From NCBI GenBank assembly GCA_013822685.1, contig PNKV01000001.1, forward strand, positions 124,001 to 188,000: a stretch of DNA of 64,000 nucleotides, given 5' to 3'. How positions within the stretch are numbered: position 1 is the first letter of the stretch; each line of letters starts with the position of its first letter. Of the stretch, positions 1 to 64,000 are shown in pieces. Under the pieces are notes generated by a model. That model did no database searches. It was given only the letters and a program-made list of their open reading frames with translations, and had not been told where the DNA came from. Source of the DNA: Leptothrix sp. (in: b-proteobacteria) (GTDB lineage Bacteria > Pseudomonadota > Gammaproteobacteria > Burkholderiales > Burkholderiaceae_C). The position numbers were made by a program, and so were the translations under genes.

Positions 1-2065
1 GCAGGTAGAGCATGTCGCCCTGCCCCAGCAAGGCTTCGGCGCCCATCTGGTCAAGGATGGTGCGGCTGTCAATCTTGCTGCTGACCTGGAAAGATATCCG
101 CGTGGGAATGTTGGCCTTGATCAGGCCGGTGATCACATCGACGCTGGGGCGCTGCGTGGCCAAAATCAAGTGCACGCCTGATGCCCGCGCTTTTTGCGCC
201 AAGCGTGCGATCAGCTCTTCGATCTTCTTGCCCACCACCATCATCAAGTCAGCCAACTCGTCGATGATGATGACGATGAAGGGCATGCGCTCCTGGGGCT
301 CGGGCGATTCAGGCGTCAGGCTGAAAGGGTTGGGCAAGAACTCGCCGCGCGCCGTGGCTTCGTCGATCTTCTTGTTGTAGCCGGCCAGGTTACGCACGCC
401 CATCTTGCTCATGAGCTTGTAGCGGCGCTCCATCTCGCCCACCGCCCAGTTCAGCGCGTTGGACGCCTGCTTCATGTCGGTCACGACCGGGCACAGCAAA
501 TGCGGGATGCCTTCGTAGACGCTCATTTCCAGCATCTTCGGGTCGATCAGGATCAGGCGCACATCGCGCGCTTCGGCCTTGTAGAGCAGGCTCAAGATGG
601 TGGCGTTGATGCCCACCGATTTGCCCGAGCCGGTGGTGCCGGCCACCAGGCAGTGCGGCATCTTGGTCAGGTCAGCCACCACCGGTGCGCCGATGATGTC
701 CTTGCCCAGGCCGATGGTCAGCATGGACTGCGCGTCGTTGTAGACCTGCGAGCCCAAAATCTCCGTCAGGCGGATCATCTGGCGCTTGGCGTTGGGCAAC
801 TCCAGCGCCATCAGGTTCTTGCCCGGGATGGTTTCCACTACGCGGATTGACACCAGCGACAACGAGCGCGCCAGGTCCTTGGCCAGGTTCACGATCTGCG
901 AGCCCTTCACGCCCGTGGCCGGTTCGATCTCGTAACGCGTGATGACCGGCCCAGGCGAAGCCGCGACCACACGCACTTCCACGCCAAAGTCCTTGAGCTT
1001 CTTCTCGATCATCCGGGAAGTCATCTCCAAGGTCTCGGGCGTCACGGTTTCCATGCGGCCTTGGGCGGCGTCCAGCAGCGCAATCTGCGGCAGCTTGGTG
1101 TCGGCCATGTCAGAGAACAAAGGCTTTTGCTGTTCTTTGATGATGCGGTCGGACTTGGGGACCTCGACCATTGGCTTTTCAATCACCAAGGGGATGGGCT
1201 CGAAAGGCTGCTCGTGGCGGATCTCTTCGGCCACACGTTCGCGTTCGATGGTGGCCTTCTCGCCGATGCGCAGGTCCACCGCTTCTTCGCGCTTGGCCTC
1301 TCGGCGCTCGCGGACGCGGTCGAACAAACCGCCGATGCGCTCAGCAATGTCCAGCCACGAAAAGTGCAGGGCCAGTGACAGGCCGGCGATCAGCAAAGCG
1401 ATCCAGACCACGCCCGAGCCATTGAAGCCCAGCCATTTGTGGCTGAACTGGCCCAAGGTCATGCCCAGGATGCCGCCCGCGTGCTCACCGGCCAACATGG
1501 CTTCATGCCGGTACAGGCGCGACCATTCGAGCGAGCAACTGGCCGACATCAACAAGACCACACCCAGCCAGAACAACCAGCGCGGGCGGCTGACCGCATC
1601 AGCCGGTGTGGCCAATGGCATGGCCCCAGAAGGCAGGAGCGACACCGCCGTGTCACGCCTCAGCCAGCGGGCAAGACCACTGAGCCAGACCCGGGCGCCC
1701 ACGATCAAGCCCCACCAGGCCGATTGGCCGAAGAGGAACAAGGCGACGTCAGAGGTATAGGCGCCCAAGTGCCCGCCCCAGTTGGCGGCCTCCTGGTTCA
1801 GCCCGGAGGTGGTGAAGGCCGCGTCCAGCCGGCTGTGGCTGGCCAGGGACAACAAGGCCAGCACCAGCAGCACGCCACCGACCAGCAAACCCGCCTGAAA
1901 GCGGAAGGTGTTTTCAAGCGGGGGGCCTGGTGGCTCGGGCGCCACCACGACGGGGCTGCGGTGCAGTCGCCCAGTCACGCGCGGGGACGCGGAGGCGTCC
2001 GGGCGGCGGTCGGATTTGGCGTCCGCAGACGCCTCATTGCGGAGTGAACCCAACGGAAAAGTCAT
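1..2065 (-). CDS. ftsK: DNA translocase FtsK, 3' end cut by window edge
   Basis: Septum-anchored DNA pump that clears chromosome ends through the division site and activates XerCD recombination. Read from the ATG at 2065, 688 codons are present without a stop. A short polar N-terminus precedes hydrophobic membrane segments (first around residues 55-72, [16 protein letters not shown]), then a linker and the motor domain. The Walker A motif GTTGSGKS lies at about residues 476-483 (DNA near 620-645). A Walker B-like LILIDPKM follows near 530-560, and [11 protein letters not shown] near 225-265. The last part of the motor and the DNA-reading gamma domain lie beyond position 1. An in-frame stop at 2087-2089 limits upstream extension. 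The ATG sits inside a strong hairpin and lacks a clear ribosome site, so a slightly later start is possible. It lies 50 bases downstream of the Crp-like gene. Confidence 0.95.
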
Positions 2066-2084
2066 GCCCGCATTGTGCGGGCAT
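2064..2084 (-). promoter_or_regulatory. perfect hairpin overlapping ftsK start codon
   Basis: ATGCCCGCA (2064-2072) and TGCGGGCAT (2076-2084) are perfect 9-base complements separated by three bases. In the ftsK transcript the 3' arm contains most of the start codon. In that direction it is followed by GACTTTTCC, not a clean U-run, so a terminator for the upstream crp-like gene would be weak. It may limit ftsK translation or partly separate the two genes. The structure is seen directly; the role is inference. Confidence 0.45.
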
Positions 2085-2115
2085 TTTCAAAGCGATGCCG
2101 CCTGGCGGCAGAGCA

Positions 2116-2787
2116 TCAGGCCGTGGCGACCAGACGCTCTTTCAGCACCACGCTGCCGGTGTCCTGGGTTTCAATCAGGCCACGTTCTTCCAGATCCTTC
2201 ATGACGCGGCTGACCATTTCGCGCGATGCGCCCACGTGTTTGGCCAGATCCTGGCGCGACACCTTGCCGCGGATGACCTTGGCGCCATCGTCCTCGTCGG
2301 CCATGTCCAGCAGAGCCCGGGCCACGCGGCCATAGACGTCCAGCAGAGCCAAAGATTCGATCTGGCGGTCGGCATTGCGCAGGCGCTGCACCAAGCCACG
2401 CAAAATTGCGTAGGACAGGCTGGAGTTTTCGGGCAAGCAACGGGCAAAATCCGTGCGTCCCAGCACCAGCACATCGGTCTGCACTTCGGCGCGGACCGTG
2501 GCGGAATGGGGTTCGTTGTCGATCAGGCTCATCTCACCGAGGTAGTCGCCGGCTTCGAGCACCGCCAGGATGACTTCACGGCCACGCTCGTCCGAGGCCA
2601 CCACGCGGGCCCGGCCCGTCAGGAGGATGAACAAGGAATTGGTCTTGCGACCCCGCTCGACGATGAGCTCGCCACGGCGATAACGGCGTTTGACAACGCC
2701 CTCGGCGATGGCCTCGGCCTGCGCTGCGGTGAGCATCGAGAACAGCGGTACGCGCCGGATCAGGTCGAGATTGGACAGCATGGCCAT
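2116..2787 (-). CDS. Crp/Fnr-family transcriptional regulator
   Basis: A 223-residue DNA-binding regulator. The N-terminal half is a cyclic-nucleotide-binding-type beta roll (about residues 12-125) and the C-terminal half a winged helix with recognition segment SRQDLAKHVGASREMVSRV. The start at 2787 is chosen because GAGGAG lies just upstream and the length matches the family; an upstream in-frame extension to 2910 has no support. The phosphate-binding cassette reads GEMSLIDNEPHSATV, so the Arg that contacts cAMP phosphate in E. coli CRP is His here, with the following Ser kept. The effector may therefore not be cAMP. There are no FNR-type Cys ligands at the N-terminus. It is divergent from trxB and upstream of ftsK on the same strand. 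The regulon cannot be told from sequence. Confidence 0.9.
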   Translation of the reverse strand: MAMLSNLDLIRRVPLFSMLTAAQAEAIAEGVVKRRYRRGELIVERGRKTNSLFILLTGRARVVASDERGREVILAVLEAGDYLGEMSLIDNEPHSATVRAEVQTDVLVLGRTDFARCLPENSSLSYAILRGLVQRLRNADRQIESLALLDVYGRVARALLDMADEDDGAKVIRGKVSRQDLAKHVGASREMVSRVMKDLEERGLIETQDTGSVVLKERLVATA

Positions 2788-2957
2788 GGAGAGCTCCTCA
2801 TTGGATGAATTCGAGGTGAACCATTCACCTTGTCTGGTGTGCGACAAATCACCAGTCCCTACAATTTTCGGCAGGTCACCAGGAATTTGTAGGCACTTTA
2901 TCGATTGCAAACCCTAGTACAAGCCCGAATATGAGCCTGGAAACCCGCACAGTTTGA

Positions 2958-3932
<975 letters not shown>

Positions 3933-3944
3933 TGCTTCCTAAAG

Positions 3945-3973
3945 TTGGCAGAGCTTGAGTTTTTGGTTATAAT
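3945..3973 (+). promoter_or_regulatory. sigma70 promoter for rpmB-rpmG
   Basis: TTGGCA (3945-3950), a 17-base spacer and a perfect TATAAT (3968-3973) form a near-consensus housekeeping promoter just after trxB. It would give a leader of about 185 bases before rpmB. The leader contains short inverted repeats around 4015-4070 that I could not assign to a known leader motif. Confidence 0.8.
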
Positions 3974-4167
3974 CTCAGTCTTTGCAAAATTCGTCCCGGT
4001 GTTCGGTGCTCTGATTCCATGAATTTCATGGGTTGGGCGCTGTCACCGGAAGGGTGATGACCCAAGGGTTCAAGTTTCTAACGAGACAAAAGTCCTTGTT
4101 CTGATCACTGCTTCGTCACACAAAGCGCAGCGGCAACAAGCGCAATCACAGCGAACGGAGAAGCGTC

Positions 4168-4401
4168 ATGGCACGCGTCTGTCAAGTCACGGGTAAGGGC
4201 CCGATGGTGGGAAACAATGTTTCTCACGCGAACAACAAAACCAAGCGTCGTTTTCTGCCTAACCTGCAGTACCGTCGTTTCTGGGTCGAGAGCGAAAACC
4301 GTTGGGTGCGTCTGCGCATCAGCACATCGGCTTTGCGCTTGATCGACAAAGTGGGTATCGACCAGGTCCTGACGGATCTGCGTGCCCGTGGCCAACTGTG
4401 A
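4168..4401 (+). CDS. rpmB: 50S ribosomal protein L28
   Basis: A 77-residue structural protein of the large ribosomal subunit. The N-terminus [21 protein letters not shown] is followed by the basic [13 protein letters not shown] stretch typical of proteobacterial L28, and the length is standard. GGAG lies 8 bases before the ATG. It precedes rpmG by 15 bases, the usual L28-L33 operon. Confidence 0.98.
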
Positions 4402-4416
4402 TCCGGGAGCTGAATC

Positions 4417-4587
4417 ATGGCATCTAAAGGCGGACGCGAAAAGATCAAGCTGGAATCCACTGCGGGTACCGGCCACTTTTACACCACGACCAAGAACAAG
4501 AAGACCACGCCCAACAAGCTGGAATTCATGAAGTTCGACCCCAAGGCTCGCAAGCATGTGGCCTACAAGGAAATCAAGCTGAAGTAA
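4417..4587 (+). CDS. rpmG: 50S ribosomal protein L33
   Basis: A 56-residue protein starting [19 protein letters not shown], then a Lys-rich middle ([19 protein letters not shown]) and a typical YKEIKLK end. It is a small component of the large ribosomal subunit near the E site. It lacks the zinc-binding Cys pairs found in some L33 paralogues, so it is the Cys-minus form. It follows rpmB in the same operon and is followed by an intrinsic terminator. Confidence 0.97.
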
Positions 4588-4612
4588 TTCAGACTGGTTT
4601 TTCCTGTCGCAA

Positions 4613-4646
4613 GAACCCGCTCGGCGCAAGCTCAGCGGGTTTTTTC
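4613..4646 (+). terminator. intrinsic terminator after rpmG
   Basis: AACCCGCT (4614-4621) pairs with AGCGGGTT (4634-4641) and runs directly into a T-tract ending at 4645, 26 bases after the rpmG stop. Confidence 0.85.
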
Positions 4647-4690
4647 ATGGCCGAGTTTTTCGTGATGGCCACTCTAAGCATTCATGGACA

Positions 4691-4718
4691 TAAAAAAAGC
4701 CCCGCAGTGCGGGGCTTG
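4691..4718 (-). terminator. intrinsic terminator of the desaturase gene
   Basis: On the minus strand AAGCCCCGCA / TGCGGGGCTT forms a near-perfect hairpin followed by seven T residues (A-run at 4692-4698 on the plus strand). It lies about 25 bases past the desaturase stop codon. Confidence 0.9.
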
Positions 4719-4740
4719 GACCAATAGCGGTCTAGATCGA

Positions 4741-5967
4741 TCAGGCGTATGCGGCGCGCAGCTTGCGGGAGAAGTCTTCCAGGGCCGCCACACCGCTGGC
4801 TTCAGCGCGCTGACACCAGCCTTGAAGATCCACCACCAACTGCTCGGCAGACACATTGGTTCGCGTCCACAGGGCCCGCAACTCTTCACGCATCACGATC
4901 AGCTTGTCCAACTTGGGGTGGGCTTCGCGGGCTTGTGAGATTTCATTGCGCAAGCCCTGCGGCACCTTGTCGTCATCACGATGCAACCAGTGGCGCACTC
5001 GCTGCAGCTTGTGGGCCGCCGCTTCCTGGCGGCTGGCTTTCAGCCGCGCCAGCTCGGCCGAACAAGCCGCACTGACTTCACGCGCATAGCCGGCCATCAG
5101 CTCATAACGGTGGGCCACGATGGCCTCCAGCGTCTTGGCATCGGCCACCGGGCGGATGTCGCCCAAAGTCAGGCGAGGTGCGGTTTTACGAACCTTGGCC
5201 AAACGCATCACTTCAAGGGCACGGATGTAACCCCAGCCAATGTCGAACTCGTAAGGCTTGACCGACAGCTTGGCCGACGTCGGGTAGGTGTGGTGGTTGT
5301 TGTGCAGCTCTTCGCCACCAATGATGATGCCCCAGGGCGAAATGTTGGTGGAGGCGTCAGGCGCTTCGAAATTGCGGTAGCCCCACCAGTGGCCCAAGCC
5401 ATTGATGATGCCGGCGGCCGTGACCGGGATCCAGAGCATTTGCACGGCCCAGACGGTGATGCCGATGGCGCCGAACAGGAACAGGTCCAGCAGCAACATG
5501 AGGATCACACCCCAGTTGGCCTTGCCCGTGTAGACCACCCGCTCCACCCAGTCGTTGGGGGTGTTGTGGCCGAATTTCTTCAGGGTTTCTTGATTTTCAG
5601 CTTCAGCGGCATACAGCTCGCGGCCACGCAACAGCACGGTTTTGATGCCATGGGCCACCGGGCTGTGGGGATCTTCTTCGGTTTCGCATTTGGCGTGGTG
5701 CTTGCGGTGAATGGCAACCCACTCTTTGGTGACGATGCTGGTGGTCAGCCACAGCCAGAAACGGAAAAAGTGCGCCGGGATTGGATGCAGGTCCAACGAA
5801 CGGTGCGCCTGTGCACGATGCAAGAAGATGGTGACAGAAGCGATGGTGATGTGAGTCAAAGCCAGCGTTGCCAGCAGCACTTGCCACCAGCTTGCATCCA
5901 GAACACCTTGCACCGACCATTGCACGAGTGTGTCGTGGACCGCACCCATGGACAGAAAATCAAACAT
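4741..5967 (-). CDS. membrane fatty-acid (acyl-CoA) desaturase
   Basis: Integral-membrane di-iron enzyme that puts a double bond into acyl chains, probably of the delta-9 acyl-CoA/acyl-lipid class. It has the three histidine boxes of that family: HRAQAHRS (about residues 50-57), HRKHHAKCE (about 87-95) and HNNHH (about 222-226). Hydrophobic segments lie between them. About 130 C-terminal residues form a charged, helical extension (rich in Arg, Glu and Lys) beyond the catalytic core. The start at 5967 has GAAAGG upstream, and a perfect TTGACA lies further upstream on the minus strand (6029-6034). It is a single-gene unit with its own terminator and would adjust membrane fluidity. Confidence 0.93.
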   Translation of the reverse strand: MFDFLSMGAVHDTLVQWSVQGVLDASWWQVLLATLALTHITIASVTIFLHRAQAHRSLDLHPIPAHFFRFWLWLTTSIVTKEWVAIHRKHHAKCETEEDPHSPVAHGIKTVLLRGRELYAAEAENQETLKKFGHNTPNDWVERVVYTGKANWGVILMLLLDLFLFGAIGITVWAVQMLWIPVTAAGIINGLGHWWGYRNFEAPDASTNISPWGIIIGGEELHNNHHTYPTSAKLSVKPYEFDIGWGYIRALEVMRLAKVRKTAPRLTLGDIRPVADAKTLEAIVAHRYELMAGYAREVSAACSAELARLKASRQEAAAHKLQRVRHWLHRDDDKVPQGLRNEISQAREAHPKLDKLIVMREELRALWTRTNVSAEQLVVDLQGWCQRAEASGVAALEDFSRKLRAAYA

Positions 5968-6176
5968 TCAAAACCTTTCGAGCGGAACCAGCCATTGTAG
6001 GTGGCTCACGATAAATGGTGCGCCCTCGTGTCAAAACAATAGGGGTTGCCGCACTCACGAAGCAGCGTGACAACCCTTTGTGCATACCGGTGCCTTGCGG
6101 CTTTTTCCACACGATCTGAGTTTGCCTGCGCTGCACCAGGTTCAACCGCCCAAAAAAAGGCGGCAGAACACCTATT

Positions 6177-6956
6177 TCAGTAGAGGCAATCGGCGATCCG
6201 GGTGCTCAGCAGTTCAGCCAGGGCACGGCGGTCTGCATGGTCAACGGCCTGCAAGGGCAAGACGTTGACATGAACGGTCAGCCCCTGGGCGGTGATCACG
6301 CCCCAGAGCGACTGCCAGAGCGTGGTGTCGCCGACGAAAGCAGCAATGGAGCTGATGTCATGGGTGGCATCGCTGTAACGCAGAGCCACGGGCTGAACGG
6401 GCTCCTTGGCGTCGATCGCGGCCTGCAGCATGTTGGCGTGGAAGTGCATCAAGGCCTGTCCATCGCCTGTGGTGCCTTCGGGGAAAACAGCCACCGTGTA
6501 ACCCTCGCGCAGCGCATCGGACATCAATCCCAGCACACGCATGGCGTCGCGGCGGCGTTCACGCTGCAAGTACAGGGTGCCAGCCGCAGTGACCATGTAG
6601 CCCACCACGGGCCAACCCGCCACTTCGGCCTTGGACACGAAACGCGACGGAACAACCGAATTGATGGCCACGATGTCCAGCCACGAAACGTGGTTGGACA
6701 CCACCAGCTTGGCGCCGGGTCGGGCCTGTCCATGAACCACCAGCTTGACGCCCAGCACCTTGAGCAATTGCTGGGACCAGCGGCGCACCACTTCGTCACG
6801 TTCACCCTTGGGCCGGTCAACGTAAGCGATGCGGGCGAGCCACAAACCACGCACGATGTGCACAACGATGCAAAACAGGCGCCAGGGGCCGAGCACCCAG
6901 GTGGACCATGCGCGGCTCATGGGCGATGCCACGACGAGGGCTTTGTCGGACGGCAC
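6177..6956 (-). CDS. plsC: 1-acyl-sn-glycerol-3-phosphate acyltransferase (PlsC family)
   Basis: Transfers a second acyl chain to lysophosphatidate in phospholipid synthesis; inner-membrane associated. The acyltransferase box NHVSWLD (H-X4-D) and the substrate box FPEGTTG are present, with a hydrophobic N-terminal segment (LFCIVVHIVRGLWLA). The longest start is a GTG at 6956; an ATG at 6920 (MSRAWSTW) is an alternative. It is the last gene of the yqgE-ruvX-pyrR-pyrB-pyrC' run, 7 bases after pyrC'. The family includes many lysophospholipid acyltransferases, so the exact substrate is inferred. Confidence 0.88.
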   Translation of the reverse strand: MPSDKALVVASPMSRAWSTWVLGPWRLFCIVVHIVRGLWLARIAYVDRPKGERDEVVRRWSQQLLKVLGVKLVVHGQARPGAKLVVSNHVSWLDIVAINSVVPSRFVSKAEVAGWPVVGYMVTAAGTLYLQRERRRDAMRVLGLMSDALREGYTVAVFPEGTTGDGQALMHFHANMLQAAIDAKEPVQPVALRYSDATHDISSIAAFVGDTTLWQSLWGVITAQGLTVHVNVLPLQAVDHADRRALAELLSTRIADCLY

Positions 6957-6963
6957 GTTTCGG

Positions 6964-8292
6964 TCAGGCGGTGACTTCGTGGGCGACTTGGCCGGCCACC
7001 AAGGTCAGGCGGACACGCCCCGGCAGATCGGTGCCTGACACTTCGAACGCGAAAGGCGTGTGCTTGCCTTGGCTGGTCAGGGCTGCGGGGTTGGCTTGCC
7101 AGCGCACGCTGGGGTCAAAAATACAGACGTCGGCCACGCCACCTTGCACCAGGCGGCCTGCGCTGGACGACAGCGAACCCAAAGCATCACCCAGGACCTT
7201 GACGGGCCCCGCCGTAACGACCGACAGCGCCTGGCGCAAGCGCGCAGGGTTGGCGGGTTGGTCGTGATCGGCACCGGCCCACTTCAAGGCCAGGCTCAGC
7301 AACAACTCCAGGCCCGTGGCCCCGGGCTCGGCCTCGCCAAAAGGCAAAGTCTTTTCGTCCTCGCTGACGGGCGTGTGGTCGGACACCAGGGCATCGAGTG
7401 TGCCGTCGGCCAGGCCCGCTTGCAGGGCATCGCGGTCACGGCCCTGGCGAAGCGGCGGGTTCACGCGCATGGCGGGGTTGAAGTAGCCGATGTCGATGTC
7501 GGTCAGCAGCAAGGAGTTGATGCTGACGTCGGCGGTGATCGGCAGGTTCTGGGCCTTGGCCTGGCGGATAAGATCAACACCCGCGGCGCTGGATATGCGG
7601 CACAGGTGCACGCGGGCGCCGGTGGCGCGCACCAGCTCGATGATGGTGTGCAGGGCAATGGTTTCGGCGCTGGCGGGCACGCCCGACAAACCGAGGCGCG
7701 TGGCAACCGGGCCGCTGGCGGCCACGCCCTTGCCCAGCCAAGCATCTTGAGGGCGAAGCCAGACGGCGTAGCCAAAGGTGGCGGCGTATTGCAGCGCGCG
7801 TTGCAGGACCTGCGTGTCGCGGATGGGCACTTCGGCCTGCGAGTAGCCCACGCAGCCGGCTTCGTGCAGCTCCGCCATTTCGGTGAGGGTCTCGCCTTTC
7901 AAACCACGCGTCAGTGCGCCCAGCGGGAACAGGCGGCAGCGGCTGAGTTTGCGAGCACGGAACTTGAGCATCTCGACCAGGCCGGGCTCGTCCAAGGTGG
8001 GGTCGGTGTCGGGCAGGCAGACCACGCTGGTGACCCCGCCGGCAGCAGCAGCGGCAAGTTCGGATTCGAGCATGCCTTCGTGCTCGTGACCGGGCTCGCG
8101 CAGGCGCACGGCCAAATCGACCAGGCCGGGGGCCACGATCAGGCCGGTGGCGTCAATGGTGCGGTCGGGCGTGAAATCGGCTTTGGCATCGCCGATGGCG
8201 GTGATGCGACCACCGGTGATGGCCAGGTCGCCGATCTGGTCCAGGCCAGAGGCGGGGTCGACCAGGCGGCCGTTCTTGATGAGGATTTTCAT
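6964..8292 (-). CDS. pyrC': dihydroorotase-like protein without catalytic metal site (PyrC'/PyrX type)
   Basis: Amidohydrolase-fold protein of about 442 residues. Active dihydroorotases carry D-x-H-x-H-L-R; here the segment after PGLV is DLAVRLREPG, so the two His ligands are Ala61 and Arg63. The later Asp region reads VSDHTPVSEDEK. This matches the inactive pseudo-dihydroorotases next to pyrB in Pseudomonas and relatives, which support assembly of aspartate transcarbamoylase. The start at 8292 (MKILIKNGRLVDP) is chosen by family resemblance; upstream starts at 8310 and 8319 would overlap the pyrB end. A true dihydroorotase must lie elsewhere in the genome. Confidence 0.88.
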   Translation of the reverse strand: MKILIKNGRLVDPASGLDQIGDLAITGGRITAIGDAKADFTPDRTIDATGLIVAPGLVDLAVRLREPGHEHEGMLESELAAAAAGGVTSVVCLPDTDPTLDEPGLVEMLKFRARKLSRCRLFPLGALTRGLKGETLTEMAELHEAGCVGYSQAEVPIRDTQVLQRALQYAATFGYAVWLRPQDAWLGKGVAASGPVATRLGLSGVPASAETIALHTIIELVRATGARVHLCRISSAAGVDLIRQAKAQNLPITADVSINSLLLTDIDIGYFNPAMRVNPPLRQGRDRDALQAGLADGTLDALVSDHTPVSEDEKTLPFGEAEPGATGLELLLSLALKWAGADHDQPANPARLRQALSVVTAGPVKVLGDALGSLSSSAGRLVQGGVADVCIFDPSVRWQANPAALTSQGKHTPFAFEVSGTDLPGRVRLTLVAGQVAHEVTA

Positions 8293-8299
8293 GTCGGGT

Positions 8300-9271
8300 T
8301 CAAGCCTCATTGCCGGCAATGATGGACATCACGGCCATGCGCACGGCGATGCCGAAGGTGACCTGGGGCAGGATGACGCTCTGCTTGCCATCGGCCACGG
8401 CAGAGTCGATCTCAACGCCCCGGTTGATGGGGCCCGGGTGCATCACGATGGCATCGGGCTTGGCGTGAGCGAGCTTTTCCTGCGTCAGGCCGAACTCTTT
8501 GAAGAATTCGCCAGCGCTGGGCAGCATGCCGCCGGACATGCGCTCGTTCTGCAGGCGCAGCATGATGATGACGTCGGCGTCCTTGATGCCTTCGACCATG
8601 TCGTGGCAGACACGCACGCCCATCTCGCGCAGATCGCCCGGCACCAGGGTGCGGGGGCCGACCACGCGCACTTCGGGCACGCCCAGCGTCGTCAGCGCGT
8701 GGATGTTGGAGCGGGCCACGCGCGAGTGCACGATGTCGCCCACGATGGCCACGGTTAGGTTGCTGAAGTCTTTCTTGTAGTGCCGGATGGTGAACATGTC
8801 CAGCAAGGCCTGCGTGGGGTGCGCATGGCGGCCATCGCCGGCGTTGACCACGTGCACGTGCGGGGCCACATGTTGCGCGATCAGGTAGGGTGCGCCGGAT
8901 TCGGCGTGGCGCACCACGAACATGTCGGCGTGCATCGCGCTGAGGTTGGCGATGGTGTCGAGCAGGCTTTCGCCCTTCGAGGCCGACGAGCGCGCGATGT
9001 CGAGATTGATGACGTCGGCGCTGAGGCGCTTGGCCGCGATCTCGAAGGTGGTGCGCGTGCGGGTGCTGTTCTCGAAGAAGAGGTTGAAGACGCTTTTGCC
9101 GCGCAGCAGCGGCACTTTCTTGACCTCGCGGTCATTGACGCTCAAGAACGTCTCGGCGGTGTCCAGGATCTTGTGGATCACGGCCTTGGGCAGGCCTTCG
9201 GTGGACAGCAGGTGGATCAGCTCGCCATGGCCGTTGAGCTGGGGGTTGCGGTGGCGCTTGGTGGTCGTCAT
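8300..9271 (-). CDS. pyrB: aspartate carbamoyltransferase catalytic chain
   Basis: Joins carbamoyl phosphate and aspartate, the committed step of pyrimidine synthesis; 323 residues. The carbamoyl-phosphate loop [15 protein letters not shown], the [11 protein letters not shown] motif and the C-terminal [12 protein letters not shown] stretch are all typical. Its ATG overlaps the pyrR stop by four bases (ATGA). It is followed after 7 bases by the inactive dihydroorotase homologue expected to assemble with it. No pyrI regulatory chain is present nearby, consistent with the PyrB-PyrC' dodecamer class. Confidence 0.97.
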
Positions 9272-9783
9272 TCGACCCTCTCGAAATGGAACTGGAAACG
9301 ACCGTCGTCGGCACGGGCCAGGGACACGCGCTGGTCGGCCGGCAAGGTGATGCGGGCGGCCGACAGGGCCGGCTCGACGGGCAACTCGCGCCCGCCGCGA
9401 TCGACCAGCACCGCCAGGGTGACGCTGGCCGGGCGGCCGAAATCGAACAGCTCGTTGATGACGGCGCGGATGGTGCGGCCGGTGTAGAGCACGTCGTCGA
9501 TGAGCAGGATGTGCCGGCCTTCGACGGAAAACGGCAGGTGCGTGGCATCGGTGGTGGCGGCCATGCCGCGCGAGCCGAAGTCGTCGCGGTGCAGGGCCGA
9601 TGAGATGACGCCGTGGGCTTCCGTTCGGCCCAGGTCTTGGCTAAGCCGCTCGGCCAGCCAGGCGCCGCCCGACCAGATGCCGACCAGGGCGGTGTTTGAC
9701 GTGACGATGCGCCGCACGCCGGCCAGCAAATTGGCGTAAAGCGCCTCGGCGTTCAGGTGCAGGGTGTTTTGCTGATCGCTCAC
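9268..9783 (-). CDS. pyrR: PyrR bifunctional regulator / uracil phosphoribosyltransferase
   Basis: A 171-residue type-I phosphoribosyltransferase with the PRPP-binding loop [13 protein letters not shown] and the PyrR-typical SALHRDDF region. In Gram-positive bacteria PyrR attenuates the pyr operon; in proteobacteria its RNA-binding role is less certain and it may act mainly as a UMP-forming enzyme. The start is a GTG directly following the ruvX stop. I saw no attenuator-like leader before the operon, because the upstream genes abut each other. Confidence 0.92.
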
Positions 9784-10203
9784 TCAGGCCCCTTTGGAAG
9801 GTTCAGAAGGTTCGGGATGTTCATTGAAGAACTGTTGCAACAGGATGGCCGCGGAGGCGGCGTCCAAGTCACGGGCACCATTGGCGTGGGCCTCGGTGGT
9901 GGAGTAACGCTCGTCTACCTCATGCACGGGCAGCTTGAAACGGCCTTGCAACTGGCGGGCAAAGCGGCGCGCGCGCAAGGTGTTCTCGTGCTCGGCACCA
10001 TCGGGGTGGAACGGCACGCCCACCACCAGGGCATTCGGGCGCCATTCGTCAATCAGACTGCTGATTTGCGCAAAGCGGGCATCGCCATCGGCGGCGATGG
10101 TGCGCAAAGGCTGGGCCTGGCGCAACAAGGTGTTGCCGCTGGCCACGCCCACCCGCTTGAGGCCGTAGTCGAAGGCCAGGTAGCTTTGAACGGCCAGGCT
10201 CAT
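9784..10203 (-). CDS. ruvX: RuvX/YqgF, RNase H-fold putative Holliday junction resolvase / pre-16S rRNA nuclease
   Basis: A 139-residue protein with the YqgF pattern: YLAFDYGLKRVGVA at the N-terminus (first acidic residue), VVGVPFHPDG in the middle and the C-terminal DERYSTTEA and DAASAAILLQ motifs. The start at 10203 (MSLAVQSYLAFDYG) overlaps the yqgE stop by four bases; the longer open frame upstream is not needed. The conserved yqgE-yqgF pairing supports the call. In E. coli the protein is linked to 16S rRNA 5'-end maturation. Confidence 0.94.
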   Translation of the reverse strand: MSLAVQSYLAFDYGLKRVGVASGNTLLRQAQPLRTIAADGDARFAQISSLIDEWRPNALVVGVPFHPDGAEHENTLRARRFARQLQGRFKLPVHEVDERYSTTEAHANGARDLDAASAAILLQQFFNEHPEPSEPSKGA

Positions 10204-10784
10204 CCGTGCCCGGCCTCGGACGTCAACATGCTCCGGTCGATGCCCAGCAGGGACAAAGCGCGGTCGTAACGCTCTTCCACCGGGGTGTCGAAGATCACGG
10301 CCGGCTCGGCATCCACATTGAGCCAGCCATTGCGGCTCAACTCGTCTTCCAGCTGCCCGGCGCCCCAACCGGAATAACCCAGGGTGATGAACACCCGGCT
10401 GGGCCCGGCGCCGTTGGACAGCGCTTCCAGCACATCGCGCGACGTGGTCATTTCCAGGCCACCAGGGATCTTCAGAGTGGAGCTGTAATGGCCCCCTTCC
10501 GCATCCAGGCTGTCGTGCAAAACGAAGCCGCGCTCGGTCTGCACCGGGCCGCCGAAGTAGACTGGCCGGGACGCCAGATCCTCGCGCTCCAGGCTCAGGT
10601 CCACTTTTTCGAAGAGATTTTTAAGATTAATGTCGATCGGACGGTTGATGACAAGGCCCAAGGCCCCGTTTTCAGTGTGTTCACACAAGTACACAACGGC
10701 CCCCGCAAAGTTGCCGTCGGTCATACCGGGCATGGCAATGAGGAACTGGTTGCTCAGATCGATGGAGGGTGCGCCTTCAGACAT
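10200..10784 (-). CDS. yqgE: UPF0301 protein YqgE
   Basis: A 194-residue cytoplasmic protein of the UPF0301/AlgH family: LSNQFLIAMPGM near the N-terminus, ENGALGLVINRP, the YFGGPVQTERGFVLH core motif and a C-terminal GYSGWGAGQLE. Its biochemical function is unknown; it is found upstream of ruvX in many proteobacteria, as here. The ATG lies only 20 bases from the divergent photolyase ATG, so the promoters of the two genes must overlap each other or the coding regions. Confidence 0.94.
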   Translation of the reverse strand: MSEGAPSIDLSNQFLIAMPGMTDGNFAGAVVYLCEHTENGALGLVINRPIDINLKNLFEKVDLSLEREDLASRPVYFGGPVQTERGFVLHDSLDAEGGHYSSTLKIPGGLEMTTSRDVLEALSNGAGPSRVFITLGYSGWGAGQLEDELSRNGWLNVDAEPAVIFDTPVEERYDRALSLLGIDRSMLTSEAGHG

Positions 10785-10804
10785 GCCATGATTTTAGACC
10801 CCAC

Positions 10805-12292
10805 ATGACCACCCCGTTCGATTCCGCCCTTGTCTGGTTTCGCCGCGATCTGCGCAGCACCGACCACGCCGCCCTGCACTACGCCCTGAAACAGGCCCGT
10901 CGCGTGTGGTGCGTTTTTGTGTTCGACACCGACATCCTGGACCCCCTGCCCCGTGCGGATCGCCGCGTGGTGTTCATCCGCGACAGCCTGCTGGAGCTGG
11001 ACGAATCCTTGCGCCAACTGGCCGCCGCCCGCGAAGTGCCCAACGCCCAAGCCGCCGGATTGATCGTAGTGCACGGCAGCGCGCTCACTGAAATCCCTCG
11101 GCTGGCCCAGCAGCTGGGGGTGCAAGCCGTGTTCGCCAATCATGACGACGAACCCCACGCGCTGACACGCGACGCCCAAGTGCGCGGCAAGCTGAGCGAT
11201 GTCGGCGCCGCCCTGTTCACGTCCAAAGACCACGTGATTTTTGAACGCAACGAGATTCTGACGGGCAACGACACGCCCTACGGCGTCTTCACGCCCTACA
11301 AAAACAACTGGCTGAAAAAGGTCGACGAGTTCTACGTCAAGGCCTACCCGGTGGCGCCCTACGCCCAACACCTTGCCGCCATCCCCGCCGATGTGGGGAT
11401 GAAGGCGCCCGATGGCTCGCGCATTCCCGGTTTGGGCGAACTGGGCTTTGAGCCCACGGACGCGCTCAAAGTGCCTGCAGGCATGAGCGGCGCCCAAGCC
11501 TTGTTGGAGGATTTTCTGGAGCGGATGGACCACTACCGCGACACCCGCGACTTCCCCGGCGTGAAAGGCCCCAGCTACCTGTCCACCCATCTGCGTTTTG
11601 GCACGGTGTCGATCCGCTTGCTGGCCAAACTGACCTGGGACCGGGCCAAGGCCGGGTCCACCGGCGCGCAGACCTGGCTCTCGGAGCTGATCTGGCGAGA
11701 TTTCTACCACCAGGTCATGCACCACCACCCGCACGTGATTGGCCACAGCTTCAAACGGGAATACGACAAGATCAAGTGGATGAGCGGCGCCAAGGCCGAG
11801 GCGCGTTTCGCGGCCTGGTGCGGTGGCCGGACCGGTTACCCGCTGGTGGATGCCGCCATGCGCCAGATCAACCAGACCGGCTACATGCACAACCGCCTGC
11901 GCATGGTCGCGGCCAGCTTCCTGATCAAGGACTTGGGGCTGGACTGGCGCTGGGGCGAGCGTTACTTTGCCGAGAAGCTGCTGGATTTTGATCTGGCCGC
12001 CAACAATGGGGGCTGGCAATGGGCCGCCTCCAGCGGCTGCGATGCTCAGCCCTACTTCCGCATCTTCAACCCCATCAGCCAGAGCCAGAAGTTCGATGCC
12101 GCCGGCAAGTTCATCCGCCGCTATGTGCCCGAACTGGCCCACCTGAGCGACAAGGCCATTCATGCTCCCTGGCTGCTGGGCGACCTGGGGGACGTGGTGG
12201 ACTACCCTGCACCCATCGTCCAGCACGACGCGGCGCGGGCCGAAACCCTGGAGCGCTATGCGGTGGTCAAAAGCGGCGAGAAGCCGCGCTGA
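10805..12292 (+). CDS. phrB: deoxyribodipyrimidine photolyase
   Basis: Light-driven FAD enzyme that splits cyclobutane pyrimidine dimers. The 495-residue product has the N-terminal antenna domain (ALVWFRRDLRSTDHAAL) and the C-terminal FAD domain with TGYPLVDAAMRQ, MHNRLRMV and NNGGWQWAASSGCDAQPYFRIFNP-type signatures of class I photolyases. The start at 10805 (MTTPFDSALVWF) fits the family better than the upstream in-frame ATG at 10769, which overlaps yqgE. It converges on the diguanylate cyclase gene with 21 bases between stops. Confidence 0.95.
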   Translation: MTTPFDSALVWFRRDLRSTDHAALHYALKQARRVWCVFVFDTDILDPLPRADRRVVFIRDSLLELDESLRQLAAAREVPNAQAAGLIVVHGSALTEIPRLAQQLGVQAVFANHDDEPHALTRDAQVRGKLSDVGAALFTSKDHVIFERNEILTGNDTPYGVFTPYKNNWLKKVDEFYVKAYPVAPYAQHLAAIPADVGMKAPDGSRIPGLGELGFEPTDALKVPAGMSGAQALLEDFLERMDHYRDTRDFPGVKGPSYLSTHLRFGTVSIRLLAKLTWDRAKAGSTGAQTWLSELIWRDFYHQVMHHHPHVIGHSFKREYDKIKWMSGAKAEARFAAWCGGRTGYPLVDAAMRQINQTGYMHNRLRMVAASFLIKDLGLDWRWGERYFAEKLLDFDLAANNGGWQWAASSGCDAQPYFRIFNPISQSQKFDAAGKFIRRYVPELAHLSDKAIHAPWLLGDLGDVVDYPAPIVQHDAARAETLERYAVVKSGEKPR

Positions 12293-12313
12293 GCCAAGCG
12301 GCGATTCCCGCAG

Positions 12314-13408
12314 TCAGAACAACTCGATGTTGCCGACCTTGTCGCCTTCGGTGGTGATGATGCCCTGGCTGACCAGGTTCTCGAAACACAGGGTTTGATT
12401 GCGGCCCTGGCGCTTGGCCTGGTAGACGGCCTGGTCGGCACGCGAAAAAGCGGCGCTGGGCGTGTCGTGCGGATGCACGCCCGTGAAGCCCAGGCTGACC
12501 GTGACCTGACCCACTTGCGGAAAGGCATAGGCCTGCATGTTCTGGCGAAACCGCTCGAACACGCGCAGGGCGTGCTTTTCAGTGCCGCCCCGCAGCAGCA
12601 CCACGAATTCCTCGCCACCAAAGCGGAACAGGCGGTCGTAGTGGCGGAACGTCTGGCGCATGATGCGCGCCACCAGCACCAGCACTTCGTCGCCGATCAA
12701 ATGGCCGAAACGGTCGTTGACCAGCTTGAAGTGGTCAATGTCGATGACCCCGAGCCAGAAGGTGTTCATCTGCGAGCCACGGCGCTCGGCCTCGTTCTCG
12801 GCCTCCTCAGTGCTCAGCTGAACCGGCATCGAGGCTTTCAAAAACGTGGCGTCGAAAGTCTGGCGGTTGAGCAAGCCGGTGAGCGAGTCACGCTGGCTGG
12901 ATTCCAGCAGGTTCTGGAAGTTGCCAAACACGCGCAGCAGGGTCTGCATGGAGCGCAGATCACGCAATGGCAAAGGCTGGGCCGAACGCACTTCCAGCAC
13001 GCCCGATTGGCCCAGCTCGGCATGCAAGGTCAAGACCGTGAGCCAAGTGGCCCCTTCGTCGGAGGCCCCGTCTTCAGCCTCGTTCAGGGCGCGCTGCACC
13101 AGCGTGCGCGAGACCAGGGCCTCTTCGCGGGAGGGGAAATCCTCCAGGAAAGGCATGGTGTCCGGGTCCAGCCAGGGTGGATCGCTGACCGTCAGCTTGC
13201 CGCGCCGCGCCAGCCCGGAGCACAGCCAATGCTGGTCAGCGCCCTCTTGGCCGAGAACGCGGTAAACACCTACGCTGCACGCCCCCAACAACTCCAGAAC
13301 GCTTTGCGCGAGCGACACATCCAGCAACTCACGATCGCGCTGGGCGGTCAGGTGAGCAAGTTGGTCGATGGCGCTGGTGTCGGTGTCCACGAAATCACGC
13401 GCCGTCAC
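12314..13408 (-). CDS. diguanylate cyclase (GGDEF domain)
   Basis: Makes c-di-GMP from two GTP. The C-terminal GGDEF domain begins near SLTGLLNRQTF and carries the active-site motif RFGGEEF (about residues 260-266), a functional variant. The inhibitory I-site RHYD (RxxD) lies exactly five residues before it, so product inhibition is expected. The N-terminal ~170 residues form a GAF-like sensory region without membrane segments. The start is a GTG at 13408 that overlaps the chpA stop by 14 bases; a GTG at 13390 is an alternative. As the last gene of the pilGHIJ-chpA run it is likely translated together with the twitching chemosensory kinase. Confidence 0.93.
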   Translation of the reverse strand: MTARDFVDTDTSAIDQLAHLTAQRDRELLDVSLAQSVLELLGACSVGVYRVLGQEGADQHWLCSGLARRGKLTVSDPPWLDPDTMPFLEDFPSREEALVSRTLVQRALNEAEDGASDEGATWLTVLTLHAELGQSGVLEVRSAQPLPLRDLRSMQTLLRVFGNFQNLLESSQRDSLTGLLNRQTFDATFLKASMPVQLSTEEAENEAERRGSQMNTFWLGVIDIDHFKLVNDRFGHLIGDEVLVLVARIMRQTFRHYDRLFRFGGEEFVVLLRGGTEKHALRVFERFRQNMQAYAFPQVGQVTVSLGFTGVHPHDTPSAAFSRADQAVYQAKRQGRNQTLCFENLVSQGIITTEGDKVGNIELF

Positions 13409-16400
13409 TCACACCCGCCGCTTCCCGCTGCAAGGCGTATCGGGCCACCAGGGCCAACAGTTCTTCTTCGCCATAAGGCTTGCCCAAATAATGGTTGGCC
13501 CCCAACTGCGTGGCGTAGTCGCGGTGCTTCTGGGCAATGCGCGATGAAATCATCACCACGGGCAGCTGCTTCCAGCGATCGTTGCCCCGGATGTTGCGCA
13601 CCAGGTCGAAGCCGTCCATCCGCGGCATTTCGATGTCGGACAACACCACCACGGGGACTTCTTCCGCCAGGCGTTCCAGGGCGTCCATGCCATCCTTGGC
13701 CAGCACGACGCGGTAACCTTCGCGCGCCAACAAGCGCTGTGTGACACGGCGCACAGTCAAGGAATCATCAACCACCAACACCAGCGGCGGCAAGGCTTCG
13801 ATGGCCACGGCAGCGGCTTGCTCGGCTTCGGTTTCCTGGCCATTGGCCACCGCGTGCAAAGCGGCCTTGGTGTAGGCCTGCGCCGCATCGCCATAAACCG
13901 TGGCCAGGGCCACCGGGTTGTAGATCAATGAAACCGCGCCTGAAGCCAACAAGGTCATGCCGGCCAAGCCTGGCAGGCGCGACAGCTGCGGGCCCAGGTT
14001 CTTGACCACCACTTCGTGGTTGCCCAGCACTTCGTCCACGTGCAGGGCGATGCGTTGCTGCGCCGAGCGCACCACGATCACGGGCAGCGAACGGCCTTCG
14101 GTCGAGCCACGCGGGCTGTTCTGCAGCAAGGCGCCCAGCCAGTAGAACGGCAGGACCAGGTCGGCGAACTGGTAGGTGCCGAACTCGTAGGCCTGCTCGA
14201 CCTCGGCCGGTTTGGCACGGCGCACCATTTCAATCAAGTGGGTGGGCACCGCCACGGTGACCTCACCGCAGCGCAGCATCACTACCTTGGTGACGGCCGT
14301 GGTCAAAGGCAGGACCAGCTTGAAACTGGTGCCTTGCCCTGCCGCCGTGGCAGTCTCGATGCGGCCGCCCATGGCGTTCACTTCCGAGCGCACCACGTCC
14401 ATGCCGATGCCGCGGCCGGCCAGCTCGGTGACCGTGTCGGCCGTTGAGAAACCGGGCGTGAAAATCATCTGGGCCAACTCACCGGGCGGCACGTCCGCGT
14501 CGGGCTGGATCAAGCCCATGGCCACGGCCTTCTGGCGGATGCGGTCCAGGTTGAGGCCAGCGCCGTCGTCGCGGAATTCCAGCGTGACTTCATTGCCTTC
14601 CTGGCGCAAAGACACGATCACCAGACCCGCCGGGTCTTTGCCCGCCGCCTGGCGCACGGCCGGCACTTCGATGCCATGGGTGATGCAATTGCGCAGCAAG
14701 TGCTCGAAAGCACCGGTCATGCGCTCCAGCACGCCCCGGTCCACTTCAGTGGCGCCGCCCACGATGTCGAGCTTGACCTGCTTGCCGGTTTCCTTGGCCG
14801 CCTGGCGCACCACGCGGTACAGGCGGTCTGATAGGCCTTCGAACTCGACCATGCGCGTGCGCAACAGGTCGTCTTGCAGGTCACGCGTCAAGCGCGCTTG
14901 GGCGGCCAACTGGTCTTCGGCGACTTCCAGCGTGCGGTTCAAGGAGCGCTGAACGGTGGCGACGTCGTTCACCGACTCGGCCATCATGCGGGTCAGCTCC
15001 TGGAAACGCGTGTAGCGGTCGAACTCAAGCGGATCAAACGTCTGGCTGGCGGCACGGGCGGCCTCCAGGCGGGTGTTGAGCTGCGTGTCGGCCTGCAGCT
15101 CGATGTCGCGCAATTGCTGGCGCAAACGGCCCAAGTTGTCCGTGAGGTCGGTGAGCGAACCTCGGATCTGGCCCACTTGCGAAGCGATCCGCGTGCGGGC
15201 GATGCTGACCTCGCCGGCATGGTTGACCAGGCGGTCCAACAGCTGCGGACGGACGCGCACCACGGCCTGCACCGCGGCCTGCGTGGCATCGCGCTTTGGC
15301 GCCGAGGTGAGGCGGCGGCCATTGTTGGCCAAAGAAGTCCAGTCGATCACGGCTGGCGTTGAAGCGCCCTCGGGCTGCTCGAAAGCCGGTGGCGAATCAG
15401 GCGAGGGCACATCGGTTGGGGCCTCCGCGGTCACCACGGCGGTGGGCATGGACTCGACCACACGCGAGACCGATTCAACCGGTTCGGCGGGTGGCAGCGG
15501 TTTGCTCACCTCAGCGTCGTAGTTCTGGGCATCGCGTTGGGACAAGGCTTCGAACTCTTCCACCAGCGCATCGACCCGCGCCTCCAGCGGCTCGACCTCG
15601 TCACGCGTGATCGTCTCGGAGCCAATCAGGTGCTCGATGGTGGTTTCAAGGCGGTGGGCCAACTCGCCCAGGCGCATGGCACCCGCCAAACGCGCGCCGC
15701 CCTTGAAGGTGTGCAAGGTGCGCATGCAGGCGGCCGGGGCCGCCGGGTGGGAGGGCTGCTCCAGCCACTGACGCATCTGGCTGGCCAGTTGGGGCAACAG
15801 TTCCTGCGCTTCTTCTTCAAAAATGGGGAAGAGGTCGGGGTCGACGGCGTCGTGGGCTTCAAGGTCATCGCGGTCGTCCAGACCCGTGATGCTGTCGGCC
15901 TTGCGCATCACCGGCGCTGCGGCGGCAGGCACCTCGGGCAGCGAGTCCAGCGATTTGATCTCGGCCTGGCCAAGGGGCGCGGGCTGGGTCGGGACCACTT
16001 CGTCGTGGGAGGATTGGTCAAACGAGGAATCAGGCACGACCGACTCATCGACCGAGTGCACCAAGCGCAGGTGCCCATGGCTGCGGTTTTCGTCCGAGGC
16101 GGGCTGGCCGTCCTCACCATCGCCCGTGTCGAGTTCGCCCAGCAGGCTCCGCGCTTCCAAGCGGCGCGAAGCGGTGTGGTCGTACACCTCCAGGCGGTGC
16201 ATCAAGTCGTCGTTTGGGGTCTTGAGGAAACCGGCCGCGAATTGGTGCAGCAGGTGCCGGATGTCGTCGGCCGCCTCGTTGAACAAAGCGGCCACTTCAG
16301 GCTCGCCACGGCCCAGGGCATGGGCGCGCATCAGGCTGTGCTCCAGCAAACGCGCCAGTTGCGACAGCTCGGTGTAACCCACGGTGGCCGAATTGCCCGC

Positions 16401-19400
16401 CAGCGAATGCGCCAGGGCGATCGCGTCCTCAGACACCGGGTGGTGCAGCTCCAACGCCCACTCGCTGAGCGACGTGCACAGGCGGCGCGATTGCTCGTCG
16501 GCCTCGTTCAAGTAGATGTTGAACAGCGGGATGCTGATGCGCAGCGGGCCGATGACCTTGACCTGCTCGTCGGATTCGGATGGAAGCTCGTCGGCGGGGA
16601 CCGCCTCTGGCTCTTCCAGCACGGCAGGCTCGTCTTCCAGCAGGATGGGCTCATCCACGGCACCTGCGGGAGCCTCTTCGGCGAACACGCCCGGCTCGGA
16701 CTCGAGGTACAGCGGCTGAGAATTCTCGAAGACCTCGGGCACCTGAACCTGCAAGGCCTCGTCGGACACGATGTCCAGGACAATGGCCGGCTCTGGCTCC
16801 AAGGCCAACTCGCTTTCTTCTTCCAGCAGCAACTCGGGTTCGGCCACGTCAAGCGCTTGCTCGTCGGCCAAGAAAGCCGCCTCTTCTTCGGGCGGCAACT
16901 CCAAAGTCAGCAGATCGCCCTCAATGCTGGGCAGCATCGATTCGGTGAAAGCCGATGGCTGGGTGACGGGTTCTTCTTCACGAGTGTTGTCTGACGACGC
17001 CTCCTGCTCGCCCCCCAAGTCGACCAGGGGCAAGGTCAGGTCGGACAGGTCGTCTTCAGCCGGGGCCGATGACTCTTCAGCGGCGAACGACTGGACATCC
17101 GTGGCGGCAAAGGTGGAGCCCCCGCCGATGGGCACGCGGCGCCCTTCCAGGCGCAAGGTGTCGGCGGCACGAACCAGGTCGGCGCTGTGCCAACCTTGCG
17201 CGTTGCGCGCCTCGATGGCCTTGGTCCAGCCGGCCATGTATTCGAGTGCTTCTGCGGTGAAGCCCAGCAAATCGGGGCTGGCGGGCGCTTGCGAGGCCAT
17301 CCAGGTGTTGAACAGTTGCTCGCACGCCCAGCCGGCTTCGCCGTAGTCGTTCAAACCAACCATGCGCGAACTGCCCTTGAGGGTGTGGAAACCGCGGCGC
17401 ACGCTGGTCAGCAAGGTGACATCGTCGGGATGGCTGAGCAAGCCTTCCGTGGCCTCCAGCGCGCTGGCGATCACTTCGTTGGCTTCTTCCAGGAAGATGC
17501 CGCGCATCTCGTCGTCTTCTTCGAGACCGGTGGGCTCGGCGGGCACCACGGGCGTGGGCATCAGGGGCGTGTGGCCGCTGTCGGTGAAGGTTTCACCCAC
17601 GGGCAAATCCAGGCCCACCGGCTCGGACACCGACTGGGCAAAATCGGCCATGACCTGGGCGACTTGCTCGCGCGCCAGCGTCTGGGCATCTTCATCATCA
17701 GAAGCCTGCGCCGTGGCCAAGGCGGCCTGGGCGGACGCCACCGTGTCGGCCAGGGCTGGCTGGTCTTGCACCATGGGCGTGTCGGCCAGCTTTTGCAGCT
17801 CATCCGAGACATCGCTCAGGGACACTTCATCGCGCGTGACCGACTCGACCACCGCCTCAGCGGCGGTCTGCACTTCGTCGCGTTCGGCCTTCTGGGCTGC
17901 GGCTTCAACCGGGTCGGGCAAGGCCACCGGGATCGGGGCCGAGCGCTCGCGGCCCATCAAAGGCGACAGCACGCCCGTCTCAGGGTCGTACTTGAACAGC
18001 GCCTTGACCAAGTTGGGCTGCACGTTCAGCATGTCGATCAGGAAGCCCAACGCACCCAGGTTGGTGGCCAGGCGGTCAAACACACCCGCGTCGCCGGCTT
18101 CCTGGACATTGGTGTCCGGCTGCAGCAAGTGGTCGACGTCTTCGCGCATGCGCACGGTGGCGTGGCCCGCCATGTCCAAGCCCAAAACGGCCAGCACACC
18201 GCGCATGGCCTGCAATTGCGTGGGCACATTGACCAGCGACGCTGGCTGGGTGGGATCGCGGAAGAACAGATCGATGTTCTTTTCGGCCTCGCTCAGGTTG
18301 CTACGCAGCTCTTGCACGACGCTGCCGATGGTCTGGCGGTCGGAGACGCGGCGGTACAGGTCTTCCATCCACGATTCGAGCGGCTGGGCCGGCTGCCCTT
18401 GGCGGACCGCGTCAATGCGGCTGGCCAGGCGGTGGATGCGGTCTTTCTGCTCAGGGTGGTCGAACTCGCCGTCTTCCAGCGAAGCCTCCTGGTAGAGCAG
18501 GCTGGTGGCCACTTCCATGGCCAGGCTGGGCTCGGGCGCTTGGCCCGACTGCACGGTCTGGTTCACCGCCTGCGACAGCGAATCAGCCAGCACTTCGCCA
18601 TCAGGGTACAAACGCTTGAGCGACTCGCTCACCAAGGCAAACTGTTCGTTGAGGCCGCCCAGGCGCAGCAACTCGCCGGCCGCAACGGCCGACCAGCCAT
18701 CCTTGGCACCGGCCACGCGCTTGACGGCCTGCGCCACCCAGGCCGGGTCATAACGGCCCAGGCTGGATTCAAGCAAATTGACCGGCGCATGCTGGTCCAG
18801 GCCAAAAGTGCGGCGCACGTTCGACAGCACTGAATCAGGCTTGGCATTGGCGCCAGAGGCCTGGGCGCAGAAGAACAGCAGCTCTTGCGCAAGGCGATCA
18901 GAGGGCGTTTCCTTTCCCTGGACCAGCACGCGCAGTTGCTTGAGCAGCGAGGACAGCACCCGCTTGGCGTGGACTGTCAGCGGCACGTGGTCACCCGCCA
19001 GGGCTTCCAGGAAACCGCTGGCCAGCATCCAGGTGGCCGATTCGCGGTGCGCGTGGCGCTGCGACGAACCACTGGCCAGCGACGCGCACAAATCGGCCAG
19101 GGCGACGGCATCGCGTGGCTGGTTGCGGCGCAACAAGGCGAGCAAACCGGATTCGAAATCATCCACCGTGGCCTCGTCGGCCGCGCGTGGCTGTGCTGAC
19201 TCTGGCGGCGCCAACGGTGCTTCCAGCGCGACCTTGGGCCAATCCTGACTCCACAGATCAGTGGGCCGTGGCAAAGTCGTGCCCGCCAGCGACATCAAGG
19301 CTTCGTACTGGGGGAAGAGCGCCAATGCCGGCACGTTCTTGCCATTCAGGCGGCGCCCGATGTAGTCCATCAAGGCGAAAGAGCCCCGCTCCACCGCCTG

Positions 19401-19712
19401 CACCGCGGCTTCCGTCAAGGACGCAGGCCGGTTGATGAACTTTTGGACAACGGCTTCACTGGCACGCAGCAAGGTGGCCCCGGCGGGCAAGCCCGCCAAT
19501 TCCAGCGCACCCACGCCCTGGTGGATTTGCTGGCGAGCCTGCCGCAACACGGCGGGATCGCGGGCGTCCATGTCGGATTCGGACGAGGTGGCGTCTTTCA
19601 GGCCACGGTGCAGCGCCTTGTGCGCGGCATCCAGCGACTTGCGGAGTTCTTCCTGAACCCACGCCAGGGCGCTGAGATCGTCTGACATCGGGGCTGCTTG
19701 CATGCTGTCCAT
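13395..19712 (-). CDS. chpA: ChpA/PilL-type hybrid chemotaxis kinase with multiple Hpt domains
   Basis: A 2105-residue CheA-like kinase of the type IV pilus chemosensory system. Visible parts in order: an N-terminal helical region of degenerate Hpt-like repeats; an Hpt domain with FHTLKGSSRM (about residue 775); a long acidic, Pro/Glu-rich linker (about 880-1060); HSLAGNSATVG (about 1101); LHTFKGGARLAG (about 1333); dimerisation and ATPase domains with HLLRNCITHGIE and GRGIGMDVV; a CheW-like domain; and a C-terminal receiver with VLVVDDSLTVRR and phospho-acceptor in LSDIEMPRMDG (about 2026). The start at 19712 has GAGAG upstream. It would receive signals from PilJ through PilI and phosphorylate PilG/PilH. 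Confidence 0.95.
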   Translation of the reverse strand: MDSMQAAPMSDDLSALAWVQEELRKSLDAAHKALHRGLKDATSSESDMDARDPAVLRQARQQIHQGVGALELAGLPAGATLLRASEAVVQKFINRPASLTEAAVQAVERGSFALMDYIGRRLNGKNVPALALFPQYEALMSLAGTTLPRPTDLWSQDWPKVALEAPLAPPESAQPRAADEATVDDFESGLLALLRRNQPRDAVALADLCASLASGSSQRHAHRESATWMLASGFLEALAGDHVPLTVHAKRVLSSLLKQLRVLVQGKETPSDRLAQELLFFCAQASGANAKPDSVLSNVRRTFGLDQHAPVNLLESSLGRYDPAWVAQAVKRVAGAKDGWSAVAAGELLRLGGLNEQFALVSESLKRLYPDGEVLADSLSQAVNQTVQSGQAPEPSLAMEVATSLLYQEASLEDGEFDHPEQKDRIHRLASRIDAVRQGQPAQPLESWMEDLYRRVSDRQTIGSVVQELRSNLSEAEKNIDLFFRDPTQPASLVNVPTQLQAMRGVLAVLGLDMAGHATVRMREDVDHLLQPDTNVQEAGDAGVFDRLATNLGALGFLIDMLNVQPNLVKALFKYDPETGVLSPLMGRERSAPIPVALPDPVEAAAQKAERDEVQTAAEAVVESVTRDEVSLSDVSDELQKLADTPMVQDQPALADTVASAQAALATAQASDDEDAQTLAREQVAQVMADFAQSVSEPVGLDLPVGETFTDSGHTPLMPTPVVPAEPTGLEEDDEMRGIFLEEANEVIASALEATEGLLSHPDDVTLLTSVRRGFHTLKGSSRMVGLNDYGEAGWACEQLFNTWMASQAPASPDLLGFTAEALEYMAGWTKAIEARNAQGWHSADLVRAADTLRLEGRRVPIGGGSTFAATDVQSFAAEESSAPAEDDLSDLTLPLVDLGGEQEASSDNTREEEPVTQPSAFTESMLPSIEGDLLTLELPPEEEAAFLADEQALDVAEPELLLEEESELALEPEPAIVLDIVSDEALQVQVPEVFENSQPLYLESEPGVFAEEAPAGAVDEPILLEDEPAVLEEPEAVPADELPSESDEQVKVIGPLRISIPLFNIYLNEADEQSRRLCTSLSEWALELHHPVSEDAIALAHSLAGNSATVGYTELSQLARLLEHSLMRAHALGRGEPEVAALFNEAADDIRHLLHQFAAGFLKTPNDDLMHRLEVYDHTASRRLEARSLLGELDTGDGEDGQPASDENRSHGHLRLVHSVDESVVPDSSFDQSSHDEVVPTQPAPLGQAEIKSLDSLPEVPAAAAPVMRKADSITGLDDRDDLEAHDAVDPDLFPIFEEEAQELLPQLASQMRQWLEQPSHPAAPAACMRTLHTFKGGARLAGAMRLGELAHRLETTIEHLIGSETITRDEVEPLEARVDALVEEFEALSQRDAQNYDAEVSKPLPPAEPVESVSRVVESMPTAVVTAEAPTDVPSPDSPPAFEQPEGASTPAVIDWTSLANNGRRLTSAPKRDATQAAVQAVVRVRPQLLDRLVNHAGEVSIARTRIASQVGQIRGSLTDLTDNLGRLRQQLRDIELQADTQLNTRLEAARAASQTFDPLEFDRYTRFQELTRMMAESVNDVATVQRSLNRTLEVAEDQLAAQARLTRDLQDDLLRTRMVEFEGLSDRLYRVVRQAAKETGKQVKLDIVGGATEVDRGVLERMTGAFEHLLRNCITHGIEVPAVRQAAGKDPAGLVIVSLRQEGNEVTLEFRDDGAGLNLDRIRQKAVAMGLIQPDADVPPGELAQMIFTPGFSTADTVTELAGRGIGMDVVRSEVNAMGGRIETATAAGQGTSFKLVLPLTTAVTKVVMLRCGEVTVAVPTHLIEMVRRAKPAEVEQAYEFGTYQFADLVLPFYWLGALLQNSPRGSTEGRSLPVIVVRSAQQRIALHVDEVLGNHEVVVKNLGPQLSRLPGLAGMTLLASGAVSLIYNPVALATVYGDAAQAYTKAALHAVANGQETEAEQAAAVAIEALPPLVLVVDDSLTVRRVTQRLLAREGYRVVLAKDGMDALERLAEEVPVVVLSDIEMPRMDGFDLVRNIRGNDRWKQLPVVMISSRIAQKHRDYATQLGANHYLGKPYGEEELLALVARYALQREAAGVSDGA

Positions 19713-19730
19713 GGGGTCGACTCTCGAGTC

Positions 19731-22061
19731 TTAAGCGATCTTGAACCGGGACACCGACTGCTGGAGTTCGTCGGCGGTCTTGGACAGCTCGCGCACGAGC
19801 TGGGTCGTTGATCGGGTACCTTCACCGGTCTGCTCGGTCACCGCAAAAATGTGCTGGATGTTCGAGACGACCACGTTCGCAGATTCTGCTTCACGCAAGG
19901 CTTGTGAGGAAATCTGCTCAATCAGTTCGGCCAGTCGGCGTGACACGCGGTCAATGTCGCCCAGCGCGGAGCCGGCGGCATCTGACAGACGGGCCCCTTC
20001 GACCACACCCTGCGTGGAGCGTTCCATGGCGGCCACGGCATCCTGGGTGTCGGTCTGAATGGTGCGCACCAGCGCGGCAATCTGCTTGGTCGCGTCGCCG
20101 GAGCGTTCAGCCAGCCGTTGCACTTCTTCGGCCACCACAGAGAAGCCTCGTCCGGCTTCACCAGCGGATGCGGCCTGGATGGCGGCGTTCAGCGCCAGCA
20201 CGTTGGTCTGTTCGGTAATGTCCGAGATCAGCTCGGTGATTTCGCCAATCTCTTGTGACGATTCACCCAGGCGCTTGATGCGTTTGGAGGTGTCCTGGAT
20301 CTGGTCTCGGATGGTGTTCATACCGCCGATGGCGTTCTGCACCGCTGTCAGGCCGGTGTCGGCGGCGGCCAGCGATTGGCGAGCCACTTCAGCGGACTGC
20401 TGGGCCTGGGCAGACACTTCGTTAATCCGGCCGGCCATCTGCAGCACCGATTCGCCGGTTTCGCGGATCTCGCGCAGTTGCTCGTCAGAGGCTGCCAGCA
20501 GTTCGGTCGAAGTGGCTTCCACCTGCTGCGTGGTGTCGGTGGCACGTTGAACCGTGCTTTGCACCTGGGCCACCAGGCTGCGCAGTTCTTCCACCGTGAA
20601 GTTCACTGAGTCGGCGATGGCGCCGGTGATGTCTTCGGTCACCGTGGCTTGTTGCGTCAAGTCACCTTCAGCGACCATTTGCAGTTCGTTCATCAATCGC
20701 AAAATGGCGGCCTGGTTGGCGTCGTTGACGCGCTTGGCCTCGCGCTCCTGGCGTTCAGCTTCCTGGCGCTGGCCTTCGGCCAATTGACGGCGTTGGGTCT
20801 GGTCGGTCAGGAACACACGCAACAAGCCAAAGCCGGCAGCCACCGTGAGGGCCAGGAAGATCACGATCAACACGATGTTGACCAGGCCGATGCCGGCGCC
20901 GCTGGACAAGCGCGTTTGCACCTGCTCCAGGCCTTTGCGCAGAGGTTCGCTGTCGTCAATGATGGCCACTTGCGCATCGCGCGCGGCCACCAGGCCTTGC
21001 AGCGTGCCCAGGATGAAGGTCGATTGCGTGCGGGTCTGTTCAAACAGCTTTTGCAAGGCTTCGAGCGGCTCGCGCGTCTCGGCATCCTTTACGCCGTTCA
21101 GGTCCAGATCCTTGTTGCCATTCAACAAGCCATCCACGATTTCCTTGAAGGCGTTCAAGTCCTTGCCCAGCAGGAACACAGCTTCGGTCGACACGCCTTC
21201 CACCGTCAGGAATTCATTGGCTGATTTGCCGATGCGCTGCGTCAGCATCACCATCTGGTTCATGGCCATCAGCTCGGCAGGCGTGGCACCGCCCTTTTCG
21301 ATCTTGGCGGTGGCGATGCCTTCGGCCAGGTCCAGCAACTCAGAGGACTGGCCGTTCACTTCACGCAAGGCTTGGCTCACCTGGGTCAGCGTCTGCTTCT
21401 GCGCCAACACGAACTTGGCGTTCTTTTCAGCACGGTCCACCAGGGGCAGCAAAGGCAGCAAAGGCTCTTTGGCCGTGGCGGGCACTTCCGTCAAGCCCAG
21501 GGAACCGTCGCCCTGCGCCAGACCGCGCACATTGCTGGCCAGCACCTTGGCTGAATCCGCCACCTCCTGGAAGGCCTGCGCGCGACCGATCAAGGCCTGC
21601 GACACCGACTTGGCCAAGCGTTGCGACTGCATCAGCGCTTGACCGGTGGCACCGGCTTGCGCCGCACGGCGGTCGGCGGAGTTGACCGACAGGAAGGCAC
21701 TGAGCATCAGGCCCAGACCACCCAGGACGAAGGCGCCGAACAACGCACGCTGCTGGCGCTCGAGCGACCAGTTGCCAATCACGGGCAAGCCCGTGCGCGA
21801 CTCGGCATTGGCCGCTTCTGCCGCATCGGCCTTGACGCGGGCATCGTGGTAATCGGGCGGGAACTCGGAAGGCGCCGCCTCAGAAATGATCGAGTCGGAC
21901 GTCCCGGCGCCGGGCTGGAGCGTGGACGATACCGCGTTGTGGGTGTCAATGGCGTTGGCGCCTGACGAGGTCACTGGCGCCTCGGATGCCAGGGCCTCCG
22001 GCTGGACTTCGTCTTCGTCCTGCGACTTGCCCAGGTCCTTGATTCGACTCAGGAAACTCAT
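19731..22061 (-). CDS. pilJ: PilJ, methyl-accepting chemotaxis protein of the type IV pilus system
   Basis: A 776-residue transducer. An N-terminal cytoplasmic stretch of about 110 residues precedes a first membrane segment ([19 protein letters not shown]). A large helical periplasmic region of the PilJ type follows, with internal repeats, then a second membrane segment ([21 protein letters not shown]), a HAMP-like region and the signalling domain. The signalling hairpin contains [20 protein letters not shown]. It lies between pilI and chpA. No methyltransferase (pilK) or methylesterase (chpB) gene is adjacent, so adaptation enzymes, if any, are elsewhere. Confidence 0.95.
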
Positions 22062-22079
22062 GCCTTGTACTCCAAACGG

Positions 22080-22619
22080 TCAAGCGTCGATCTTGAGGAA
22101 AGCCTCGTCTGCGGTCAGCGCAGCAAGGTCGAGTTCGTACCAGGCCCGGCCCTTGTCATCGACCACTTGCTGGCCGATGAAATGGGGGGTGTCTGGTGAA
22201 GGGGTGGCGCCTGCAACCATGTCCGCCGGGTTTCTCAAACCCAGCAGCCTGTCCACGACCAAGGCCGCGTTGAGCTGCAAAGAACTGTTCATCGCCACAA
22301 GCCGACCAGCCTCCCGGGCTCCCTGCTCTTGCGACCAGCGGGCCACGGGCCGGGACAAGCCCAGGAAAACCGGCAGATCAACCACGCCATGCAACTGCCC
22401 ACGCAGGTTGGCCACGCCCAGAAACCAGGGCTGGCTGTGCGGCACGGCCTGCAAGGCGGACAGGGGAAAGATCTCGCCCGCTTGGTCCAGAGGCAGCAAA
22501 AAACCATGCCCGGCGATTTCCACCGCCAACCAGTTCCGGGTTGGCGCCTGCTCACGCGCTGCCTGCAACCGCGTGGCCAGGCGTTTTTGCAGGTCCCGCA
22601 GGGCTTCTTTATTCGCCAT
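22080..22619 (-). CDS. pilI: PilI, CheW-like coupling protein
   Basis: A 179-residue single CheW-like domain. The motif FLGVANLRGQLHGVVDLPVFLGL matches the CheW core that docks receptors to the kinase, and the neighbouring PilJ, ChpA, PilH and PilG identify the system. It starts three bases after the pilH stop. Confidence 0.93.
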   Translation of the reverse strand: MANKEALRDLQKRLATRLQAAREQAPTRNWLAVEIAGHGFLLPLDQAGEIFPLSALQAVPHSQPWFLGVANLRGQLHGVVDLPVFLGLSRPVARWSQEQGAREAGRLVAMNSSLQLNAALVVDRLLGLRNPADMVAGATPSPDTPHFIGQQVVDDKGRAWYELDLAALTADEAFLKIDA

Positions 22620-22622
22620 GAA

Positions 22623-22988
22623 TCAACCAAACGCCTTGATCTTGGCCAGCAACTCTTCAGGATCCACCGGCTTGACAACGTAGTCGCGAGCGCCTTGGCG
22701 CATGCCCCAGACGCGGTCGGTTTCCTGGTTCTTGCTGGTGCAGATGATCACCGGAACGTCGGCAAAAGCCGGGTCGCGGGTGATGGCACGGGTGAGCTGG
22801 AAGCCGTTCTGGCCTGGCATGACCACGTCCATCAGGATCAGGTCGGGTTTTTCTTCTTGGAGGCGGCGCAAGGCTTCTTCGCCGTTTTCGGCGGTGCGCA
22901 CCTTGAAACCTTTTTTGGTCAACAGATCTGACAGCACATGCAGCTCTGTCTTGGAATCATCAACCAGCAGGATTTTTTGAATGGACAT
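22623..22988 (-). CDS. pilH: PilH, single-domain response regulator
   Basis: A 121-residue receiver domain: KILLVDDSKTE with the acidic pair at the N-terminus, phospho-acceptor Asp in LILMDVVMPGQNGF, the conserved Thr/Ser in IICTSK and Lys in VVKPVDPEE. In Pseudomonas PilH opposes or modulates PilG in type IV pilus retraction. It has no output domain. It lies 73 bases after pilG. Confidence 0.92.
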   Translation of the reverse strand: MSIQKILLVDDSKTELHVLSDLLTKKGFKVRTAENGEEALRRLQEEKPDLILMDVVMPGQNGFQLTRAITRDPAFADVPVIICTSKNQETDRVWGMRQGARDYVVKPVDPEELLAKIKAFG

Positions 22989-23061
22989 GATCGATCAACC
23001 TCTTGGCGAACTCTGTGGGCAGCGCATGCGCGCCCTAGACGCAGAACCAGAAATGGTTCAA

Positions 23062-23475
23062 TCAAGCACTGTACTGTGCCACCGCTTGGAGCAACTGATC
23101 CTTGGTGAAAGGCTTGGTCAAATAATCCTGAGACCCCACCATTCGTCCACGGGCTTTGTCAAAAAGACCGTCTTTGGAAGACAACATGATCACCGGCGTG
23201 GCCGCGAAACGCGGATTGCGTTTGATGATGGCGCAGGTTTGATACCCATCCAGGCGCGGCATCAGGATGTCGCAAAAGATGATGCTCGGTTCATGGTCAT
23301 TGACCTTGGCCAGGGCGTCAAAACCGTCCTCGGCCAACAACACTTCATAACCACCCTGCTTCAGGAAAATCTCGGCGCTGCGCCGAATGGTGTTGCTGTC
23401 GTCAATCACCAGGATTTTCTTGGGGGCGGTGATTTCAGGGACATCGCTTAATACGGGCAAGCCAGTTTCAGTCAC
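23062..23475 (-). CDS. pilG: PilG, single-domain response regulator
   Basis: A 137-residue receiver: KILVIDDSNTIRRSAE, phospho-acceptor Asp in IIFCDILMPRLDGYQ, then VIMLSSKDGLFDKARG and YLTKPFTKDQLL, the PilG-type signature. The start is a GTG with AAAGGAATGG upstream; about 17 residues precede the receiver core. It is first of the pil-chp signalling genes and 45 bases after the rubredoxin gene. Confidence 0.93.
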   Translation of the reverse strand: MTETGLPVLSDVPEITAPKKILVIDDSNTIRRSAEIFLKQGGYEVLLAEDGFDALAKVNDHEPSIIFCDILMPRLDGYQTCAIIKRNPRFAATPVIMLSSKDGLFDKARGRMVGSQDYLTKPFTKDQLLQAVAQYSA

Positions 23476-23520
23476 GGACCCATTCCTTTAATCAAGGGTG
23501 ATGACGGCCAATGCCGCCCA

Positions 23521-23694
23521 TCAAATCTGAACCATTTCGAAATCTTCCTTGCGGGCGCCGCATTCGGGGCACACCCAATTCATGGGAATGTCCTCCCAAC
23601 GCGTGCCAGGTGCAATGCCTTCTTCGGGCAGGCCGACTGCTTCGTCATAAATCCAGCCACAAATCAAACACATCCAGGTGCGGGAAGAGTTCAC
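23521..23694 (-). CDS. rubredoxin
   Basis: A small one-iron electron carrier of 57 residues. Four iron-ligand Cys are seen as CLICG near residue 9 and CPECG near residue 42, with the family core GWIYDEAVGLPEEGIAPGTRW between them. The start is a GTG at 23694 (N-S-S-R-T-W-M-C); the internal ATG at 23673 would remove residues usual before the first Cys loop. It is divergent from thiD and upstream of pilG, a common arrangement in Burkholderiales. Its redox partner is not in the window. Confidence 0.93.
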   Translation of the reverse strand: MNSSRTWMCLICGWIYDEAVGLPEEGIAPGTRWEDIPMNWVCPECGARKEDFEMVQI

Positions 23695-23861
23695 GTCTGT
23701 TCAAACCAGCTTGAATACAATGGGCTGATTGTAGCCATCCCACTCTTGTGAAAAACAAGGGTTTGTGGGCACCACAAGACGCTTGGCGCCGTGTGAGGCT
23801 CACTGGGACGACTCCCGCCCACTGGTCCGGACACCGGGCCTGAACACGCTAGACGCACTGA

Positions 23862-24821
23862 ATGAACACTCCCACCGACGGCCCCCAGGTTGATCCCACC
23901 ACCGAAGCCGAAGACTCCGGAACACCGGCGTGCGTGATGAGCTTCAATGCCAGCGACCCCAGCGGCGCCAGTGGCATTGCGGCCGACATCGCCACGATGG
24001 CGTCCATGGGCGCGCACACCTTGCCGGTGATCACCAGCTTACTGATTCGTGACACGGCCGAGGTGTTTGAAATTCACGAAATCGACGCGGATGCGATCTC
24101 GGAACAGGCCCGCACCATTCTGGAAGACGCCACCATCTCGGCCTGGAAAGTGGGCTTCCTGGGCAGTGCCGAAGGCGTGAGCGTGGTCGCCGAAATCCTG
24201 TCCGACTACACCGACATTCCGCTGGTGTCTTATTTACCCAACGTCTCATGGATGGAAGAAGACGCCCAGATGTCCTATCTGGAAGCTTTTCGCGAGCTGA
24301 TCCTCCCCGCTTCGCTGGTGTTGGTGGGAAACCACAAGACCCTGACGGACTTCTTGCTGCCCGAGTGGGAATCCGAGCGCCCACCGTCGGCGCGTGAACT
24401 GGCGGTGGCGGCCAGCGAAAGCGGTTGCGGCTATGTGCTGGTGACCGGCATCCAGTTGCCCGACCAGTTCATCGACAACGTGCTGGCCTCGTCGCAAGGG
24501 GCGATCGCCGGTGAACGCTTTGAGCGTTTCGAGGCGAGCTTCGTGGGCGCAGGCGACACGCTGTCGGCCGCCCTGGCCGCCATCCTGGCCACCGAAACCT
24601 CGGTGGACATGGCCGTGTCAGAGGCCTTGAGCTTCCTGGACCAGGCGCTGGACTCGGGCTTCCGCCCCGGCATGGGTGGCGTCATCCCCGACCGCTTCTT
24701 CTGGGCCCTGCCGCCGGGCGAAGCGGGCGAGGAAGCCGAAGGCGAAGCAGCAGCAGCCGCTGCTGGTGACTCTGGCCTGACCGACAACGACATCTCCCCT
24801 TCCTCACGCAATGTCCACTAA
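23862..24821 (+). CDS. thiD: ThiD-like hydroxymethylpyrimidine (phosphate) kinase, divergent
   Basis: Ribokinase-fold kinase of thiamine pyrimidine synthesis by family; 319 residues. The N-terminal [17 protein letters not shown] corresponds to the ThiD substrate motif, and the catalytic/anion-hole [12 protein letters not shown] is intact near residue 230. The middle is unusual: the DPVM segment of standard ThiD is replaced by YLPNVSW and the NLPEA segment by GNHKTLTD. An Ala/Glu-rich tail follows residue 285. It may therefore act on HMP-P or on a related substrate. Its end overlaps hemL by 11 bases. Confidence 0.8.
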
Positions 24822-26097
24822 TTCAGCTTTGTTTGAGCGTGCGCAGCGCTCCATCCCTGGCGGGGTGAACTCGCCCGTGCGGGCTTTCAAGGCCGTGGGC
24901 GGCACTCCGCGCTTCATCGCCAAGGCGCAAGGCGCCTACATGTGGGACGCTGAAGGCCGGCGCTACATCGACTACATCGGCTCCTGGGGCCCCATGATCC
25001 TGGGCCATGGCCACCCCGAAGTGGTCGAGGCGGTGCAGAAGGCCGCACTCGATGGCTTTTCTTTTGGCGCGCCCACGGAGCGCGAGGTCGAGCTGGCCGA
25101 AGAGATTTTGAAGCTGGTGCCCAGCGCCGAGCAGGTGCGCCTGGTCAGCTCGGGCACCGAGGCCGCCATGAGTGCGATTCGCCTGGCGCGCGGCTTCACG
25201 GGCCGCAGCAAGCTGATCAAGTTCGAGGGCTGCTACCACGGCCATGCTGATGCCCTGCTGGTCAAGGCCGGTTCAGGCCTGGCCACGTTTGGCCACCCGA
25301 CCAGCGCCGGCGTGCCACCCGAAGTGGTGCAGCACACCCTGGTCCTTGAGTACAACAACGTCGAGCAGATCGAACAAGCCTTTGCCGAAGTGGGCAAGGA
25401 CATCGCCTGCGTGATGATCGAGCCCATCGCCGGCAACATGAACTTCGTGCGGGCCTCCGTGCCTTTCATGACGCGCTTGCGCGAGCTGTGCACGCAGCAT
25501 GGCGCCCTGCTGGTGTTCGATGAAGTGATGTCAGGCTTCCGTGTGGCCTTGGGCGGGGCGCAAAGCCTGTATGCCCAGCAGATCAGCGGCTTCGCGCCTG
25601 ACCTGAGCGTGTTTGGCAAAGTCATTGGCGGAGGGATGCCGCTGGCGGCCTTCGCGGGGCCGGCCAAGGTCATGGCGCAACTGGCGCCGCTCGGCCCGGT
25701 CTATCAAGCGGGCACCTTGTCGGGCAACCCGGTGGCCACGGCTTGTGGCTTGGCCACCTTGAAGGTCATCCAGCGCCCGGGCTTTTTTGAATCGCTGGCA
25801 CAGCGCACGCAAAGCTTGGTGCAAGGCTTGGTGGGCGCCGCCCAACAAGCGGGCGTTCCTTTGGTGGGCGACAGCCAGGGCGGGATGTTCGGCTTCTTCT
25901 TTGCCGATGCCCTGCCGCAGCACTACCAGGCGGTCATGGCCCATGGGTCCGACAAGTTCAACCGCTTCTTCCATGCCATGCTCGACCGCGGCGTGTACCT
26001 GGCGCCAGCCATGTACGAAGCTGGCTTCGTGAGCAACGCGCACACCGAGCAAGACATCGCCGACACCGTGGCCGCCGCCGCACAAGCATTGGGCTGA
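24811..26097 (+). CDS. hemL: glutamate-1-semialdehyde 2,1-aminomutase
   Basis: PLP enzyme making 5-aminolevulinate, the tetrapyrrole precursor; 428 residues, standard. It has the N-terminal [17 protein letters not shown] signature, the [15 protein letters not shown] phosphate-binding stretch, [12 protein letters not shown] and the PLP-lysine motif [18 protein letters not shown]. It starts within the end of thiD and is followed after two bases by mpl, so the three are probably cotranscribed. Confidence 0.97.
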
Positions 26098-26099
26098 GC

Positions 26100-27482
26100 A
26101 TGCACATTCACATTCTTGGCATTTGCGGCACCTTCATGGGTGGCGTGGCCGCGTTGGCCCGCGAAGCCGGTCACCGCGTGACGGGTTGCGACGCCGGGGT
26201 CTACCCGCCGATGAGCGACCAGTTGCGCGCCTTGGGCATCGAGCTGATCGAGGGCTACACCCCGGATCAGCTTGAGCTCAAGCCCGACCTTTTCGTGATC
26301 GGCAACGTGGTCTCGCGCGGCAACCCGCTGATGGAAGCGATCCTGAACGCCGGGCTGCCCTACACCAGCGGCCCGCAGTGGTTGAGCGAGAACGTGTTGC
26401 GGGGACGGCATGTGCTGGCCGTGGCCGGCACGCATGGCAAGACCACCACCACGTCCATGCTCACATGGATCTTGGAACATGCCGGCTTGCAGCCGGGCTT
26501 CCTGGTCGGTGGCGTGCCGCAAAACTTTGGCGTGTCCGCCCGCCTGGGTGATCTGGACGAAACGCGGCGCCCTGCTTCGGGCCACCCCTTCGTGATCGAG
26601 GCCGACGAGTACGACACCGCGTTTTTCGACAAACGCAGCAAGTTCGTCCATTACCAGGCGCGCACTGCCGTGCTGAACAACCTCGAGTTTGACCACGCCG
26701 ACATCTTTGCCGACCTGGCCGCGATCGAGACCCAGTTCCACCACCTGGTGCGTACCGTACCGGGCCAGGGCCGCCTGGTGGTCAATGCCCGTGAAGACAG
26801 CTTGCAACACGTGCTGGACCGCGGCTGCTGGAGCGATGTGGTTCGCTTTGGCGTGCGGGGCGATGTGCCGGGTTTCCGTGCCCGTGGAGAGCCCCACGCC
26901 TTCGACGTGCTCAAAGCCGCCGTGCTGGTGGGCCGCGTCGAATGGAGCCTGATGGGCGAGCACAACCAGATGAACGCGCTGGCCGCCATTGCCGCGGCCG
27001 AGCACGTGGGCGTGTCGCCACAAGTGGCTTGCGAGGCCCTGAGCCAGTTTGCCAACGTCAAGCGTCGTCTGGAGCTGCTGGGCGAGGTGAAGGGCATCAC
27101 CGTGTACGACGACTTCGCCCACCACCCCACCGCCATCCGCACCACCGTGGATGGATTGCGCCGGCGCATCAACCCTGACCAACGCATCATTGCGGTGTTC
27201 GAGCCCCGTTCCAACACCATGAAGCTGGGCACCATGAAGGCACTGTTGCCCTGGTCACTCGAAGAGGCTGACCTGTCCTTCTGCCACAGTGGCGGGCTTG
27301 GTTGGGATGCGGCTGAAGCGCTGGCGCCCATGGGTGACCGCGCTGTCGTGGTCGACAACATCGACACGCTGGTGGCCAAGGTGGTCAAGGTGGCCAAGCC
27401 GGGTGACCAGATCCTGTGCATGAGCAATGGCGGCTTTGGCGGCATCCACGGCAAGCTGCTCAAAGCGCTGGCCGACGCATGA
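26100..27482 (+). CDS. mpl: UDP-N-acetylmuramate:L-Ala-gamma-D-Glu-meso-DAP ligase
   Basis: Peptidoglycan-recycling ligase that joins salvaged tripeptide to UDP-MurNAc; 460 residues. The N-terminal HILGICGTFMGGVA loop, the ATP site GTHGKTTTTSM, EADEYDTAFFDKRSKF and the C-terminal DDFAHHPTAI motif are typical of Mpl rather than MurC. Its TGA overlaps the ATG of the following flavoprotein, tying this housekeeping gene to the pigment-type cluster. Confidence 0.96.
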   Translation: MHIHILGICGTFMGGVAALAREAGHRVTGCDAGVYPPMSDQLRALGIELIEGYTPDQLELKPDLFVIGNVVSRGNPLMEAILNAGLPYTSGPQWLSENVLRGRHVLAVAGTHGKTTTTSMLTWILEHAGLQPGFLVGGVPQNFGVSARLGDLDETRRPASGHPFVIEADEYDTAFFDKRSKFVHYQARTAVLNNLEFDHADIFADLAAIETQFHHLVRTVPGQGRLVVNAREDSLQHVLDRGCWSDVVRFGVRGDVPGFRARGEPHAFDVLKAAVLVGRVEWSLMGEHNQMNALAAIAAAEHVGVSPQVACEALSQFANVKRRLELLGEVKGITVYDDFAHHPTAIRTTVDGLRRRINPDQRIIAVFEPRSNTMKLGTMKALLPWSLEEADLSFCHSGGLGWDAAEALAPMGDRAVVVDNIDTLVAKVVKVAKPGDQILCMSNGGFGGIHGKLLKALADA

Positions 27483-28819
27483 CTGCGACGAAGGAAACAT
27501 CGCCCGTGACTGCCACCCCAACCACTTTGACTTGTGACGTCTTGATCATTGGCGGCGGCCCTGCCGGGTCCACCGCCGCGGCCTTGCTGGCACAGCGCGG
27601 CATGAATGTCGTGCTGCTTGAGAAAGCCCAGCATCCGCGCTTTCACATCGGTGAATCACTGCTGCCAGCCAATGTGCCGCTGCTGGACCAGTTGGGCGTG
27701 CGCGAAGAAGTCGAAGCGATGGCGATGCCCAAGTACGGCATCGAGTTTGTCTCGCCTTGGCACCAGGACCGCACCTTCCTGGAGTTCCGCGAGGCCTGGA
27801 ACAAGTCCATGGACAAGGCCTACCAGGTGCGCCGTTCGGATTTCGACCACATCTTGATCAAGAATGCCGCGCGCAAAGGCGCCCAGGTGATCGAGAACTG
27901 CCGCGTCAAGTCGGTGGATTTTCTGCCCGACGAAAGCGGTGCCGTGGTGCAAGCCCAGCACGCCGACGGGCAAGCCGCGACATGGCAAGCCCGCATGGTG
28001 ATTGATGCCTCGGGCCGCGACACCTTCCTGGCCAACAAGCTGGACACCAAGGTCAAGAACAAGAAGCACAACAGTGCCGCCCTGTTCGGCCACTTCACCA
28101 ATGCCGAGCGCCTGGAAGGCAAGCTGGAAGGCAACATCAGCCTGTTCTGGTTCGAGCATGGCTGGTTCTGGTTCATCCCGCTGGCCGATGGCACCACCAG
28201 CATTGGCGCAGTGTGCTGGCCCACCTACCTCAAGACACGCAAGAACAGCGTGCAAGAGTTTTTCATGGAGACCATTGCGCTGTGCCCGCCGCTGCAAGCG
28301 CGGCTCAAGGATGCGCAACTGGTGTCCGAGGTTGAAGCCACAGGCAATTACTCGTATAGCTGCAAGCAGGCTCGTGGGCCCAACCATCTGCTGCTGGGCG
28401 ATGCCTTCGCTTTCATCGATCCCGTGTTTTCCTCGGGCGTGTTCCTGGCGATGAACAGTGCCTTCTACGCGACCGAGGTGGTGCATGCGGCACTGCGCGC
28501 GCCCCATCAACTGGCGGCTGCGACCAAGCAGTTTGACCGCGTGATGCAAAAGGGACCGCGCGAGTTCTCGTGGTTCATCTACCGCGTGACCAACCCCACC
28601 ATGCGCGACCTGTTCATGGGGCCGCGCAACATGTTCCGCGTCAAGGAAGCCGTCATGTCCATGTTCGCCGGAGACATCTTTGGCAAGACGCCGATCTGGC
28701 CATCGCTGTATGTTTTCAAAGGCATCTACTACATCGGTTCGCTGCTCACGCTGAGGCGCACGCTGGAAGCAGCACGGCGCCGCAAGATCAACATCAGTGA
28801 CACGGCCACGGTCCGTTGA
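27479..28819 (+). CDS. FAD-dependent oxidoreductase, flavin-halogenase-like
   Basis: A 446-residue flavoprotein of the tryptophan-halogenase/geranylgeranyl-reductase superfamily. The FAD motif is LIIGGGPAGSTAAALL near the N-terminus, the second site FHIGESLLP follows, and a WxWxIP motif (GWFWFIP) lies near residue 230, a mark of flavin-dependent halogenases. The FAD-distal GDAFAFIDPVFSSGV is also present. The start at 27479 overlaps the mpl stop (ATGA). It heads the plus arm of the aryl-polyene-type cluster. Halogenation or hydroxylation of the aryl head is the likely role; reductase activity is the alternative. Confidence 0.82.
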   Translation: MTATKETSPVTATPTTLTCDVLIIGGGPAGSTAAALLAQRGMNVVLLEKAQHPRFHIGESLLPANVPLLDQLGVREEVEAMAMPKYGIEFVSPWHQDRTFLEFREAWNKSMDKAYQVRRSDFDHILIKNAARKGAQVIENCRVKSVDFLPDESGAVVQAQHADGQAATWQARMVIDASGRDTFLANKLDTKVKNKKHNSAALFGHFTNAERLEGKLEGNISLFWFEHGWFWFIPLADGTTSIGAVCWPTYLKTRKNSVQEFFMETIALCPPLQARLKDAQLVSEVEATGNYSYSCKQARGPNHLLLGDAFAFIDPVFSSGVFLAMNSAFYATEVVHAALRAPHQLAAATKQFDRVMQKGPREFSWFIYRVTNPTMRDLFMGPRNMFRVKEAVMSMFAGDIFGKTPIWPSLYVFKGIYYIGSLLTLRRTLEAARRRKINISDTATVR

Positions 28820-29892
28820 TGCGTGACGAGGTGAATGCGGTCATGAGTCAGCTGCAGCTTGATTACATCCCGATTGAAGACCTGGCCTCGTGGACCGAGG
28901 CCTTGGAGGGCCACCGCCAGGTCTTGGGCATGGCGATGTTTGGCCGGCCCGACGCTGCTGAACGAGCCGAGTTTGAGCGGGTGTCGAAGCGGGACTGGCC
29001 TCGCCTGGCTTTGCCCGTGCTGGGCCATGCCACATCGGCGTGGGCCGAGGTGTGGTCGGTGCCCAAAAATGCCGCGCCCATCGAACATGGCGAGCTGGAT
29101 GGCGTGGGCTATGCCCGTTGCCAGGATCTCGTCTTTGCATGGGTGAACACGCCGCTGTCAGGCCCGGACGCCGCGTTGGCGCCCTTGACGCGCCAGACCT
29201 ACGATGCCCTGTTCAAGGCGCTGAACCAGCTGGGTTGCCCCCACCCTTGGCGGTTCTGGAACTACCTGCCTGACATCCTGGGTACCCTCCAGGGCGAGGA
29301 GCGTTACCGCATTTTCAATGTGGGCCGCCACGAGTCATTCTTGCAGCACGCCAGCATGATCGACCCTCATCCGCCTGCCGCTTGCGCGCTGGGGCAGCCC
29401 GCTGGATTCGAAGGGCCTTTGACCGTTTACGCGCTGGCTTCCACGGCACAAGCGCATCCGGTCGAGAACCCTCGCCAGATCAGCGCTTACCGCTACCCGC
29501 CGCAGTATGGGGTGCGCAGCCCGACCTTTTCACGCGCGGCCGTGGCCCAGCTCGACGCCGAAGCCACCGTGTTCATCTCGGGCACGGCCAGCATCGTGGG
29601 GCACGAGACCGTGCACCTGAATGACGTGAGCGCACAGACCGAAGAGACGCTGAACAACATCGAGGCCTTGCTGCAGCAGTTCAAAGTTGAACGCCCCGGT
29701 TTGGCCTGGACAGCGGCCGACCTGAAGTTCAAGGCGTATGTGCGCCATGCCGAAGACCTGCCGCTGGTGCGCGAAGTGGTCGAGCGGCGGTTGGGCACAC
29801 GGGCATCCTGCTGCTACCTGCATGCGGTGGTCTGCCGCCCTGACCTCTTGGTCGAGATTGAAGCATCTGCCACCCGGAGCCAAGCCGCATGA
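28819..29892 (+). CDS. chorismatase (XanB2/FkbO/Hyg5-type), hydroxybenzoate supply
   Basis: A 357-residue protein resembling chorismatases, which release pyruvate from chorismate to give 3-hydroxybenzoate, 4-hydroxybenzoate or dihydroxy products. Supporting motifs: RFWNYLPDILG (about 144-154), RYRIFNVGRHESF (about 162-174), ISGTASIVGHETVH (about 252-265) and CRPDLLVEIEA at the C-terminus (about 338-348). Xanthomonas XanB2 uses this reaction to start xanthomonadin synthesis, and the neighbours here are polyene-synthesis genes. The ATG at 28819 overlaps the flavoprotein stop (TGATG). The regiochemistry of the product cannot be read from sequence. Confidence 0.83.
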   Translation: MRDEVNAVMSQLQLDYIPIEDLASWTEALEGHRQVLGMAMFGRPDAAERAEFERVSKRDWPRLALPVLGHATSAWAEVWSVPKNAAPIEHGELDGVGYARCQDLVFAWVNTPLSGPDAALAPLTRQTYDALFKALNQLGCPHPWRFWNYLPDILGTLQGEERYRIFNVGRHESFLQHASMIDPHPPAACALGQPAGFEGPLTVYALASTAQAHPVENPRQISAYRYPPQYGVRSPTFSRAAVAQLDAEATVFISGTASIVGHETVHLNDVSAQTEETLNNIEALLQQFKVERPGLAWTAADLKFKAYVRHAEDLPLVREVVERRLGTRASCCYLHAVVCRPDLLVEIEASATRSQAA

Positions 29893-30779
29893 CCATTTCC
29901 CCTTTGGCCCGCTGGATGGCGGCCCCCTTGATCGCCGGGCTGCTCAGCTTGGCGCATGCCCAGCCCGAAGGCCCTTTGCTGGTCGAGCCCACGACACCCG
30001 ATCAAGGCAAGCTGAAGCCCCTGTGGGAGCTGGGCTTGGGCGTGGCCGGTGCCACCTTGCCCGATTACCGCGGCTCGGACGAAAGCCGCGCCTACGTGCT
30101 GCCCCTGCCCTATGTGGTTTACCGCGGCGAAGTGCTCAAGGCCAACCGCGACGGCGCGAGCGCAGAGCTGTTCCACGGCCGCCGCGTCAAACTCGGCCTG
30201 AACGCGAACGCCAGCATCCCGGTGTCGAGCAAACGGAATCGGGCCCGCGAAGGCATGCCCAATCTGGCCGGGTCGGTGGAGATCGGGCCGGCGCTGGACG
30301 TGCGCCTCTTTGAGTCGGCCAGCGGCTTGGTCCGGGTGAACTTCAGGCTGCCCGTGAGCGCCGGGGTCACGATTGGCCAGGGCAGCCCTTCGTCAACGGG
30401 CTGGCAAACGGCGCCCCACGTGAACATCGACATGGCCAATGTGGGCGGCTGGTCGGGCTGGAACCTGGGCGCCTTGGTCGGGCCGATCTACGCCAACCGC
30501 CGGCGCAACGCCTACTTCTATGACGTGGCGCCCCAGTATGTGCGGGCCGACCGCCCGGCCTATGAGAGCCGCGCCGGCTATTCAGGCAGCCAGTTCACCG
30601 CCGCCCTGAGCAAACGCTTTGACGGCTTCTGGGTGGGCGCTTTTGTTCGCCACGACGACTTGCACGGCGCCGTGTTTGAAGACAGCCCGCTGGTCAAGAA
30701 AAAGAGCTACCTGGCGGCAGGCGTGGGGGTGTCCTGGATCTTGGGGCAGTCGTCGACGCTGGTGGCGGTGGACGACTGA
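29889..30779 (+). CDS. MipA/OmpV-family outer-membrane protein
   Basis: A 296-residue beta-barrel type protein with an N-terminal signal peptide (cleavage likely after LAHA). The MipA-type start WELGLGVAGATLPDYRGSDE is followed by strands alternating aromatic and small residues, and the protein ends in a barrel-like segment. The family is linked to outer-membrane scaffolding or permeability. The ATG overlaps the chorismatase stop (ATGA), so it is embedded in the pigment arm; transport or anchoring of the product is inference. Confidence 0.85.
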   Translation: MTISPLARWMAAPLIAGLLSLAHAQPEGPLLVEPTTPDQGKLKPLWELGLGVAGATLPDYRGSDESRAYVLPLPYVVYRGEVLKANRDGASAELFHGRRVKLGLNANASIPVSSKRNRAREGMPNLAGSVEIGPALDVRLFESASGLVRVNFRLPVSAGVTIGQGSPSSTGWQTAPHVNIDMANVGGWSGWNLGALVGPIYANRRRNAYFYDVAPQYVRADRPAYESRAGYSGSQFTAALSKRFDGFWVGAFVRHDDLHGAVFEDSPLVKKKSYLAAGVGVSWILGQSSTLVAVDD

Positions 30780-30790
30780 CGGTCGGAGCC

Positions 30791-31579
30791 ATGAAGACGC
30801 TGCGTGCCCTGGCCCAATACCCGCTGTTCTACGCGGGGTTGCTGCTGCTCGGCTTGATGTGCCTGGGGTGGTGCTTCCTGGCCTGGACAGTCAGGCCGTT
30901 CATGTCGCCCGACAAAGCGCGTGTACTGGGCCGGTCAGGCATCAGTGGCGGCTTTCGCCTGTACTTTGCCTTCACCAGTTGGCTGGGCCTGACCCGCTTT
31001 GAGCTGGACGAACTCGATGCACTCAATGGCCAGCCATCGCTGATCCTGGCGGCCAACCACCCTACTTTCCTGGACGCGGTTTTCCTGATCTCGCGGCTGA
31101 AGAACGCCGGCTGCATCATGAAATCCGACGTGGTGGACAACCCGTTTTTAGGGGCGGGCGCACGGCTGGCCGGGTTCATCCGCAATGACAGCCCACGCAA
31201 CATGGTCAGGCAGTCCGTGGGTGATCTGCGCCAAGGCAGCCACCTGCTGGTGTTTCCCGAAGGCACGCGCACCATCGACCGGCCGGTCAACGATTTCAAG
31301 TCGGGCTTTGCCCTGATCGCCAAGGGTGCCCAGGTGCCCGTGCAGACCGTGTTCATCGAGAACAGCTCGCCCTTCCTGACCAAAGGCTGGCCCATCCACC
31401 ACAGGCCGCCCAGCTTCCCCATGGTTTACCGGGTGCGGCTTGGGCAGCGCTTCATGGTCGGCGGCGACGCCAAGCTGTTCACCCGCGACTTGCAACGTTA
31501 TTTTGAACAAGAGCTCGCCAAAGCCGAATTGGCGCTCAACGTTACTCACCACCATTCCGAGCTTCAAGTCCATGACTGA
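30791..31579 (+). CDS. lysophospholipid/glycerol acyltransferase (PlsC family)
   Basis: A 262-residue membrane acyltransferase. A long N-terminal hydrophobic segment (LLLLGLMCLGWCFLAWTV) precedes the NHPTFLD box (H-X4-D) and FPEGTRT. GGTCGGAG lies just before the ATG. It is one of two acyltransferases in the pigment-type cluster and could attach the polyene acyl chain or a fatty acid to a glycerol-type acceptor. It overlaps the next gene by eight bases. Confidence 0.85.
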   Translation: MKTLRALAQYPLFYAGLLLLGLMCLGWCFLAWTVRPFMSPDKARVLGRSGISGGFRLYFAFTSWLGLTRFELDELDALNGQPSLILAANHPTFLDAVFLISRLKNAGCIMKSDVVDNPFLGAGARLAGFIRNDSPRNMVRQSVGDLRQGSHLLVFPEGTRTIDRPVNDFKSGFALIAKGAQVPVQTVFIENSSPFLTKGWPIHHRPPSFPMVYRVRLGQRFMVGGDAKLFTRDLQRYFEQELAKAELALNVTHHHSELQVHD

Positions 31580-32369
31580 GTCGAGTCAGACCTCCGTGAC
31601 TCCGTCACGCACGCACCTTGTGCTGATTCCGAGCTACAACGCAGGCCAGCAGGTGTACGACACCGTCAAGGCCGCGCGGCGGCAGTGGAATCCGGTCTGG
31701 GTTGTTGTGGATGGCAGCACCGACGGCACTGACCGAGGCCTTCAAGCCATGGCAAGCCAGGATGAGGGCCTGAAGGTGTTTGTGTTGCCCGAGAACCAGG
31801 GCAAAGGCGCCGCCGTGCTGCGCGGTTTGCGCGAAGCCCAGGCGGCCGGGTTCACGCATGCGCTGACCATGGATTCAGACGGCCAGCACCCCGCTGCGCT
31901 GATCCCTGATTTCATGCGCGCCTCGATGCAGCGGCTTGACACGATGGTGCTTGGGCGCCCGGTGTTTGACAGCAGCGCCCCCTTGTTGCGGGTGCGCGGA
32001 CGGCGAGTCTCCAACTGGTGGACCAACCTCGAGACCCTGGGTGCCGGCATTGCCGATTCCTTGTATGGCTTTCGGGTGTACCCCGTGCCGGACCTCATCA
32101 AGGCCATGGCCCGCCAACCGTGGATGCGCCGTTTTGATTTCGACACCGAGGCCGTGGTGCGGTTAGCGTGGAGCGGGGTCAAGCCGGTGAATCTGGATGC
32201 GCCGGTGAAATACCTGCGGCCCGACGAAGGCGGGGTGTCGCACTTTCGCTATGGCCGCGACAACGTGCTGCTGACCTGGATGCACTTGCGCCTCATGCTT
32301 GAGTTTGCGCTGAGGCTGCCCGTGCTGGTGGTGCGCCGGTTGATGCGCAAGCCACCATTTCAGCGTTGA
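31572..32369 (+). CDS. family 2 glycosyltransferase
   Basis: A 265-residue GT-A fold enzyme: LVLIPSYNAGQQVYDTV at the N-terminus, VVVDGSTDGTDRG (nucleotide-sugar site), ENQGKGAAVLRG and the metal-binding TMDSDGQHP. A C-terminal hydrophobic segment is weak. The chosen start at 31572 (MTESSQTSV) overlaps the acyltransferase stop; the longer frame reading back to 31440 lies inside that gene. In xanthomonadin and some aryl-polyene clusters a glycosyltransferase decorates the polyene ester, which is the inferred role. It is the last gene of the plus arm. Confidence 0.87.
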   Translation: MTESSQTSVTPSRTHLVLIPSYNAGQQVYDTVKAARRQWNPVWVVVDGSTDGTDRGLQAMASQDEGLKVFVLPENQGKGAAVLRGLREAQAAGFTHALTMDSDGQHPAALIPDFMRASMQRLDTMVLGRPVFDSSAPLLRVRGRRVSNWWTNLETLGAGIADSLYGFRVYPVPDLIKAMARQPWMRRFDFDTEAVVRLAWSGVKPVNLDAPVKYLRPDEGGVSHFRYGRDNVLLTWMHLRLMLEFALRLPVLVVRRLMRKPPFQR

Positions 32370-32382
32370 CGAGGCCTGCGGC

Positions 32383-32961
32383 TCAATCCATTTCGACGAG
32401 GTTGCTGGTTTGCTGGTCAGTGATGATTTGCTTGACCAGGTCCTGGTCATCGAACAGCACTTGGAACTCGGCGAAGCTGGACAGCCAAAAGCGCCAGGTC
32501 TTGGCGTCCAGCTTTGGGTTTTCGCTGCTGATGGGGTAGCCCACTGACATCAGCACTTGCTCCCTGGTCATGCCCGGCATCAGCTTGGAACGCTCAATCG
32601 CGCGGCGAATGCGCGGCGGGTAGTCCTTGAGCTTGGCCGTGGGGTCGGTGGCCACCACGTAGCGCTTGGCAAAGGTGGTCAGGTCGAGATCGCGGCTGTA
32701 GTCGTTGCCAATGCGTTGCTTTTCGCCGCGGATCTCCACGTTCACGCGGTGCCGCCCGTAACCCGTCACCTTGACCGGCGTGCCCGCCGGGATGATGGTC
32801 TTGCCATCTTCAGCGTAGTTGATGTCGCTGATCCAGGAACCATCGGTGCGCATGTTGCAGCACAGGTAGCCTTGCGCCGGCTCTGGCAGCGCTTGCGCCA
32901 ACGCAGGGCCGGACAACACCGCGCCCAAAGTGGCGCACAAGGCAAGACGAACGGCAATCAT
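32383..32961 (-). CDS. secreted BamE/SmpA-OmlA-like protein
   Basis: A 192-residue exported protein. The start at 32961 has AAGGGAG upstream and begins a signal peptide (cleavage probably after ALAQA). The mature part contains a short beta-rich region, then a BamE-like segment with GMTREQVLMSVGYPISSENP and WRFWL near residues 140-170. No clear lipobox is seen. It is last in the minus arm, 13 bases from the convergent glycosyltransferase stop. A periplasmic scaffold role in product transport is possible but unproven. Confidence 0.7.
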   Translation of the reverse strand: MIAVRLALCATLGAVLSGPALAQALPEPAQGYLCCNMRTDGSWISDINYAEDGKTIIPAGTPVKVTGYGRHRVNVEIRGEKQRIGNDYSRDLDLTTFAKRYVVATDPTAKLKDYPPRIRRAIERSKLMPGMTREQVLMSVGYPISSENPKLDAKTWRFWLSSFAEFQVLFDDQDLVKQIITDQQTSNLVEMD

Positions 32962-33019
32962 GGCAAGCTCCCTTAATCGATGAAATGACCCGCCGAATTC
33001 TACCGGCGGGCCACCCATG

Positions 33020-34354
33020 TCAAGCCGCGAACCGGGAGTCCTGCCCCTGCGCTTTCCTCTTGGCCGGCCACAAGCCCACCGGCGGCAACCAGGCGTTCAA
33101 GCCCGGCGCGGTGATGACGGTGCTGACGATGGCCATCAAGACCAGCATGGTGAACATCTGCTGCGAAATCACGCCCAGGTCAAAGCCCACGTTCAGCACG
33201 ATCAGCTCCATCAAGGCCCGCGTGTTCATCATGATGCCGATGACTTTGCCTTCAGCATGGTTCAAGCCGGCCCAGCGCGCGGCCAGGTAGCAGCCACCAA
33301 ACTTGCCACCCGTGGCCAGGGCGATCAGCAGGGCAGTCCAGCCCCAGGCAGCGGCCGTGTCCAGGCCGCCAATGTTGGTTCGCAAGCCGGTGTAGGTGAA
33401 GAAGATGGGCAGGAAGAACACCAGCACGAAAGCGCCAACCCTTTGCTTCCAAGCCTCTACCAACTCGGTCTCATCATGCAGGATCACGCCGGCCATGAAG
33501 CCGCCAAAGATGGCAAAGATGCCCAGCTGGTAAGTGGCGATCGCGGCCAGGAACATCACCGCCAGCAACAGGCCCATGAGCATGGGTGGCAAGGCGTCGT
33601 TTCCCTCTTTGAGATGGTGGACCATGCGCTTGAGCAAAGGGCGCGCCACAAACCAGCTCAGCACGAAGAACGCGATCACCATGAGCACCTTCGCGCCGAA
33701 GGCCATGGGCTCGAAATGCGACACCGTGATGGTGGTGATCAAGGCCAACAGCAACCAACCCACCACGTCATTGATGGCGGCCGACGAAATGGCGATGACC
33801 CCCAACGATGAGCGCGTAATATTGAACTCCATCATGATGCGGCCCAGGATGGGCAGCGCGGTGATGGAGAACGCCGTGGCCACGAACAAGGCCGAGGCCA
33901 GCGGGTCTGCCTGCGGCGACAAAATCGGCGCGGCCAGGTAGCCAAAGCCCAAGCCCAGCCCGAATGGCACCACCAGGCCAGCGAGCGCGACGCCCCACAC
34001 CGCCTTGCGATTGCGCTTCTCGGTCAGGTGAGAAAAATCAAACTCCATGCCGATCTGGAACATCAACAGGATCAGGCCGATCTGCGACAGGATGTTCAAA
34101 GGCGCCGAGGGCACCGATTGGAAGACATAGTGAAAGACATCGGGCATCAGCAGGCCAAACAGCGAGGGGCCCAACAGGATGCCCACCACGATTTCGCCCA
34201 CCGCTGGCGATTGGTTCATGCGCTTGGCCACCACGCCACCCAGGCGCGCCACGATCACGATGACGATCAACTGCAGCAAGACGAAATACAGCATCATTTC
34301 GGTTTGATGCACGCTACTGGCCGCCACGCCCGCGGCAGCTTCTGGTGAACTCAT
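33020..34354 (-). CDS. CPA2-family cation:proton antiporter
   Basis: A 444-residue integral-membrane protein with about 12 hydrophobic segments. QSPAVGEIVVGILLGPS near the N-terminus and MEFDFSHL followed by two-fold repeated transport segments match the KefB/Na+-H+ exchanger family. There is no C-terminal TrkA/RCK domain. Its start overlaps the ketoreductase stop (ATGA), so it is translationally coupled to polyene genes. The ion is not predictable; a role in supporting product export or pH balance is inference. Confidence 0.87.
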   Translation of the reverse strand: MSSPEAAAGVAASSVHQTEMMLYFVLLQLIVIVIVARLGGVVAKRMNQSPAVGEIVVGILLGPSLFGLLMPDVFHYVFQSVPSAPLNILSQIGLILLMFQIGMEFDFSHLTEKRNRKAVWGVALAGLVVPFGLGLGFGYLAAPILSPQADPLASALFVATAFSITALPILGRIMMEFNITRSSLGVIAISSAAINDVVGWLLLALITTITVSHFEPMAFGAKVLMVIAFFVLSWFVARPLLKRMVHHLKEGNDALPPMLMGLLLAVMFLAAIATYQLGIFAIFGGFMAGVILHDETELVEAWKQRVGAFVLVFFLPIFFTYTGLRTNIGGLDTAAAWGWTALLIALATGGKFGGCYLAARWAGLNHAEGKVIGIMMNTRALMELIVLNVGFDLGVISQQMFTMLVLMAIVSTVITAPGLNAWLPPVGLWPAKRKAQGQDSRFAA

Positions 34355-35085
34355 GATGGCATTCCCCCATTGATTGATATGACTTGACCGCTGATGTAGG
34401 CGGCGGCGTCCGAGGCCAGGAAGGCCACCAGATCAGCCACTTCGCTGGGCTGGCCCGCGCGCTTCATGGGCACCATTTGCGCGATGGCCGCGGCATCGAA
34501 AGCGCCCTCAGCCATGCTGCCCTGGATGATGCCGGGGGCCACCACGTTGACGGTGATGCCCCGACTGGCCAGCTCCAGCGACAAGGATTTTGACGCCCCG
34601 TGCAGCGCCGCCTTGGCCGCCGCATAGTTCACCTGCCCGCGGTTGCCCACCACCGCGGCGATGGACGACACACTGATGATGCGCCCCCAGCGGGTGCGGA
34701 TCATGGGCATGCTCAAAGGCTGCGTGACGTTGAAGAAGCCGTGCAGCGACACATCGATCACCCGATGCCACTGCTCTGGGCGCATGCCCGGGAAAACCGC
34801 GTCGTCGTGGACGCCGGCATTGTTGACCAGCACCTGGATGGGCCCCTCGTCCAGCAGGGCCTCCAGGCTGGTCGCGCAGGCCTGGGCATCGCTCACATCG
34901 AAGGCGACCGCACTGGCCTGGCCTCCGGCCGCCACGATCTCGTCCACGACCTCCTGGGCCCGTTCCAGGCGCGAGTTGGCGTGAACGATGACGTGGTATT
35001 GCGCGGCCAGGCGTTTGCAGATGGCCGAGCCAATGTCGCCGCTGCCCCCCGTGACCAGGGCGCGTTTGAGGACTGGGGTGTTCAT
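34351..35085 (-). CDS. 3-ketoacyl-ACP reductase (FabG-like, ApeQ type)
   Basis: A 244-residue short-chain dehydrogenase. The NADP motif TGGSGDIG, the NNAG structural motif and the catalytic S...Y...K set (SVSSIAAV, then NYAAAK) are all present. It would reduce the beta-keto group in each polyene extension round. Four-base overlaps link it to the dehydratase before and the antiporter after. FabG of fatty-acid synthesis is the alternative, but the setting favours the dedicated pathway. Confidence 0.9.
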   Translation of the reverse strand: MNTPVLKRALVTGGSGDIGSAICKRLAAQYHVIVHANSRLERAQEVVDEIVAAGGQASAVAFDVSDAQACATSLEALLDEGPIQVLVNNAGVHDDAVFPGMRPEQWHRVIDVSLHGFFNVTQPLSMPMIRTRWGRIISVSSIAAVVGNRGQVNYAAAKAALHGASKSLSLELASRGITVNVVAPGIIQGSMAEGAFDAAAIAQMVPMKRAGQPSEVADLVAFLASDAAAYISGQVISINGGMPS

Positions 35086-35564
35086 GCCATGGGCTCCGTG
35101 GGCAAAAGCGCGCTGGCATCCATCACCACCGCGGCCCGACCTTCAATCAACAGGCGGCCCGCATCGCGGACCGAGAATTCGTACATCACCAGGTTGTCAT
35201 CGCCCGACACGCGTCGGGCTTCAACGCACAGATCAGAAGCGCAGTCATCAAGCCGCGCCACATGGGCGGTGACACCACGAACACTGGCCAGGAAGCCCGC
35301 TTTGGGACGCTGCCCGGCTTGGTCGCCCTCGGCGCTCATGCGCAGGCCACCGTGCGTGGCCATGGCCTGCGCCGCGTACTCAATGCCGCAAAGCACGCCC
35401 AGGCGACCACCGGACCGCAGCGGGTTGGCAGGATCACGGTGGCTGCTCGCCACGCACACAATGTTATCGGGGCTCCAGTCGGTCACCGCGTCCAGCAGGC
35501 ACATGGTGCCCGCATGCGGAATGCGCGCGGCAATCTGGTCACGCGTCATCGTCATCAAGCGCAT
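35082..35564 (-). CDS. ApeP-like 3-hydroxyacyl-ACP dehydratase
   Basis: A 160-residue hotdog-fold protein: RIPHAGTMCLLDAV near residue 13 and GIEYAAQAMATHGG near residue 60 are the pattern of the ApeP-type dehydratases of aryl-polyene clusters. It would remove water to form the conjugated double bonds. The ATG at 35564 has GGAG upstream and lies 10 bases inside the preceding gene; an ATG at 35555 is an alternative. Confidence 0.85.
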   Translation of the reverse strand: MRLMTMTRDQIAARIPHAGTMCLLDAVTDWSPDNIVCVASSHRDPANPLRSGGRLGVLCGIEYAAQAMATHGGLRMSAEGDQAGQRPKAGFLASVRGVTAHVARLDDCASDLCVEARRVSGDDNLVMYEFSVRDAGRLLIEGRAAVVMDASALLPTEPMA

Positions 35565-36367
35565 GGAGACAACTCCACCGCCAGTTGCCGCTGGTTCAGG
35601 TAATCGAGCACAACGCGTGATCGTGAGGGCGTACCGGCCAGTGCCTGCAGCAGGGGCAGCCCGCGCCCGGCAGGTATGGCCTGGCGCAGCGCCTCAAGTT
35701 CGGGCCAGGGCAAGGTGTGGGCGGCCTCGTCGCACAACGCCACATCAATGCTGGCCAGCGAGTGGGCACTGGCCTGCGGCGACAACACCAAGGCGATGCC
35801 CACGGTGTGGGTGACCGGCCGCGCTTCCAGCAAAGGCGAGGGGTAAGGTGCGTCGTAAGACACCAGCAACACACCCTGACGCTCGACCTTCACCTGGGTC
35901 ACGGCTTCCAGCAAGCCTGCACCAAAGCTGGCGTCATAGCCGCACAAGGTGGTTGACGGGGCCACGGCCCGCGACACGATGCCCCAGTACCCCGAAGGCG
36001 CGTTGTGGACTGAATTGGTGAAGCGCGTGGGCGAGATCAAGCGGTCATCCGCCAAGGCCTCGCACAACGCGTGGCAGTTGTCGCCATCGCCGCTGGACGA
36101 GGCGAACACGGTGGCCAGGGCTTCGGCATCGGCATGCGCGTTGGCCACGGCTTCGATGCCCACCTGCAGCGCCAGCTTGACCAAGGTGCCCACGCGACGG
36201 CGTTCGGCGGCCGGCAAGCCCGCAGGCGCCATCAGGCTGGTGGCTTGGGGCAGGTAAGGCCGCGAACCGGCCATGATCTCCCGGCCTTCAGCCCAGGTGG
36301 GCAGGCCCGGCCCGAGCAGGCCGATGCCATCGATGAAAACGCGGTGGGAATGGGCGGCGGTTGCCAT
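35555..36367 (-). CDS. ketosynthase-like chain-length factor, second copy
   Basis: A 270-residue truncated ketosynthase-fold protein (beta-ketoacyl synthase N-terminal type 2). The sequence FTNSVHNAPSGYWGI is typical for this family of KS partners. At the place of the catalytic Cys it has Asp (CGYDASFGAG), so it should be inactive and act as a partner of the KS immediately before it. The ATG at 36367 follows the KS stop directly; a TTG at 36373 would overlap it. Confidence 0.83.
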   Translation of the reverse strand: MATAAHSHRVFIDGIGLLGPGLPTWAEGREIMAGSRPYLPQATSLMAPAGLPAAERRRVGTLVKLALQVGIEAVANAHADAEALATVFASSSGDGDNCHALCEALADDRLISPTRFTNSVHNAPSGYWGIVSRAVAPSTTLCGYDASFGAGLLEAVTQVKVERQGVLLVSYDAPYPSPLLEARPVTHTVGIALVLSPQASAHSLASIDVALCDEAAHTLPWPELEALRQAIPAGRGLPLLQALAGTPSRSRVVLDYLNQRQLAVELSPCA

Positions 36368-36369
36368 GT

Positions 36370-37557
36370 TCAAGCCCCCCGCCCGAAGACCACGCTGGCA
36401 TTGGCGCCGCCAAAGCCAAACGAATTGCTCAGCACATGTTGAACAGGCCCATGGCGCACTTGCGTGAGGTAATCAATCTGGATGGCCGGATCGAGTTGCT
36501 CCACGTTCAACCCCGCAGGCTTGAAACCATCCCGAATGGCCAACAGGCTGATCACCGCTTCAATGCCGCCCGCCGCACCCAGCGTGTGACCGGTGGACGC
36601 CTTGGTGGAGCTGCATGGAACGCGGTCGCCAAACACCGAGAAAACCGCTTTCCCCTCGGCCGCGTCGTTGCTGGGCGTGCCCGTGCCATGCAGGTTGACA
36701 TAGTCGATCTGATCCGGGGTCAGGCCCGCGGCTTTGAGCGCCGCTTCGATGGCCAACTGTGCGCTGCGCCCTTCCGGATGGGGAGAGGACATGTGGTACG
36801 CGTCACTTGATTCGCCCACGCCCAGCAGTTGCAATGCGCCGGGCGAGCCTTTGCCGCGCTCGACCAAGGCCAGCCCGACGGCCTCGCCGATGGAAATGCC
36901 GTCGCGCTGTGCACTGTATGGACGGCAGGGTTGGCTGGAGGTCAGCTCCAGGGAGCGAAAGCCGTACAAGGTGGTCAGACACAGGGAGTCGACACCGCCG
37001 ACGATGGCCGCGTCGATCAGGCCGGCCTGGATCATCCGGGCCGCATTGCCAAAGGCCTTGGCACTGGACGCGCACGCCGTCGACAGGGCCACCGAGGGGC
37101 CGCGCAAATCAAAGTAGCGGCACACAAAATCAGCGACCGAATAGGCGTTGTGGGTCTCGGCATAGTGGAAGCTGGCCGGCAAGGCACCGGTGGCCGCATC
37201 GCGCTCGCGGTAGGCCAACTCGGTCTGCAAAATGCCCGCGGTGCTGGTGCCCATGAACACGCCAACGCGGTCAGCGCCATGGCGCTCAATGGCCTCGCGC
37301 ACGGCTTGATCGAATCCATCTTGCTGCAGACCCAGTTGCGCCAGGCGGTTGTTGCGGCAATCAAAACGAAGCAGGTGCTCTGGCAAGCACACTTGGTCCA
37401 CGCCATCGACCTCTCCGATCCAGGTGTCGATGTCCACAGTCTCGAAATCGCACGGCTTCAAGCCGCTGCGCCCGGCCTGCAAGGCCAGCGTGGTCTCGGC
37501 CAAGCCCCGGCCAAGGCAGCTGGTCATCGTGAAATGGGGAATCGCGAGAGGGGTCAC
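36370..37557 (-). CDS. beta-ketoacyl-ACP synthase, second copy (ApeO/ApeR-like)
   Basis: A 395-residue condensing enzyme with all catalytic residues: Cys in STACASSAK (about residue 161), His in NLHGTGTPSND (about 286) and His in KASTGHTLGAAGG (about 322). The C-terminal SNSFGFGGANAS is conserved. The GTG at 37557 (VTPLAIPHFTMTSCLG) is chosen because family members begin with this strand; the longer frame to 37695 overlaps the methyltransferase. It would extend the aryl-primed polyene with malonyl-ACP together with the adjacent chain-length factor. Confidence 0.9.
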   Translation of the reverse strand: MTPLAIPHFTMTSCLGRGLAETTLALQAGRSGLKPCDFETVDIDTWIGEVDGVDQVCLPEHLLRFDCRNNRLAQLGLQQDGFDQAVREAIERHGADRVGVFMGTSTAGILQTELAYRERDAATGALPASFHYAETHNAYSVADFVCRYFDLRGPSVALSTACASSAKAFGNAARMIQAGLIDAAIVGGVDSLCLTTLYGFRSLELTSSQPCRPYSAQRDGISIGEAVGLALVERGKGSPGALQLLGVGESSDAYHMSSPHPEGRSAQLAIEAALKAAGLTPDQIDYVNLHGTGTPSNDAAEGKAVFSVFGDRVPCSSTKASTGHTLGAAGGIEAVISLLAIRDGFKPAGLNVEQLDPAIQIDYLTQVRHGPVQHVLSNSFGFGGANASVVFGRGA

Positions 37558-37592
37558 AGGCAAGGATCCAGAAAGCGAAATCGCGGGCGACT

Positions 37593-38375
37593 TTAACCGA
37601 GTCGGGCCACGAGCAAGATGTTGGCGAAAGGCGTGCCTTCGCTCATAGGCAGGGTCTGAACCTGGAAGCCCAGCTTGCGCAAAGCGGCTTGCCAATCACT
37701 CAGGGAACGGCAATACAGCCGGGGCAGGCGGTGGCCCCGCACAAAGGTCACCACATGGTCCACCCAGTTGCTGATCTTGAAGGGCAAGCCCGCGGAGGCA
37801 TCGCCAATGCGCAGCAGCAGCACGCCTTTGGGGGCCAGCGCATCCCGCACGCGGGTGAGCACGGCATCCTGGGCGGCGATGTCGATGTAATGGAGCACAT
37901 CGAGGATCACCACCGCATCGCACGCATCGAAGGGAACATCGCAGATGTCGCCCAGCGTGAACCGAACCGGCAGGCGCAAAGGGCCCAGGGCGGCATTGGC
38001 TCGGTCCACATCACGCGGCATGAGCTCGACACCATGGAAGCTCTGCATTCTGGGCGCGGCGGGCCAATGGGCGGGCCAGCCTGCTGAGCGATGGCCTTGC
38101 TGGCCTTGGCTTTCCTCGTACTGCGCGCGCGCTGCGGCCAGCCAGGATGCCAGCAAGCCCTGCCCACAACCCAGGTCAAGCACACGGGCCTGGTCAGGGA
38201 TCAAACCATGCCGCAGCAGGCCCTGAAAGGCCGGATCACCACCCAATTTGCCACGGGCAAAGCGCCAGGCAAACTGGCCGGCCGGCCGGTAAGGCGCGCA
38301 AGCGAGGTCCAGCAAGGTGGACAGCATGGTGGGCGTGGCCAGGGCGTCGGGCGACGGGGTCAATTGGGCACTCAT
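37593..38375 (-). CDS. SAM-dependent methyltransferase, class I
   Basis: A 260-residue enzyme with the SAM motif VLDLGCGQGLLASWL near residue 70, an acidic GVELMPRDV strand and VVILDVLHYID motif. No membrane segment. The start at 38375 overlaps the deacetylase stop (ATGA). In aryl-polyene clusters methyltransferases alter the aryl head (O- or C-methyl); that substrate is inferred from position. Confidence 0.86.
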   Translation of the reverse strand: MSAQLTPSPDALATPTMLSTLLDLACAPYRPAGQFAWRFARGKLGGDPAFQGLLRHGLIPDQARVLDLGCGQGLLASWLAAARAQYEESQGQQGHRSAGWPAHWPAAPRMQSFHGVELMPRDVDRANAALGPLRLPVRFTLGDICDVPFDACDAVVILDVLHYIDIAAQDAVLTRVRDALAPKGVLLLRIGDASAGLPFKISNWVDHVVTFVRGHRLPRLYCRSLSDWQAALRKLGFQVQTLPMSEGTPFANILLVARLG

Positions 38376-39178
38376 GAAAAGGCGGCATCCAGGGTCACGG
38401 GGTGCACATTTTGCACCCGGCACGCGTCCAGCAAGCGGGGCAGCACTTCCACCACGACCGGCGTGCCACTGGCGGTGCGCGCGGCGTGGCCATCGTGCAG
38501 CAGCAGCAAGTCGCCCGGGGCCAGGCCGTTCGTCAACCGTGATGTGACTTGGTCGGCATCTTGGCGGGCAGTGTCAAAGCCTCGGCGCGTCCAACTGGCC
38601 AGGCGCAGGTTCAGCTTGTGCAGCACGGGATCCAGGAAGACATTGCGCAGCCCGGCGGGTGCGCGAAAAAAAGCCGGTGCGCGCCCCACGGTGTCGGCGA
38701 TGGCGTCTTGCCCACGGCGGATCTCCTGCTCGATGCGGCGCAAGCCTGACACCGAAAACGTGTGCCGGTGCGTGTGGCTGTGGTTCTCGATGCGGTGCCC
38801 GCGACGAACGATTTCACGCGCCAAGGCGGGGTGCTGCACAACCCGGGTGCCAATGCAAAAAAAGGTGGCCTTGACCTGGTAGGCGTCCAGCAGGTCGAGC
38901 ACTTGCGGCGTGACCTGGGGGTCGGGGCCATCGTCGAAGGTCAGGGTGATTTCTCTGCGGGCGATGGCCGCTGGCGGCAGATGCAGGATGTTGGGGCCCA
39001 GCATCCTGCTGGTGGGCCACAGCCCCAGGGCGGTGACGACCATGTGGTTGGCCGCGACACTGGCCAGCGCCTGGGGCCACAAGCCGGGCAAGGCTACCGC
39101 GGTGGCACCTGCGGCCGCGTGCAGGCCCACCGAGGCTTTGAGGATCAGTGGCATGCGCCAGGGAGCCGTGTTCGACAT
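38372..39178 (-). CDS. polysaccharide deacetylase (NodB homology)
   Basis: A 268-residue protein. A hydrophobic N-terminal part (about residues 10-60) suggests membrane anchoring or export. The NodB domain has TFDDGPDP (catalytic Asp and metal Asp) and HSHTHRH (metal His pair), and a later FFRAPAG with LLLHDGH, so it looks active. It removes N-acetyl or other acyl groups from sugars by family. It sits between the flavoprotein (TGATG overlap) and the methyltransferase. Its presence in a polyene operon suggests a glycan- or amino-sugar-containing product or carrier. Confidence 0.85.
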   Translation of the reverse strand: MSNTAPWRMPLILKASVGLHAAAGATAVALPGLWPQALASVAANHMVVTALGLWPTSRMLGPNILHLPPAAIARREITLTFDDGPDPQVTPQVLDLLDAYQVKATFFCIGTRVVQHPALAREIVRRGHRIENHSHTHRHTFSVSGLRRIEQEIRRGQDAIADTVGRAPAFFRAPAGLRNVFLDPVLHKLNLRLASWTRRGFDTARQDADQVTSRLTNGLAPGDLLLLHDGHAARTASGTPVVVEVLPRLLDACRVQNVHPVTLDAAFS

Positions 39179-40818
39179 CACGCCGCCATCTTGAACAGCA
39201 ACTCCCGGGTGTCGGCGGGCAACAGGCCTTCGGGGAGCTGGGTTCGCAATGAGGGCACATCGCGCAAGGCCTGCCCCACGATCTCGGCGGCCAGTTGCTC
39301 CAGCTTGGCCACGTTGTCGCGAGCGCGCTGGCGGAAGCCCGCGTCGTCAAGCTTGTCTCGCAAGCCGGCATTGAGCTCCGCGAACCAGGGCAGGCTGGCT
39401 TGGTCCAGCATGCAGGCGGGGTTGTCATTGCGCAGGCTGGTGCCGGAGGCGGCATCGGCGTCCGTGCCCTCCCCCCAATGCCGCAACAAGGTTTGGATGG
39501 CCACGTTCAGGGTGCGCGCGCGCATCAAGGGCTCGTGCAGTTCCAGGATGGCGGCCCGGTCGGTCAGGCGGTCCTGGAAGAACAACAGGCACAGCACACC
39601 CCAGTAGTAGGTGTAGTCCCACAGCACCTTGATGGGCATAACACGGGGGCTGCCGAACAAGGGGTACTGCCCCTCGTAAAGCGTCAGGGTGCTTTGGTAG
39701 AAAGACTGCAACACCTCGCCATAAAACAGCGAGGGCATGCGCAGCGATTCGCCAGCGCGGTCGTGCTGAATCAGCTTGGTGATGTAAGTGTTGGAGATGG
39801 CGATGAAGTCTGAGCCTGGAGAGTAAAACGGATCCAGGAACATGCCGGCATCGCCAGTGATGGCCCACCGTTGGGGCGAAAACACCTGCTTGCACCCATG
39901 CGAGAAATCGCGGAAGTAGGCGAAGTCCATCAAGGTGTCACGCTGGCTTTCCAGCACTTCGTGCACGCAAGGCTGGTGCTGGGCAATCCAGGCCATGGCC
40001 TTGTCGAACGTGTCCATGCCTTCCAGTGGGTGCATGTCGGCATCGGCCACGATGCCCACCGAATGCGCGCCCGACGACAAAGGGATGAGCCACAGCCAGT
40101 AGCCCGCGCCACACAGGTGGTTGGTGGACATCCAACGCGCGGCCGGATCGCAGCGCTGGCGCCACTGTGGGTCATCGGCCCAGTTGTCGATGTCCAGGCG
40201 GGTGTTCAGGCGGAACCAGACGGCATTGGCGTGGTGCCCGTTGTCTTGGGCCAGGCCCAACTTGCGTTTGAGCAGGCTGGCCCGGCCGCTGGCGTCTACG
40301 ATCCATTTGGCGCGGATGGTCTGTCGCTGCGCGGCGCCGCCGTGAGCATCCTGCGCTTCAAACTCCACCTGGTGGCCTTGCGACTCGTCCAGCTCGATCT
40401 TTTTGACCGCGGCGCCTGACGCCAACTGCACACCTTGGCGCGTGACTTCTTCGGCCAGGTGGTTCTCGAAGATACCCCGGTCGATCTGCCAGCTTGGTGT
40501 CGACAGATAGCGGCTGGCACCCAGTTCGGTCACACTCGACAAGTCTCGCTCGCCTTCGCTGAAGAAGAACCGGAAGCCGAACTTGCGCAGATGTTCGCTG
40601 TCCAGGTGGTCCTTCAAACCCAGGGTTTCAGAAAAGTAGTGCGCGCCGATCTCGACACTCGATTCGCCCACTTTGTGCGCCGCTAAGGGCGCTGGCCCAA
40701 CGCGACGCTCAAGCACCTTGATGTCGAGCTCGGGCATGGTTTGTTTTAGCTGCAGGGCCAGGGTCAGCCCAGACAGCCCGCCACCCAGGATCAACACATC
40801 GTGTGAGGAGTCGGCCAT
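39178..40818 (-). CDS. FAD-dependent halogenase/monooxygenase-like protein, second
   Basis: A 546-residue flavoprotein with LILGGGLSGLTLALQL at the N-terminus, the HKVGESSVEIG site near residue 50, a WxWxIP motif (YWLWLIP) near residue 245, and GDAGMFLDPFYSPGSDF. These are the marks of the flavin-dependent halogenase superfamily. A C-terminal extension of about 150 residues follows the core. The ATG at 40818 is preferred over a TTG at 40824. Xanthomonadin and flexirubin clusters contain related proteins proposed to halogenate or hydroxylate the aryl ring. Confidence 0.82.
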   Translation of the reverse strand: MADSSHDVLILGGGLSGLTLALQLKQTMPELDIKVLERRVGPAPLAAHKVGESSVEIGAHYFSETLGLKDHLDSEHLRKFGFRFFFSEGERDLSSVTELGASRYLSTPSWQIDRGIFENHLAEEVTRQGVQLASGAAVKKIELDESQGHQVEFEAQDAHGGAAQRQTIRAKWIVDASGRASLLKRKLGLAQDNGHHANAVWFRLNTRLDIDNWADDPQWRQRCDPAARWMSTNHLCGAGYWLWLIPLSSGAHSVGIVADADMHPLEGMDTFDKAMAWIAQHQPCVHEVLESQRDTLMDFAYFRDFSHGCKQVFSPQRWAITGDAGMFLDPFYSPGSDFIAISNTYITKLIQHDRAGESLRMPSLFYGEVLQSFYQSTLTLYEGQYPLFGSPRVMPIKVLWDYTYYWGVLCLLFFQDRLTDRAAILELHEPLMRARTLNVAIQTLLRHWGEGTDADAASGTSLRNDNPACMLDQASLPWFAELNAGLRDKLDDAGFRQRARDNVAKLEQLAAEIVGQALRDVPSLRTQLPEGLLPADTRELLFKMAA

Positions 40819-40867
40819 GTTCAAGTCTCAGCAGAATGGCACCAGGATGGGCGCTGTTGGGCGCATG

Positions 40868-41659
40868 TTAACGCGGGCCCGATGCTTTTCTGCTCAAGCC
40901 AATCACCAGGGCCTGGGCTGGTGAGAGCCAAAGGCAACAATCCGTGGGGGCCTGTGGCTGCGCCTGCATGGCGGACAAGGTCTTGAAGAGCGGAAGGCCA
41001 GCGGCCATTGGGCTGCGGCATCCCGCCAACTCCGCCGCGCCATCGTCTGTGGCCTCGGGCATCGGTGCCGATTGCAAGCTCAAGCTCATCAGGGTTGAAG
41101 GAGCGTCACGGTTGGCCACCAAGGCCTGCGGCGCCAGCACCAGGGCCAGGCCCACCAAGGCGGTGCTGCCCGTGATGGACACCAAGGGCGCGGTTGCGGG
41201 CATGTCATAGGCCACCAGCAACACCGGAGATTGCTCGCACACGGCCTGGGTCGCTGCTTCGAGCAAGCCTTGCGCAAAGCTGTGCTGCCCGGCCGAGATG
41301 GCGGTGGACGCTTGCATGTTGCCCACGCCAATCGTCCAGTAGCCGGAGGCGGCGTTGTGCACCGAGTGGTGAAACTTGGTGGGAGACAAATGCTCCGGGG
41401 ACTCGGCCAAGGTGCGGCACAGGTAGTCGGTGATCTCCAGATCGCCATGCGCGGAAGCAAAGACCGACCGCAAGTGCTGGGGAGGGACACCAGCCTGTTG
41501 GCAGGCTTGCTCGGCCACCGACAAGGCCAATGACACGGTGGCGGGAGCGCGCCGCCGCTCGGCAGGCGGCAGCAAGGTCGTTTGAGGCTTGCCTCTGGGC
41601 GCGTCCGGGCCCTCGGCCCAATGGCCCGTGCCCAGCACCGCCACGGTCAAGGCCGACAT
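40868..41659 (-). CDS. ketosynthase-like chain-length factor, first copy
   Basis: A 263-residue ketosynthase-fold partner. FHHSVHNAASGYWTIG matches the same family as the copy at 35555-36367. The residue in the place of the catalytic Cys is Gln (SAGQHSFAQG), the classic change of chain-length factors (KS-beta). The ATG overlaps the stop of the KS gene before it (TGATG), so the two subunits are probably made in equal amounts and form a heterodimer. Confidence 0.84.
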   Translation of the reverse strand: MSALTVAVLGTGHWAEGPDAPRGKPQTTLLPPAERRRAPATVSLALSVAEQACQQAGVPPQHLRSVFASAHGDLEITDYLCRTLAESPEHLSPTKFHHSVHNAASGYWTIGVGNMQASTAISAGQHSFAQGLLEAATQAVCEQSPVLLVAYDMPATAPLVSITGSTALVGLALVLAPQALVANRDAPSTLMSLSLQSAPMPEATDDGAAELAGCRSPMAAGLPLFKTLSAMQAQPQAPTDCCLWLSPAQALVIGLSRKASGPR

Positions 41660-42912
41660 CAGCTTGCCTCCTGCCCGGCTCGGGCGAACAACAAGGCACA
41701 GTTGTTGCCGCCGAAACCGAATGAATTGCTCATGGCCACGCTCAGCCGGGCGTCGGCCGACTCACGCTGCAACATGCGGTGGAAACGCTCGCCAGCCAAG
41801 GGGTCGGCTTGGCCGCAATTGAGCGTGCCGGGAATCCACTGCCCATCCAGGGCCAGCAAGGTGATCACGGCCTCCAGAATGCCAGCCGCGCCCAAGGCAT
41901 GGCCCGTCCATCCTTTGGTGGAGCTGACCAGCGTCTTGTGGGGGAAAACCTCGGCAACCACCGCAGCTTCAACTTCGTCGTTCCTGGGGGTGGCCGTGCC
42001 ATGCAGGTTGATGTAGTCCACCTGATCGGCGGTGATGCGAGCACGGGACAAGGCTTGCAGCATGGCTTGGCGGGCACCCAGCCCTTGAGGATGGGGCGCG
42101 GACATGTGGTGCGCATCCGAGGATTCGCCGTGACCAATCAAGTGCAGTTCTGAAGCGGCCTGATCCGGGCGAACTTGGGCGGGTGAAGCTCGCTCCAGCA
42201 AGGCAAAGCCGCCGGCTTCCGCCAAGTTGATGCCGTCCCGGCCGGCATCAAAAGGGCGGCACAGTTGCGGGGACACCAGGCCCAGCGATTTGAAACCGAA
42301 CAACACGCTCTGGCACAGGCTGTCGACGCCCCCCACGATGGCCGCGTCCACCAGCCCACACCGCAGAAGGCGCTCGGCCTGCGCGAAGACCTTGGCACTG
42401 GATGAGCACGCCGTCGCCACGGTCACGCAGGGCCCCTGAGCACCCAGCGCATGGGCCACAAACGCGCCCAGGGAGTGCGGGGAGTGGACCTCTGGGTGAG
42501 ACAGGTCCGCCGGAAACTGTCCATCATCGGAAAGCCGGGTGTAGGCCTCCTCGCTGGCACCAATGCTGGAGGTGCTGGTGCCCATCAGCACGGCCACGCG
42601 CGCCGGCCCATGCCGCAAGATGGCCGCCTGGGCCTCCGCCAGGAACCCATCCTGGTTCAAGGCCAGCCAAGCCAGCCGGTTGTTGCGGCAGTCCCAGTGG
42701 GCCCAGGCAGGTGGCAGGGCCTGCGCCTCCAGCCCGTTGACGCGCCCGATGAAGGTGGGCAGAGGCAGTCCGGTGAAGTTGTTGGGGCGCAGGGCAGTGT
42801 CAGAGCTACGCAAGGCGGCACCCAAGGCTGCGCGCCCTGCCCCGGCCGCGCAGGTGGCCGTGAACGCCGACACCCGCACCGGGGTCATGGCTGGGATAGG
42901 CGACGATTCCAT
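41659..42912 (-). CDS. beta-ketoacyl-ACP synthase, first copy (ApeO/ApeR-like)
   Basis: A 417-residue condensing enzyme: catalytic Cys in ATACSSSAKVF, His in NLHGTATPRND and His in KGWTGHALGAAG, plus the C-terminal SNSFGFGGNN. The start is taken at 42912 (MESSPIPAM); an ATG at 42888 (MTPVRVSAF) begins closer to the KS fold. The reading frame further upstream overlaps the hydrolase gene and is not supported. It probably pairs with the chain-length factor next to it. Confidence 0.9.
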   Translation of the reverse strand: MESSPIPAMTPVRVSAFTATCAAGAGRAALGAALRSSDTALRPNNFTGLPLPTFIGRVNGLEAQALPPAWAHWDCRNNRLAWLALNQDGFLAEAQAAILRHGPARVAVLMGTSTSSIGASEEAYTRLSDDGQFPADLSHPEVHSPHSLGAFVAHALGAQGPCVTVATACSSSAKVFAQAERLLRCGLVDAAIVGGVDSLCQSVLFGFKSLGLVSPQLCRPFDAGRDGINLAEAGGFALLERASPAQVRPDQAASELHLIGHGESSDAHHMSAPHPQGLGARQAMLQALSRARITADQVDYINLHGTATPRNDEVEAAVVAEVFPHKTLVSSTKGWTGHALGAAGILEAVITLLALDGQWIPGTLNCGQADPLAGERFHRMLQRESADARLSVAMSNSFGFGGNNCALLFARAGQEAS

Positions 42913-42916
42913 GGCA

Positions 42917-43636
42917 TCAACGCGAGGGGTCGGACAAAGGCAAAGGCAAAGGCAGCTTGCCCAGCATCTGCCGCCAAAGGCTAATCCAGGCGGGCCAATC
43001 ATGCCCGCCCTCTACCGTGAAGACCCGATCAGGGGGCAGCGACTCGGCCACCACGCGGTGGCCCATGGCGAACCGGTCGCTCAGGCCATAGCCCCAGTAC
43101 AGCGGAAGCAAGGACTTGGCCGATGCGGGATCGGCCTGTGCCTTGAGCCAAAGCCACAAGCGACGATCGACGTCGTCTTCCGGCAAGCTCTGGCCCGGGG
43201 CTGGCCACGGGGCCAAACCGCCTGCGCGCACCACGTCAACGCTGATGTTGCGGGGCCCCAGGTAAGGCGCCAGAGCGACCACGCCACTGATGCCTTCGGG
43301 GTGACTGGCGGCGCACATGAGGGACCCCATGCCGCCGATGGAGATGCCTGCCAGCCAGATCTGCTCATAGCCGTGCGCCCGCGCTGGCCCGATCACGTCC
43401 TGCTGCAGGCGCTCAAGGATGGTCTGCTGGGTGTAGTAGCCGACATGAGCATTGACCAGTTGCACGTCCACCGCCAAGTGCCGCTCGCGCACCGCCGCCA
43501 CGAAGCCCTCGCGGACAAAATCCTGCGGGGTATCGTAGGCACCGGGCAGCATCACCAACAGCACCTTGGCCCTCTGAGCGCAGGCACTTGGGTCCGCCAA
43601 GTCAAGCAGTGACTCCATGGACGCGTGCGGGTTCAT
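42917..43636 (-). CDS. alpha/beta hydrolase
   Basis: A 239-residue alpha/beta-hydrolase fold protein. The nucleophile elbow is GISIGGMG (Ser near residue 97), VVALAPYLGP follows, and a candidate catalytic His is in VEGGHDWPAW near the C-terminus. No signal peptide. Within this cluster it may release or transfer the finished polyene from the ACP, standing in for the thioesterase of other aryl-polyene clusters; an esterase on another substrate is possible. The ATG overlaps the MMPL stop (ATGA). Confidence 0.8.
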   Translation of the reverse strand: MNPHASMESLLDLADPSACAQRAKVLLVMLPGAYDTPQDFVREGFVAAVRERHLAVDVQLVNAHVGYYTQQTILERLQQDVIGPARAHGYEQIWLAGISIGGMGSLMCAASHPEGISGVVALAPYLGPRNISVDVVRAGGLAPWPAPGQSLPEDDVDRRLWLWLKAQADPASAKSLLPLYWGYGLSDRFAMGHRVVAESLPPDRVFTVEGGHDWPAWISLWRQMLGKLPLPLPLSDPSR

Positions 43637-46035
43637 GGCCGAGGCCGGTGCAGCACCGCCGCCAGCACCAGGGCCAGGATCGCGCCAGGCCCCACGGTGG
43701 CCCCAATGGCATGCAACACGGGCACCTGCGACCAGGCCAACATGCCAAAGCCGGCCACGGTGGTGAGGTTGGCAAACACCATGGACGACAGAATGGCCGC
43801 ACTGGGCACGGCCGCATGGGCACGCTGGTCAAAGAACAAAGCGTAGTTTGAGCCGATGGCCACGATCAGCAACAGGCCGACCAGGTGGAACAAGGTCAAG
43901 GGCGGCCCTGTGGCCACCAAACCCGCCGTCACGATCAACACGGTCAGCAGCAAAGGCGCCACCACGCGCAGCAAGCGCACCGGTGAACGCAGCACCGCGC
44001 CCAGCAAGATCAGGATCGCCAAGCCGCCGAGCAGCGACAGGTGAATGACCTCGCTCAGGTAATCCGAATAAAGCTTCTCGGACTCGGCTTTGAGGTCGAT
44101 GAAATACACCTGCCCGCCCTTCACCGATGCTTTCAGCAACTGGCGGATGCGCGCCGCATCCAGCACGGGCGCATCCTTGGCTTGATCCGTGGGCAAGCGC
44201 AGGCCGACCAGCGCCGTCCATTGGCCCGATTGCCGCATCAGCAGCGAATCAACCCCCAAGGCCAGGGAGCTGCCATTCAAGTCGGCACGCGTGAGCAGCG
44301 GCAGGCGCTTGGCCTCGGCCGCATCGGTGAAGAAAGCTTCGAACTTCTCAGCCTTTAGCGGCAGGCCCTGAGCGGCCTGGGCGAACCGGCTCCGCAATGT
44401 GTCAGCATCGGGCAAGGCAGCCTGGCGCTGGCGCTGCATGGCCTGGCTGGGCAGGTAGCGGGCCGCGCTGTCCACGCCCAGCAGCATGCCGCTGTCCACC
44501 AAGGGCGCCAATGCTTGCGTGGCTTGCTCGGCCCCTTGAAGCGCGGCTTCCATGCTGGTGGCCCGAATTACGCCCAGGTAACGCACATCAGGGGCGCCCA
44601 GGTCAGCGCGCAAGTTCATGTCCAGGGTTTGCGCTTCGGCCGTGATCGGGCTGAGGGAGCTCAACTCCCGGCTCCACAGACGATCGCGGTGCATGAACAG
44701 CACCACCACGGCGCCCGCGAACAGGGCCATGGCCAACCAGCGCAGGCGCGGTGCATGGGCCGCAATCCAGGTGAGCCGCGCGTCCAGGCCAGGCGTTGGC
44801 GTGATGCTGAAACCTTGCGGAATCATGTGCGGCAAGACCCAGCGCGTCACCAGCGCTGCCGACAAGATGCCCACGATGGAGAACAGTCCCAATTGCGCCA
44901 GGCCTGGGAAACCAGAAGCCAGCATGGACGCGAAACCCATGACCGACGTCAGCACGCCCAAACTGACCGTGGGCCAGAAGTTGGAGGCCCTCCCCTCACC
45001 CTGGTCCTTGCCACCGCCCTGCACAAACAGGTAGATGGCGTAGTCGACCGCCTCACCGATCAGCGTGATGCCAAAGCCCAGGGTGATGCCATGCACCACA
45101 CCGAATCCCCATGAGACCGCGGCGATGCCCGCCAGCGCACCCGTGGCCATGGGCAACAGACCCAGCAGCAGTGCCCTTGGTGAGCGGTAAATGCTCAAGA
45201 GCAAAGTGATGATGATGCCGGCACCGATCATCGACAGCCGGGTGGCCTCCGACTCGATCGTGTGGCGCGACTGCGTGGCAAAGACCCCGGGGCCCGACAC
45301 AACCAGGCGCGCCTGCGCCAAGCCCGCCTGCTGCCTGGCCTGTTCGAACTGTTGATGGATGGCATCGATGGCACGCTGTTGGGCGTCGAGGTCAGAGCCC
45401 TCCGCCTGGGTTTGCGCCACCAGCACCGCGCGCTGCTGATCGGCCGACATCCAGACGCCATCGACCATGGTGCGCTCGCCACCGGTGTCCATGCCCTCCA
45501 CCAGGTGCACCAACTCGGCGGTGGGGTCGCGCGTCAGCAAGGGCTGCAACATCAAGCCCGCTGATGAGCCCAGCAACTCCAGGCTGTCTTGCAGCGCAGC
45601 GCGCAATCCGTCTGGCTGAAAGCGTGCCGGCGTCACGTCCGGGCTGAGCAGGTAGCGGTAGCGGAGCAGCACGCTCTGATCACGTTGCGACGACACCAGC
45701 TCGCCATTGTTCACCGAGGCAAACGGCGCCGATTTTTCACCCGGCAACGGGGGCAGCTGCCGCAGCCGCTGGGCCAATGCCTTGGACAAGCGTGCCAGTT
45801 CGGTCGCCCGCAGCGAGTCTTTGCCCTCGGCTTGCAGCCCCACCAGGATGAGTCGAGAGGCAGGCCCCTCCTTCAACTGGTCGATCAGCACCGATTGTTC
45901 AGGGGTGGGACGGCTGGGCAGGAAGGCCGACAGGTCGGCGGTGTAGCGAGCCCTGACCACGGCGACCAGGCAAACCGCCAGCACGACCAGCCAGACCAAG
46001 ATGGCCGGCAGGCCTTTATAACGACGCTCGCTCAT
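43633..46035 (-). CDS. MMPL/RND-type lipid exporter (ApeM/XanF-like)
   Basis: An 800-residue inner-membrane transporter of the RND superfamily. An N-terminal membrane segment (GLPAILVWLVVLAVCLVAVV) precedes a large periplasmic loop, then five clustered membrane segments, and the pattern repeats in the second half. GFGITLIGEAVDYAIYLFV is the typical helix with an acidic residue for proton coupling. It is flanked by a LolA-like carrier, as in aryl-polyene clusters where the pair is thought to move the polyene lipid toward the outer membrane. Confidence 0.9.
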   Translation of the reverse strand: MSERRYKGLPAILVWLVVLAVCLVAVVRARYTADLSAFLPSRPTPEQSVLIDQLKEGPASRLILVGLQAEGKDSLRATELARLSKALAQRLRQLPPLPGEKSAPFASVNNGELVSSQRDQSVLLRYRYLLSPDVTPARFQPDGLRAALQDSLELLGSSAGLMLQPLLTRDPTAELVHLVEGMDTGGERTMVDGVWMSADQQRAVLVAQTQAEGSDLDAQQRAIDAIHQQFEQARQQAGLAQARLVVSGPGVFATQSRHTIESEATRLSMIGAGIIITLLLSIYRSPRALLLGLLPMATGALAGIAAVSWGFGVVHGITLGFGITLIGEAVDYAIYLFVQGGGKDQGEGRASNFWPTVSLGVLTSVMGFASMLASGFPGLAQLGLFSIVGILSAALVTRWVLPHMIPQGFSITPTPGLDARLTWIAAHAPRLRWLAMALFAGAVVVLFMHRDRLWSRELSSLSPITAEAQTLDMNLRADLGAPDVRYLGVIRATSMEAALQGAEQATQALAPLVDSGMLLGVDSAARYLPSQAMQRQRQAALPDADTLRSRFAQAAQGLPLKAEKFEAFFTDAAEAKRLPLLTRADLNGSSLALGVDSLLMRQSGQWTALVGLRLPTDQAKDAPVLDAARIRQLLKASVKGGQVYFIDLKAESEKLYSDYLSEVIHLSLLGGLAILILLGAVLRSPVRLLRVVAPLLLTVLIVTAGLVATGPPLTLFHLVGLLLIVAIGSNYALFFDQRAHAAVPSAAILSSMVFANLTTVAGFGMLAWSQVPVLHAIGATVGPGAILALVLAAVLHRPRP

Positions 46036-46037
46036 CG

Positions 46038-46655
46038 TCAGCGCGGCGAGGGGCTCGTGGGTGCGGGCGTGATCGTCATGACGGAGCGGTCTCCGTTGCC
46101 CTGAAGGATTTCAATGGTGTCCACGCGCTCGCGCTCGCCACTGAGCTTGACCTGGCTGACCATCGCCGCGGCCTTGGCTTGCAGAGGGCGCAGCAACAGG
46201 TGCCAGCGGTCACGCTTGCCTTCCAGCGCGACCTGGTAGTTCTGGTCCAGTGCCTTGCGGTCACCGGCCAGCGTGGCACGGATGCTTTCGACGAAGGCGC
46301 CGACTTCGGGATAGGACTGCAGGGGAATGCTGCGCTTGCGCCCCTTGCGCTCCAGCAGCAGCACGTCCTTGTCGAGCACCAGCGACTCCGGGCTGGGCTT
46401 GAGCGTGCGCTTTTCAAGGCGGTCAGGGGCCTCGTACACCAACTCACCCGAGGATTCGAGGGGCGCCTCCACGGCGCTGAGGTACTTTTGCTCCACGAAG
46501 GTCGCGCGGCTGGACCTGTTCTGGGCAAGCAGCTGCATCAGGGTGTCAACGCCCCAATCTTGCGCCTGCGCGGCGCCGCCGAGCAACATGCCAAAGGCCA
46601 GCAATGCAGTGCCCAGGGCCCGCCGGCGCAGCTGGTCAATGTTCACCAAGCTCAT
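46038..46655 (-). CDS. LolA-like outer-membrane lipoprotein carrier family protein
   Basis: A 205-residue exported protein: a signal peptide (LGTALLAFGMLLGGAAQAQ) followed by a LolA-type fold start DTLMQLLAQNRSSRATFVEQKYL and the YEAPDRLEKRT strand. The start at 46655 lies within the last 20 bases of the acyltransferase gene. Together with the MMPL exporter it probably carries the hydrophobic product through the periplasm; general LolA for lipoproteins is expected elsewhere. Confidence 0.85.
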   Translation of the reverse strand: MSLVNIDQLRRRALGTALLAFGMLLGGAAQAQDWGVDTLMQLLAQNRSSRATFVEQKYLSAVEAPLESSGELVYEAPDRLEKRTLKPSPESLVLDKDVLLLERKGRKRSIPLQSYPEVGAFVESIRATLAGDRKALDQNYQVALEGKRDRWHLLLRPLQAKAAAMVSQVKLSGERERVDTIEILQGNGDRSVMTITPAPTSPSPR

Positions 46656-47526
46656 CCCAGAAATCATAAAAATTGAACCAGTTGTAGGGGGCTTGGCGGC
46701 AGTAGTGGTCCAAGCGGCTGACATACAGATCAATGACCTGATCCACCGTGGGCGCACCCGGTTGGGAGAAGTCGGCCAAGTGCTCAAAATGTATCTCATA
46801 GCGGTTGCCGCCGAGGTACAAGCCAACGATCAGCACCACCGGCCGTTTGAGCATGGCGGCCAGCCTGAATGGCCCCACGGGGAAGCTTGCGGGCGTCCCC
46901 AGCAAGTCGACTCGTCGACCGGGCTCGCCGCTCAGGGTGCGGTCGCACAGCATGCCCACCATCTCACCGCGCTCCAGGCAATGCTTGACGCGCAGCATGG
47001 AATCAACGGTGCCCAAAGGGATGATGTTGTGCTTGACGTCCGGGTTGATGGCAGAGAGCACCTGGTTGAGTTTGACCGCGTTGTCTTCGTACATGACCAT
47101 CGAGACGGCCAGGTCGCCGACATCCTGGCTGCTGGCGCGCACCGCCTCGAAGCTGCCCAGGTGGGCCCCCACCATGACGGCACCCCGTCCCAGCGCCAGG
47201 GTGTCGTGGACCGCCTTTTGGCCGACCAAGGTGGTGTTGAACAGATCAAAGCGATTGTTCAGCAGGTAGAACCGGTCCAGGATGGTGGACGCGAAACAGA
47301 ACACATGGCGAAAGCCGTCGATCCAGCCGGGCTCTCGGCCCAGCACACGGCGCAGGTAGGCGATCGACGCCCTGCGCGCCTTGGGCACGGCCAGCACGAA
47401 ATACCAGCTGATGGGGTACAGCAGAAGACGCGCCACAGGCCGGCCCAGGCGCTGCGCCACCCAGACGATGAAGCGCAAGGCCAGCATGTTGCTGCGCTCG
47501 GCATGTTGCATCCACACGGCGGCCAT
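46636..47526 (-). CDS. LpxL/HtrB-like acyltransferase
   Basis: A 296-residue membrane-linked acyltransferase of the lipid A biosynthesis type. RSNMLALRFIVWVAQRLGRPVARLLL begins the hydrophobic N-terminus, GAHLGSFE is the H-X4-E catalytic box, and CDRTLSG and FPVGPFRLA follow. The ATG at 47526 comes one base after the dehydratase stop. In aryl-polyene clusters such enzymes are thought to attach the polyene to a lipid carrier; that acceptor is inferred. Confidence 0.88.
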   Translation of the reverse strand: MAAVWMQHAERSNMLALRFIVWVAQRLGRPVARLLLYPISWYFVLAVPKARRASIAYLRRVLGREPGWIDGFRHVFCFASTILDRFYLLNNRFDLFNTTLVGQKAVHDTLALGRGAVMVGAHLGSFEAVRASSQDVGDLAVSMVMYEDNAVKLNQVLSAINPDVKHNIIPLGTVDSMLRVKHCLERGEMVGMLCDRTLSGEPGRRVDLLGTPASFPVGPFRLAAMLKRPVVLIVGLYLGGNRYEIHFEHLADFSQPGAPTVDQVIDLYVSRLDHYCRQAPYNWFNFYDFWDELGEH

Positions 47527-47527
47527 G

Positions 47528-47890
47528 TCAGCCCCGCGCCTCATCAGCACTGGCCGGCCCTTGCACCGACACCGACACCGTGGCGGTGGCCGCCAGGCGA
47601 GGCGCCGCGGTGGCGTCGGCATCGCTGGCCCAGACCTCCAGGGCGTACCGACCAGGCACCGATTGTTTGAAAGCCAGGCCAACCGACATCCCAGGCGTCA
47701 CCGGGAGCAGGAACTTGGCCACGCCGACATTCAGCGAGACGATCTCCAGGCCCTCGGCCGTGGCCAGGCACTGCAAGGCCTCGTCCAGCAACACCACGCC
47801 GGGCACGATGGGGTGGCCCGGAAAGTGCCCCGCGAACGCCGGGTGATCCGGGGCGATGGACAAGGGCAACAAGGCAAGCTGGCTGGTCAT
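47528..47890 (-). CDS. ApeI-type small 3-hydroxyacyl dehydratase
   Basis: A 120-residue hotdog protein with HPAFAGHFPGHPIVPGVVLLDEAL, the FabZ/FabA active-site region. It is shorter than FabZ. It overlaps the ligase stop by four bases and is the second dehydratase in the cluster; in characterised aryl-polyene systems two such proteins cooperate in double-bond formation. Confidence 0.86.
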   Translation of the reverse strand: MTSQLALLPLSIAPDHPAFAGHFPGHPIVPGVVLLDEALQCLATAEGLEIVSLNVGVAKFLLPVTPGMSVGLAFKQSVPGRYALEVWASDADATAAPRLAATATVSVSVQGPASADEARG

Positions 47891-49335
47891 GGGGATGGGG
47901 CGGGTGACTGCGCACCTGATTCAAGGCGCCGGGCCAACTCGACGATGGCCGCGTGGGGTAACTTGCCGGTGGCATTGCGCGGCAGGTGGTCGACAAAATA
48001 CAAGGGGCGCGGCATGAAGGCAGGGTCGATGCGCTGGCGCAAGGCCGTCGTCAGCTGGGCAGCGCTGAGCATGGGCGCCACCACCACGGCGGCCAGGCGC
48101 TTGACGCCATCCTGGTGGCCATCGCCCGCGCGCGCATCGGTCTCGGGCCAGATGAAAGCCCCGTCCACCACGCCCGCGATGGCATTGAGCTGCAGGTTCA
48201 AATAGCCCAGCGAGGTTCGCTTGCCCGCCACGTTCACCATGTCGGCCGAGCGGCCATGCAAGATGAAACGCGCCGCCAAACCATCGCGCGAGGTCAACGG
48301 TTCGCACATCTCGAGCACGTCGTTCAAGGCCATGGCCTCTTCCAGGTGCCCGCCATGGACAGAGACCTGGCCATCTTCTTGTTGCGTCATCTGCAGGCCC
48401 TCAAAGGCCAGCCACTGCACCGCTTGGGCACTGCGGCGCGTGGCCAGCTGCCCGGTTTCGGTGCTGCCATACACCTCGAGCAAAGGGCCGCCGCAACGTT
48501 GCTCAGCCTCCTTGGCCAATTGGGATGACAGGGGCGCGGTCGCGGACACGATCAAGTCCACAAGAGGCACCTGCTCAGACTCGGCCAACCAGGTGCGCAG
48601 GTGGAACGGCGTGGTCACCAGCACCTTGGGCGACGGCAAAGCGGCCAAGGTGGCAGACACATCAGCGGGATAAAAGGGACGCTCGGCCACCATGGCCGCG
48701 CCGCTTTGCCAGGCCACCAGCACCGTCGACTCCAGGCCATACATGTGCTGCGGCGGCACCGTGCCCACCAGGCTGTGGCCCGATTGGGCCGACAAGCCCA
48801 GACGCCGAGCCTCTGCCCGCACATTGCGCACCAGCGAACCCCAGCGCTTGACATGCTCCGTAGGACGGCCCGTGGACCCGGAGGTGAAGACGCAGGCGAT
48901 AACCTGCTGGGCCGGGATCTGGGGAACGGCCAAGGGCACTTGCCCGGCAGGGGCCCAATCGCCGGAACGCCGCGGATAAATGGCTTGCGGCAAATCCAAG
49001 GTCGCCACGACCTGCTCGCTCAGGCCATAGACCTGCGGGTAGGCGTCCAGCATTTGCCGCACCATCTCAGGGTTGTGCGAGGGCGGCAACAAGCTGACTT
49101 GCCCACGGGTGATGGCCGCGGCCAGCCCCACGGCAAAGTGGTAGCGGTCGGTGCAGGCGTTCAGCACATGGGATCGGTCGGGCAGGCTCGAAGCCACACG
49201 CGCCACATCGTCCAGAAACTCGGCCACCAAGATGGCCCGTCCCTGCCGATAGGAAAAGACCGAGTCCATCGACGCGTGAACCAACAAGGGAAGCAGGTGC
49301 AGCACGGTGCCGTCCGGCAGATCAGCGTGGTTCAT
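47887..49335 (-). CDS. AMP-dependent aryl/acyl ligase (XanA2/ApeH-like)
   Basis: A 482-residue adenylating enzyme. The phosphate loop FTSGSTGRPTEHVKRW (about residues 150-165), the adenine motif EVYGSTETGQ and the C-terminal LPRNATGKLP lysine loop are clear. It is expected to activate the hydroxybenzoate starter and load it on the nearby ACP. Fatty-acid activation is the alternative. It overlaps the membrane-protein gene by 14 bases. Confidence 0.88.
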   Translation of the reverse strand: MNHADLPDGTVLHLLPLLVHASMDSVFSYRQGRAILVAEFLDDVARVASSLPDRSHVLNACTDRYHFAVGLAAAITRGQVSLLPPSHNPEMVRQMLDAYPQVYGLSEQVVATLDLPQAIYPRRSGDWAPAGQVPLAVPQIPAQQVIACVFTSGSTGRPTEHVKRWGSLVRNVRAEARRLGLSAQSGHSLVGTVPPQHMYGLESTVLVAWQSGAAMVAERPFYPADVSATLAALPSPKVLVTTPFHLRTWLAESEQVPLVDLIVSATAPLSSQLAKEAEQRCGGPLLEVYGSTETGQLATRRSAQAVQWLAFEGLQMTQQEDGQVSVHGGHLEEAMALNDVLEMCEPLTSRDGLAARFILHGRSADMVNVAGKRTSLGYLNLQLNAIAGVVDGAFIWPETDARAGDGHQDGVKRLAAVVVAPMLSAAQLTTALRQRIDPAFMPRPLYFVDHLPRNATGKLPHAAIVELARRLESGAQSPAPSP

Positions 49336-50014
49336 GGGGCGTTTGAACGGGCTTGGCCTCAGGCCAGCCGTGGCGAAACATCTGCAAACTGCCCAGGATG
49401 GAGCTGTGCCGGATGTTGCGCAGCTTGTAGCGGCGGACCGCGTACTCCCCGGCGAACATCAAGCCCACCAGCGGGCTGTTGACCAGATTGGAGAAAGTGG
49501 ACCAGGTCTCAACCGAGGCCAGCCCATACAAACCGGCCGACACCGAAGCCACGGCGGCAAAAAACAGCGCCCAGGCCGCGGTGGCGCCCCGTGTGAAGGT
49601 CAACACCTCGGGCGGCATGTCGCCTTGGCGCATGACGCGAGCAAACCGCGTGATCAGCGGCTCACGCCCGCCCAGCAGGGTGTGGCCAAACATCCAGCAC
49701 AGCGCCAGGTTCGTGCAGATGTGCTGAATGACATACAGCAAATTCAAATCGCCCTGCCACTTGGGCAGGCCCCAGGCCAGCAATCCCAGCAATGGCGCCA
49801 CCACGCCTGCGGCGGCAGTGGTGCCCCAGCGGGTGGCCAATGCTGAAAACAGCATGGCCAAAACAGGAACGAAGTAAAGCCAGGGCGCCCAAGGTGACCG
49901 GTGCACCGTGGCAAAGTGGCAAGCAAGCAGGTAGGCGGCCAAAAGCGCCAATGCACCTGCGGCGCCAGACAAGGCCAGCCACACAGAGGGCACGCCAGGC
50001 GAGGTGGACTTCAT
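49322..50014 (-). CDS. polytopic membrane protein of aryl-polyene clusters (COG4648-like)
   Basis: A 230-residue protein with about six hydrophobic segments (AGALALLAAYLLACHFA, LYFVPVLAMLFSAL, AGVVAPLLGLLAWGL and others). It contains FAGEYAVRRYKLRNIRHSSI near the C-terminus, a motif typical of the small membrane protein next to the ligase in these clusters. Its biochemical role is unknown. It follows the ACP gene by 53 bases. Confidence 0.75.
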   Translation of the reverse strand: MKSTSPGVPSVWLALSGAAGALALLAAYLLACHFATVHRSPWAPWLYFVPVLAMLFSALATRWGTTAAAGVVAPLLGLLAWGLPKWQGDLNLLYVIQHICTNLALCWMFGHTLLGGREPLITRFARVMRQGDMPPEVLTFTRGATAAWALFFAAVASVSAGLYGLASVETWSTFSNLVNSPLVGLMFAGEYAVRRYKLRNIRHSSILGSLQMFRHGWPEAKPVQTPHEPR

Positions 50015-50067
50015 GGCCGTGAGCGTTTGAACTGCAAAAACCCGAACCGGTTGAGGGCCGGGCTTGA

Positions 50068-50400
50068 TTATTTGGTGCGATGCGCGCTGACGTGCTGGGC
50101 CAGGCTGCGCAGCGAGCTGAAGATCTGCACATTGCGCTCATCGTCGGAACGCAATTGGAATCCGTATTTTTTGGACACCACCAGCGCGATTTCCAGAATG
50201 TCGATCGAATCCAGACCCAGGCCGTCGCCATAGATGGGACCCTGAGGATCGACCTCGGCCGCCGTCAGGTCCAGGTTCAGCGACTGGATGATCAACTCAG
50301 TCAGCTCCGACTCCAGCACTGGATCAACAGGGGCTGCCCCCGAGGTTGACGGGGTGGAAACTGCGCCTTCGGTGGCCGGGTTTTGCGCTGAAATCTGCAT
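50068..50400 (-). CDS. acyl carrier protein (XanC/ApeE-like)
   Basis: A 110-residue carrier protein. The 4'-phosphopantetheine site is GLGLDSIDILEIAL with Ser near residue 65, in an acidic helical core (LIIQSLNLDL, GPIYGDGLG). A Ser/Thr/Ala-rich N-terminal extension of about 35 residues precedes the core. The ATG at 50400 is used; a TTG at 50418 is unlikely. It is the first gene of the 18-kb minus arm and the only ACP seen; no phosphopantetheinyl transferase gene is in the window. Confidence 0.9.
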   Translation of the reverse strand: MQISAQNPATEGAVSTPSTSGAAPVDPVLESELTELIIQSLNLDLTAAEVDPQGPIYGDGLGLDSIDILEIALVVSKKYGFQLRSDDERNVQIFSSLRSLAQHVSAHRTK

Positions 50401-50481
50401 GGACGTGTTTGAAAACAAGGGAAAGGCGCCGCCCCGGCCGCGTTGGGCGGGGGCTCCCTGGATGATAAGCGAGATCAGGTT

Positions 50482-51261
50482 TCAGCAGGTGCCCCCGCTT
50501 GGGTGGTCTGGCGCCAACTTGTCCACAGCATCGGTGATCAATCCATCCAGCCCATCGGCCCACAAGGCTTGGGCGCGCCCAGCGTCGTTGACGGTGTAGG
50601 TCAGCATTTTCAGACCGGCTGCGTGGGCTTGGGCAATGTTCTCGCTGTTCAGATGGGGGTGGTGCAGCACCACCGCAACACAGCCCAGGCCCAGCGCCTC
50701 GTTCAGCCAGCCTGGCCGGGGTTCTTCCAGCAACAGCGCCCTGGGCAGGCTTGAGTTTGCCTGCTGGGCCGCCCGCAGTGCCTCCACGCTGAAGGAGCTC
50801 AGCAAGGGCAGCACCGCCTGGCCGGCCAACCAACGGGCCGCTTCGCGCGCCACCACCGCCCCGGTCAGGGCCTCTTGCCCGGGTGACGGCTTGATTTCAA
50901 GATTGACCATCAAGTCATTGGCTTGAAGCCACCGCGCCAGGGCTTCCAGCCTGAGCAAGGGCTCCCCCGCAAAAGTTGGGCTGTGCCAGCTGCCGGCGTC
51001 CAGCCTGGACAATTCGTCCCAGCGAAGCCCGCCTGCGGCGCCCAACCCGGACGTGGTCCGGTTCAAATCCGAGTCGTGCAGCAGAAAAGGCTCGCCATCG
51101 GCGCTGAGCTTGACATCGCACTCGAACATGCGAAACCCGTGCGCGGCGCCCAGGCGGAACGCCGCCAGGGTGTTTTCAGGGGCCAATTTGCCGGCGCCCC
51201 GGTGAGCGATCCAGCGTGGATAAGGCCAGGGCGTCAACAGCGTCTTCGGGATTGGATTCAT
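50482..51261 (-). CDS. ugpQ: glycerophosphodiester phosphodiesterase
   Basis: A 259-residue cytosolic GDPD enzyme (no signal peptide) that hydrolyses glycerophosphodiesters to glycerol-3-phosphate and alcohol. The catalytic IAHRGAGKLAPENT (His-Arg, Glu), ECDVKLSADGEPFLLHDSDLNRTT and NLEIKP motifs are intact. The start at 51261 (MNPIPKTLL) is chosen; the longer frame to 51291 adds unrelated residues. It lies 81 bases upstream of the ACP gene on the same strand, so it may share transcription with the pigment arm. Confidence 0.93.
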   Translation of the reverse strand: MNPIPKTLLTPWPYPRWIAHRGAGKLAPENTLAAFRLGAAHGFRMFECDVKLSADGEPFLLHDSDLNRTTSGLGAAGGLRWDELSRLDAGSWHSPTFAGEPLLRLEALARWLQANDLMVNLEIKPSPGQEALTGAVVAREAARWLAGQAVLPLLSSFSVEALRAAQQANSSLPRALLLEEPRPGWLNEALGLGCVAVVLHHPHLNSENIAQAHAAGLKMLTYTVNDAGRAQALWADGLDGLITDAVDKLAPDHPSGGTC

Positions 51262-51412
51262 AACGCCACAGCATAGCGGCCCCGCGAGCAAGCCCGGTCC
51301 GGGAGATCACCCGCTGCGGTAACATCCCCCCTCAGGCGCGAAAACCGTCCGCACCCTGCTTTTCGCACCCATTGCCGCCGTTTTTTACCCCGGCCGCGCC
51401 TGGCGCCTCGAC

Positions 51413-54400
51413 ATGAACGCACCGCTCCCGCTGACCCAAATACCCAACAATGCTGCCGAGGCTCACGCCGACGGCGCGCCGCGCTTGCGCGAAATTCCCT
51501 ACAACTACACCTCGTTTTCCGACCGCGAAATCGTGCAGCGTCTGCTGGGCCTGCGCGCCTGGGAGCTGCTGAGCCAACTGCGCACCGAGCGCCAGACCGG
51601 CCGATCCGCCCGCATGCTCTACGAGGTGCTGGGCGACATCTGGGTGGTGCAACGCAATCCCTACCTGCAAGATGATTTGCTGGACAACCCCAAGCGCCGC
51701 GCGCAGCTGATCGACGCCCTGCACCACCGCCTGAGCGAGATCGACAAGCGCCGCACACCGTCCAGCAACCCGGCCGACGCCACGCGCGACACGCTGGTGG
51801 GCGAACTGCTGGTGGCCGCCCGCGCCTGCATCGACCGCTTCGCGCTGAACTTCAAGCACGTGTACGACCTGCGCCAACGCGCCCGCAAGACGCTGGGCAA
51901 GGTCACCGCCGGCGACAACATCAAGTTCGATGGCCTGAGCCGCGTCTCGCACGTCACCGACGCCACCGACTGGCGCGTCGAATACCCCTTCGTCGTGCTG
52001 ACGCCCGACACCGAAGAGGAAATGGCCGCCCTGGTCAAGGGCTGCGTCGAGCTGTCGCTGACCATCATCCCGCGCGGAGGCGGCACCGGCTACACCGGCG
52101 GCGCCGTGCCTTTGACGTGGCGCAGCGCGGTCATCAACACAGAGAAGTTGGAGCAGATGACCGAGGTCGAGATGGTCAGCCTGCCCGGCGTCGACCATCC
52201 CGTGGCCACCGTCTGGACAGGCGCTGGCGTGGTCACGCAACGCGTGGCCGATGCGGCCGAACGCTCAGGCTTTGTGTTCGCGGTGGACCCGACTTCGGCT
52301 GAGGCCTCTTGCGTGGGCGGCAACATCGCCATGAACGCAGGCGGCAAGAAGGCCGTGCTGTGGGGCACCGCGCTGGACAACCTGGCCAGCTGGCGCATGG
52401 TCACGCCCGACGCCCAATGGCTGGAAGTCGTGCGCCTGAACCACAACCTGGGCAAGATCCACGACATCCCCATGGCCAGCTTCGAGCTGCGCTATTTCGA
52501 GGCCGATGGCAAGACGCCGATCCGCACCGAACGCCTGGACATCCCCGGCCGCACCTTCCGCAAGGAAGGCCTGGGCAAGGACGTCACCGACAAGTTCCTG
52601 GCCGGCCTGCCCGGCATCCAGAAGGAAGGCTGCGACGGCCTGATCACCAGCGCGCGTTGGGTCGTGCACCGCATGCCCGACCACGTGCGCACCGTGTGCC
52701 TTGAATTTTTCGGCAACCCCAAGGACGCCGTGCCCTCGATCGTCGAGATCAAGGACTTCATGTTCAAGGAGATGGCCCAACCTGGCGGCGCCATCCTGGC
52801 CGGGCTTGAGCACCTGGACGATCGCTACCTGCGCGCCGTGGGTTACGCCACCAAGAGCAAGCGCGGCGTGCTACCCAAGATGGTCCTGATCGGCGACATT
52901 GTTGGCGACGACGAGAACCGCGTGGCCTTGGCCACCAGTGAAGTCATCCGCTTTGCCAATGGCCGCAGCGGCGAAGGCTTCGTGGCCGTGAGCGCCGATG
53001 CCCGCAAAAAATTCTGGGCCGACCGCAAGCGCACCGCCGCCATCGCCAAGCACACCAATGCCTTCAAGGTGAATGAAGATGTGGTGATCCCGCTGCCGCG
53101 CATGGGCGAGTACACCCTGGGCATCGAGCGCATCAACATTGAGTTGAGCCTGCGCAACAAGCTGGCGTTGGTCGACAAGCTCAAGGCCTTCATGTCCAAC
53201 GGCCACCTGCCCTTGGGCAAGGTCGAGGACACCAGCGAACTGCCCAGCCCGGAGCAACTGGAAGAGCGCGTGCAACGTGCTCTGACGCTGCTGGACGAGA
53301 CCAAGGCCAAGTGGCAGTTCCTGCACGAGCGCATTGATGCGCCCTTGTCGCAAGTGGGCGATGAACTGGCCGCGCTGGGGTATGAGCAGCACCGCAACGG
53401 CACCTACGCACCGCAAGACGGCGACACGGTGTTCAACCTGTTGCAGACCTGGTCGATCCGCGTGAGCTGGAAGCGCGAATTGCGCGACGAGTTTGCCAAG
53501 ATCTTCAGCGGCTCGGCGATGGAGCCGATCCTGGCCGAGGCCAAGCGCATTCACAAAGAGGTGCTGCGTGGCCGCGTGTGGGCCGCCCTGCACATGCACG
53601 CCGGCGACGGCAATGTGCACACCAACCTGCCCGTCAACAGCGACAACTACGAGATGCTGCAGACGGCGCACGAAGCCGTGGCCCGCATCATGAAGCTGGC
53701 GCGTTCGCTGGACGGTGTGATCTCGGGTGAGCACGGCATCGGCATCACCAAGCTTGAATTTTTGAGCGATGCCGAGATGGCCGACTTCACGGCCTACAAG
53801 GCGCGCGTTGACCCGGAAGGCCGCTTCAACAAGGGCAAGCTGCTGCGCGGCGCCGCCCTCAAAGGCTTGGGCGACGACGTGCACAACGCCGACCTGAGCG
53901 AGGCCTACACGCCCAGCTTTGGCCTGATGGGGCACGAGTCCCTGATCATGCAGCAGTCGGACATTGGCGAGATCGCCACGTCCGTCAAGGATTGCCTGCG
54001 CTGCGGCAAGTGCAAACCGGTGTGCGCCACCCACGTGCCACGCGCCAACCTGCTCTACAGCCCGCGCAACAAGATCCTAGCGACCTCGTTGCTGGTCGAA
54101 GCCTTCTTGTACGAAGAACAGACGCGCCGTGGTGTGTCCATCAAGCACTGGGAAGAGTTCGAAGACGTGGCCGACCACTGCACGGTCTGCCACAAGTGCC
54201 TGTCGCCCTGCCCGGTCAACATCGACTTTGGCGATGTCTCGATGAACATGCGCAACCTGTTGCGCAAGATGGGCAAGAAGAGCTTCCGGCCGGGCAATGC
54301 CGCGGCCATGTTCATGCTCAACGCCACCAACCCCGAGACCATCAAGCTGGCCCGTTCGGCCATGGTGGGCGTGGGCATGAAGGCGCAGCGCGTGGCCAAC

Positions 54401-55402
54401 GACGTGATGAAGGTGGTGGCACGCAAGCAGACCAGCGCACCGCCCGCCTCGGTCGGCTCCGCACCCATCAAAGAGCAGATCATCCACTTCATCAACAAGA
54501 AGTTGCCCGGCGGCCTGCCCAAGAAAACCGCGCGCGCCCTGCTCGACATTGAAGACAAGGACTACGTCCCCATCATCCGCAACCCCAAGCAGGCGGCGGA
54601 CACGGAGGCGGTCTTCTACTTCCCGGGCTGTGGCTCGGAGCGCTTGTTCAGCCAGGTGGGCCTGGCCACGCAAGCCATGCTGTGGCATGCCGGCGTGCAG
54701 ACCGTGCTGCCCCCGGGCTACCTGTGCTGCGGTTATCCGCAACGCGGCTCCGGCCAGTTCGACAAGGCCGAGAAGATGATCACCGACAACCGGGTGCTCT
54801 TCCACCGCGTGGCCAACACGCTGAACTACCTGGACATCAAGACGGTGGTCGTGAGCTGCGGCACCTGCTACGACCAGCTGCAGGGCTACCAGTTCGACAA
54901 GATCTTCCCCGGCTGCCGCATCATCGACATCCACGAATACCTGCTGGAAAAGGGCATCACCCTGGCCGGCAAGGACGCCTACCTGTACCACGACCCGTGC
55001 CACAGCCCCATGAAGCTGCAGGAGCCCATGAAGACGGTGAAGGCGCTGGTGGGCAACAACGTGCTCGAATCCAAACGCTGCTGCGGCGAATCGGGCACGC
55101 TGGGTGTCACGCGCCCCGACATCTCCACGCAGATCCGCTTCCGCAAGGAAGAAGAGATCCTCAAGGGCGAAGCGCAACTGCGTGCTGAGGGCAAGGTCGG
55201 CGCCAAAGAGAACGTCAAGATCCTGACCTCGTGCCCCAGCTGCCTGCAAGGCCTGAGCCGCTACGAGGACGACCTGCAGAACGGCCTGCTTGAGGCCGAC
55301 TACATCGTGGTCGAGATGGCGCGCCAGATCCTGGGTGAGAACTGGATGCCGGACTACGTCAAGCGCGCCAACGATGGCGGCATCGAGCGGGTGCTGGTCT
55401 GA
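51413..55402 (+). CDS. fused FAD-linked oxidase / 4Fe-4S / CCG-domain oxidoreductase
   Basis: A 1329-residue enzyme that joins GlcD-like and GlcF-like parts. After about 190 N-terminal residues (DUF3683-type) an FAD-binding oxidase domain has [17 protein letters not shown] and [19 protein letters not shown] (about 220-315). The oxidase C-terminal region contains [17 protein letters not shown] and [11 protein letters not shown] (about 725-780). Two 4Fe-4S motifs follow, [11 protein letters not shown] (about 862) and [11 protein letters not shown] (about 926), and then two CCG cysteine-rich domains ([39 protein letters not shown]). It probably oxidises a 2-hydroxy acid such as D-lactate and passes electrons to the quinone pool; the substrate is inference. 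Confidence 0.92.
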
Positions 55403-55403
55403 C

Positions 55404-55847
55404 ATGGGGCAGTTGGACATCACGCGCCAGCCCGGCTGCGAGTTGTGTGTCACTGATGGGGGCTTCCTCGTCGTGCGCACGCCCAAGCTGCGCGTGATCC
55501 GTGTTCTGGATGCCGACTACCCCGGCTTTTACCGTGTGATCTGGAACGACCACGCGATGGAATTCACGGACCTGCCCACGGCCGACCGCGTCTATTTGAT
55601 GGAGGTCTTGGCCAAGGTGGAATCATTGGTGCGTGAGCATCTGCAGCCCAGCAAGGTGAACCTGGCCAGCCTGGGCAATGTGGTGCCTCATCTGCACTGG
55701 CATGTCATTGCGCGCTTTGTCGATGACAAGCACTTCCCTCAGCCCATCTGGGGCTCGGCGCAACGCGACGTGCCGGATGAGCGCTGGGGCGGCATCAAAG
55801 CCGAATTGCCACTGCTCGACACGGCCATCCAGGCTGCCCTGAGCTGA
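55404..55847 (+). CDS. HIT-family hydrolase
   Basis: A 147-residue histidine-triad protein; the nucleotide-phosphate active site is HLHWHVIARF near residue 100, fitting H-x-H-x-H. An N-terminal CELC pair may bind metal. It starts one base after the oxidoreductase stop and is probably cotranscribed with it. Substrate (dinucleoside polyphosphate or nucleoside phosphoramidate) is not predictable. Confidence 0.93.
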   Translation: MGQLDITRQPGCELCVTDGGFLVVRTPKLRVIRVLDADYPGFYRVIWNDHAMEFTDLPTADRVYLMEVLAKVESLVREHLQPSKVNLASLGNVVPHLHWHVIARFVDDKHFPQPIWGSAQRDVPDERWGGIKAELPLLDTAIQAALS

Positions 55848-55855
55848 AGGCCGCA

Positions 55856-56440
55856 TCACTTGCGGATGTGGTCCAGCGCGTTGGGAAAGGGATGGTTCAA
55901 GGCCACGGCCAAGGCTTCATATTGCGAGGCCACGGCGGGTTGATTCTGCTGGCGGAAATACACCGCCAAATCATAGGCGGCCTGGTCATTGCCCAACACG
56001 GCTGCATATTGCAACCAGCCCAGCGCCAGGCGCTCGTCCTTGGCAGCGCCACGCTCACCACGCTGGTGGGCTTGCGACATGCGCATGGCCGCCACATGAT
56101 CGCCCAAAGCGGCCTGGTGGCTGTCTTGCGCCAACTGCGGCGTTGACGCGGCCACCACGAAGGCGCGGCGGTATAGGCGCACGTCGGTGCGGGCCAGCAC
56201 AAGCTGCGGCTTGGCAGCTTGCTCTTTCAGACGGCGCGCCGTTGCCGCCCCTGAAGACTGCGGATAGCGTTCAAGGTAGGTGGCGGCCAGCTGGGCGATG
56301 TCGGCGGGCCAGGTGGCCTCAAGCATGGCCTGGCCCAAGGCCTGCTCCGACTCGGCGGGCTGAAAGGGCGCGGAGGCGGCCATGGCCTGGCTGCACCACA
56401 ACACCAGCCCCAAGGCACCCATCGACATCATCTTGACCAT
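55856..56440 (-). CDS. exported Sel1-like repeat protein of unknown function
   Basis: A 194-residue protein. The start at 56440 has GAGGTG upstream and begins a signal peptide (MGALGLVLWCSQAMAASA). A helical body follows with Sel1/TPR-like repeats: RLALGWLQYAAVLGNDQAAYDLAVYF near residues 140-165. Such repeats bind other proteins. It converges on the HIT gene with 8 bases between the stops; no partner is evident. Confidence 0.7.
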   Translation of the reverse strand: MVKMMSMGALGLVLWCSQAMAASAPFQPAESEQALGQAMLEATWPADIAQLAATYLERYPQSSGAATARRLKEQAAKPQLVLARTDVRLYRRAFVVAASTPQLAQDSHQAALGDHVAAMRMSQAHQRGERGAAKDERLALGWLQYAAVLGNDQAAYDLAVYFRQQNQPAVASQYEALAVALNHPFPNALDHIRK

Positions 56441-56551
56441 GCCACACCTCATCACCATCGTCTGGTTGCCAGTGTTGCAGGACACCCTGTAAGCAGGGGT
56501 GAGGCCGGCGGCACTAATACCGCATCCAGCCAGGGCGTGATGACCGCTCGC

Positions 56552-58084
56552 TCAGTTTTGCGCCAGACGAAACTGGCTGACCACTTCAGTCAGCGTGTGC
56601 GACTGGGATTTCAGGCTTTCAGCCGCCGCGGCCGATTGCTCGACCAAGGCCGCGTTCTGCTGGGTCATCTGGTCGAGCTGCGTCACGGCGGTGCTGACCT
56701 GCATGATGCCTTGCGACTCTTGCTCGGCCGCCAGCGTGATCTCGCCAATGATTTGCGTGACTCGCTGCACACCTTCCACGATGTCTTGCATGGACTTGCC
56801 GGCTTCGTTCACCAGCCGTGCACCGGTTTCAACACGTTCGGACGAGGCGCCAATCAGTGTCTTGATCTCGCGCGCCGCACCCGCGCTGCGCTGCGCCAAT
56901 GAGCGCACTTCACTGGCCACGACCGCGAAGCCGCGGCCCTGCTCGCCAGCCCGAGCGGCTTCCACCGCAGCGTTCAAGGCCAGGATGTTGGTCTGGAAGG
57001 CAATGCCATCGATCACGCTGATGATCTCGTTGATCTTGCGGGAAGCCGTGTCGATCTCGGCCATGTTGGACACGACCTGCGACATCACCTCACCACCACG
57101 GCGCGCGGAATCTGCCGCCGCGTTGGCCAATGAATCCGCCGACCGGGCTGATTCCGCCGTGTGGCGCACGGTGCCCGTCAGCTGCGCCATGGACGAGGCA
57201 GTCTCCTGCAAACTCGAGGCGGTGTTCTCGGTGCGCTGGCTCAGATCCTGGTTGCCCGCCGCGATTTCGCTGGACGCCGTGCCGATCGAATTGGCGGCCA
57301 GGCGCACGGTGTTGATGGAGCTGGACAGCTGAGTGACCATGCGGCCCAGAGCCTTGAGCAACTGGCCGATCTCGTCGTCGTTGCGGCTTTCCAGCACCAG
57401 ATCGAAGCGCCCTTCGGCCACTTCATCGGCGGCTTTCACGGCCATTTGCAAGTCACGGACCACGCGGCCCTGGCTGGTCCAGGCGACCAGCAAGGAGCAC
57501 AGTCCTGCCAGCCCGGCGATGAGCGCGATGGCGATCTGCGTGGTGCGCGACTTGGCCTCAAGGGCTTCAACCTCACCTTCAGCGTGCTTTTGAACCTGGG
57601 CGACCAGGGCCGACATCTGCTCAGCCGACTTCTTGAAATAGCCATCGGCCGTCTGCAAGGCGGCCACGCCGGTGTTGGGGTCCATAGTGGACAGGTCGAT
57701 GGCGTTGTCCGCGGCCCTGACGTAGTCGTTGAGTGACTGCTCGAACGATTTGGTGGCTTCGGCGCTCAGGTCTCCTGCCTTGAAGCTGGTGGCCACGGCT
57801 TTCTGGATGCCCGCCACCGCCATCGGCAAGGCTTGCCTGCGTTGCTTGACCTCGTCTTCGCTGAGCGAGGCGACCAAGGCAATGGTGCGGTAGAGCGAAA
57901 CGTGGATGTCGGACAGCTTGCCCGCCACCCCCACGATGGCCAATTGCTGCTGAAGGCTGTTGTCGTGGGTGCGCTGGCCAGTTTGGCGGTCGTTGGCCAG
58001 CACCCAGACAAAGCCGAGCAAGGCAAGAAAAAGAACGACGCTCGCCAGGATTGGCGACGCCATGAGTTTGGTACGCAGTTTCAT
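56552..58084 (-). CDS. methyl-accepting chemotaxis protein, Tsr-like
   Basis: A 510-residue transducer. The first membrane segment (ILASVVLFLALLGFVWVLA) is followed by a four-helix-bundle periplasmic domain (about 30-185), a second segment (IAIALIAGLAGLCSLLVAWT), HAMP (about 205-260) and the signalling domain with VIDGIAFQTNILALNAAVEAARAGEQGRGFAVVASEVR. It ends in QFRLAQN, without the NWETF-type pentapeptide that tethers CheR/CheB. It is last in the che operon behind the free Cache protein gene, 45 bases away. Confidence 0.94.
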   Translation of the reverse strand: MKLRTKLMASPILASVVLFLALLGFVWVLANDRQTGQRTHDNSLQQQLAIVGVAGKLSDIHVSLYRTIALVASLSEDEVKQRRQALPMAVAGIQKAVATSFKAGDLSAEATKSFEQSLNDYVRAADNAIDLSTMDPNTGVAALQTADGYFKKSAEQMSALVAQVQKHAEGEVEALEAKSRTTQIAIALIAGLAGLCSLLVAWTSQGRVVRDLQMAVKAADEVAEGRFDLVLESRNDDEIGQLLKALGRMVTQLSSSINTVRLAANSIGTASSEIAAGNQDLSQRTENTASSLQETASSMAQLTGTVRHTAESARSADSLANAAADSARRGGEVMSQVVSNMAEIDTASRKINEIISVIDGIAFQTNILALNAAVEAARAGEQGRGFAVVASEVRSLAQRSAGAAREIKTLIGASSERVETGARLVNEAGKSMQDIVEGVQRVTQIIGEITLAAEQESQGIMQVSTAVTQLDQMTQQNAALVEQSAAAAESLKSQSHTLTEVVSQFRLAQN

Positions 58085-58129
58085 GTGCAGGTTCCTGCGC
58101 CCAACTCAGACGCTGAGGTGAGGAAACGC

Positions 58130-58591
58130 TTATTTATAGATGCCACCGCAAACCACGGTGTCTTCGAGCTTCTCGCAGTACATGCTCTTGGGCTCGATCT
58201 TCTTGGTCTCGGGGTTGGTGAACTTGTAGTCCTGCCAGAAGGTGGCGTTGGTCTTGGCCATGTCCACACGCTCCTTCACGAAGGCCTTGCCGTCGATGTC
58301 TTTCAACTCGATCAGGTTCTTGCCAATCATCTTGGCATTGGCGCCATGCGCCTTCACCGTGCCATCCAGGGCATAGACCGTGAGGTACAGATCCTGGTGG
58401 TGGAAATCGGCGTTGGCCTTGTCGCTGATGTCGGTGTAGGCCTTGTCCTTGCCAGCCGCCTTGACATGGGCCACGCCCTTCTTGACCATGGAGACCGCGT
58501 CATCCTTCGTGGCGCCACCTTCAGCCGCGTGGACGCTGAACGCCCCCGCCGAGAAAGCCAGAGACAACATCACAGCGAGTTTGGTGTTCAT
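58130..58591 (-). CDS. periplasmic single-Cache-domain protein
   Basis: A 153-residue exported protein: a signal peptide (LAVMLSLAFSAGAFSVHAAEG), then a small Cache-type sensor fold with DLYLTVYALDGTVKAHGANAKMIGKNLIELKDIDGKAF-like pattern (about residues 70-107) and a final strand with two Cys (YCEKLEDTVVCGG). Such domains usually form the periplasmic part of receptors; here it is free, between cheW and an MCP gene. It may bind a ligand and present it to the receptor, which is inference. Confidence 0.85.
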   Translation of the reverse strand: MNTKLAVMLSLAFSAGAFSVHAAEGGATKDDAVSMVKKGVAHVKAAGKDKAYTDISDKANADFHHQDLYLTVYALDGTVKAHGANAKMIGKNLIELKDIDGKAFVKERVDMAKTNATFWQDYKFTNPETKKIEPKSMYCEKLEDTVVCGGIYK

Positions 58592-58629
58592 GTCGATTTC
58601 CAATCAGCGTTTGGTTAAAAGAGACGGCC

Positions 58630-59109
58630 TTAGTCGGCCAGGCCCATGTCCGGGCTCATCAACAGGCCTTCGATGTCCAGCAGAATCACCATGCGCTCGC
58701 CCACCTGGGCCAGCCCGCGGATGAAGCCGGCGTCGATAGCCGAATGCATTTCAGGCGCAGGCCGCACGGACTCGGCCGGGATCTCCATCACATCGCTCAC
58801 CGAATCCACCACCGTGCCGATGGTGCGTTGGCCGATGTGCAGGACGATGGACACCGTGAAGGCGTTGTACTCCGCCGAGGCGCAGCCAAAGCGCAAACGC
58901 AGGTCAACGATAGGGACAATCGTGCCGCGCAGATTGACAACGCCCTTGAGGAAGTGCGATGCATTGGCAATGCGGGTCGGGTTCTCGTAGCCGCGGATTT
59001 CCTGCACCTTCAAGATGTCGATGCCGTACTCTTCATCGCCCAGTCGAAAGGTCAGGTACTCGCGTGCCAATGTGTTGGTTTGCAGGTCCAGTTTTTCCAT
59101 CATGCCCAT
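58630..59109 (-). CDS. cheW: chemotaxis coupling protein CheW
   Basis: A 159-residue CheW domain that links receptors to CheA. REYLTFRLGDEEYGIDILKVQEI at the N-terminus, FLKGVVNLRGTIVPIVDLRLRFG in the middle and DSVSDVMEI toward the end are characteristic. GGAG lies 8 bases upstream of the ATG. It follows cheA by 42 bases. Confidence 0.96.
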   Translation of the reverse strand: MGMMEKLDLQTNTLAREYLTFRLGDEEYGIDILKVQEIRGYENPTRIANASHFLKGVVNLRGTIVPIVDLRLRFGCASAEYNAFTVSIVLHIGQRTIGTVVDSVSDVMEIPAESVRPAPEMHSAIDAGFIRGLAQVGERMVILLDIEGLLMSPDMGLAD

Positions 59110-59151
59110 GGCTTGTTCTCCAAGGTGTCTAGTGCTTGCGGGTTGTTCAGG

Positions 59152-61263
59152 TCAATGGCGCGAACGACGCACCAAGCTGCCAACGTCCAGAATCAACGCC
59201 ACGCGGCCATCACCCATGATGGTGGCCCCCGAGACATCATTGACTTTGCGGTAATTGCTTTCCAGGTTCTTGACGACCACCTGCTGTTGGCCCAGCAGTT
59301 CGTCCACCAGCAAAGCCACTCGGCCGCCTTCGGCTTCCACCACCACCATGATCCCGCTGGTGTGTTCCCAATCGAAACGCGGCACGCCGAAGACTTTCTC
59401 CAACTCGATCACCGGCATGTACTCTTCGCGCACTTCCACCACGCGACCCGAGCCACCGATGGTCTTGACCATCTCTTCGTTGACCTGGAAACTTTCCACC
59501 ACCGACGACAACGGCAGGATGTAGACCTCTTCGCCCACGCCCACGCTCATGCCGTCCATGATGGCCAGCGTCAAAGGCAGCCGCACCGAGACGCGCATGC
59601 CGTAACCTTCGGCCGAGTCGATCTCGACCGTGCCACCCAGCGAGGTGATGTTGCGCTTGACCACGTCCATGCCCACGCCTCGGCCCGACACGTCGGTGAC
59701 CTCGTCGGCCGTGGAGAAACCAGGCGCAAAGATGAGGTTCCAGCAGTCGCTGTCAGACATGGTGTCCGGCGCGTCGATGCCTTTCTCGCGTGCCTTGCTG
59801 ATCAATTTTTCACGGTTCAGGCCGCGGCCGTCGTCGCGCACTTCAATGACGATCGAGCCACCTTGGTGCGAGGCCGCCAGCGTGATGGTGCCCACCTCGG
59901 GCTTGCCTTTGGCCAAGCGGTCGGCTGGCATTTCCACACCGTGGTCACACGAGTTGCGCACCAAGTGGGTCAGCGGGTCGGTGATCTTCTCGACCAGGCC
60001 CTTGTCCAGCTCGGTGGATTCACCTTGCATGACCAGCTCGACCTTCTTGCCCAGCTTGTTGGCCAGGTCGCGCAGCATGCGCGGGAAGCGGCTGAACACC
60101 GTCGACATCGGAATCATCCGGATCGACATCACGGCTTCTTGCAGATCGCGGGTGTTGCGGTCCAGGTCGGTCAGGCCACTCATCAGTTGCTGGTACAGCA
60201 CCGGGTCCAGGCCACGGCTGTTTTGTGCCAGCATGGCTTGCGTGATCACCAGTTCGCCCACCAGGTTGATGAGCTGGTCGACCTTCTCGACCGACACGCG
60301 GATGGTGGATGACTCCAGGCCACCGGCGGCAGGCTTGTCGGCCTTGGCGGCGGGCTTGGCCAACGCTGAGGATGCAGGAGCACCTTCTGCAGAGGCCGAA
60401 GAGGCTGCGGCAGATCCGGCGGTGGGTGCGCCAGGGGCGTTGTCAAAAAATCCGTAGCCGGGCTCTTCATGAGCAGCCGAGGCGCCTGCCTCGAACAGGC
60501 CCTTGTCGGGATCGACCTCCACGCCATCTTCGGTCCAGGGCATGAAAACAACTTCTTCACGCGAGACGTGGAAGGTGAACAGGTCCAGCAGGTCGGATTC
60601 GGCCGAGGCCGTTTCCAGCTTGAAGCGGCGGGTGTTGGGCTGCTCAGGGAAGCTGGGCAGATCCTCGATCGTGCCCAGGCCTTCGATTTCCTTGAACAAG
60701 TCGCGCAGTTCATCGGCCTGAGCCAGGTTGCTCAAAGGCCCAACACGCAGTTCGACCAGGCGCTTGCCCTTGGATGGCACGGCCACGGGCGCCGCAGCTT
60801 GCACGACCGGTGCCGCTGGCGCGGAGGCGATCGCCACCGGAGCTTCGCCCGCCACCAGGGCGCGCACATTGAACAGCAACTCGGTGGTGTCGATCGCATC
60901 GCCGCCATTGCCCTGGTGACGCGCCAGCTGTGCCTTGAGCGCATCGCCCGAGGCCAGCAGCACATCGACCATGCTGGCGTTGGGGGCCAGCTCGTGGCGG
61001 CGCAGCTTGTCGAGCAACGTCTCCATCTGGTGGGTTAACTCGGCCACATCGCTGAAGCCAAAGGTGGCTGCGCCGCCCTTGATCGAGTGCGCGCAGCGGA
61101 AGATCGCGTTCAGTTCTTCATCGTCTGCCTGGGTGATGTCCAGGCCGAGCAGGAGCTGCTCCATGTTGTCCAGATTCTCACCGGCTTCTTCAAAGAAGAC
61201 TTGGTAAAACTGGCTAAGGTCAATCCCTGCGGATTGGCTGTTGTCGGTGTTCATCTCTGCCAT
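59152..61263 (-). CDS. cheA: chemotaxis histidine kinase CheA
   Basis: A 703-residue kinase: the Hpt domain with phospho-His in AHSIKGGAATFGF (about residue 59), a P2-like region (about 165-260), an Ala/Pro-rich linker (about 270-315), the dimerisation helix pair, the ATPase domain with HLVRNSCDHGVE and GRGVGMDVVKRN, and a C-terminal CheW-like domain. AGGAGC lies 7 bases before the ATG. Its targets are CheY in the same operon. Confidence 0.97.
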   Translation of the reverse strand: MAEMNTDNSQSAGIDLSQFYQVFFEEAGENLDNMEQLLLGLDITQADDEELNAIFRCAHSIKGGAATFGFSDVAELTHQMETLLDKLRRHELAPNASMVDVLLASGDALKAQLARHQGNGGDAIDTTELLFNVRALVAGEAPVAIASAPAAPVVQAAAPVAVPSKGKRLVELRVGPLSNLAQADELRDLFKEIEGLGTIEDLPSFPEQPNTRRFKLETASAESDLLDLFTFHVSREEVVFMPWTEDGVEVDPDKGLFEAGASAAHEEPGYGFFDNAPGAPTAGSAAASSASAEGAPASSALAKPAAKADKPAAGGLESSTIRVSVEKVDQLINLVGELVITQAMLAQNSRGLDPVLYQQLMSGLTDLDRNTRDLQEAVMSIRMIPMSTVFSRFPRMLRDLANKLGKKVELVMQGESTELDKGLVEKITDPLTHLVRNSCDHGVEMPADRLAKGKPEVGTITLAASHQGGSIVIEVRDDGRGLNREKLISKAREKGIDAPDTMSDSDCWNLIFAPGFSTADEVTDVSGRGVGMDVVKRNITSLGGTVEIDSAEGYGMRVSVRLPLTLAIMDGMSVGVGEEVYILPLSSVVESFQVNEEMVKTIGGSGRVVEVREEYMPVIELEKVFGVPRFDWEHTSGIMVVVEAEGGRVALLVDELLGQQQVVVKNLESNYRKVNDVSGATIMGDGRVALILDVGSLVRRSRH

Positions 61264-61324
61264 GTCCGGCTCCTGAATATCTTGTGCGTGATCACTGCTT
61301 CAATCAATGCTTGGTCGACCCGCT

Positions 61325-61687
61325 TCAGCGAATCACCTTCTTGATGACTTCCAGCAATTTGTTGGGGTCGAAGGGTTTGACCAGCCAGCCGGTGGCCCCC
61401 GCCGTGCGGCCGGCCATCTTCATCTGGTCACTGGACTCGGTCGTCAGGATCAGGATCGGCGTGGCTTTGAACTGTGGGTTCTCGCGCAGCTTCTTGGTCA
61501 GGCTGATGCCGTCCATGCGGGGCATGTTCTGGTCGGTGAGCACGAGGTCAAAACTGCGGCCCCCCGCTTTTTCCCAGGCGTCCTGGCCATCAACGGCTTC
61601 GATGACGTTGTAGCCGGCGCTTTTCAGCGTGAAAGAAACCATCTGCCGCATTGAGGCTGAATCGTCGACGGCAAGGATTGAATGCAT
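61325..61687 (-). CDS. cheY: chemotaxis response regulator CheY
   Basis: A 120-residue receiver: ILAVDDSASMRQMV, phospho-acceptor in LVLTDQNMPRMDG (Asp near 53), ILTTES and LVKPFDPNKL. No output domain. The start at 61687 is used; the frame extending to 61747 covers the leader. A sigma28-type promoter lies 76 bases upstream. It would bind the flagellar motor switch after phosphorylation by CheA. Confidence 0.96.
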   Translation of the reverse strand: MHSILAVDDSASMRQMVSFTLKSAGYNVIEAVDGQDAWEKAGGRSFDLVLTDQNMPRMDGISLTKKLRENPQFKATPILILTTESSDQMKMAGRTAGATGWLVKPFDPNKLLEVIKKVIR

Positions 61688-61762
61688 GTCGCTCTCCGGG
61701 GGGCTTGAATAAAAACAAAACAGGTCAGGGGGCCAAAAAACAGCCAATCAACGACGATCGGT

Positions 61763-61789
61763 ATTTCGGCAGATGAGACAAAATCTTTA
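61763..61789 (-). promoter_or_regulatory. sigma28 (FliA) promoter before cheY
   Basis: On the minus strand TAAAGATT, an 11-base spacer and GCCGAAAT match the flagellar consensus TAAAGTTT-N11-GCCGATAA at 7 of 8 and 6 of 8 positions with exact spacing. The -35 element overlaps the stop codon of the CheZ-like gene. It would place cheY-cheA-cheW-cache-mcp under late flagellar control. Confidence 0.7.
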
Positions 61790-62242
61790 AAACAACTCCA
61801 CAGACCCAGCGTCCATTTCGTCCTGGGTCACGGGATTGGGCTTGAGGGGGCCTTCGTCCACCACCGCCTCGCCATCGGGGTCATCGCCCATGGCATCCCT
61901 GGCAATCTGGTCGGCGCAACTGCGCAGGCGCCGGTTGGTGTGAACGATCAATTGGGTGGCCATGTCCTGGAATTGCAGCGCCGTCACCGTCCGGTACAGC
62001 GTCTGCAAGGTTTCCTGCAGCGCGGGGGGCATTTCCTTGCCGCCCTGGTCGATCACCGCGCCCAACTGGCTGGCCGCGCCGTGAAAACCGTCGATCAGGG
62101 CGCCGCAGGCGTCGTCCAGCAAACGCTGAAGCCGCTCGAGGTCATTGGCCGCCGTCATCAGGTGGTCTTGCAAAGCTGCCGCCGCCAGCAGGGACATTTC
62201 CGCCGGTGGCGCGCTCGCTTCGCTCTCTTCATTGGTCAGCAT
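61787..62242 (-). CDS. CheZ-like protein phosphatase
   Basis: A 151-residue, all-helical protein. The helix TALQFQDMATQLIVHTNRRL holds Asp93 and Gln97 in the D-x-x-x-Q spacing that forms the CheZ catalytic pair in Gammaproteobacteria (FQDLTGQ). It is much shorter than E. coli CheZ (about 214) and ends in a short acidic tail with GSVELF, which could act like the CheZ C-terminal CheY-binding peptide. The start at 62242 has GGAG upstream; a GTG at 62254 is possible. It lies 100 bases upstream of cheY, supporting a role in CheY-P removal. Confidence 0.72.
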   Translation of the reverse strand: MLTNEESEASAPPAEMSLLAAAALQDHLMTAANDLERLQRLLDDACGALIDGFHGAASQLGAVIDQGGKEMPPALQETLQTLYRTVTALQFQDMATQLIVHTNRRLRSCADQIARDAMGDDPDGEAVVDEGPLKPNPVTQDEMDAGSVELF

Positions 62243-62444
62243 CCGTGACTCCACTGAACCTGGTTTCGGGGCCCCAACTGCTGGGCTGTCATATCGGTGC
62301 GCATGTCACACCGAGGTCATTCCCTATATCGGCAGGAAATGCGCGGGACTTGCGCGATTGTTAGAATTTTTCACGCATTCGGCCCCCGAGTAGTCACAAT
62401 GACGCGGGAAAACTTGGCGCAAATCGAAGGATCGAAGGCCACCT

Positions 62445-63671
62445 GTGTCCGACCATTTCACGCCCCCCTCCGTACCGCGGCCGCCCGCGGCACCCGCCCA
62501 CGCGACCAACGACTCGCCCGTTCGCCTCAGGGTGCTCCACCTGGAAGACAGCGAACCCGACCATGACCTGGTGATGATTCACCTGCGCCGCGGCGGCATC
62601 CTTGCCGAGGTTTTGCGCGTCGAGAGCGAGGCCGGCCTGACTGAAGCCTTGGAACAGGAATGGGACTTGATCCTGTCCGACTACAACCTGCCAGGCTACT
62701 CCGGCCTGGCCGCCCTGGACAAGGTGCGTTCGCTGGGCAAGCTGGTGCCCTTCATCCTGGTGTCCGGTGAAATCGGCGAAGACATCGCCGTGCAGGCCAT
62801 GCGCAATGGCGCCAACGATTACCTGCTGAAAAGCAATCTGGCGCGCCTGGCGCCGGCCGCGCTGCTGGCGATTGAGGCCAACCGCACCCGCATTGCCAAG
62901 CAATATGCCGACCTGGCGCTGACCCGTTCGAGGCAACAAATCCGCGAACTCGCCCAGCATTTGCAGACCACGATCGAGCAAGAGCGCGCCGCCATCGCCC
63001 GCGAGATCCACGACGACGTGGGCGGGGCGCTCACCGCCGTCAAGTTCGACCTGGCCTGGATCGCGCGGCACGCCACCACGCCCGACATCGCCGAGCACGC
63101 GCAGCAGGCCATGGAGGCGGTCACCATGGCGCACGAGGCCACGCAGCGCATCATGCACAACCTGCGGCCCGCCATCCTGGAGCAAGGCCTGGTGGCCGCC
63201 CTGCAGTGGATGAGCGACCGCTTTGCCAAACGCACGGGCATCGCCACCGAGTTCCGCACCAGCCACGAGCAGATGGTGCTGTCGGCCGGCGTGCCGCTGG
63301 TGGCCTACCGCTTTGCGCAAGAGTCGCTCACCAATGTGTCCAAGCACGCCCAAGCCACGCGCGTCAGCGTCGATCTGGCGCAGGCCGGCGGCGTGCTGTC
63401 GCTGGAGGTGAGCGACAACGGCCGGGGCCTCAGCCCGGACGACCTCGCCAAAGCCAAGTCCTTCGGCATCCGCGGCCTGCACGAGCGGGCCGAAACCGTG
63501 GGTGGCTGGGTTGACATCAGCAGTGGCGCCAATGGCACAACCTTGATTCTGTCGGTGCCCCTGTCGGGCCCTGAAAACGGTTTCCTGGATGCAATTGCGC
63601 CAGAATTGAGCATCGATACCGTCGGTACCGAAGGCGACCCTGACGACCCCACCGCATGGGGTACCCAATGA
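62445..63671 (+). CDS. soluble sensor kinase with N-terminal receiver domain (NarX/DegS class)
   Basis: A 408-residue cytoplasmic protein without membrane segments. An N-terminal receiver (VLHLEDSEPDHDL; phospho-acceptor in LILSDYNLPGYSG) is followed by a HisKA_3 dimerisation region with the phospho-His in REIHDDVGGALTAVKFDL (about residue 190) and a HATPase with VSDNGRGL and FGIRGLHERAE. Acidic residues dominate the tail. The start is a GTG with GAAGG upstream. Its stop overlaps the response-regulator ATG (ATGA), so the two form a two-component pair; an upstream kinase must feed the receiver. Confidence 0.92.
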   Translation: MSDHFTPPSVPRPPAAPAHATNDSPVRLRVLHLEDSEPDHDLVMIHLRRGGILAEVLRVESEAGLTEALEQEWDLILSDYNLPGYSGLAALDKVRSLGKLVPFILVSGEIGEDIAVQAMRNGANDYLLKSNLARLAPAALLAIEANRTRIAKQYADLALTRSRQQIRELAQHLQTTIEQERAAIAREIHDDVGGALTAVKFDLAWIARHATTPDIAEHAQQAMEAVTMAHEATQRIMHNLRPAILEQGLVAALQWMSDRFAKRTGIATEFRTSHEQMVLSAGVPLVAYRFAQESLTNVSKHAQATRVSVDLAQAGGVLSLEVSDNGRGLSPDDLAKAKSFGIRGLHERAETVGGWVDISSGANGTTLILSVPLSGPENGFLDAIAPELSIDTVGTEGDPDDPTAWGTQ

Positions 63672-64000
63672 TCAAAGTGATTCTGTGTGACGACCACGCC
63701 TTGATCCGTCGCGGCATCCGCGACACGCTGGCCGATGCCGATGACATCGACGTCGTCGGCGAGGCAGGCGACTATGGCGAACTGCGCGAGTTGCTGCGTT
63801 CCAAGTCCTGCGATGTGCTGGTGCTGGACATCAACCTGCCCGGCCGCAGTGGCCTGGACGTGCTGCACGTGCTGAAGGAAGAAGGCACCACCTTGAAGGT
63901 GCTGGTGGTGTCCATGTACCCCGAGGATCAATATGCCATGCGCGCCTTGAAGGCCGGCGCGGCGGGCTACCTCAACAAGGGCAGTGATGCCGCCCAGATC
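63668..64000 (+). CDS. NarL/FixJ-family response regulator, 3' end cut by window edge
   Basis: The first 111 codons of a receiver protein: VILCDDHALIRRGI at the N-terminus, phospho-acceptor in VLVLDINLPGRSGLD, VVSMYPEDQYA and AGAAGYLNKGSD, the pattern of NarL-type regulators whose C-terminal DNA-binding LuxR helix-turn-helix would lie beyond position 64000. The ATG overlaps the stop of the kinase gene that should phosphorylate it. Confidence 0.93.
   Translation, partial: MIKVILCDDHALIRRGIRDTLADADDIDVVGEAGDYGELRELLRSKSCDVLVLDINLPGRSGLDVLHVLKEEGTTLKVLVVSMYPEDQYAMRALKAGAAGYLNKGSDAAQI

What the first reader, a model, noticed from the sequence alone, without database searches (positions are those of the whole stretch)
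27479..50400. Two-armed xanthomonadin/aryl-polyene-type pigment cluster of about 23 kb
Seen: ACP, AMP-ligase, two ketosynthase/chain-length-factor pairs, two dehydratases, a ketoreductase, two acyltransferases, a glycosyltransferase, a LolA-like carrier, an MMPL exporter, two halogenase-like flavoproteins, a methyltransferase and a chorismatase, arranged as two convergent operons with chains of start/stop overlaps. Established: xanthomonadin and aryl-polyene lipids are made by such sets and protect against oxidative and light damage. Inference: this strain makes a membrane-bound, possibly halogenated or methylated, glycosylated polyene of hydroxybenzoate. The gene set (extra KS/CLF pair, deacetylase, antiporter, MipA) does not match the E. 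coli/Vibrio aryl-polyene or Xanthomonas sets as I know them.
Basis: partly seen in the sequence, partly recalled or inferred. Interest (0 to 1): 0.82.

Follow-up and report, generated by a model that had tools for sequence, protein, structure and literature searches.

The report
Aryl-polyene pigment cluster, two chain-builders
This is a gene cluster for a yellow, probably light-protecting membrane pigment of a kind already described (xanthomonadin/arcuflavin), with the unusual twist that a second chain-building enzyme pair of separate descent and a candidate brominating enzyme sit inside it.

Summary
In detail: window 27479-50400 is a two-armed convergent cluster of 24 genes in a draft genome of the genus of Aquabacterium sp. 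CECT 9606. The comparison with known sets is half right. MipA, antiporter, deacetylase, methyltransferase, chorismatase and GT2 belong to the published arcuflavin loci of Azoarcus BH72, in the same order. The real departure is one cassette, KS2-CLF2-FDH2 (39178-42912). KS2/CLF2 is a second ApeO/ApeC-type pair in a clade apart from the resident one. FDH2 occurs in 73 of 149 genomes of the Alkalisalibacterium family but 3 of 349 of the window's order. In 6 of 6 arc-type main clusters fetched from KS2-only genomes the resident pair is missing, so the cassette can probably do the same job. FDH2 is a candidate xanthomonadin brominase; FDH1-type relatives in the same clusters are a rival candidate. 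No DarB match was found in the draft genome, so a resorcinol ester is unlikely. New variant of a known kind; chemistry inferred, not shown.

The parts
27479..28819 (+). ArcA-like FDH1, flavin-dependent halogenase family, 446 aa
   Evidence: Trp_halogenase 7.2e-36; best solved chains are halogenases 5buk, 7fco; WxWxIP and FxxPxxSxG in 25 of 25 distinct sequences
28819..29892 (+). ArcB-like chorismatase (FkbO/Hyg5/XanB2 family)
   Evidence: TIGR04444 2.4e-65, below its curated cut-off; PDB 5ag3 3.2e-46
29889..30779 (+). ArcC-like MipA outer-membrane protein
   Evidence: PF06629 1.1e-36
30791..31579 (+). ArcD-like acyltransferase (ApeD counterpart)
   Evidence: PF01553 4.9e-15; 32% to CFT073 ApeD
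31572..32369 (+). ArcE-like GT2 glycosyltransferase (matches part of ApeJ)
   Evidence: PF00535 3e-19; 40% to ApeJ over 240 aa
32383..32961 (-). BamE-like protein, not in the arc table
   Evidence: PF04355 3.5e-4, below cut-off; found by tblastn in some of the Aquabacterium loci, not in L191
33020..34354 (-). ArcG-like CPA2 Na+/H+ antiporter
   Evidence: PF00999 2.1e-49
34351..35085 (-). ArcH-like ketoreductase (ApeQ)
   Evidence: FabG model NF004200 1.9e-107; 47% to ApeQ
35082..35564 (-). ArcI-like dehydratase (ApeP)
   Evidence: PF22817 ApeP-like 5e-4, below cut-off; 25% to ApeP, E 0.003
35555..36373 (-). CLF1, ArcJ-like half-length chain-length factor (ApeC)
   Evidence: PF13723 1.4e-29; PDB chains 7f28_A, 6qsp_B
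36370..37557 (-). KS1, ArcK-like ketosynthase (ApeO)
   Evidence: PDB chains 6qsp_A, 7f28_B; Cys-His-His intact
37593..38375 (-). ArcM-like SAM methyltransferase
   Evidence: PF13649 2.5e-12
38372..39181 (-). ArcN-like polysaccharide deacetylase
   Evidence: PF01522 5.3e-33
39178..40818 (-). FDH2, second halogenase-family flavoprotein; third gene of the extra cassette
   Evidence: PF04820 4.1e-13; PltA and CmlS among PDB hits; WxWxIP and FxxPxxSxG in 82 of 82 distinct sequences
40868..41659 (-). CLF2, second half-length chain-length factor
   Evidence: PF13723 1.4e-31; PDB chain 6qsp_B 5.3e-10
41659..42912 (-). KS2, second ApeO-type ketosynthase, clade apart from KS1
   Evidence: PDB 7f28_B 1.7e-66; tree; Cys-His-His intact
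42917..43636 (-). alpha/beta hydrolase in the position of arcO; possible release or transacylation enzyme
   Evidence: PF00756 1.9e-8
43633..46035 (-). ArcP-like MMPL/RND exporter (ApeM)
   Evidence: PF03176 2.1e-12; 25% to ApeM
46038..46655 (-). ArcQ-like LolA carrier (ApeL)
   Evidence: PF19574 1e-21; 25% to ApeL
46636..47526 (-). ArcR-like acyltransferase (matches part of ApeJ)
   Evidence: PF03279 2.6e-8; 31% to ApeJ over 304 aa
47528..47890 (-). ArcS-like dehydratase (ApeI)
   Evidence: PF07977 3.6e-8; 35% to ApeI over 65 aa
47887..49335 (-). ArcT-like AMP-ligase (XanA2/ApeH)
   Evidence: PF00501 6.4e-19; 28% to ApeH
49322..50014 (-). ArcU-like protein, counterpart of the membrane protein ApeG
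   Evidence: no Pfam or NCBIfam hit; BLAST 28% and hhalign probability 99.1 to ApeG
50068..50400 (-). ArcV-like acyl carrier protein
   Evidence: NF006617 2.5e-38; 47% to the CFT073 ACP at L209 30024-30281

Best explanation
The locus makes an outer-membrane aryl-polyene lipid of the xanthomonadin/arcuflavin type. The chorismatase makes hydroxybenzoate, the AMP-ligase loads it on the ACP, a KS/half-CLF heterodimer extends it with malonyl units, KR and two dehydratases make the conjugated chain, the methyltransferase caps the phenol, GT2 plus two acyltransferases and a deacetylase build the lipid anchor, and MMPL, LolA and MipA carry it to the outer membrane. It differs from the described arc set by an extra cassette, KS2-CLF2-FDH2, of the kind found in xanthomonadin-type clusters and of separate ancestry. 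Most likely KS2/CLF2 is a second, working elongation pair, and FDH2 halogenates (in nature brominates) the aryl ring, so that this strain can make a brominated xanthomonadin without resorcinol on an arc-type scaffold. Shown by sequence: gene content, homology, intact catalytic residues, purifying selection, separate descent of the cassette, no detectable DarB. Inferred: substrates, order of steps, bromination, division of labour between the pairs.
For: Enzyme classes. Same set in the published arc loci, where insertions in arcK and arcT abolish the pigment (PMC3949708). KS1 and KS2 match ApeO best, 42% and 41%, against 31% and 30% for ApeR. KS2 clade of 60 rows at 100/99 apart from KS1. Of 80 loci found by FDH2, 63 have KS2 and CLF2 within three genes upstream. 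In 10 of 12 regions fetched from the Alkalisalibacterium family the cassette genes lie in a two-armed pigment cluster; of the other two, L241 shows FDH2 alone and L243 is a short stretch without KS2/CLF2. FDH2 in 73 of 149 genomes of that family against 3 of 349 of the window's order. KS1/CLF1 absent from 6 of 6 arc-type main clusters fetched from KS2-only genomes. dN/dS 0.05-0.28 for FDH2, CLF2 and KS2 in four comparisons. Bromination: Steroidobacter cummioxidans makes a dibrominated xanthomonadin and the 7 Steroidobacteraceae loci in my set carry the cassette, whereas Azoarcus, with ArcA and no second halogenase in its table, makes a non-brominated pigment, and L. enzymogenes, with no halogenase gene, too. 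DarB: no match at 1e-30 in the own genome, against DarB-like matches in 5 of 23 genomes, none of them over the model's cut-off.
Against: No chemistry, expression or colour data exist for this strain. FDH2 is only distantly related to solved halogenases (E 1e-13 to 1e-16, top hit an annotated flavoprotein/dehydrogenase). FDH1-type genes occur beside the cassette too: 28-30% relatives in 7 of 7 Steroidobacteraceae loci and 43-61% relatives in 6 of 12 regions of the Alkalisalibacterium family, so the brominase could be FDH1-like, and only the Azoarcus comparison speaks against that. The correlation rests on four lineages; strain 35Y itself is not in my set, and the paper gives its formula with O3 in the text and O2 in a table. 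Nine of 80 FDH2 loci have neither KS2 nor CLF2 nearby, two of them at contig edges, so the cassette is not an obligate unit. The genome is a draft, 93.56% complete. Absence of FDH2 in Azoarcus is read from a table, not searched.
Confidence: 0.64

Rival explanations
1. KS1/CLF1 and KS2/CLF2 make two different acyl chains: one the aryl polyene, the other a second chain for the lipid anchor or a polyene of another length.
For: Both pairs lie side by side in six Aquabacterium genomes and are under purifying selection; KS2 and CLF2 diverge faster than KS1 and CLF1, as expected if their tasks differ. In the APE system the two ketosynthases already differ in chain length (ApeO-ApeC long, ApeR short; PMC8358021 passages).
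Against: Only one ACP, one ligase and one KR are in the cluster. In Variovorax and relatives KS2/CLF2 is the only such pair found at 1e-60, with the rest of the arc set present, which fits the same product.
Confidence: 0.25
2. The cassette's ketosynthase pair is redundant: KS1/CLF1 makes the pigment and KS2/CLF2 is passing through or decaying.
For: Hydrogenophaga-type loci L076, L078 and L079 show FDH2 without KS2/CLF2; KS2-type genes are rare in the window's order.
Against: Intact catalytic triad; dN/dS 0.11-0.28 for KS2 and CLF2, with dS above 1 in three of four comparisons; all 6 FDH2-bearing genomes among 61 relatives also keep KS2 and CLF2.
Confidence: 0.12
3. FDH2 is not the brominase: it is a hydroxylase or another flavin oxidoreductase, or the FDH1-type enzyme halogenates instead.
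For: Best PDB hit is an annotated flavoprotein/dehydrogenase (3nix); modest E-values to solved halogenases; a long C-terminal part outside the matched region; FDH1-type genes stand in Steroidobacteraceae and Alkalisalibacterium-family clusters as well, and window FDH1 matches solved halogenases far better than FDH2 does.
Against: Both halogenase motifs (recalled) in 82 of 82 FDH2 sequences; Azoarcus has ArcA (FDH1 type) but a non-brominated pigment; cassette present in a family with a dibrominated producer.
Confidence: 0.35
4. It is simply an ordinary arcuflavin cluster whose product is a dialkylresorcinol ester.
For: Nearly complete arc gene set.
Against: No DarB match at 1e-30 in the own genome or in the 7 same-genus genomes searched, though the model finds DarB-like genes in 5 of 23 genomes.
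Confidence: 0.06

Closest known systems
Arcuflavin arc loci, Azoarcus sp. BH72 (PMC3949708)
   Same: Counterparts by annotation and order of arcA-E, arcG-K and arcM-V; compared with the table, not by sequence
   Different: Azoarcus halves are unlinked and come with a DAR cluster; here one locus, no DarB found, no arcF, arcL, arcW or arcX seen, plus KS2-CLF2-FDH2 and a BamE-like gene
Xanthomonadin-type clusters of Lysobacteraceae and Steroidobacteraceae
   Same: KS2, CLF2 and FDH2 relatives; ACP, LolA, MMPL, DH, KR, acyltransferases, and in part of the loci chorismatase and AMP-ligase
   Different: There KS2/CLF2 is the only pair of this type seen; a GT2-like gene lies between CLF2 and FDH2 in 10 of the 12 regions of the Alkalisalibacterium family fetched
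Enterobacterial aryl polyene (ape) cluster, E. coli CFT073
   Same: BLAST counterparts of ApeC, D, G, H, I, J, L, M, O, P, Q and one ACP; ApeO-ApeC type heterodimers
   Different: No counterpart of ApeR, ApeK, ApeN, ApeA, ApeB or of a second ACP at E 0.01; has its own chorismatase and halogenase-family genes
Split arrangement in Variovorax, Xenophilus and a Burkholderiales MAG
   Same: Arc-type main cluster plus KS2-CLF2-FDH2 cassette in one genome
   Different: Main cluster lacks KS1/CLF1 in the 6 fetched, and the cassette lies at another place

Membership tests
Xanthomonadin/arcuflavin-type aryl-polyene cluster | Dedicated chorismatase of the XanB2/FkbO fold | tested here: met
   the product (3-HBA or 4-HBA) cannot be told from sequence, as PMC3949708 says
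Xanthomonadin/arcuflavin-type aryl-polyene cluster | AMP-ligase, ACP, KS with half-length CLF, KR and dehydratases | tested here: met
Xanthomonadin/arcuflavin-type aryl-polyene cluster | LolA-like carrier, MMPL exporter, GT2 and acyltransferases | tested here: met
Xanthomonadin/arcuflavin-type aryl-polyene cluster | Yellow polyene pigment with aryl head | not testable with these tools
   no strain or spectra
Arcuflavin (polyene-dialkylresorcinol ester) | DarB in the genome | tested here: not met
   NF053539: no match at 1e-30 in G000; DarB-like matches in 5 of 23 genomes, 0 of 23 over the cut-off of 550 bits; of the 4 own KAS III-type genes scanned the best scores 45.9 bits; draft genome, 93.56% complete
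Brominated xanthomonadin | Bromine on the pigment | not testable with these tools
   only candidate genes (FDH2, FDH1) can be seen
Enterobacterial ape cluster | ApeR-type FabB-like second ketosynthase | tested here: not met
   both KS match ApeO better than ApeR and fall outside the branch with CFT073 ApeR
Flavin-dependent halogenase (FDH2) | GxGxxG, WxWxIP and FxxPxxSxG motifs (motifs recalled, from no call) | tested here: met
   82 of 82 distinct sequences for the last two, 77 of 82 for the first
Flavin-dependent halogenase (FDH2) | Halogenating activity | not testable with these tools
   needs an enzyme assay

The most novel reading that the evidence does not exclude
A transferable xanthomonadin cassette, KS2-CLF2-FDH2, moves between beta- and gammaproteobacteria, can replace the resident ketosynthase pair of arc-type clusters, and carries the xanthomonadin brominase; Aquabacterium keeps both pairs and makes a brominated hybrid pigment or two polyenes at once.
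Probability: 0.36. Interest if true: 0.6.

Novelty: new variant of a known kind. Interest (0 to 1): 0.42.

Why it matters
Two KS/half-CLF heterodimers in one aryl-polyene cluster give a natural test of what the half-CLF decides (chain length, rate or starter). The pattern of presence and loss across genera points to one gene, FDH2, as a candidate brominase of xanthomonadins, which no passage that I read identifies, and makes it testable by one deletion. It also suggests that the elongation pair is an exchangeable module in a widespread family of membrane pigments.

Tried and rejected
Rejected: KS2 as a recent duplicate of KS1 (separate clades). Rejected: KS1 or KS2 as ApeR. Rejected: simple common descent of the Aquabacterium cassette with 18 other betaproteobacterial ones (p-AU 4.9e-5); caution, I chose that group after seeing the KS and FDH2 trees, and this is a quick tree. 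A donor in Lysobacteraceae looked likely from the first KS tree (98/90 with Alkalisalibacterium) and the FDH2 tree, but with more rows of that family the concatenated tree does not resolve it (support 63), so I name no donor. Rejected: BamE-like gene as ApeN (hhalign probability 0.1). A first ORF picker by length failed in this GC-rich DNA; a codon-usage caller replaced it. Promoter and terminator patterns at 46000-52000 were near the shuffled means, and one short tandem array at 43795-43824 was not followed. The order-wide searches scored only 4 or 5 candidates per genome and may miss genes. The structure of the APE lipid anchor was looked for in print; the 12 of 20 papers listed gave nothing that I could use. 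Aquabacterium with aryl polyene: 0 papers in the held library; xanthomonadin with halogenase: 4. Structure prediction and fold search were not used.
Full report
What is there. The window lies on contig C1 of a 4.2 Mb draft genome, 93.56% complete. The closest named relative at this locus is Aquabacterium sp. CECT 9606 (L022, cluster proteins 88-98% identical), whose contig of 888,375 bases is that of G016, listed as the same genus as the window's genome. The region 27479-50400 holds five genes on + and nineteen on -, converging at about 32370. 14 of the 23 neighbouring-gene junctions in the cluster overlap by 1-20 nt.

It is an arc-type cluster. The arcuflavin loci of Azoarcus sp. BH72, read in PMC3949708 Table 1, list halogenase, chorismatase, MipA-like protein, acyltransferase, glycosyltransferase, antiporter, ketoreductase, dehydratase, half ketosynthase and ketosynthase, and in a second, unlinked locus methyltransferase, deacetylase, a hypothetical protein, exporter, LolA, acyltransferase, dehydratase, AMP-ligase, a hypothetical protein and ACP. 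The window has these functions in the same relative order on one locus. So antiporter, MipA and deacetylase are part of a described set. No counterpart of arcF, arcL, arcW or arcX was seen. Plasmid insertions in arcK and arcT made Azoarcus colourless. I compared with Azoarcus by gene table only, not by sequence.

Against the E. coli CFT073 ape cluster (L209; gene letters assigned by me from the table seen), BLAST at E 0.01 finds counterparts of ApeC, D, G, H, I, J, L, M, O, P, Q and one ACP; the ApeP match is weak (E 0.003). ApeJ is matched by two genes here, the GT2 and the acyltransferase R. No ApeK, ApeN, ApeA or ApeB counterpart was found, and no KS here is closest to ApeR.

The departure: KS2-CLF2-FDH2. 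Between deacetylase and esterase lie FDH2 (39178-40818), CLF2 (40868-41659) and KS2 (41659-42912). Both KS proteins match best the KS chains of solved APE heterodimers (6qsp_A, 7f28_B), and both CLFs match the partner chains. That 6QSP is ApeO-ApeC is in a passage of PMC8358021; that 7f28 is the Acinetobacter one is recalled. The Cys-His-His residues stand in 36 of 36 rows labelled KS1 and 61 of 61 labelled KS2, labels being the better BLAST score and including some more distant ketosynthases. In a tree of 101 ketosynthases KS2 sits in a clade of 60 rows (100/99) with Variovorax, Steroidobacter, Rhodanobacteraceae and Alkalisalibacterium, while KS1 groups with arc-type sequences. So the second pair is not a local duplication. 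The program warns of long branches, but at other forks than this one.

FDH2 and the pair travel together. Of 80 loci found by FDH2 (the best 80 of 143), 63 have KS2 and CLF2 within three genes upstream, 4 only KS2, 4 only CLF2 (all at contig edges) and 9 neither (2 at contig edges). Exceptions count: the Hydrogenophaga-type loci L076, L078 and L079 and the Rhizobacter MAG L025 have KS1 in the locus and no KS2, so FDH2 does not need KS2. FDH2 is found in 73 of 149 genomes of the family of Alkalisalibacterium (cut-off 1e-60; all 73 also pass 1e-80), in 3 of 349 of the window's order (cut-off 1e-80, 4 candidates scored per genome) and in 6 of 61 relatives of the window, own genome included. In 10 of 12 regions fetched from the Alkalisalibacterium family the cassette genes are part of a two-armed pigment cluster; L241 shows FDH2 alone and L243 is a short stretch without KS2/CLF2.

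The pairs look exchangeable. With KS1 as query in 28 genomes that hold FDH2 (29 handles given, L096 not held), 26 have a match at 1e-60; by identity, place and tree I class 5 as having both types (G061, G063, G066, G078, G082), 3 as KS1 only (G062, G074, G081) and 18 as KS2 only. In all 6 arc-type main clusters that I fetched from KS2-only genomes (L168, L169, L178, L203, L204, L205) the dehydratase is followed directly by the methyltransferase, where Aquabacterium, Rhizobacter Root404, Hydrogenophaga and G063 have KS1/CLF1. Regions from three further KS2-only genomes are not arc-type: L206 has the cassette in its own cluster, L180, L181 and L207 show no ketosynthase, and L182 a ketosynthase of the CFT073 ApeO branch. 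Conversely G034 and G029, same genus as the window, have KS1/CLF1 and no FDH2. Of 349 genomes of the order, 75 have a match to KS1 at 1e-80; KS2-type genes, by identity and score, occur in 4 (own, G204, G265, G383), and both types only in the own genome. G412 scores higher with KS2 only because its KS1 alignment is cut short (58% over 238 residues against 51%), and I count it as KS1-type.

Ancestry. A quick tree of concatenated KS2, CLF2 and FDH2 from 45 loci puts six Aquabacterium rows with one betaproteobacterial MAG (L026) and apart from 18 other betaproteobacterial rows; holding those with Aquabacterium in one clade costs 70 log units (p-AU 4.9e-5). The group was chosen after the single trees had been seen. 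The donor is unresolved.

Function kept. Against four Aquabacterium relatives dN/dS is 0.08-0.13 for KS1, 0.13-0.21 for CLF1, 0.11-0.17 for KS2, 0.21-0.28 for CLF2 and 0.05-0.11 for FDH2. Both pairs are under constraint. One row of that table (FDH1 against G004, 25% identity) is a wrong partner, as that fragment lacks FDH1, and is not used.

Likely product. There is no DarB match at 1e-30 in the own genome nor in 7 same-genus genomes, against DarB-like matches in 5 of 23 genomes with the same model (450-468 bits in three, 259-260 in two; none over the cut-off of 550). A resorcinol ester is therefore unlikely, within the limits of a draft. Steroidobacter cummioxidans 35Y makes a dibrominated pigment, C27H28Br2O3 in the text and O2 in a table, and the 7 Steroidobacteraceae loci of my set carry the cassette; the Azoarcus pigment is non-brominated though ArcA is there, and the L. 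enzymogenes cluster lacks a halogenase and its pigment lacks bromine. This points to FDH2 as the brominating enzyme. Against it: an FDH1-like gene of 28-30% identity stands in all 7 Steroidobacteraceae loci and one of 43-61% in 6 of 12 regions of the Alkalisalibacterium family, and window FDH1 matches solved halogenases far better than FDH2 does. Only the Azoarcus comparison separates the two.

Mechanism. Chorismate to hydroxybenzoate, loading by the ligase, iterative extension by KS/half-CLF, reduction and dehydration, O-methylation, optional halogenation, attachment to a glycan-lipid anchor, export by MMPL, LolA and MipA. All steps beyond homology are inferred from the arc, xan and ape systems. 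For the second pair the closest precedent is the complementary action of ApeO-ApeC and ApeR, where adding ApeR raises throughput (PMC8358021 passages); here the helper would be a second heterodimer.

Verdict. Observation confirmed; interpretation half right; a known kind of cluster with a two-pair architecture that is rare in the sampled order.

Noticed in passing
window 27479-27482: The first pigment gene starts inside the stop of mpl, so the left arm looks coupled to hemL-mpl; the neighbourhood is kept in L190, L191 and L193.
   Followed up: partly
L184:2441-7071 and L170:6105-8470: Arc-type clusters of G034 and Hydrogenophaga (G078) have a different extra block beside the ACP: a FabF-like KS, a second ACP and a PAP2-type phosphatase, in L184 also a FabA-like dehydratase, methyltransferase and MipA-like gene (the ACPs and the L170 phosphatase judged by eye).
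   Followed up: partly
L031:11736-13655, L040:11666-13616: In two Variovorax loci the KS2-CLF2-FDH2 cassette is followed by a response regulator and a histidine kinase, reminiscent of arcW and arcX; genes of like size follow it in many other loci, unchecked.
   Followed up: partly
G060 C14:8210-9328 and G082 C14:107118-108236: DarB-like genes (below the model's cut-off) lie within the same stretches as arc-type genes; possible polyene-resorcinol producers.
   Followed up: no
L214:7307-13139 (own genome C20): A separate small block with two KAS III-type enzymes and, by eye only, an ACP, an SDR and an AMP-ligase; product unknown.
   Followed up: partly
window 50482-51291: A glycerophosphodiester phosphodiesterase gene sits 81 bp upstream of the ACP on the same strand and keeps this place in other Aquabacterium loci.
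   Followed up: no
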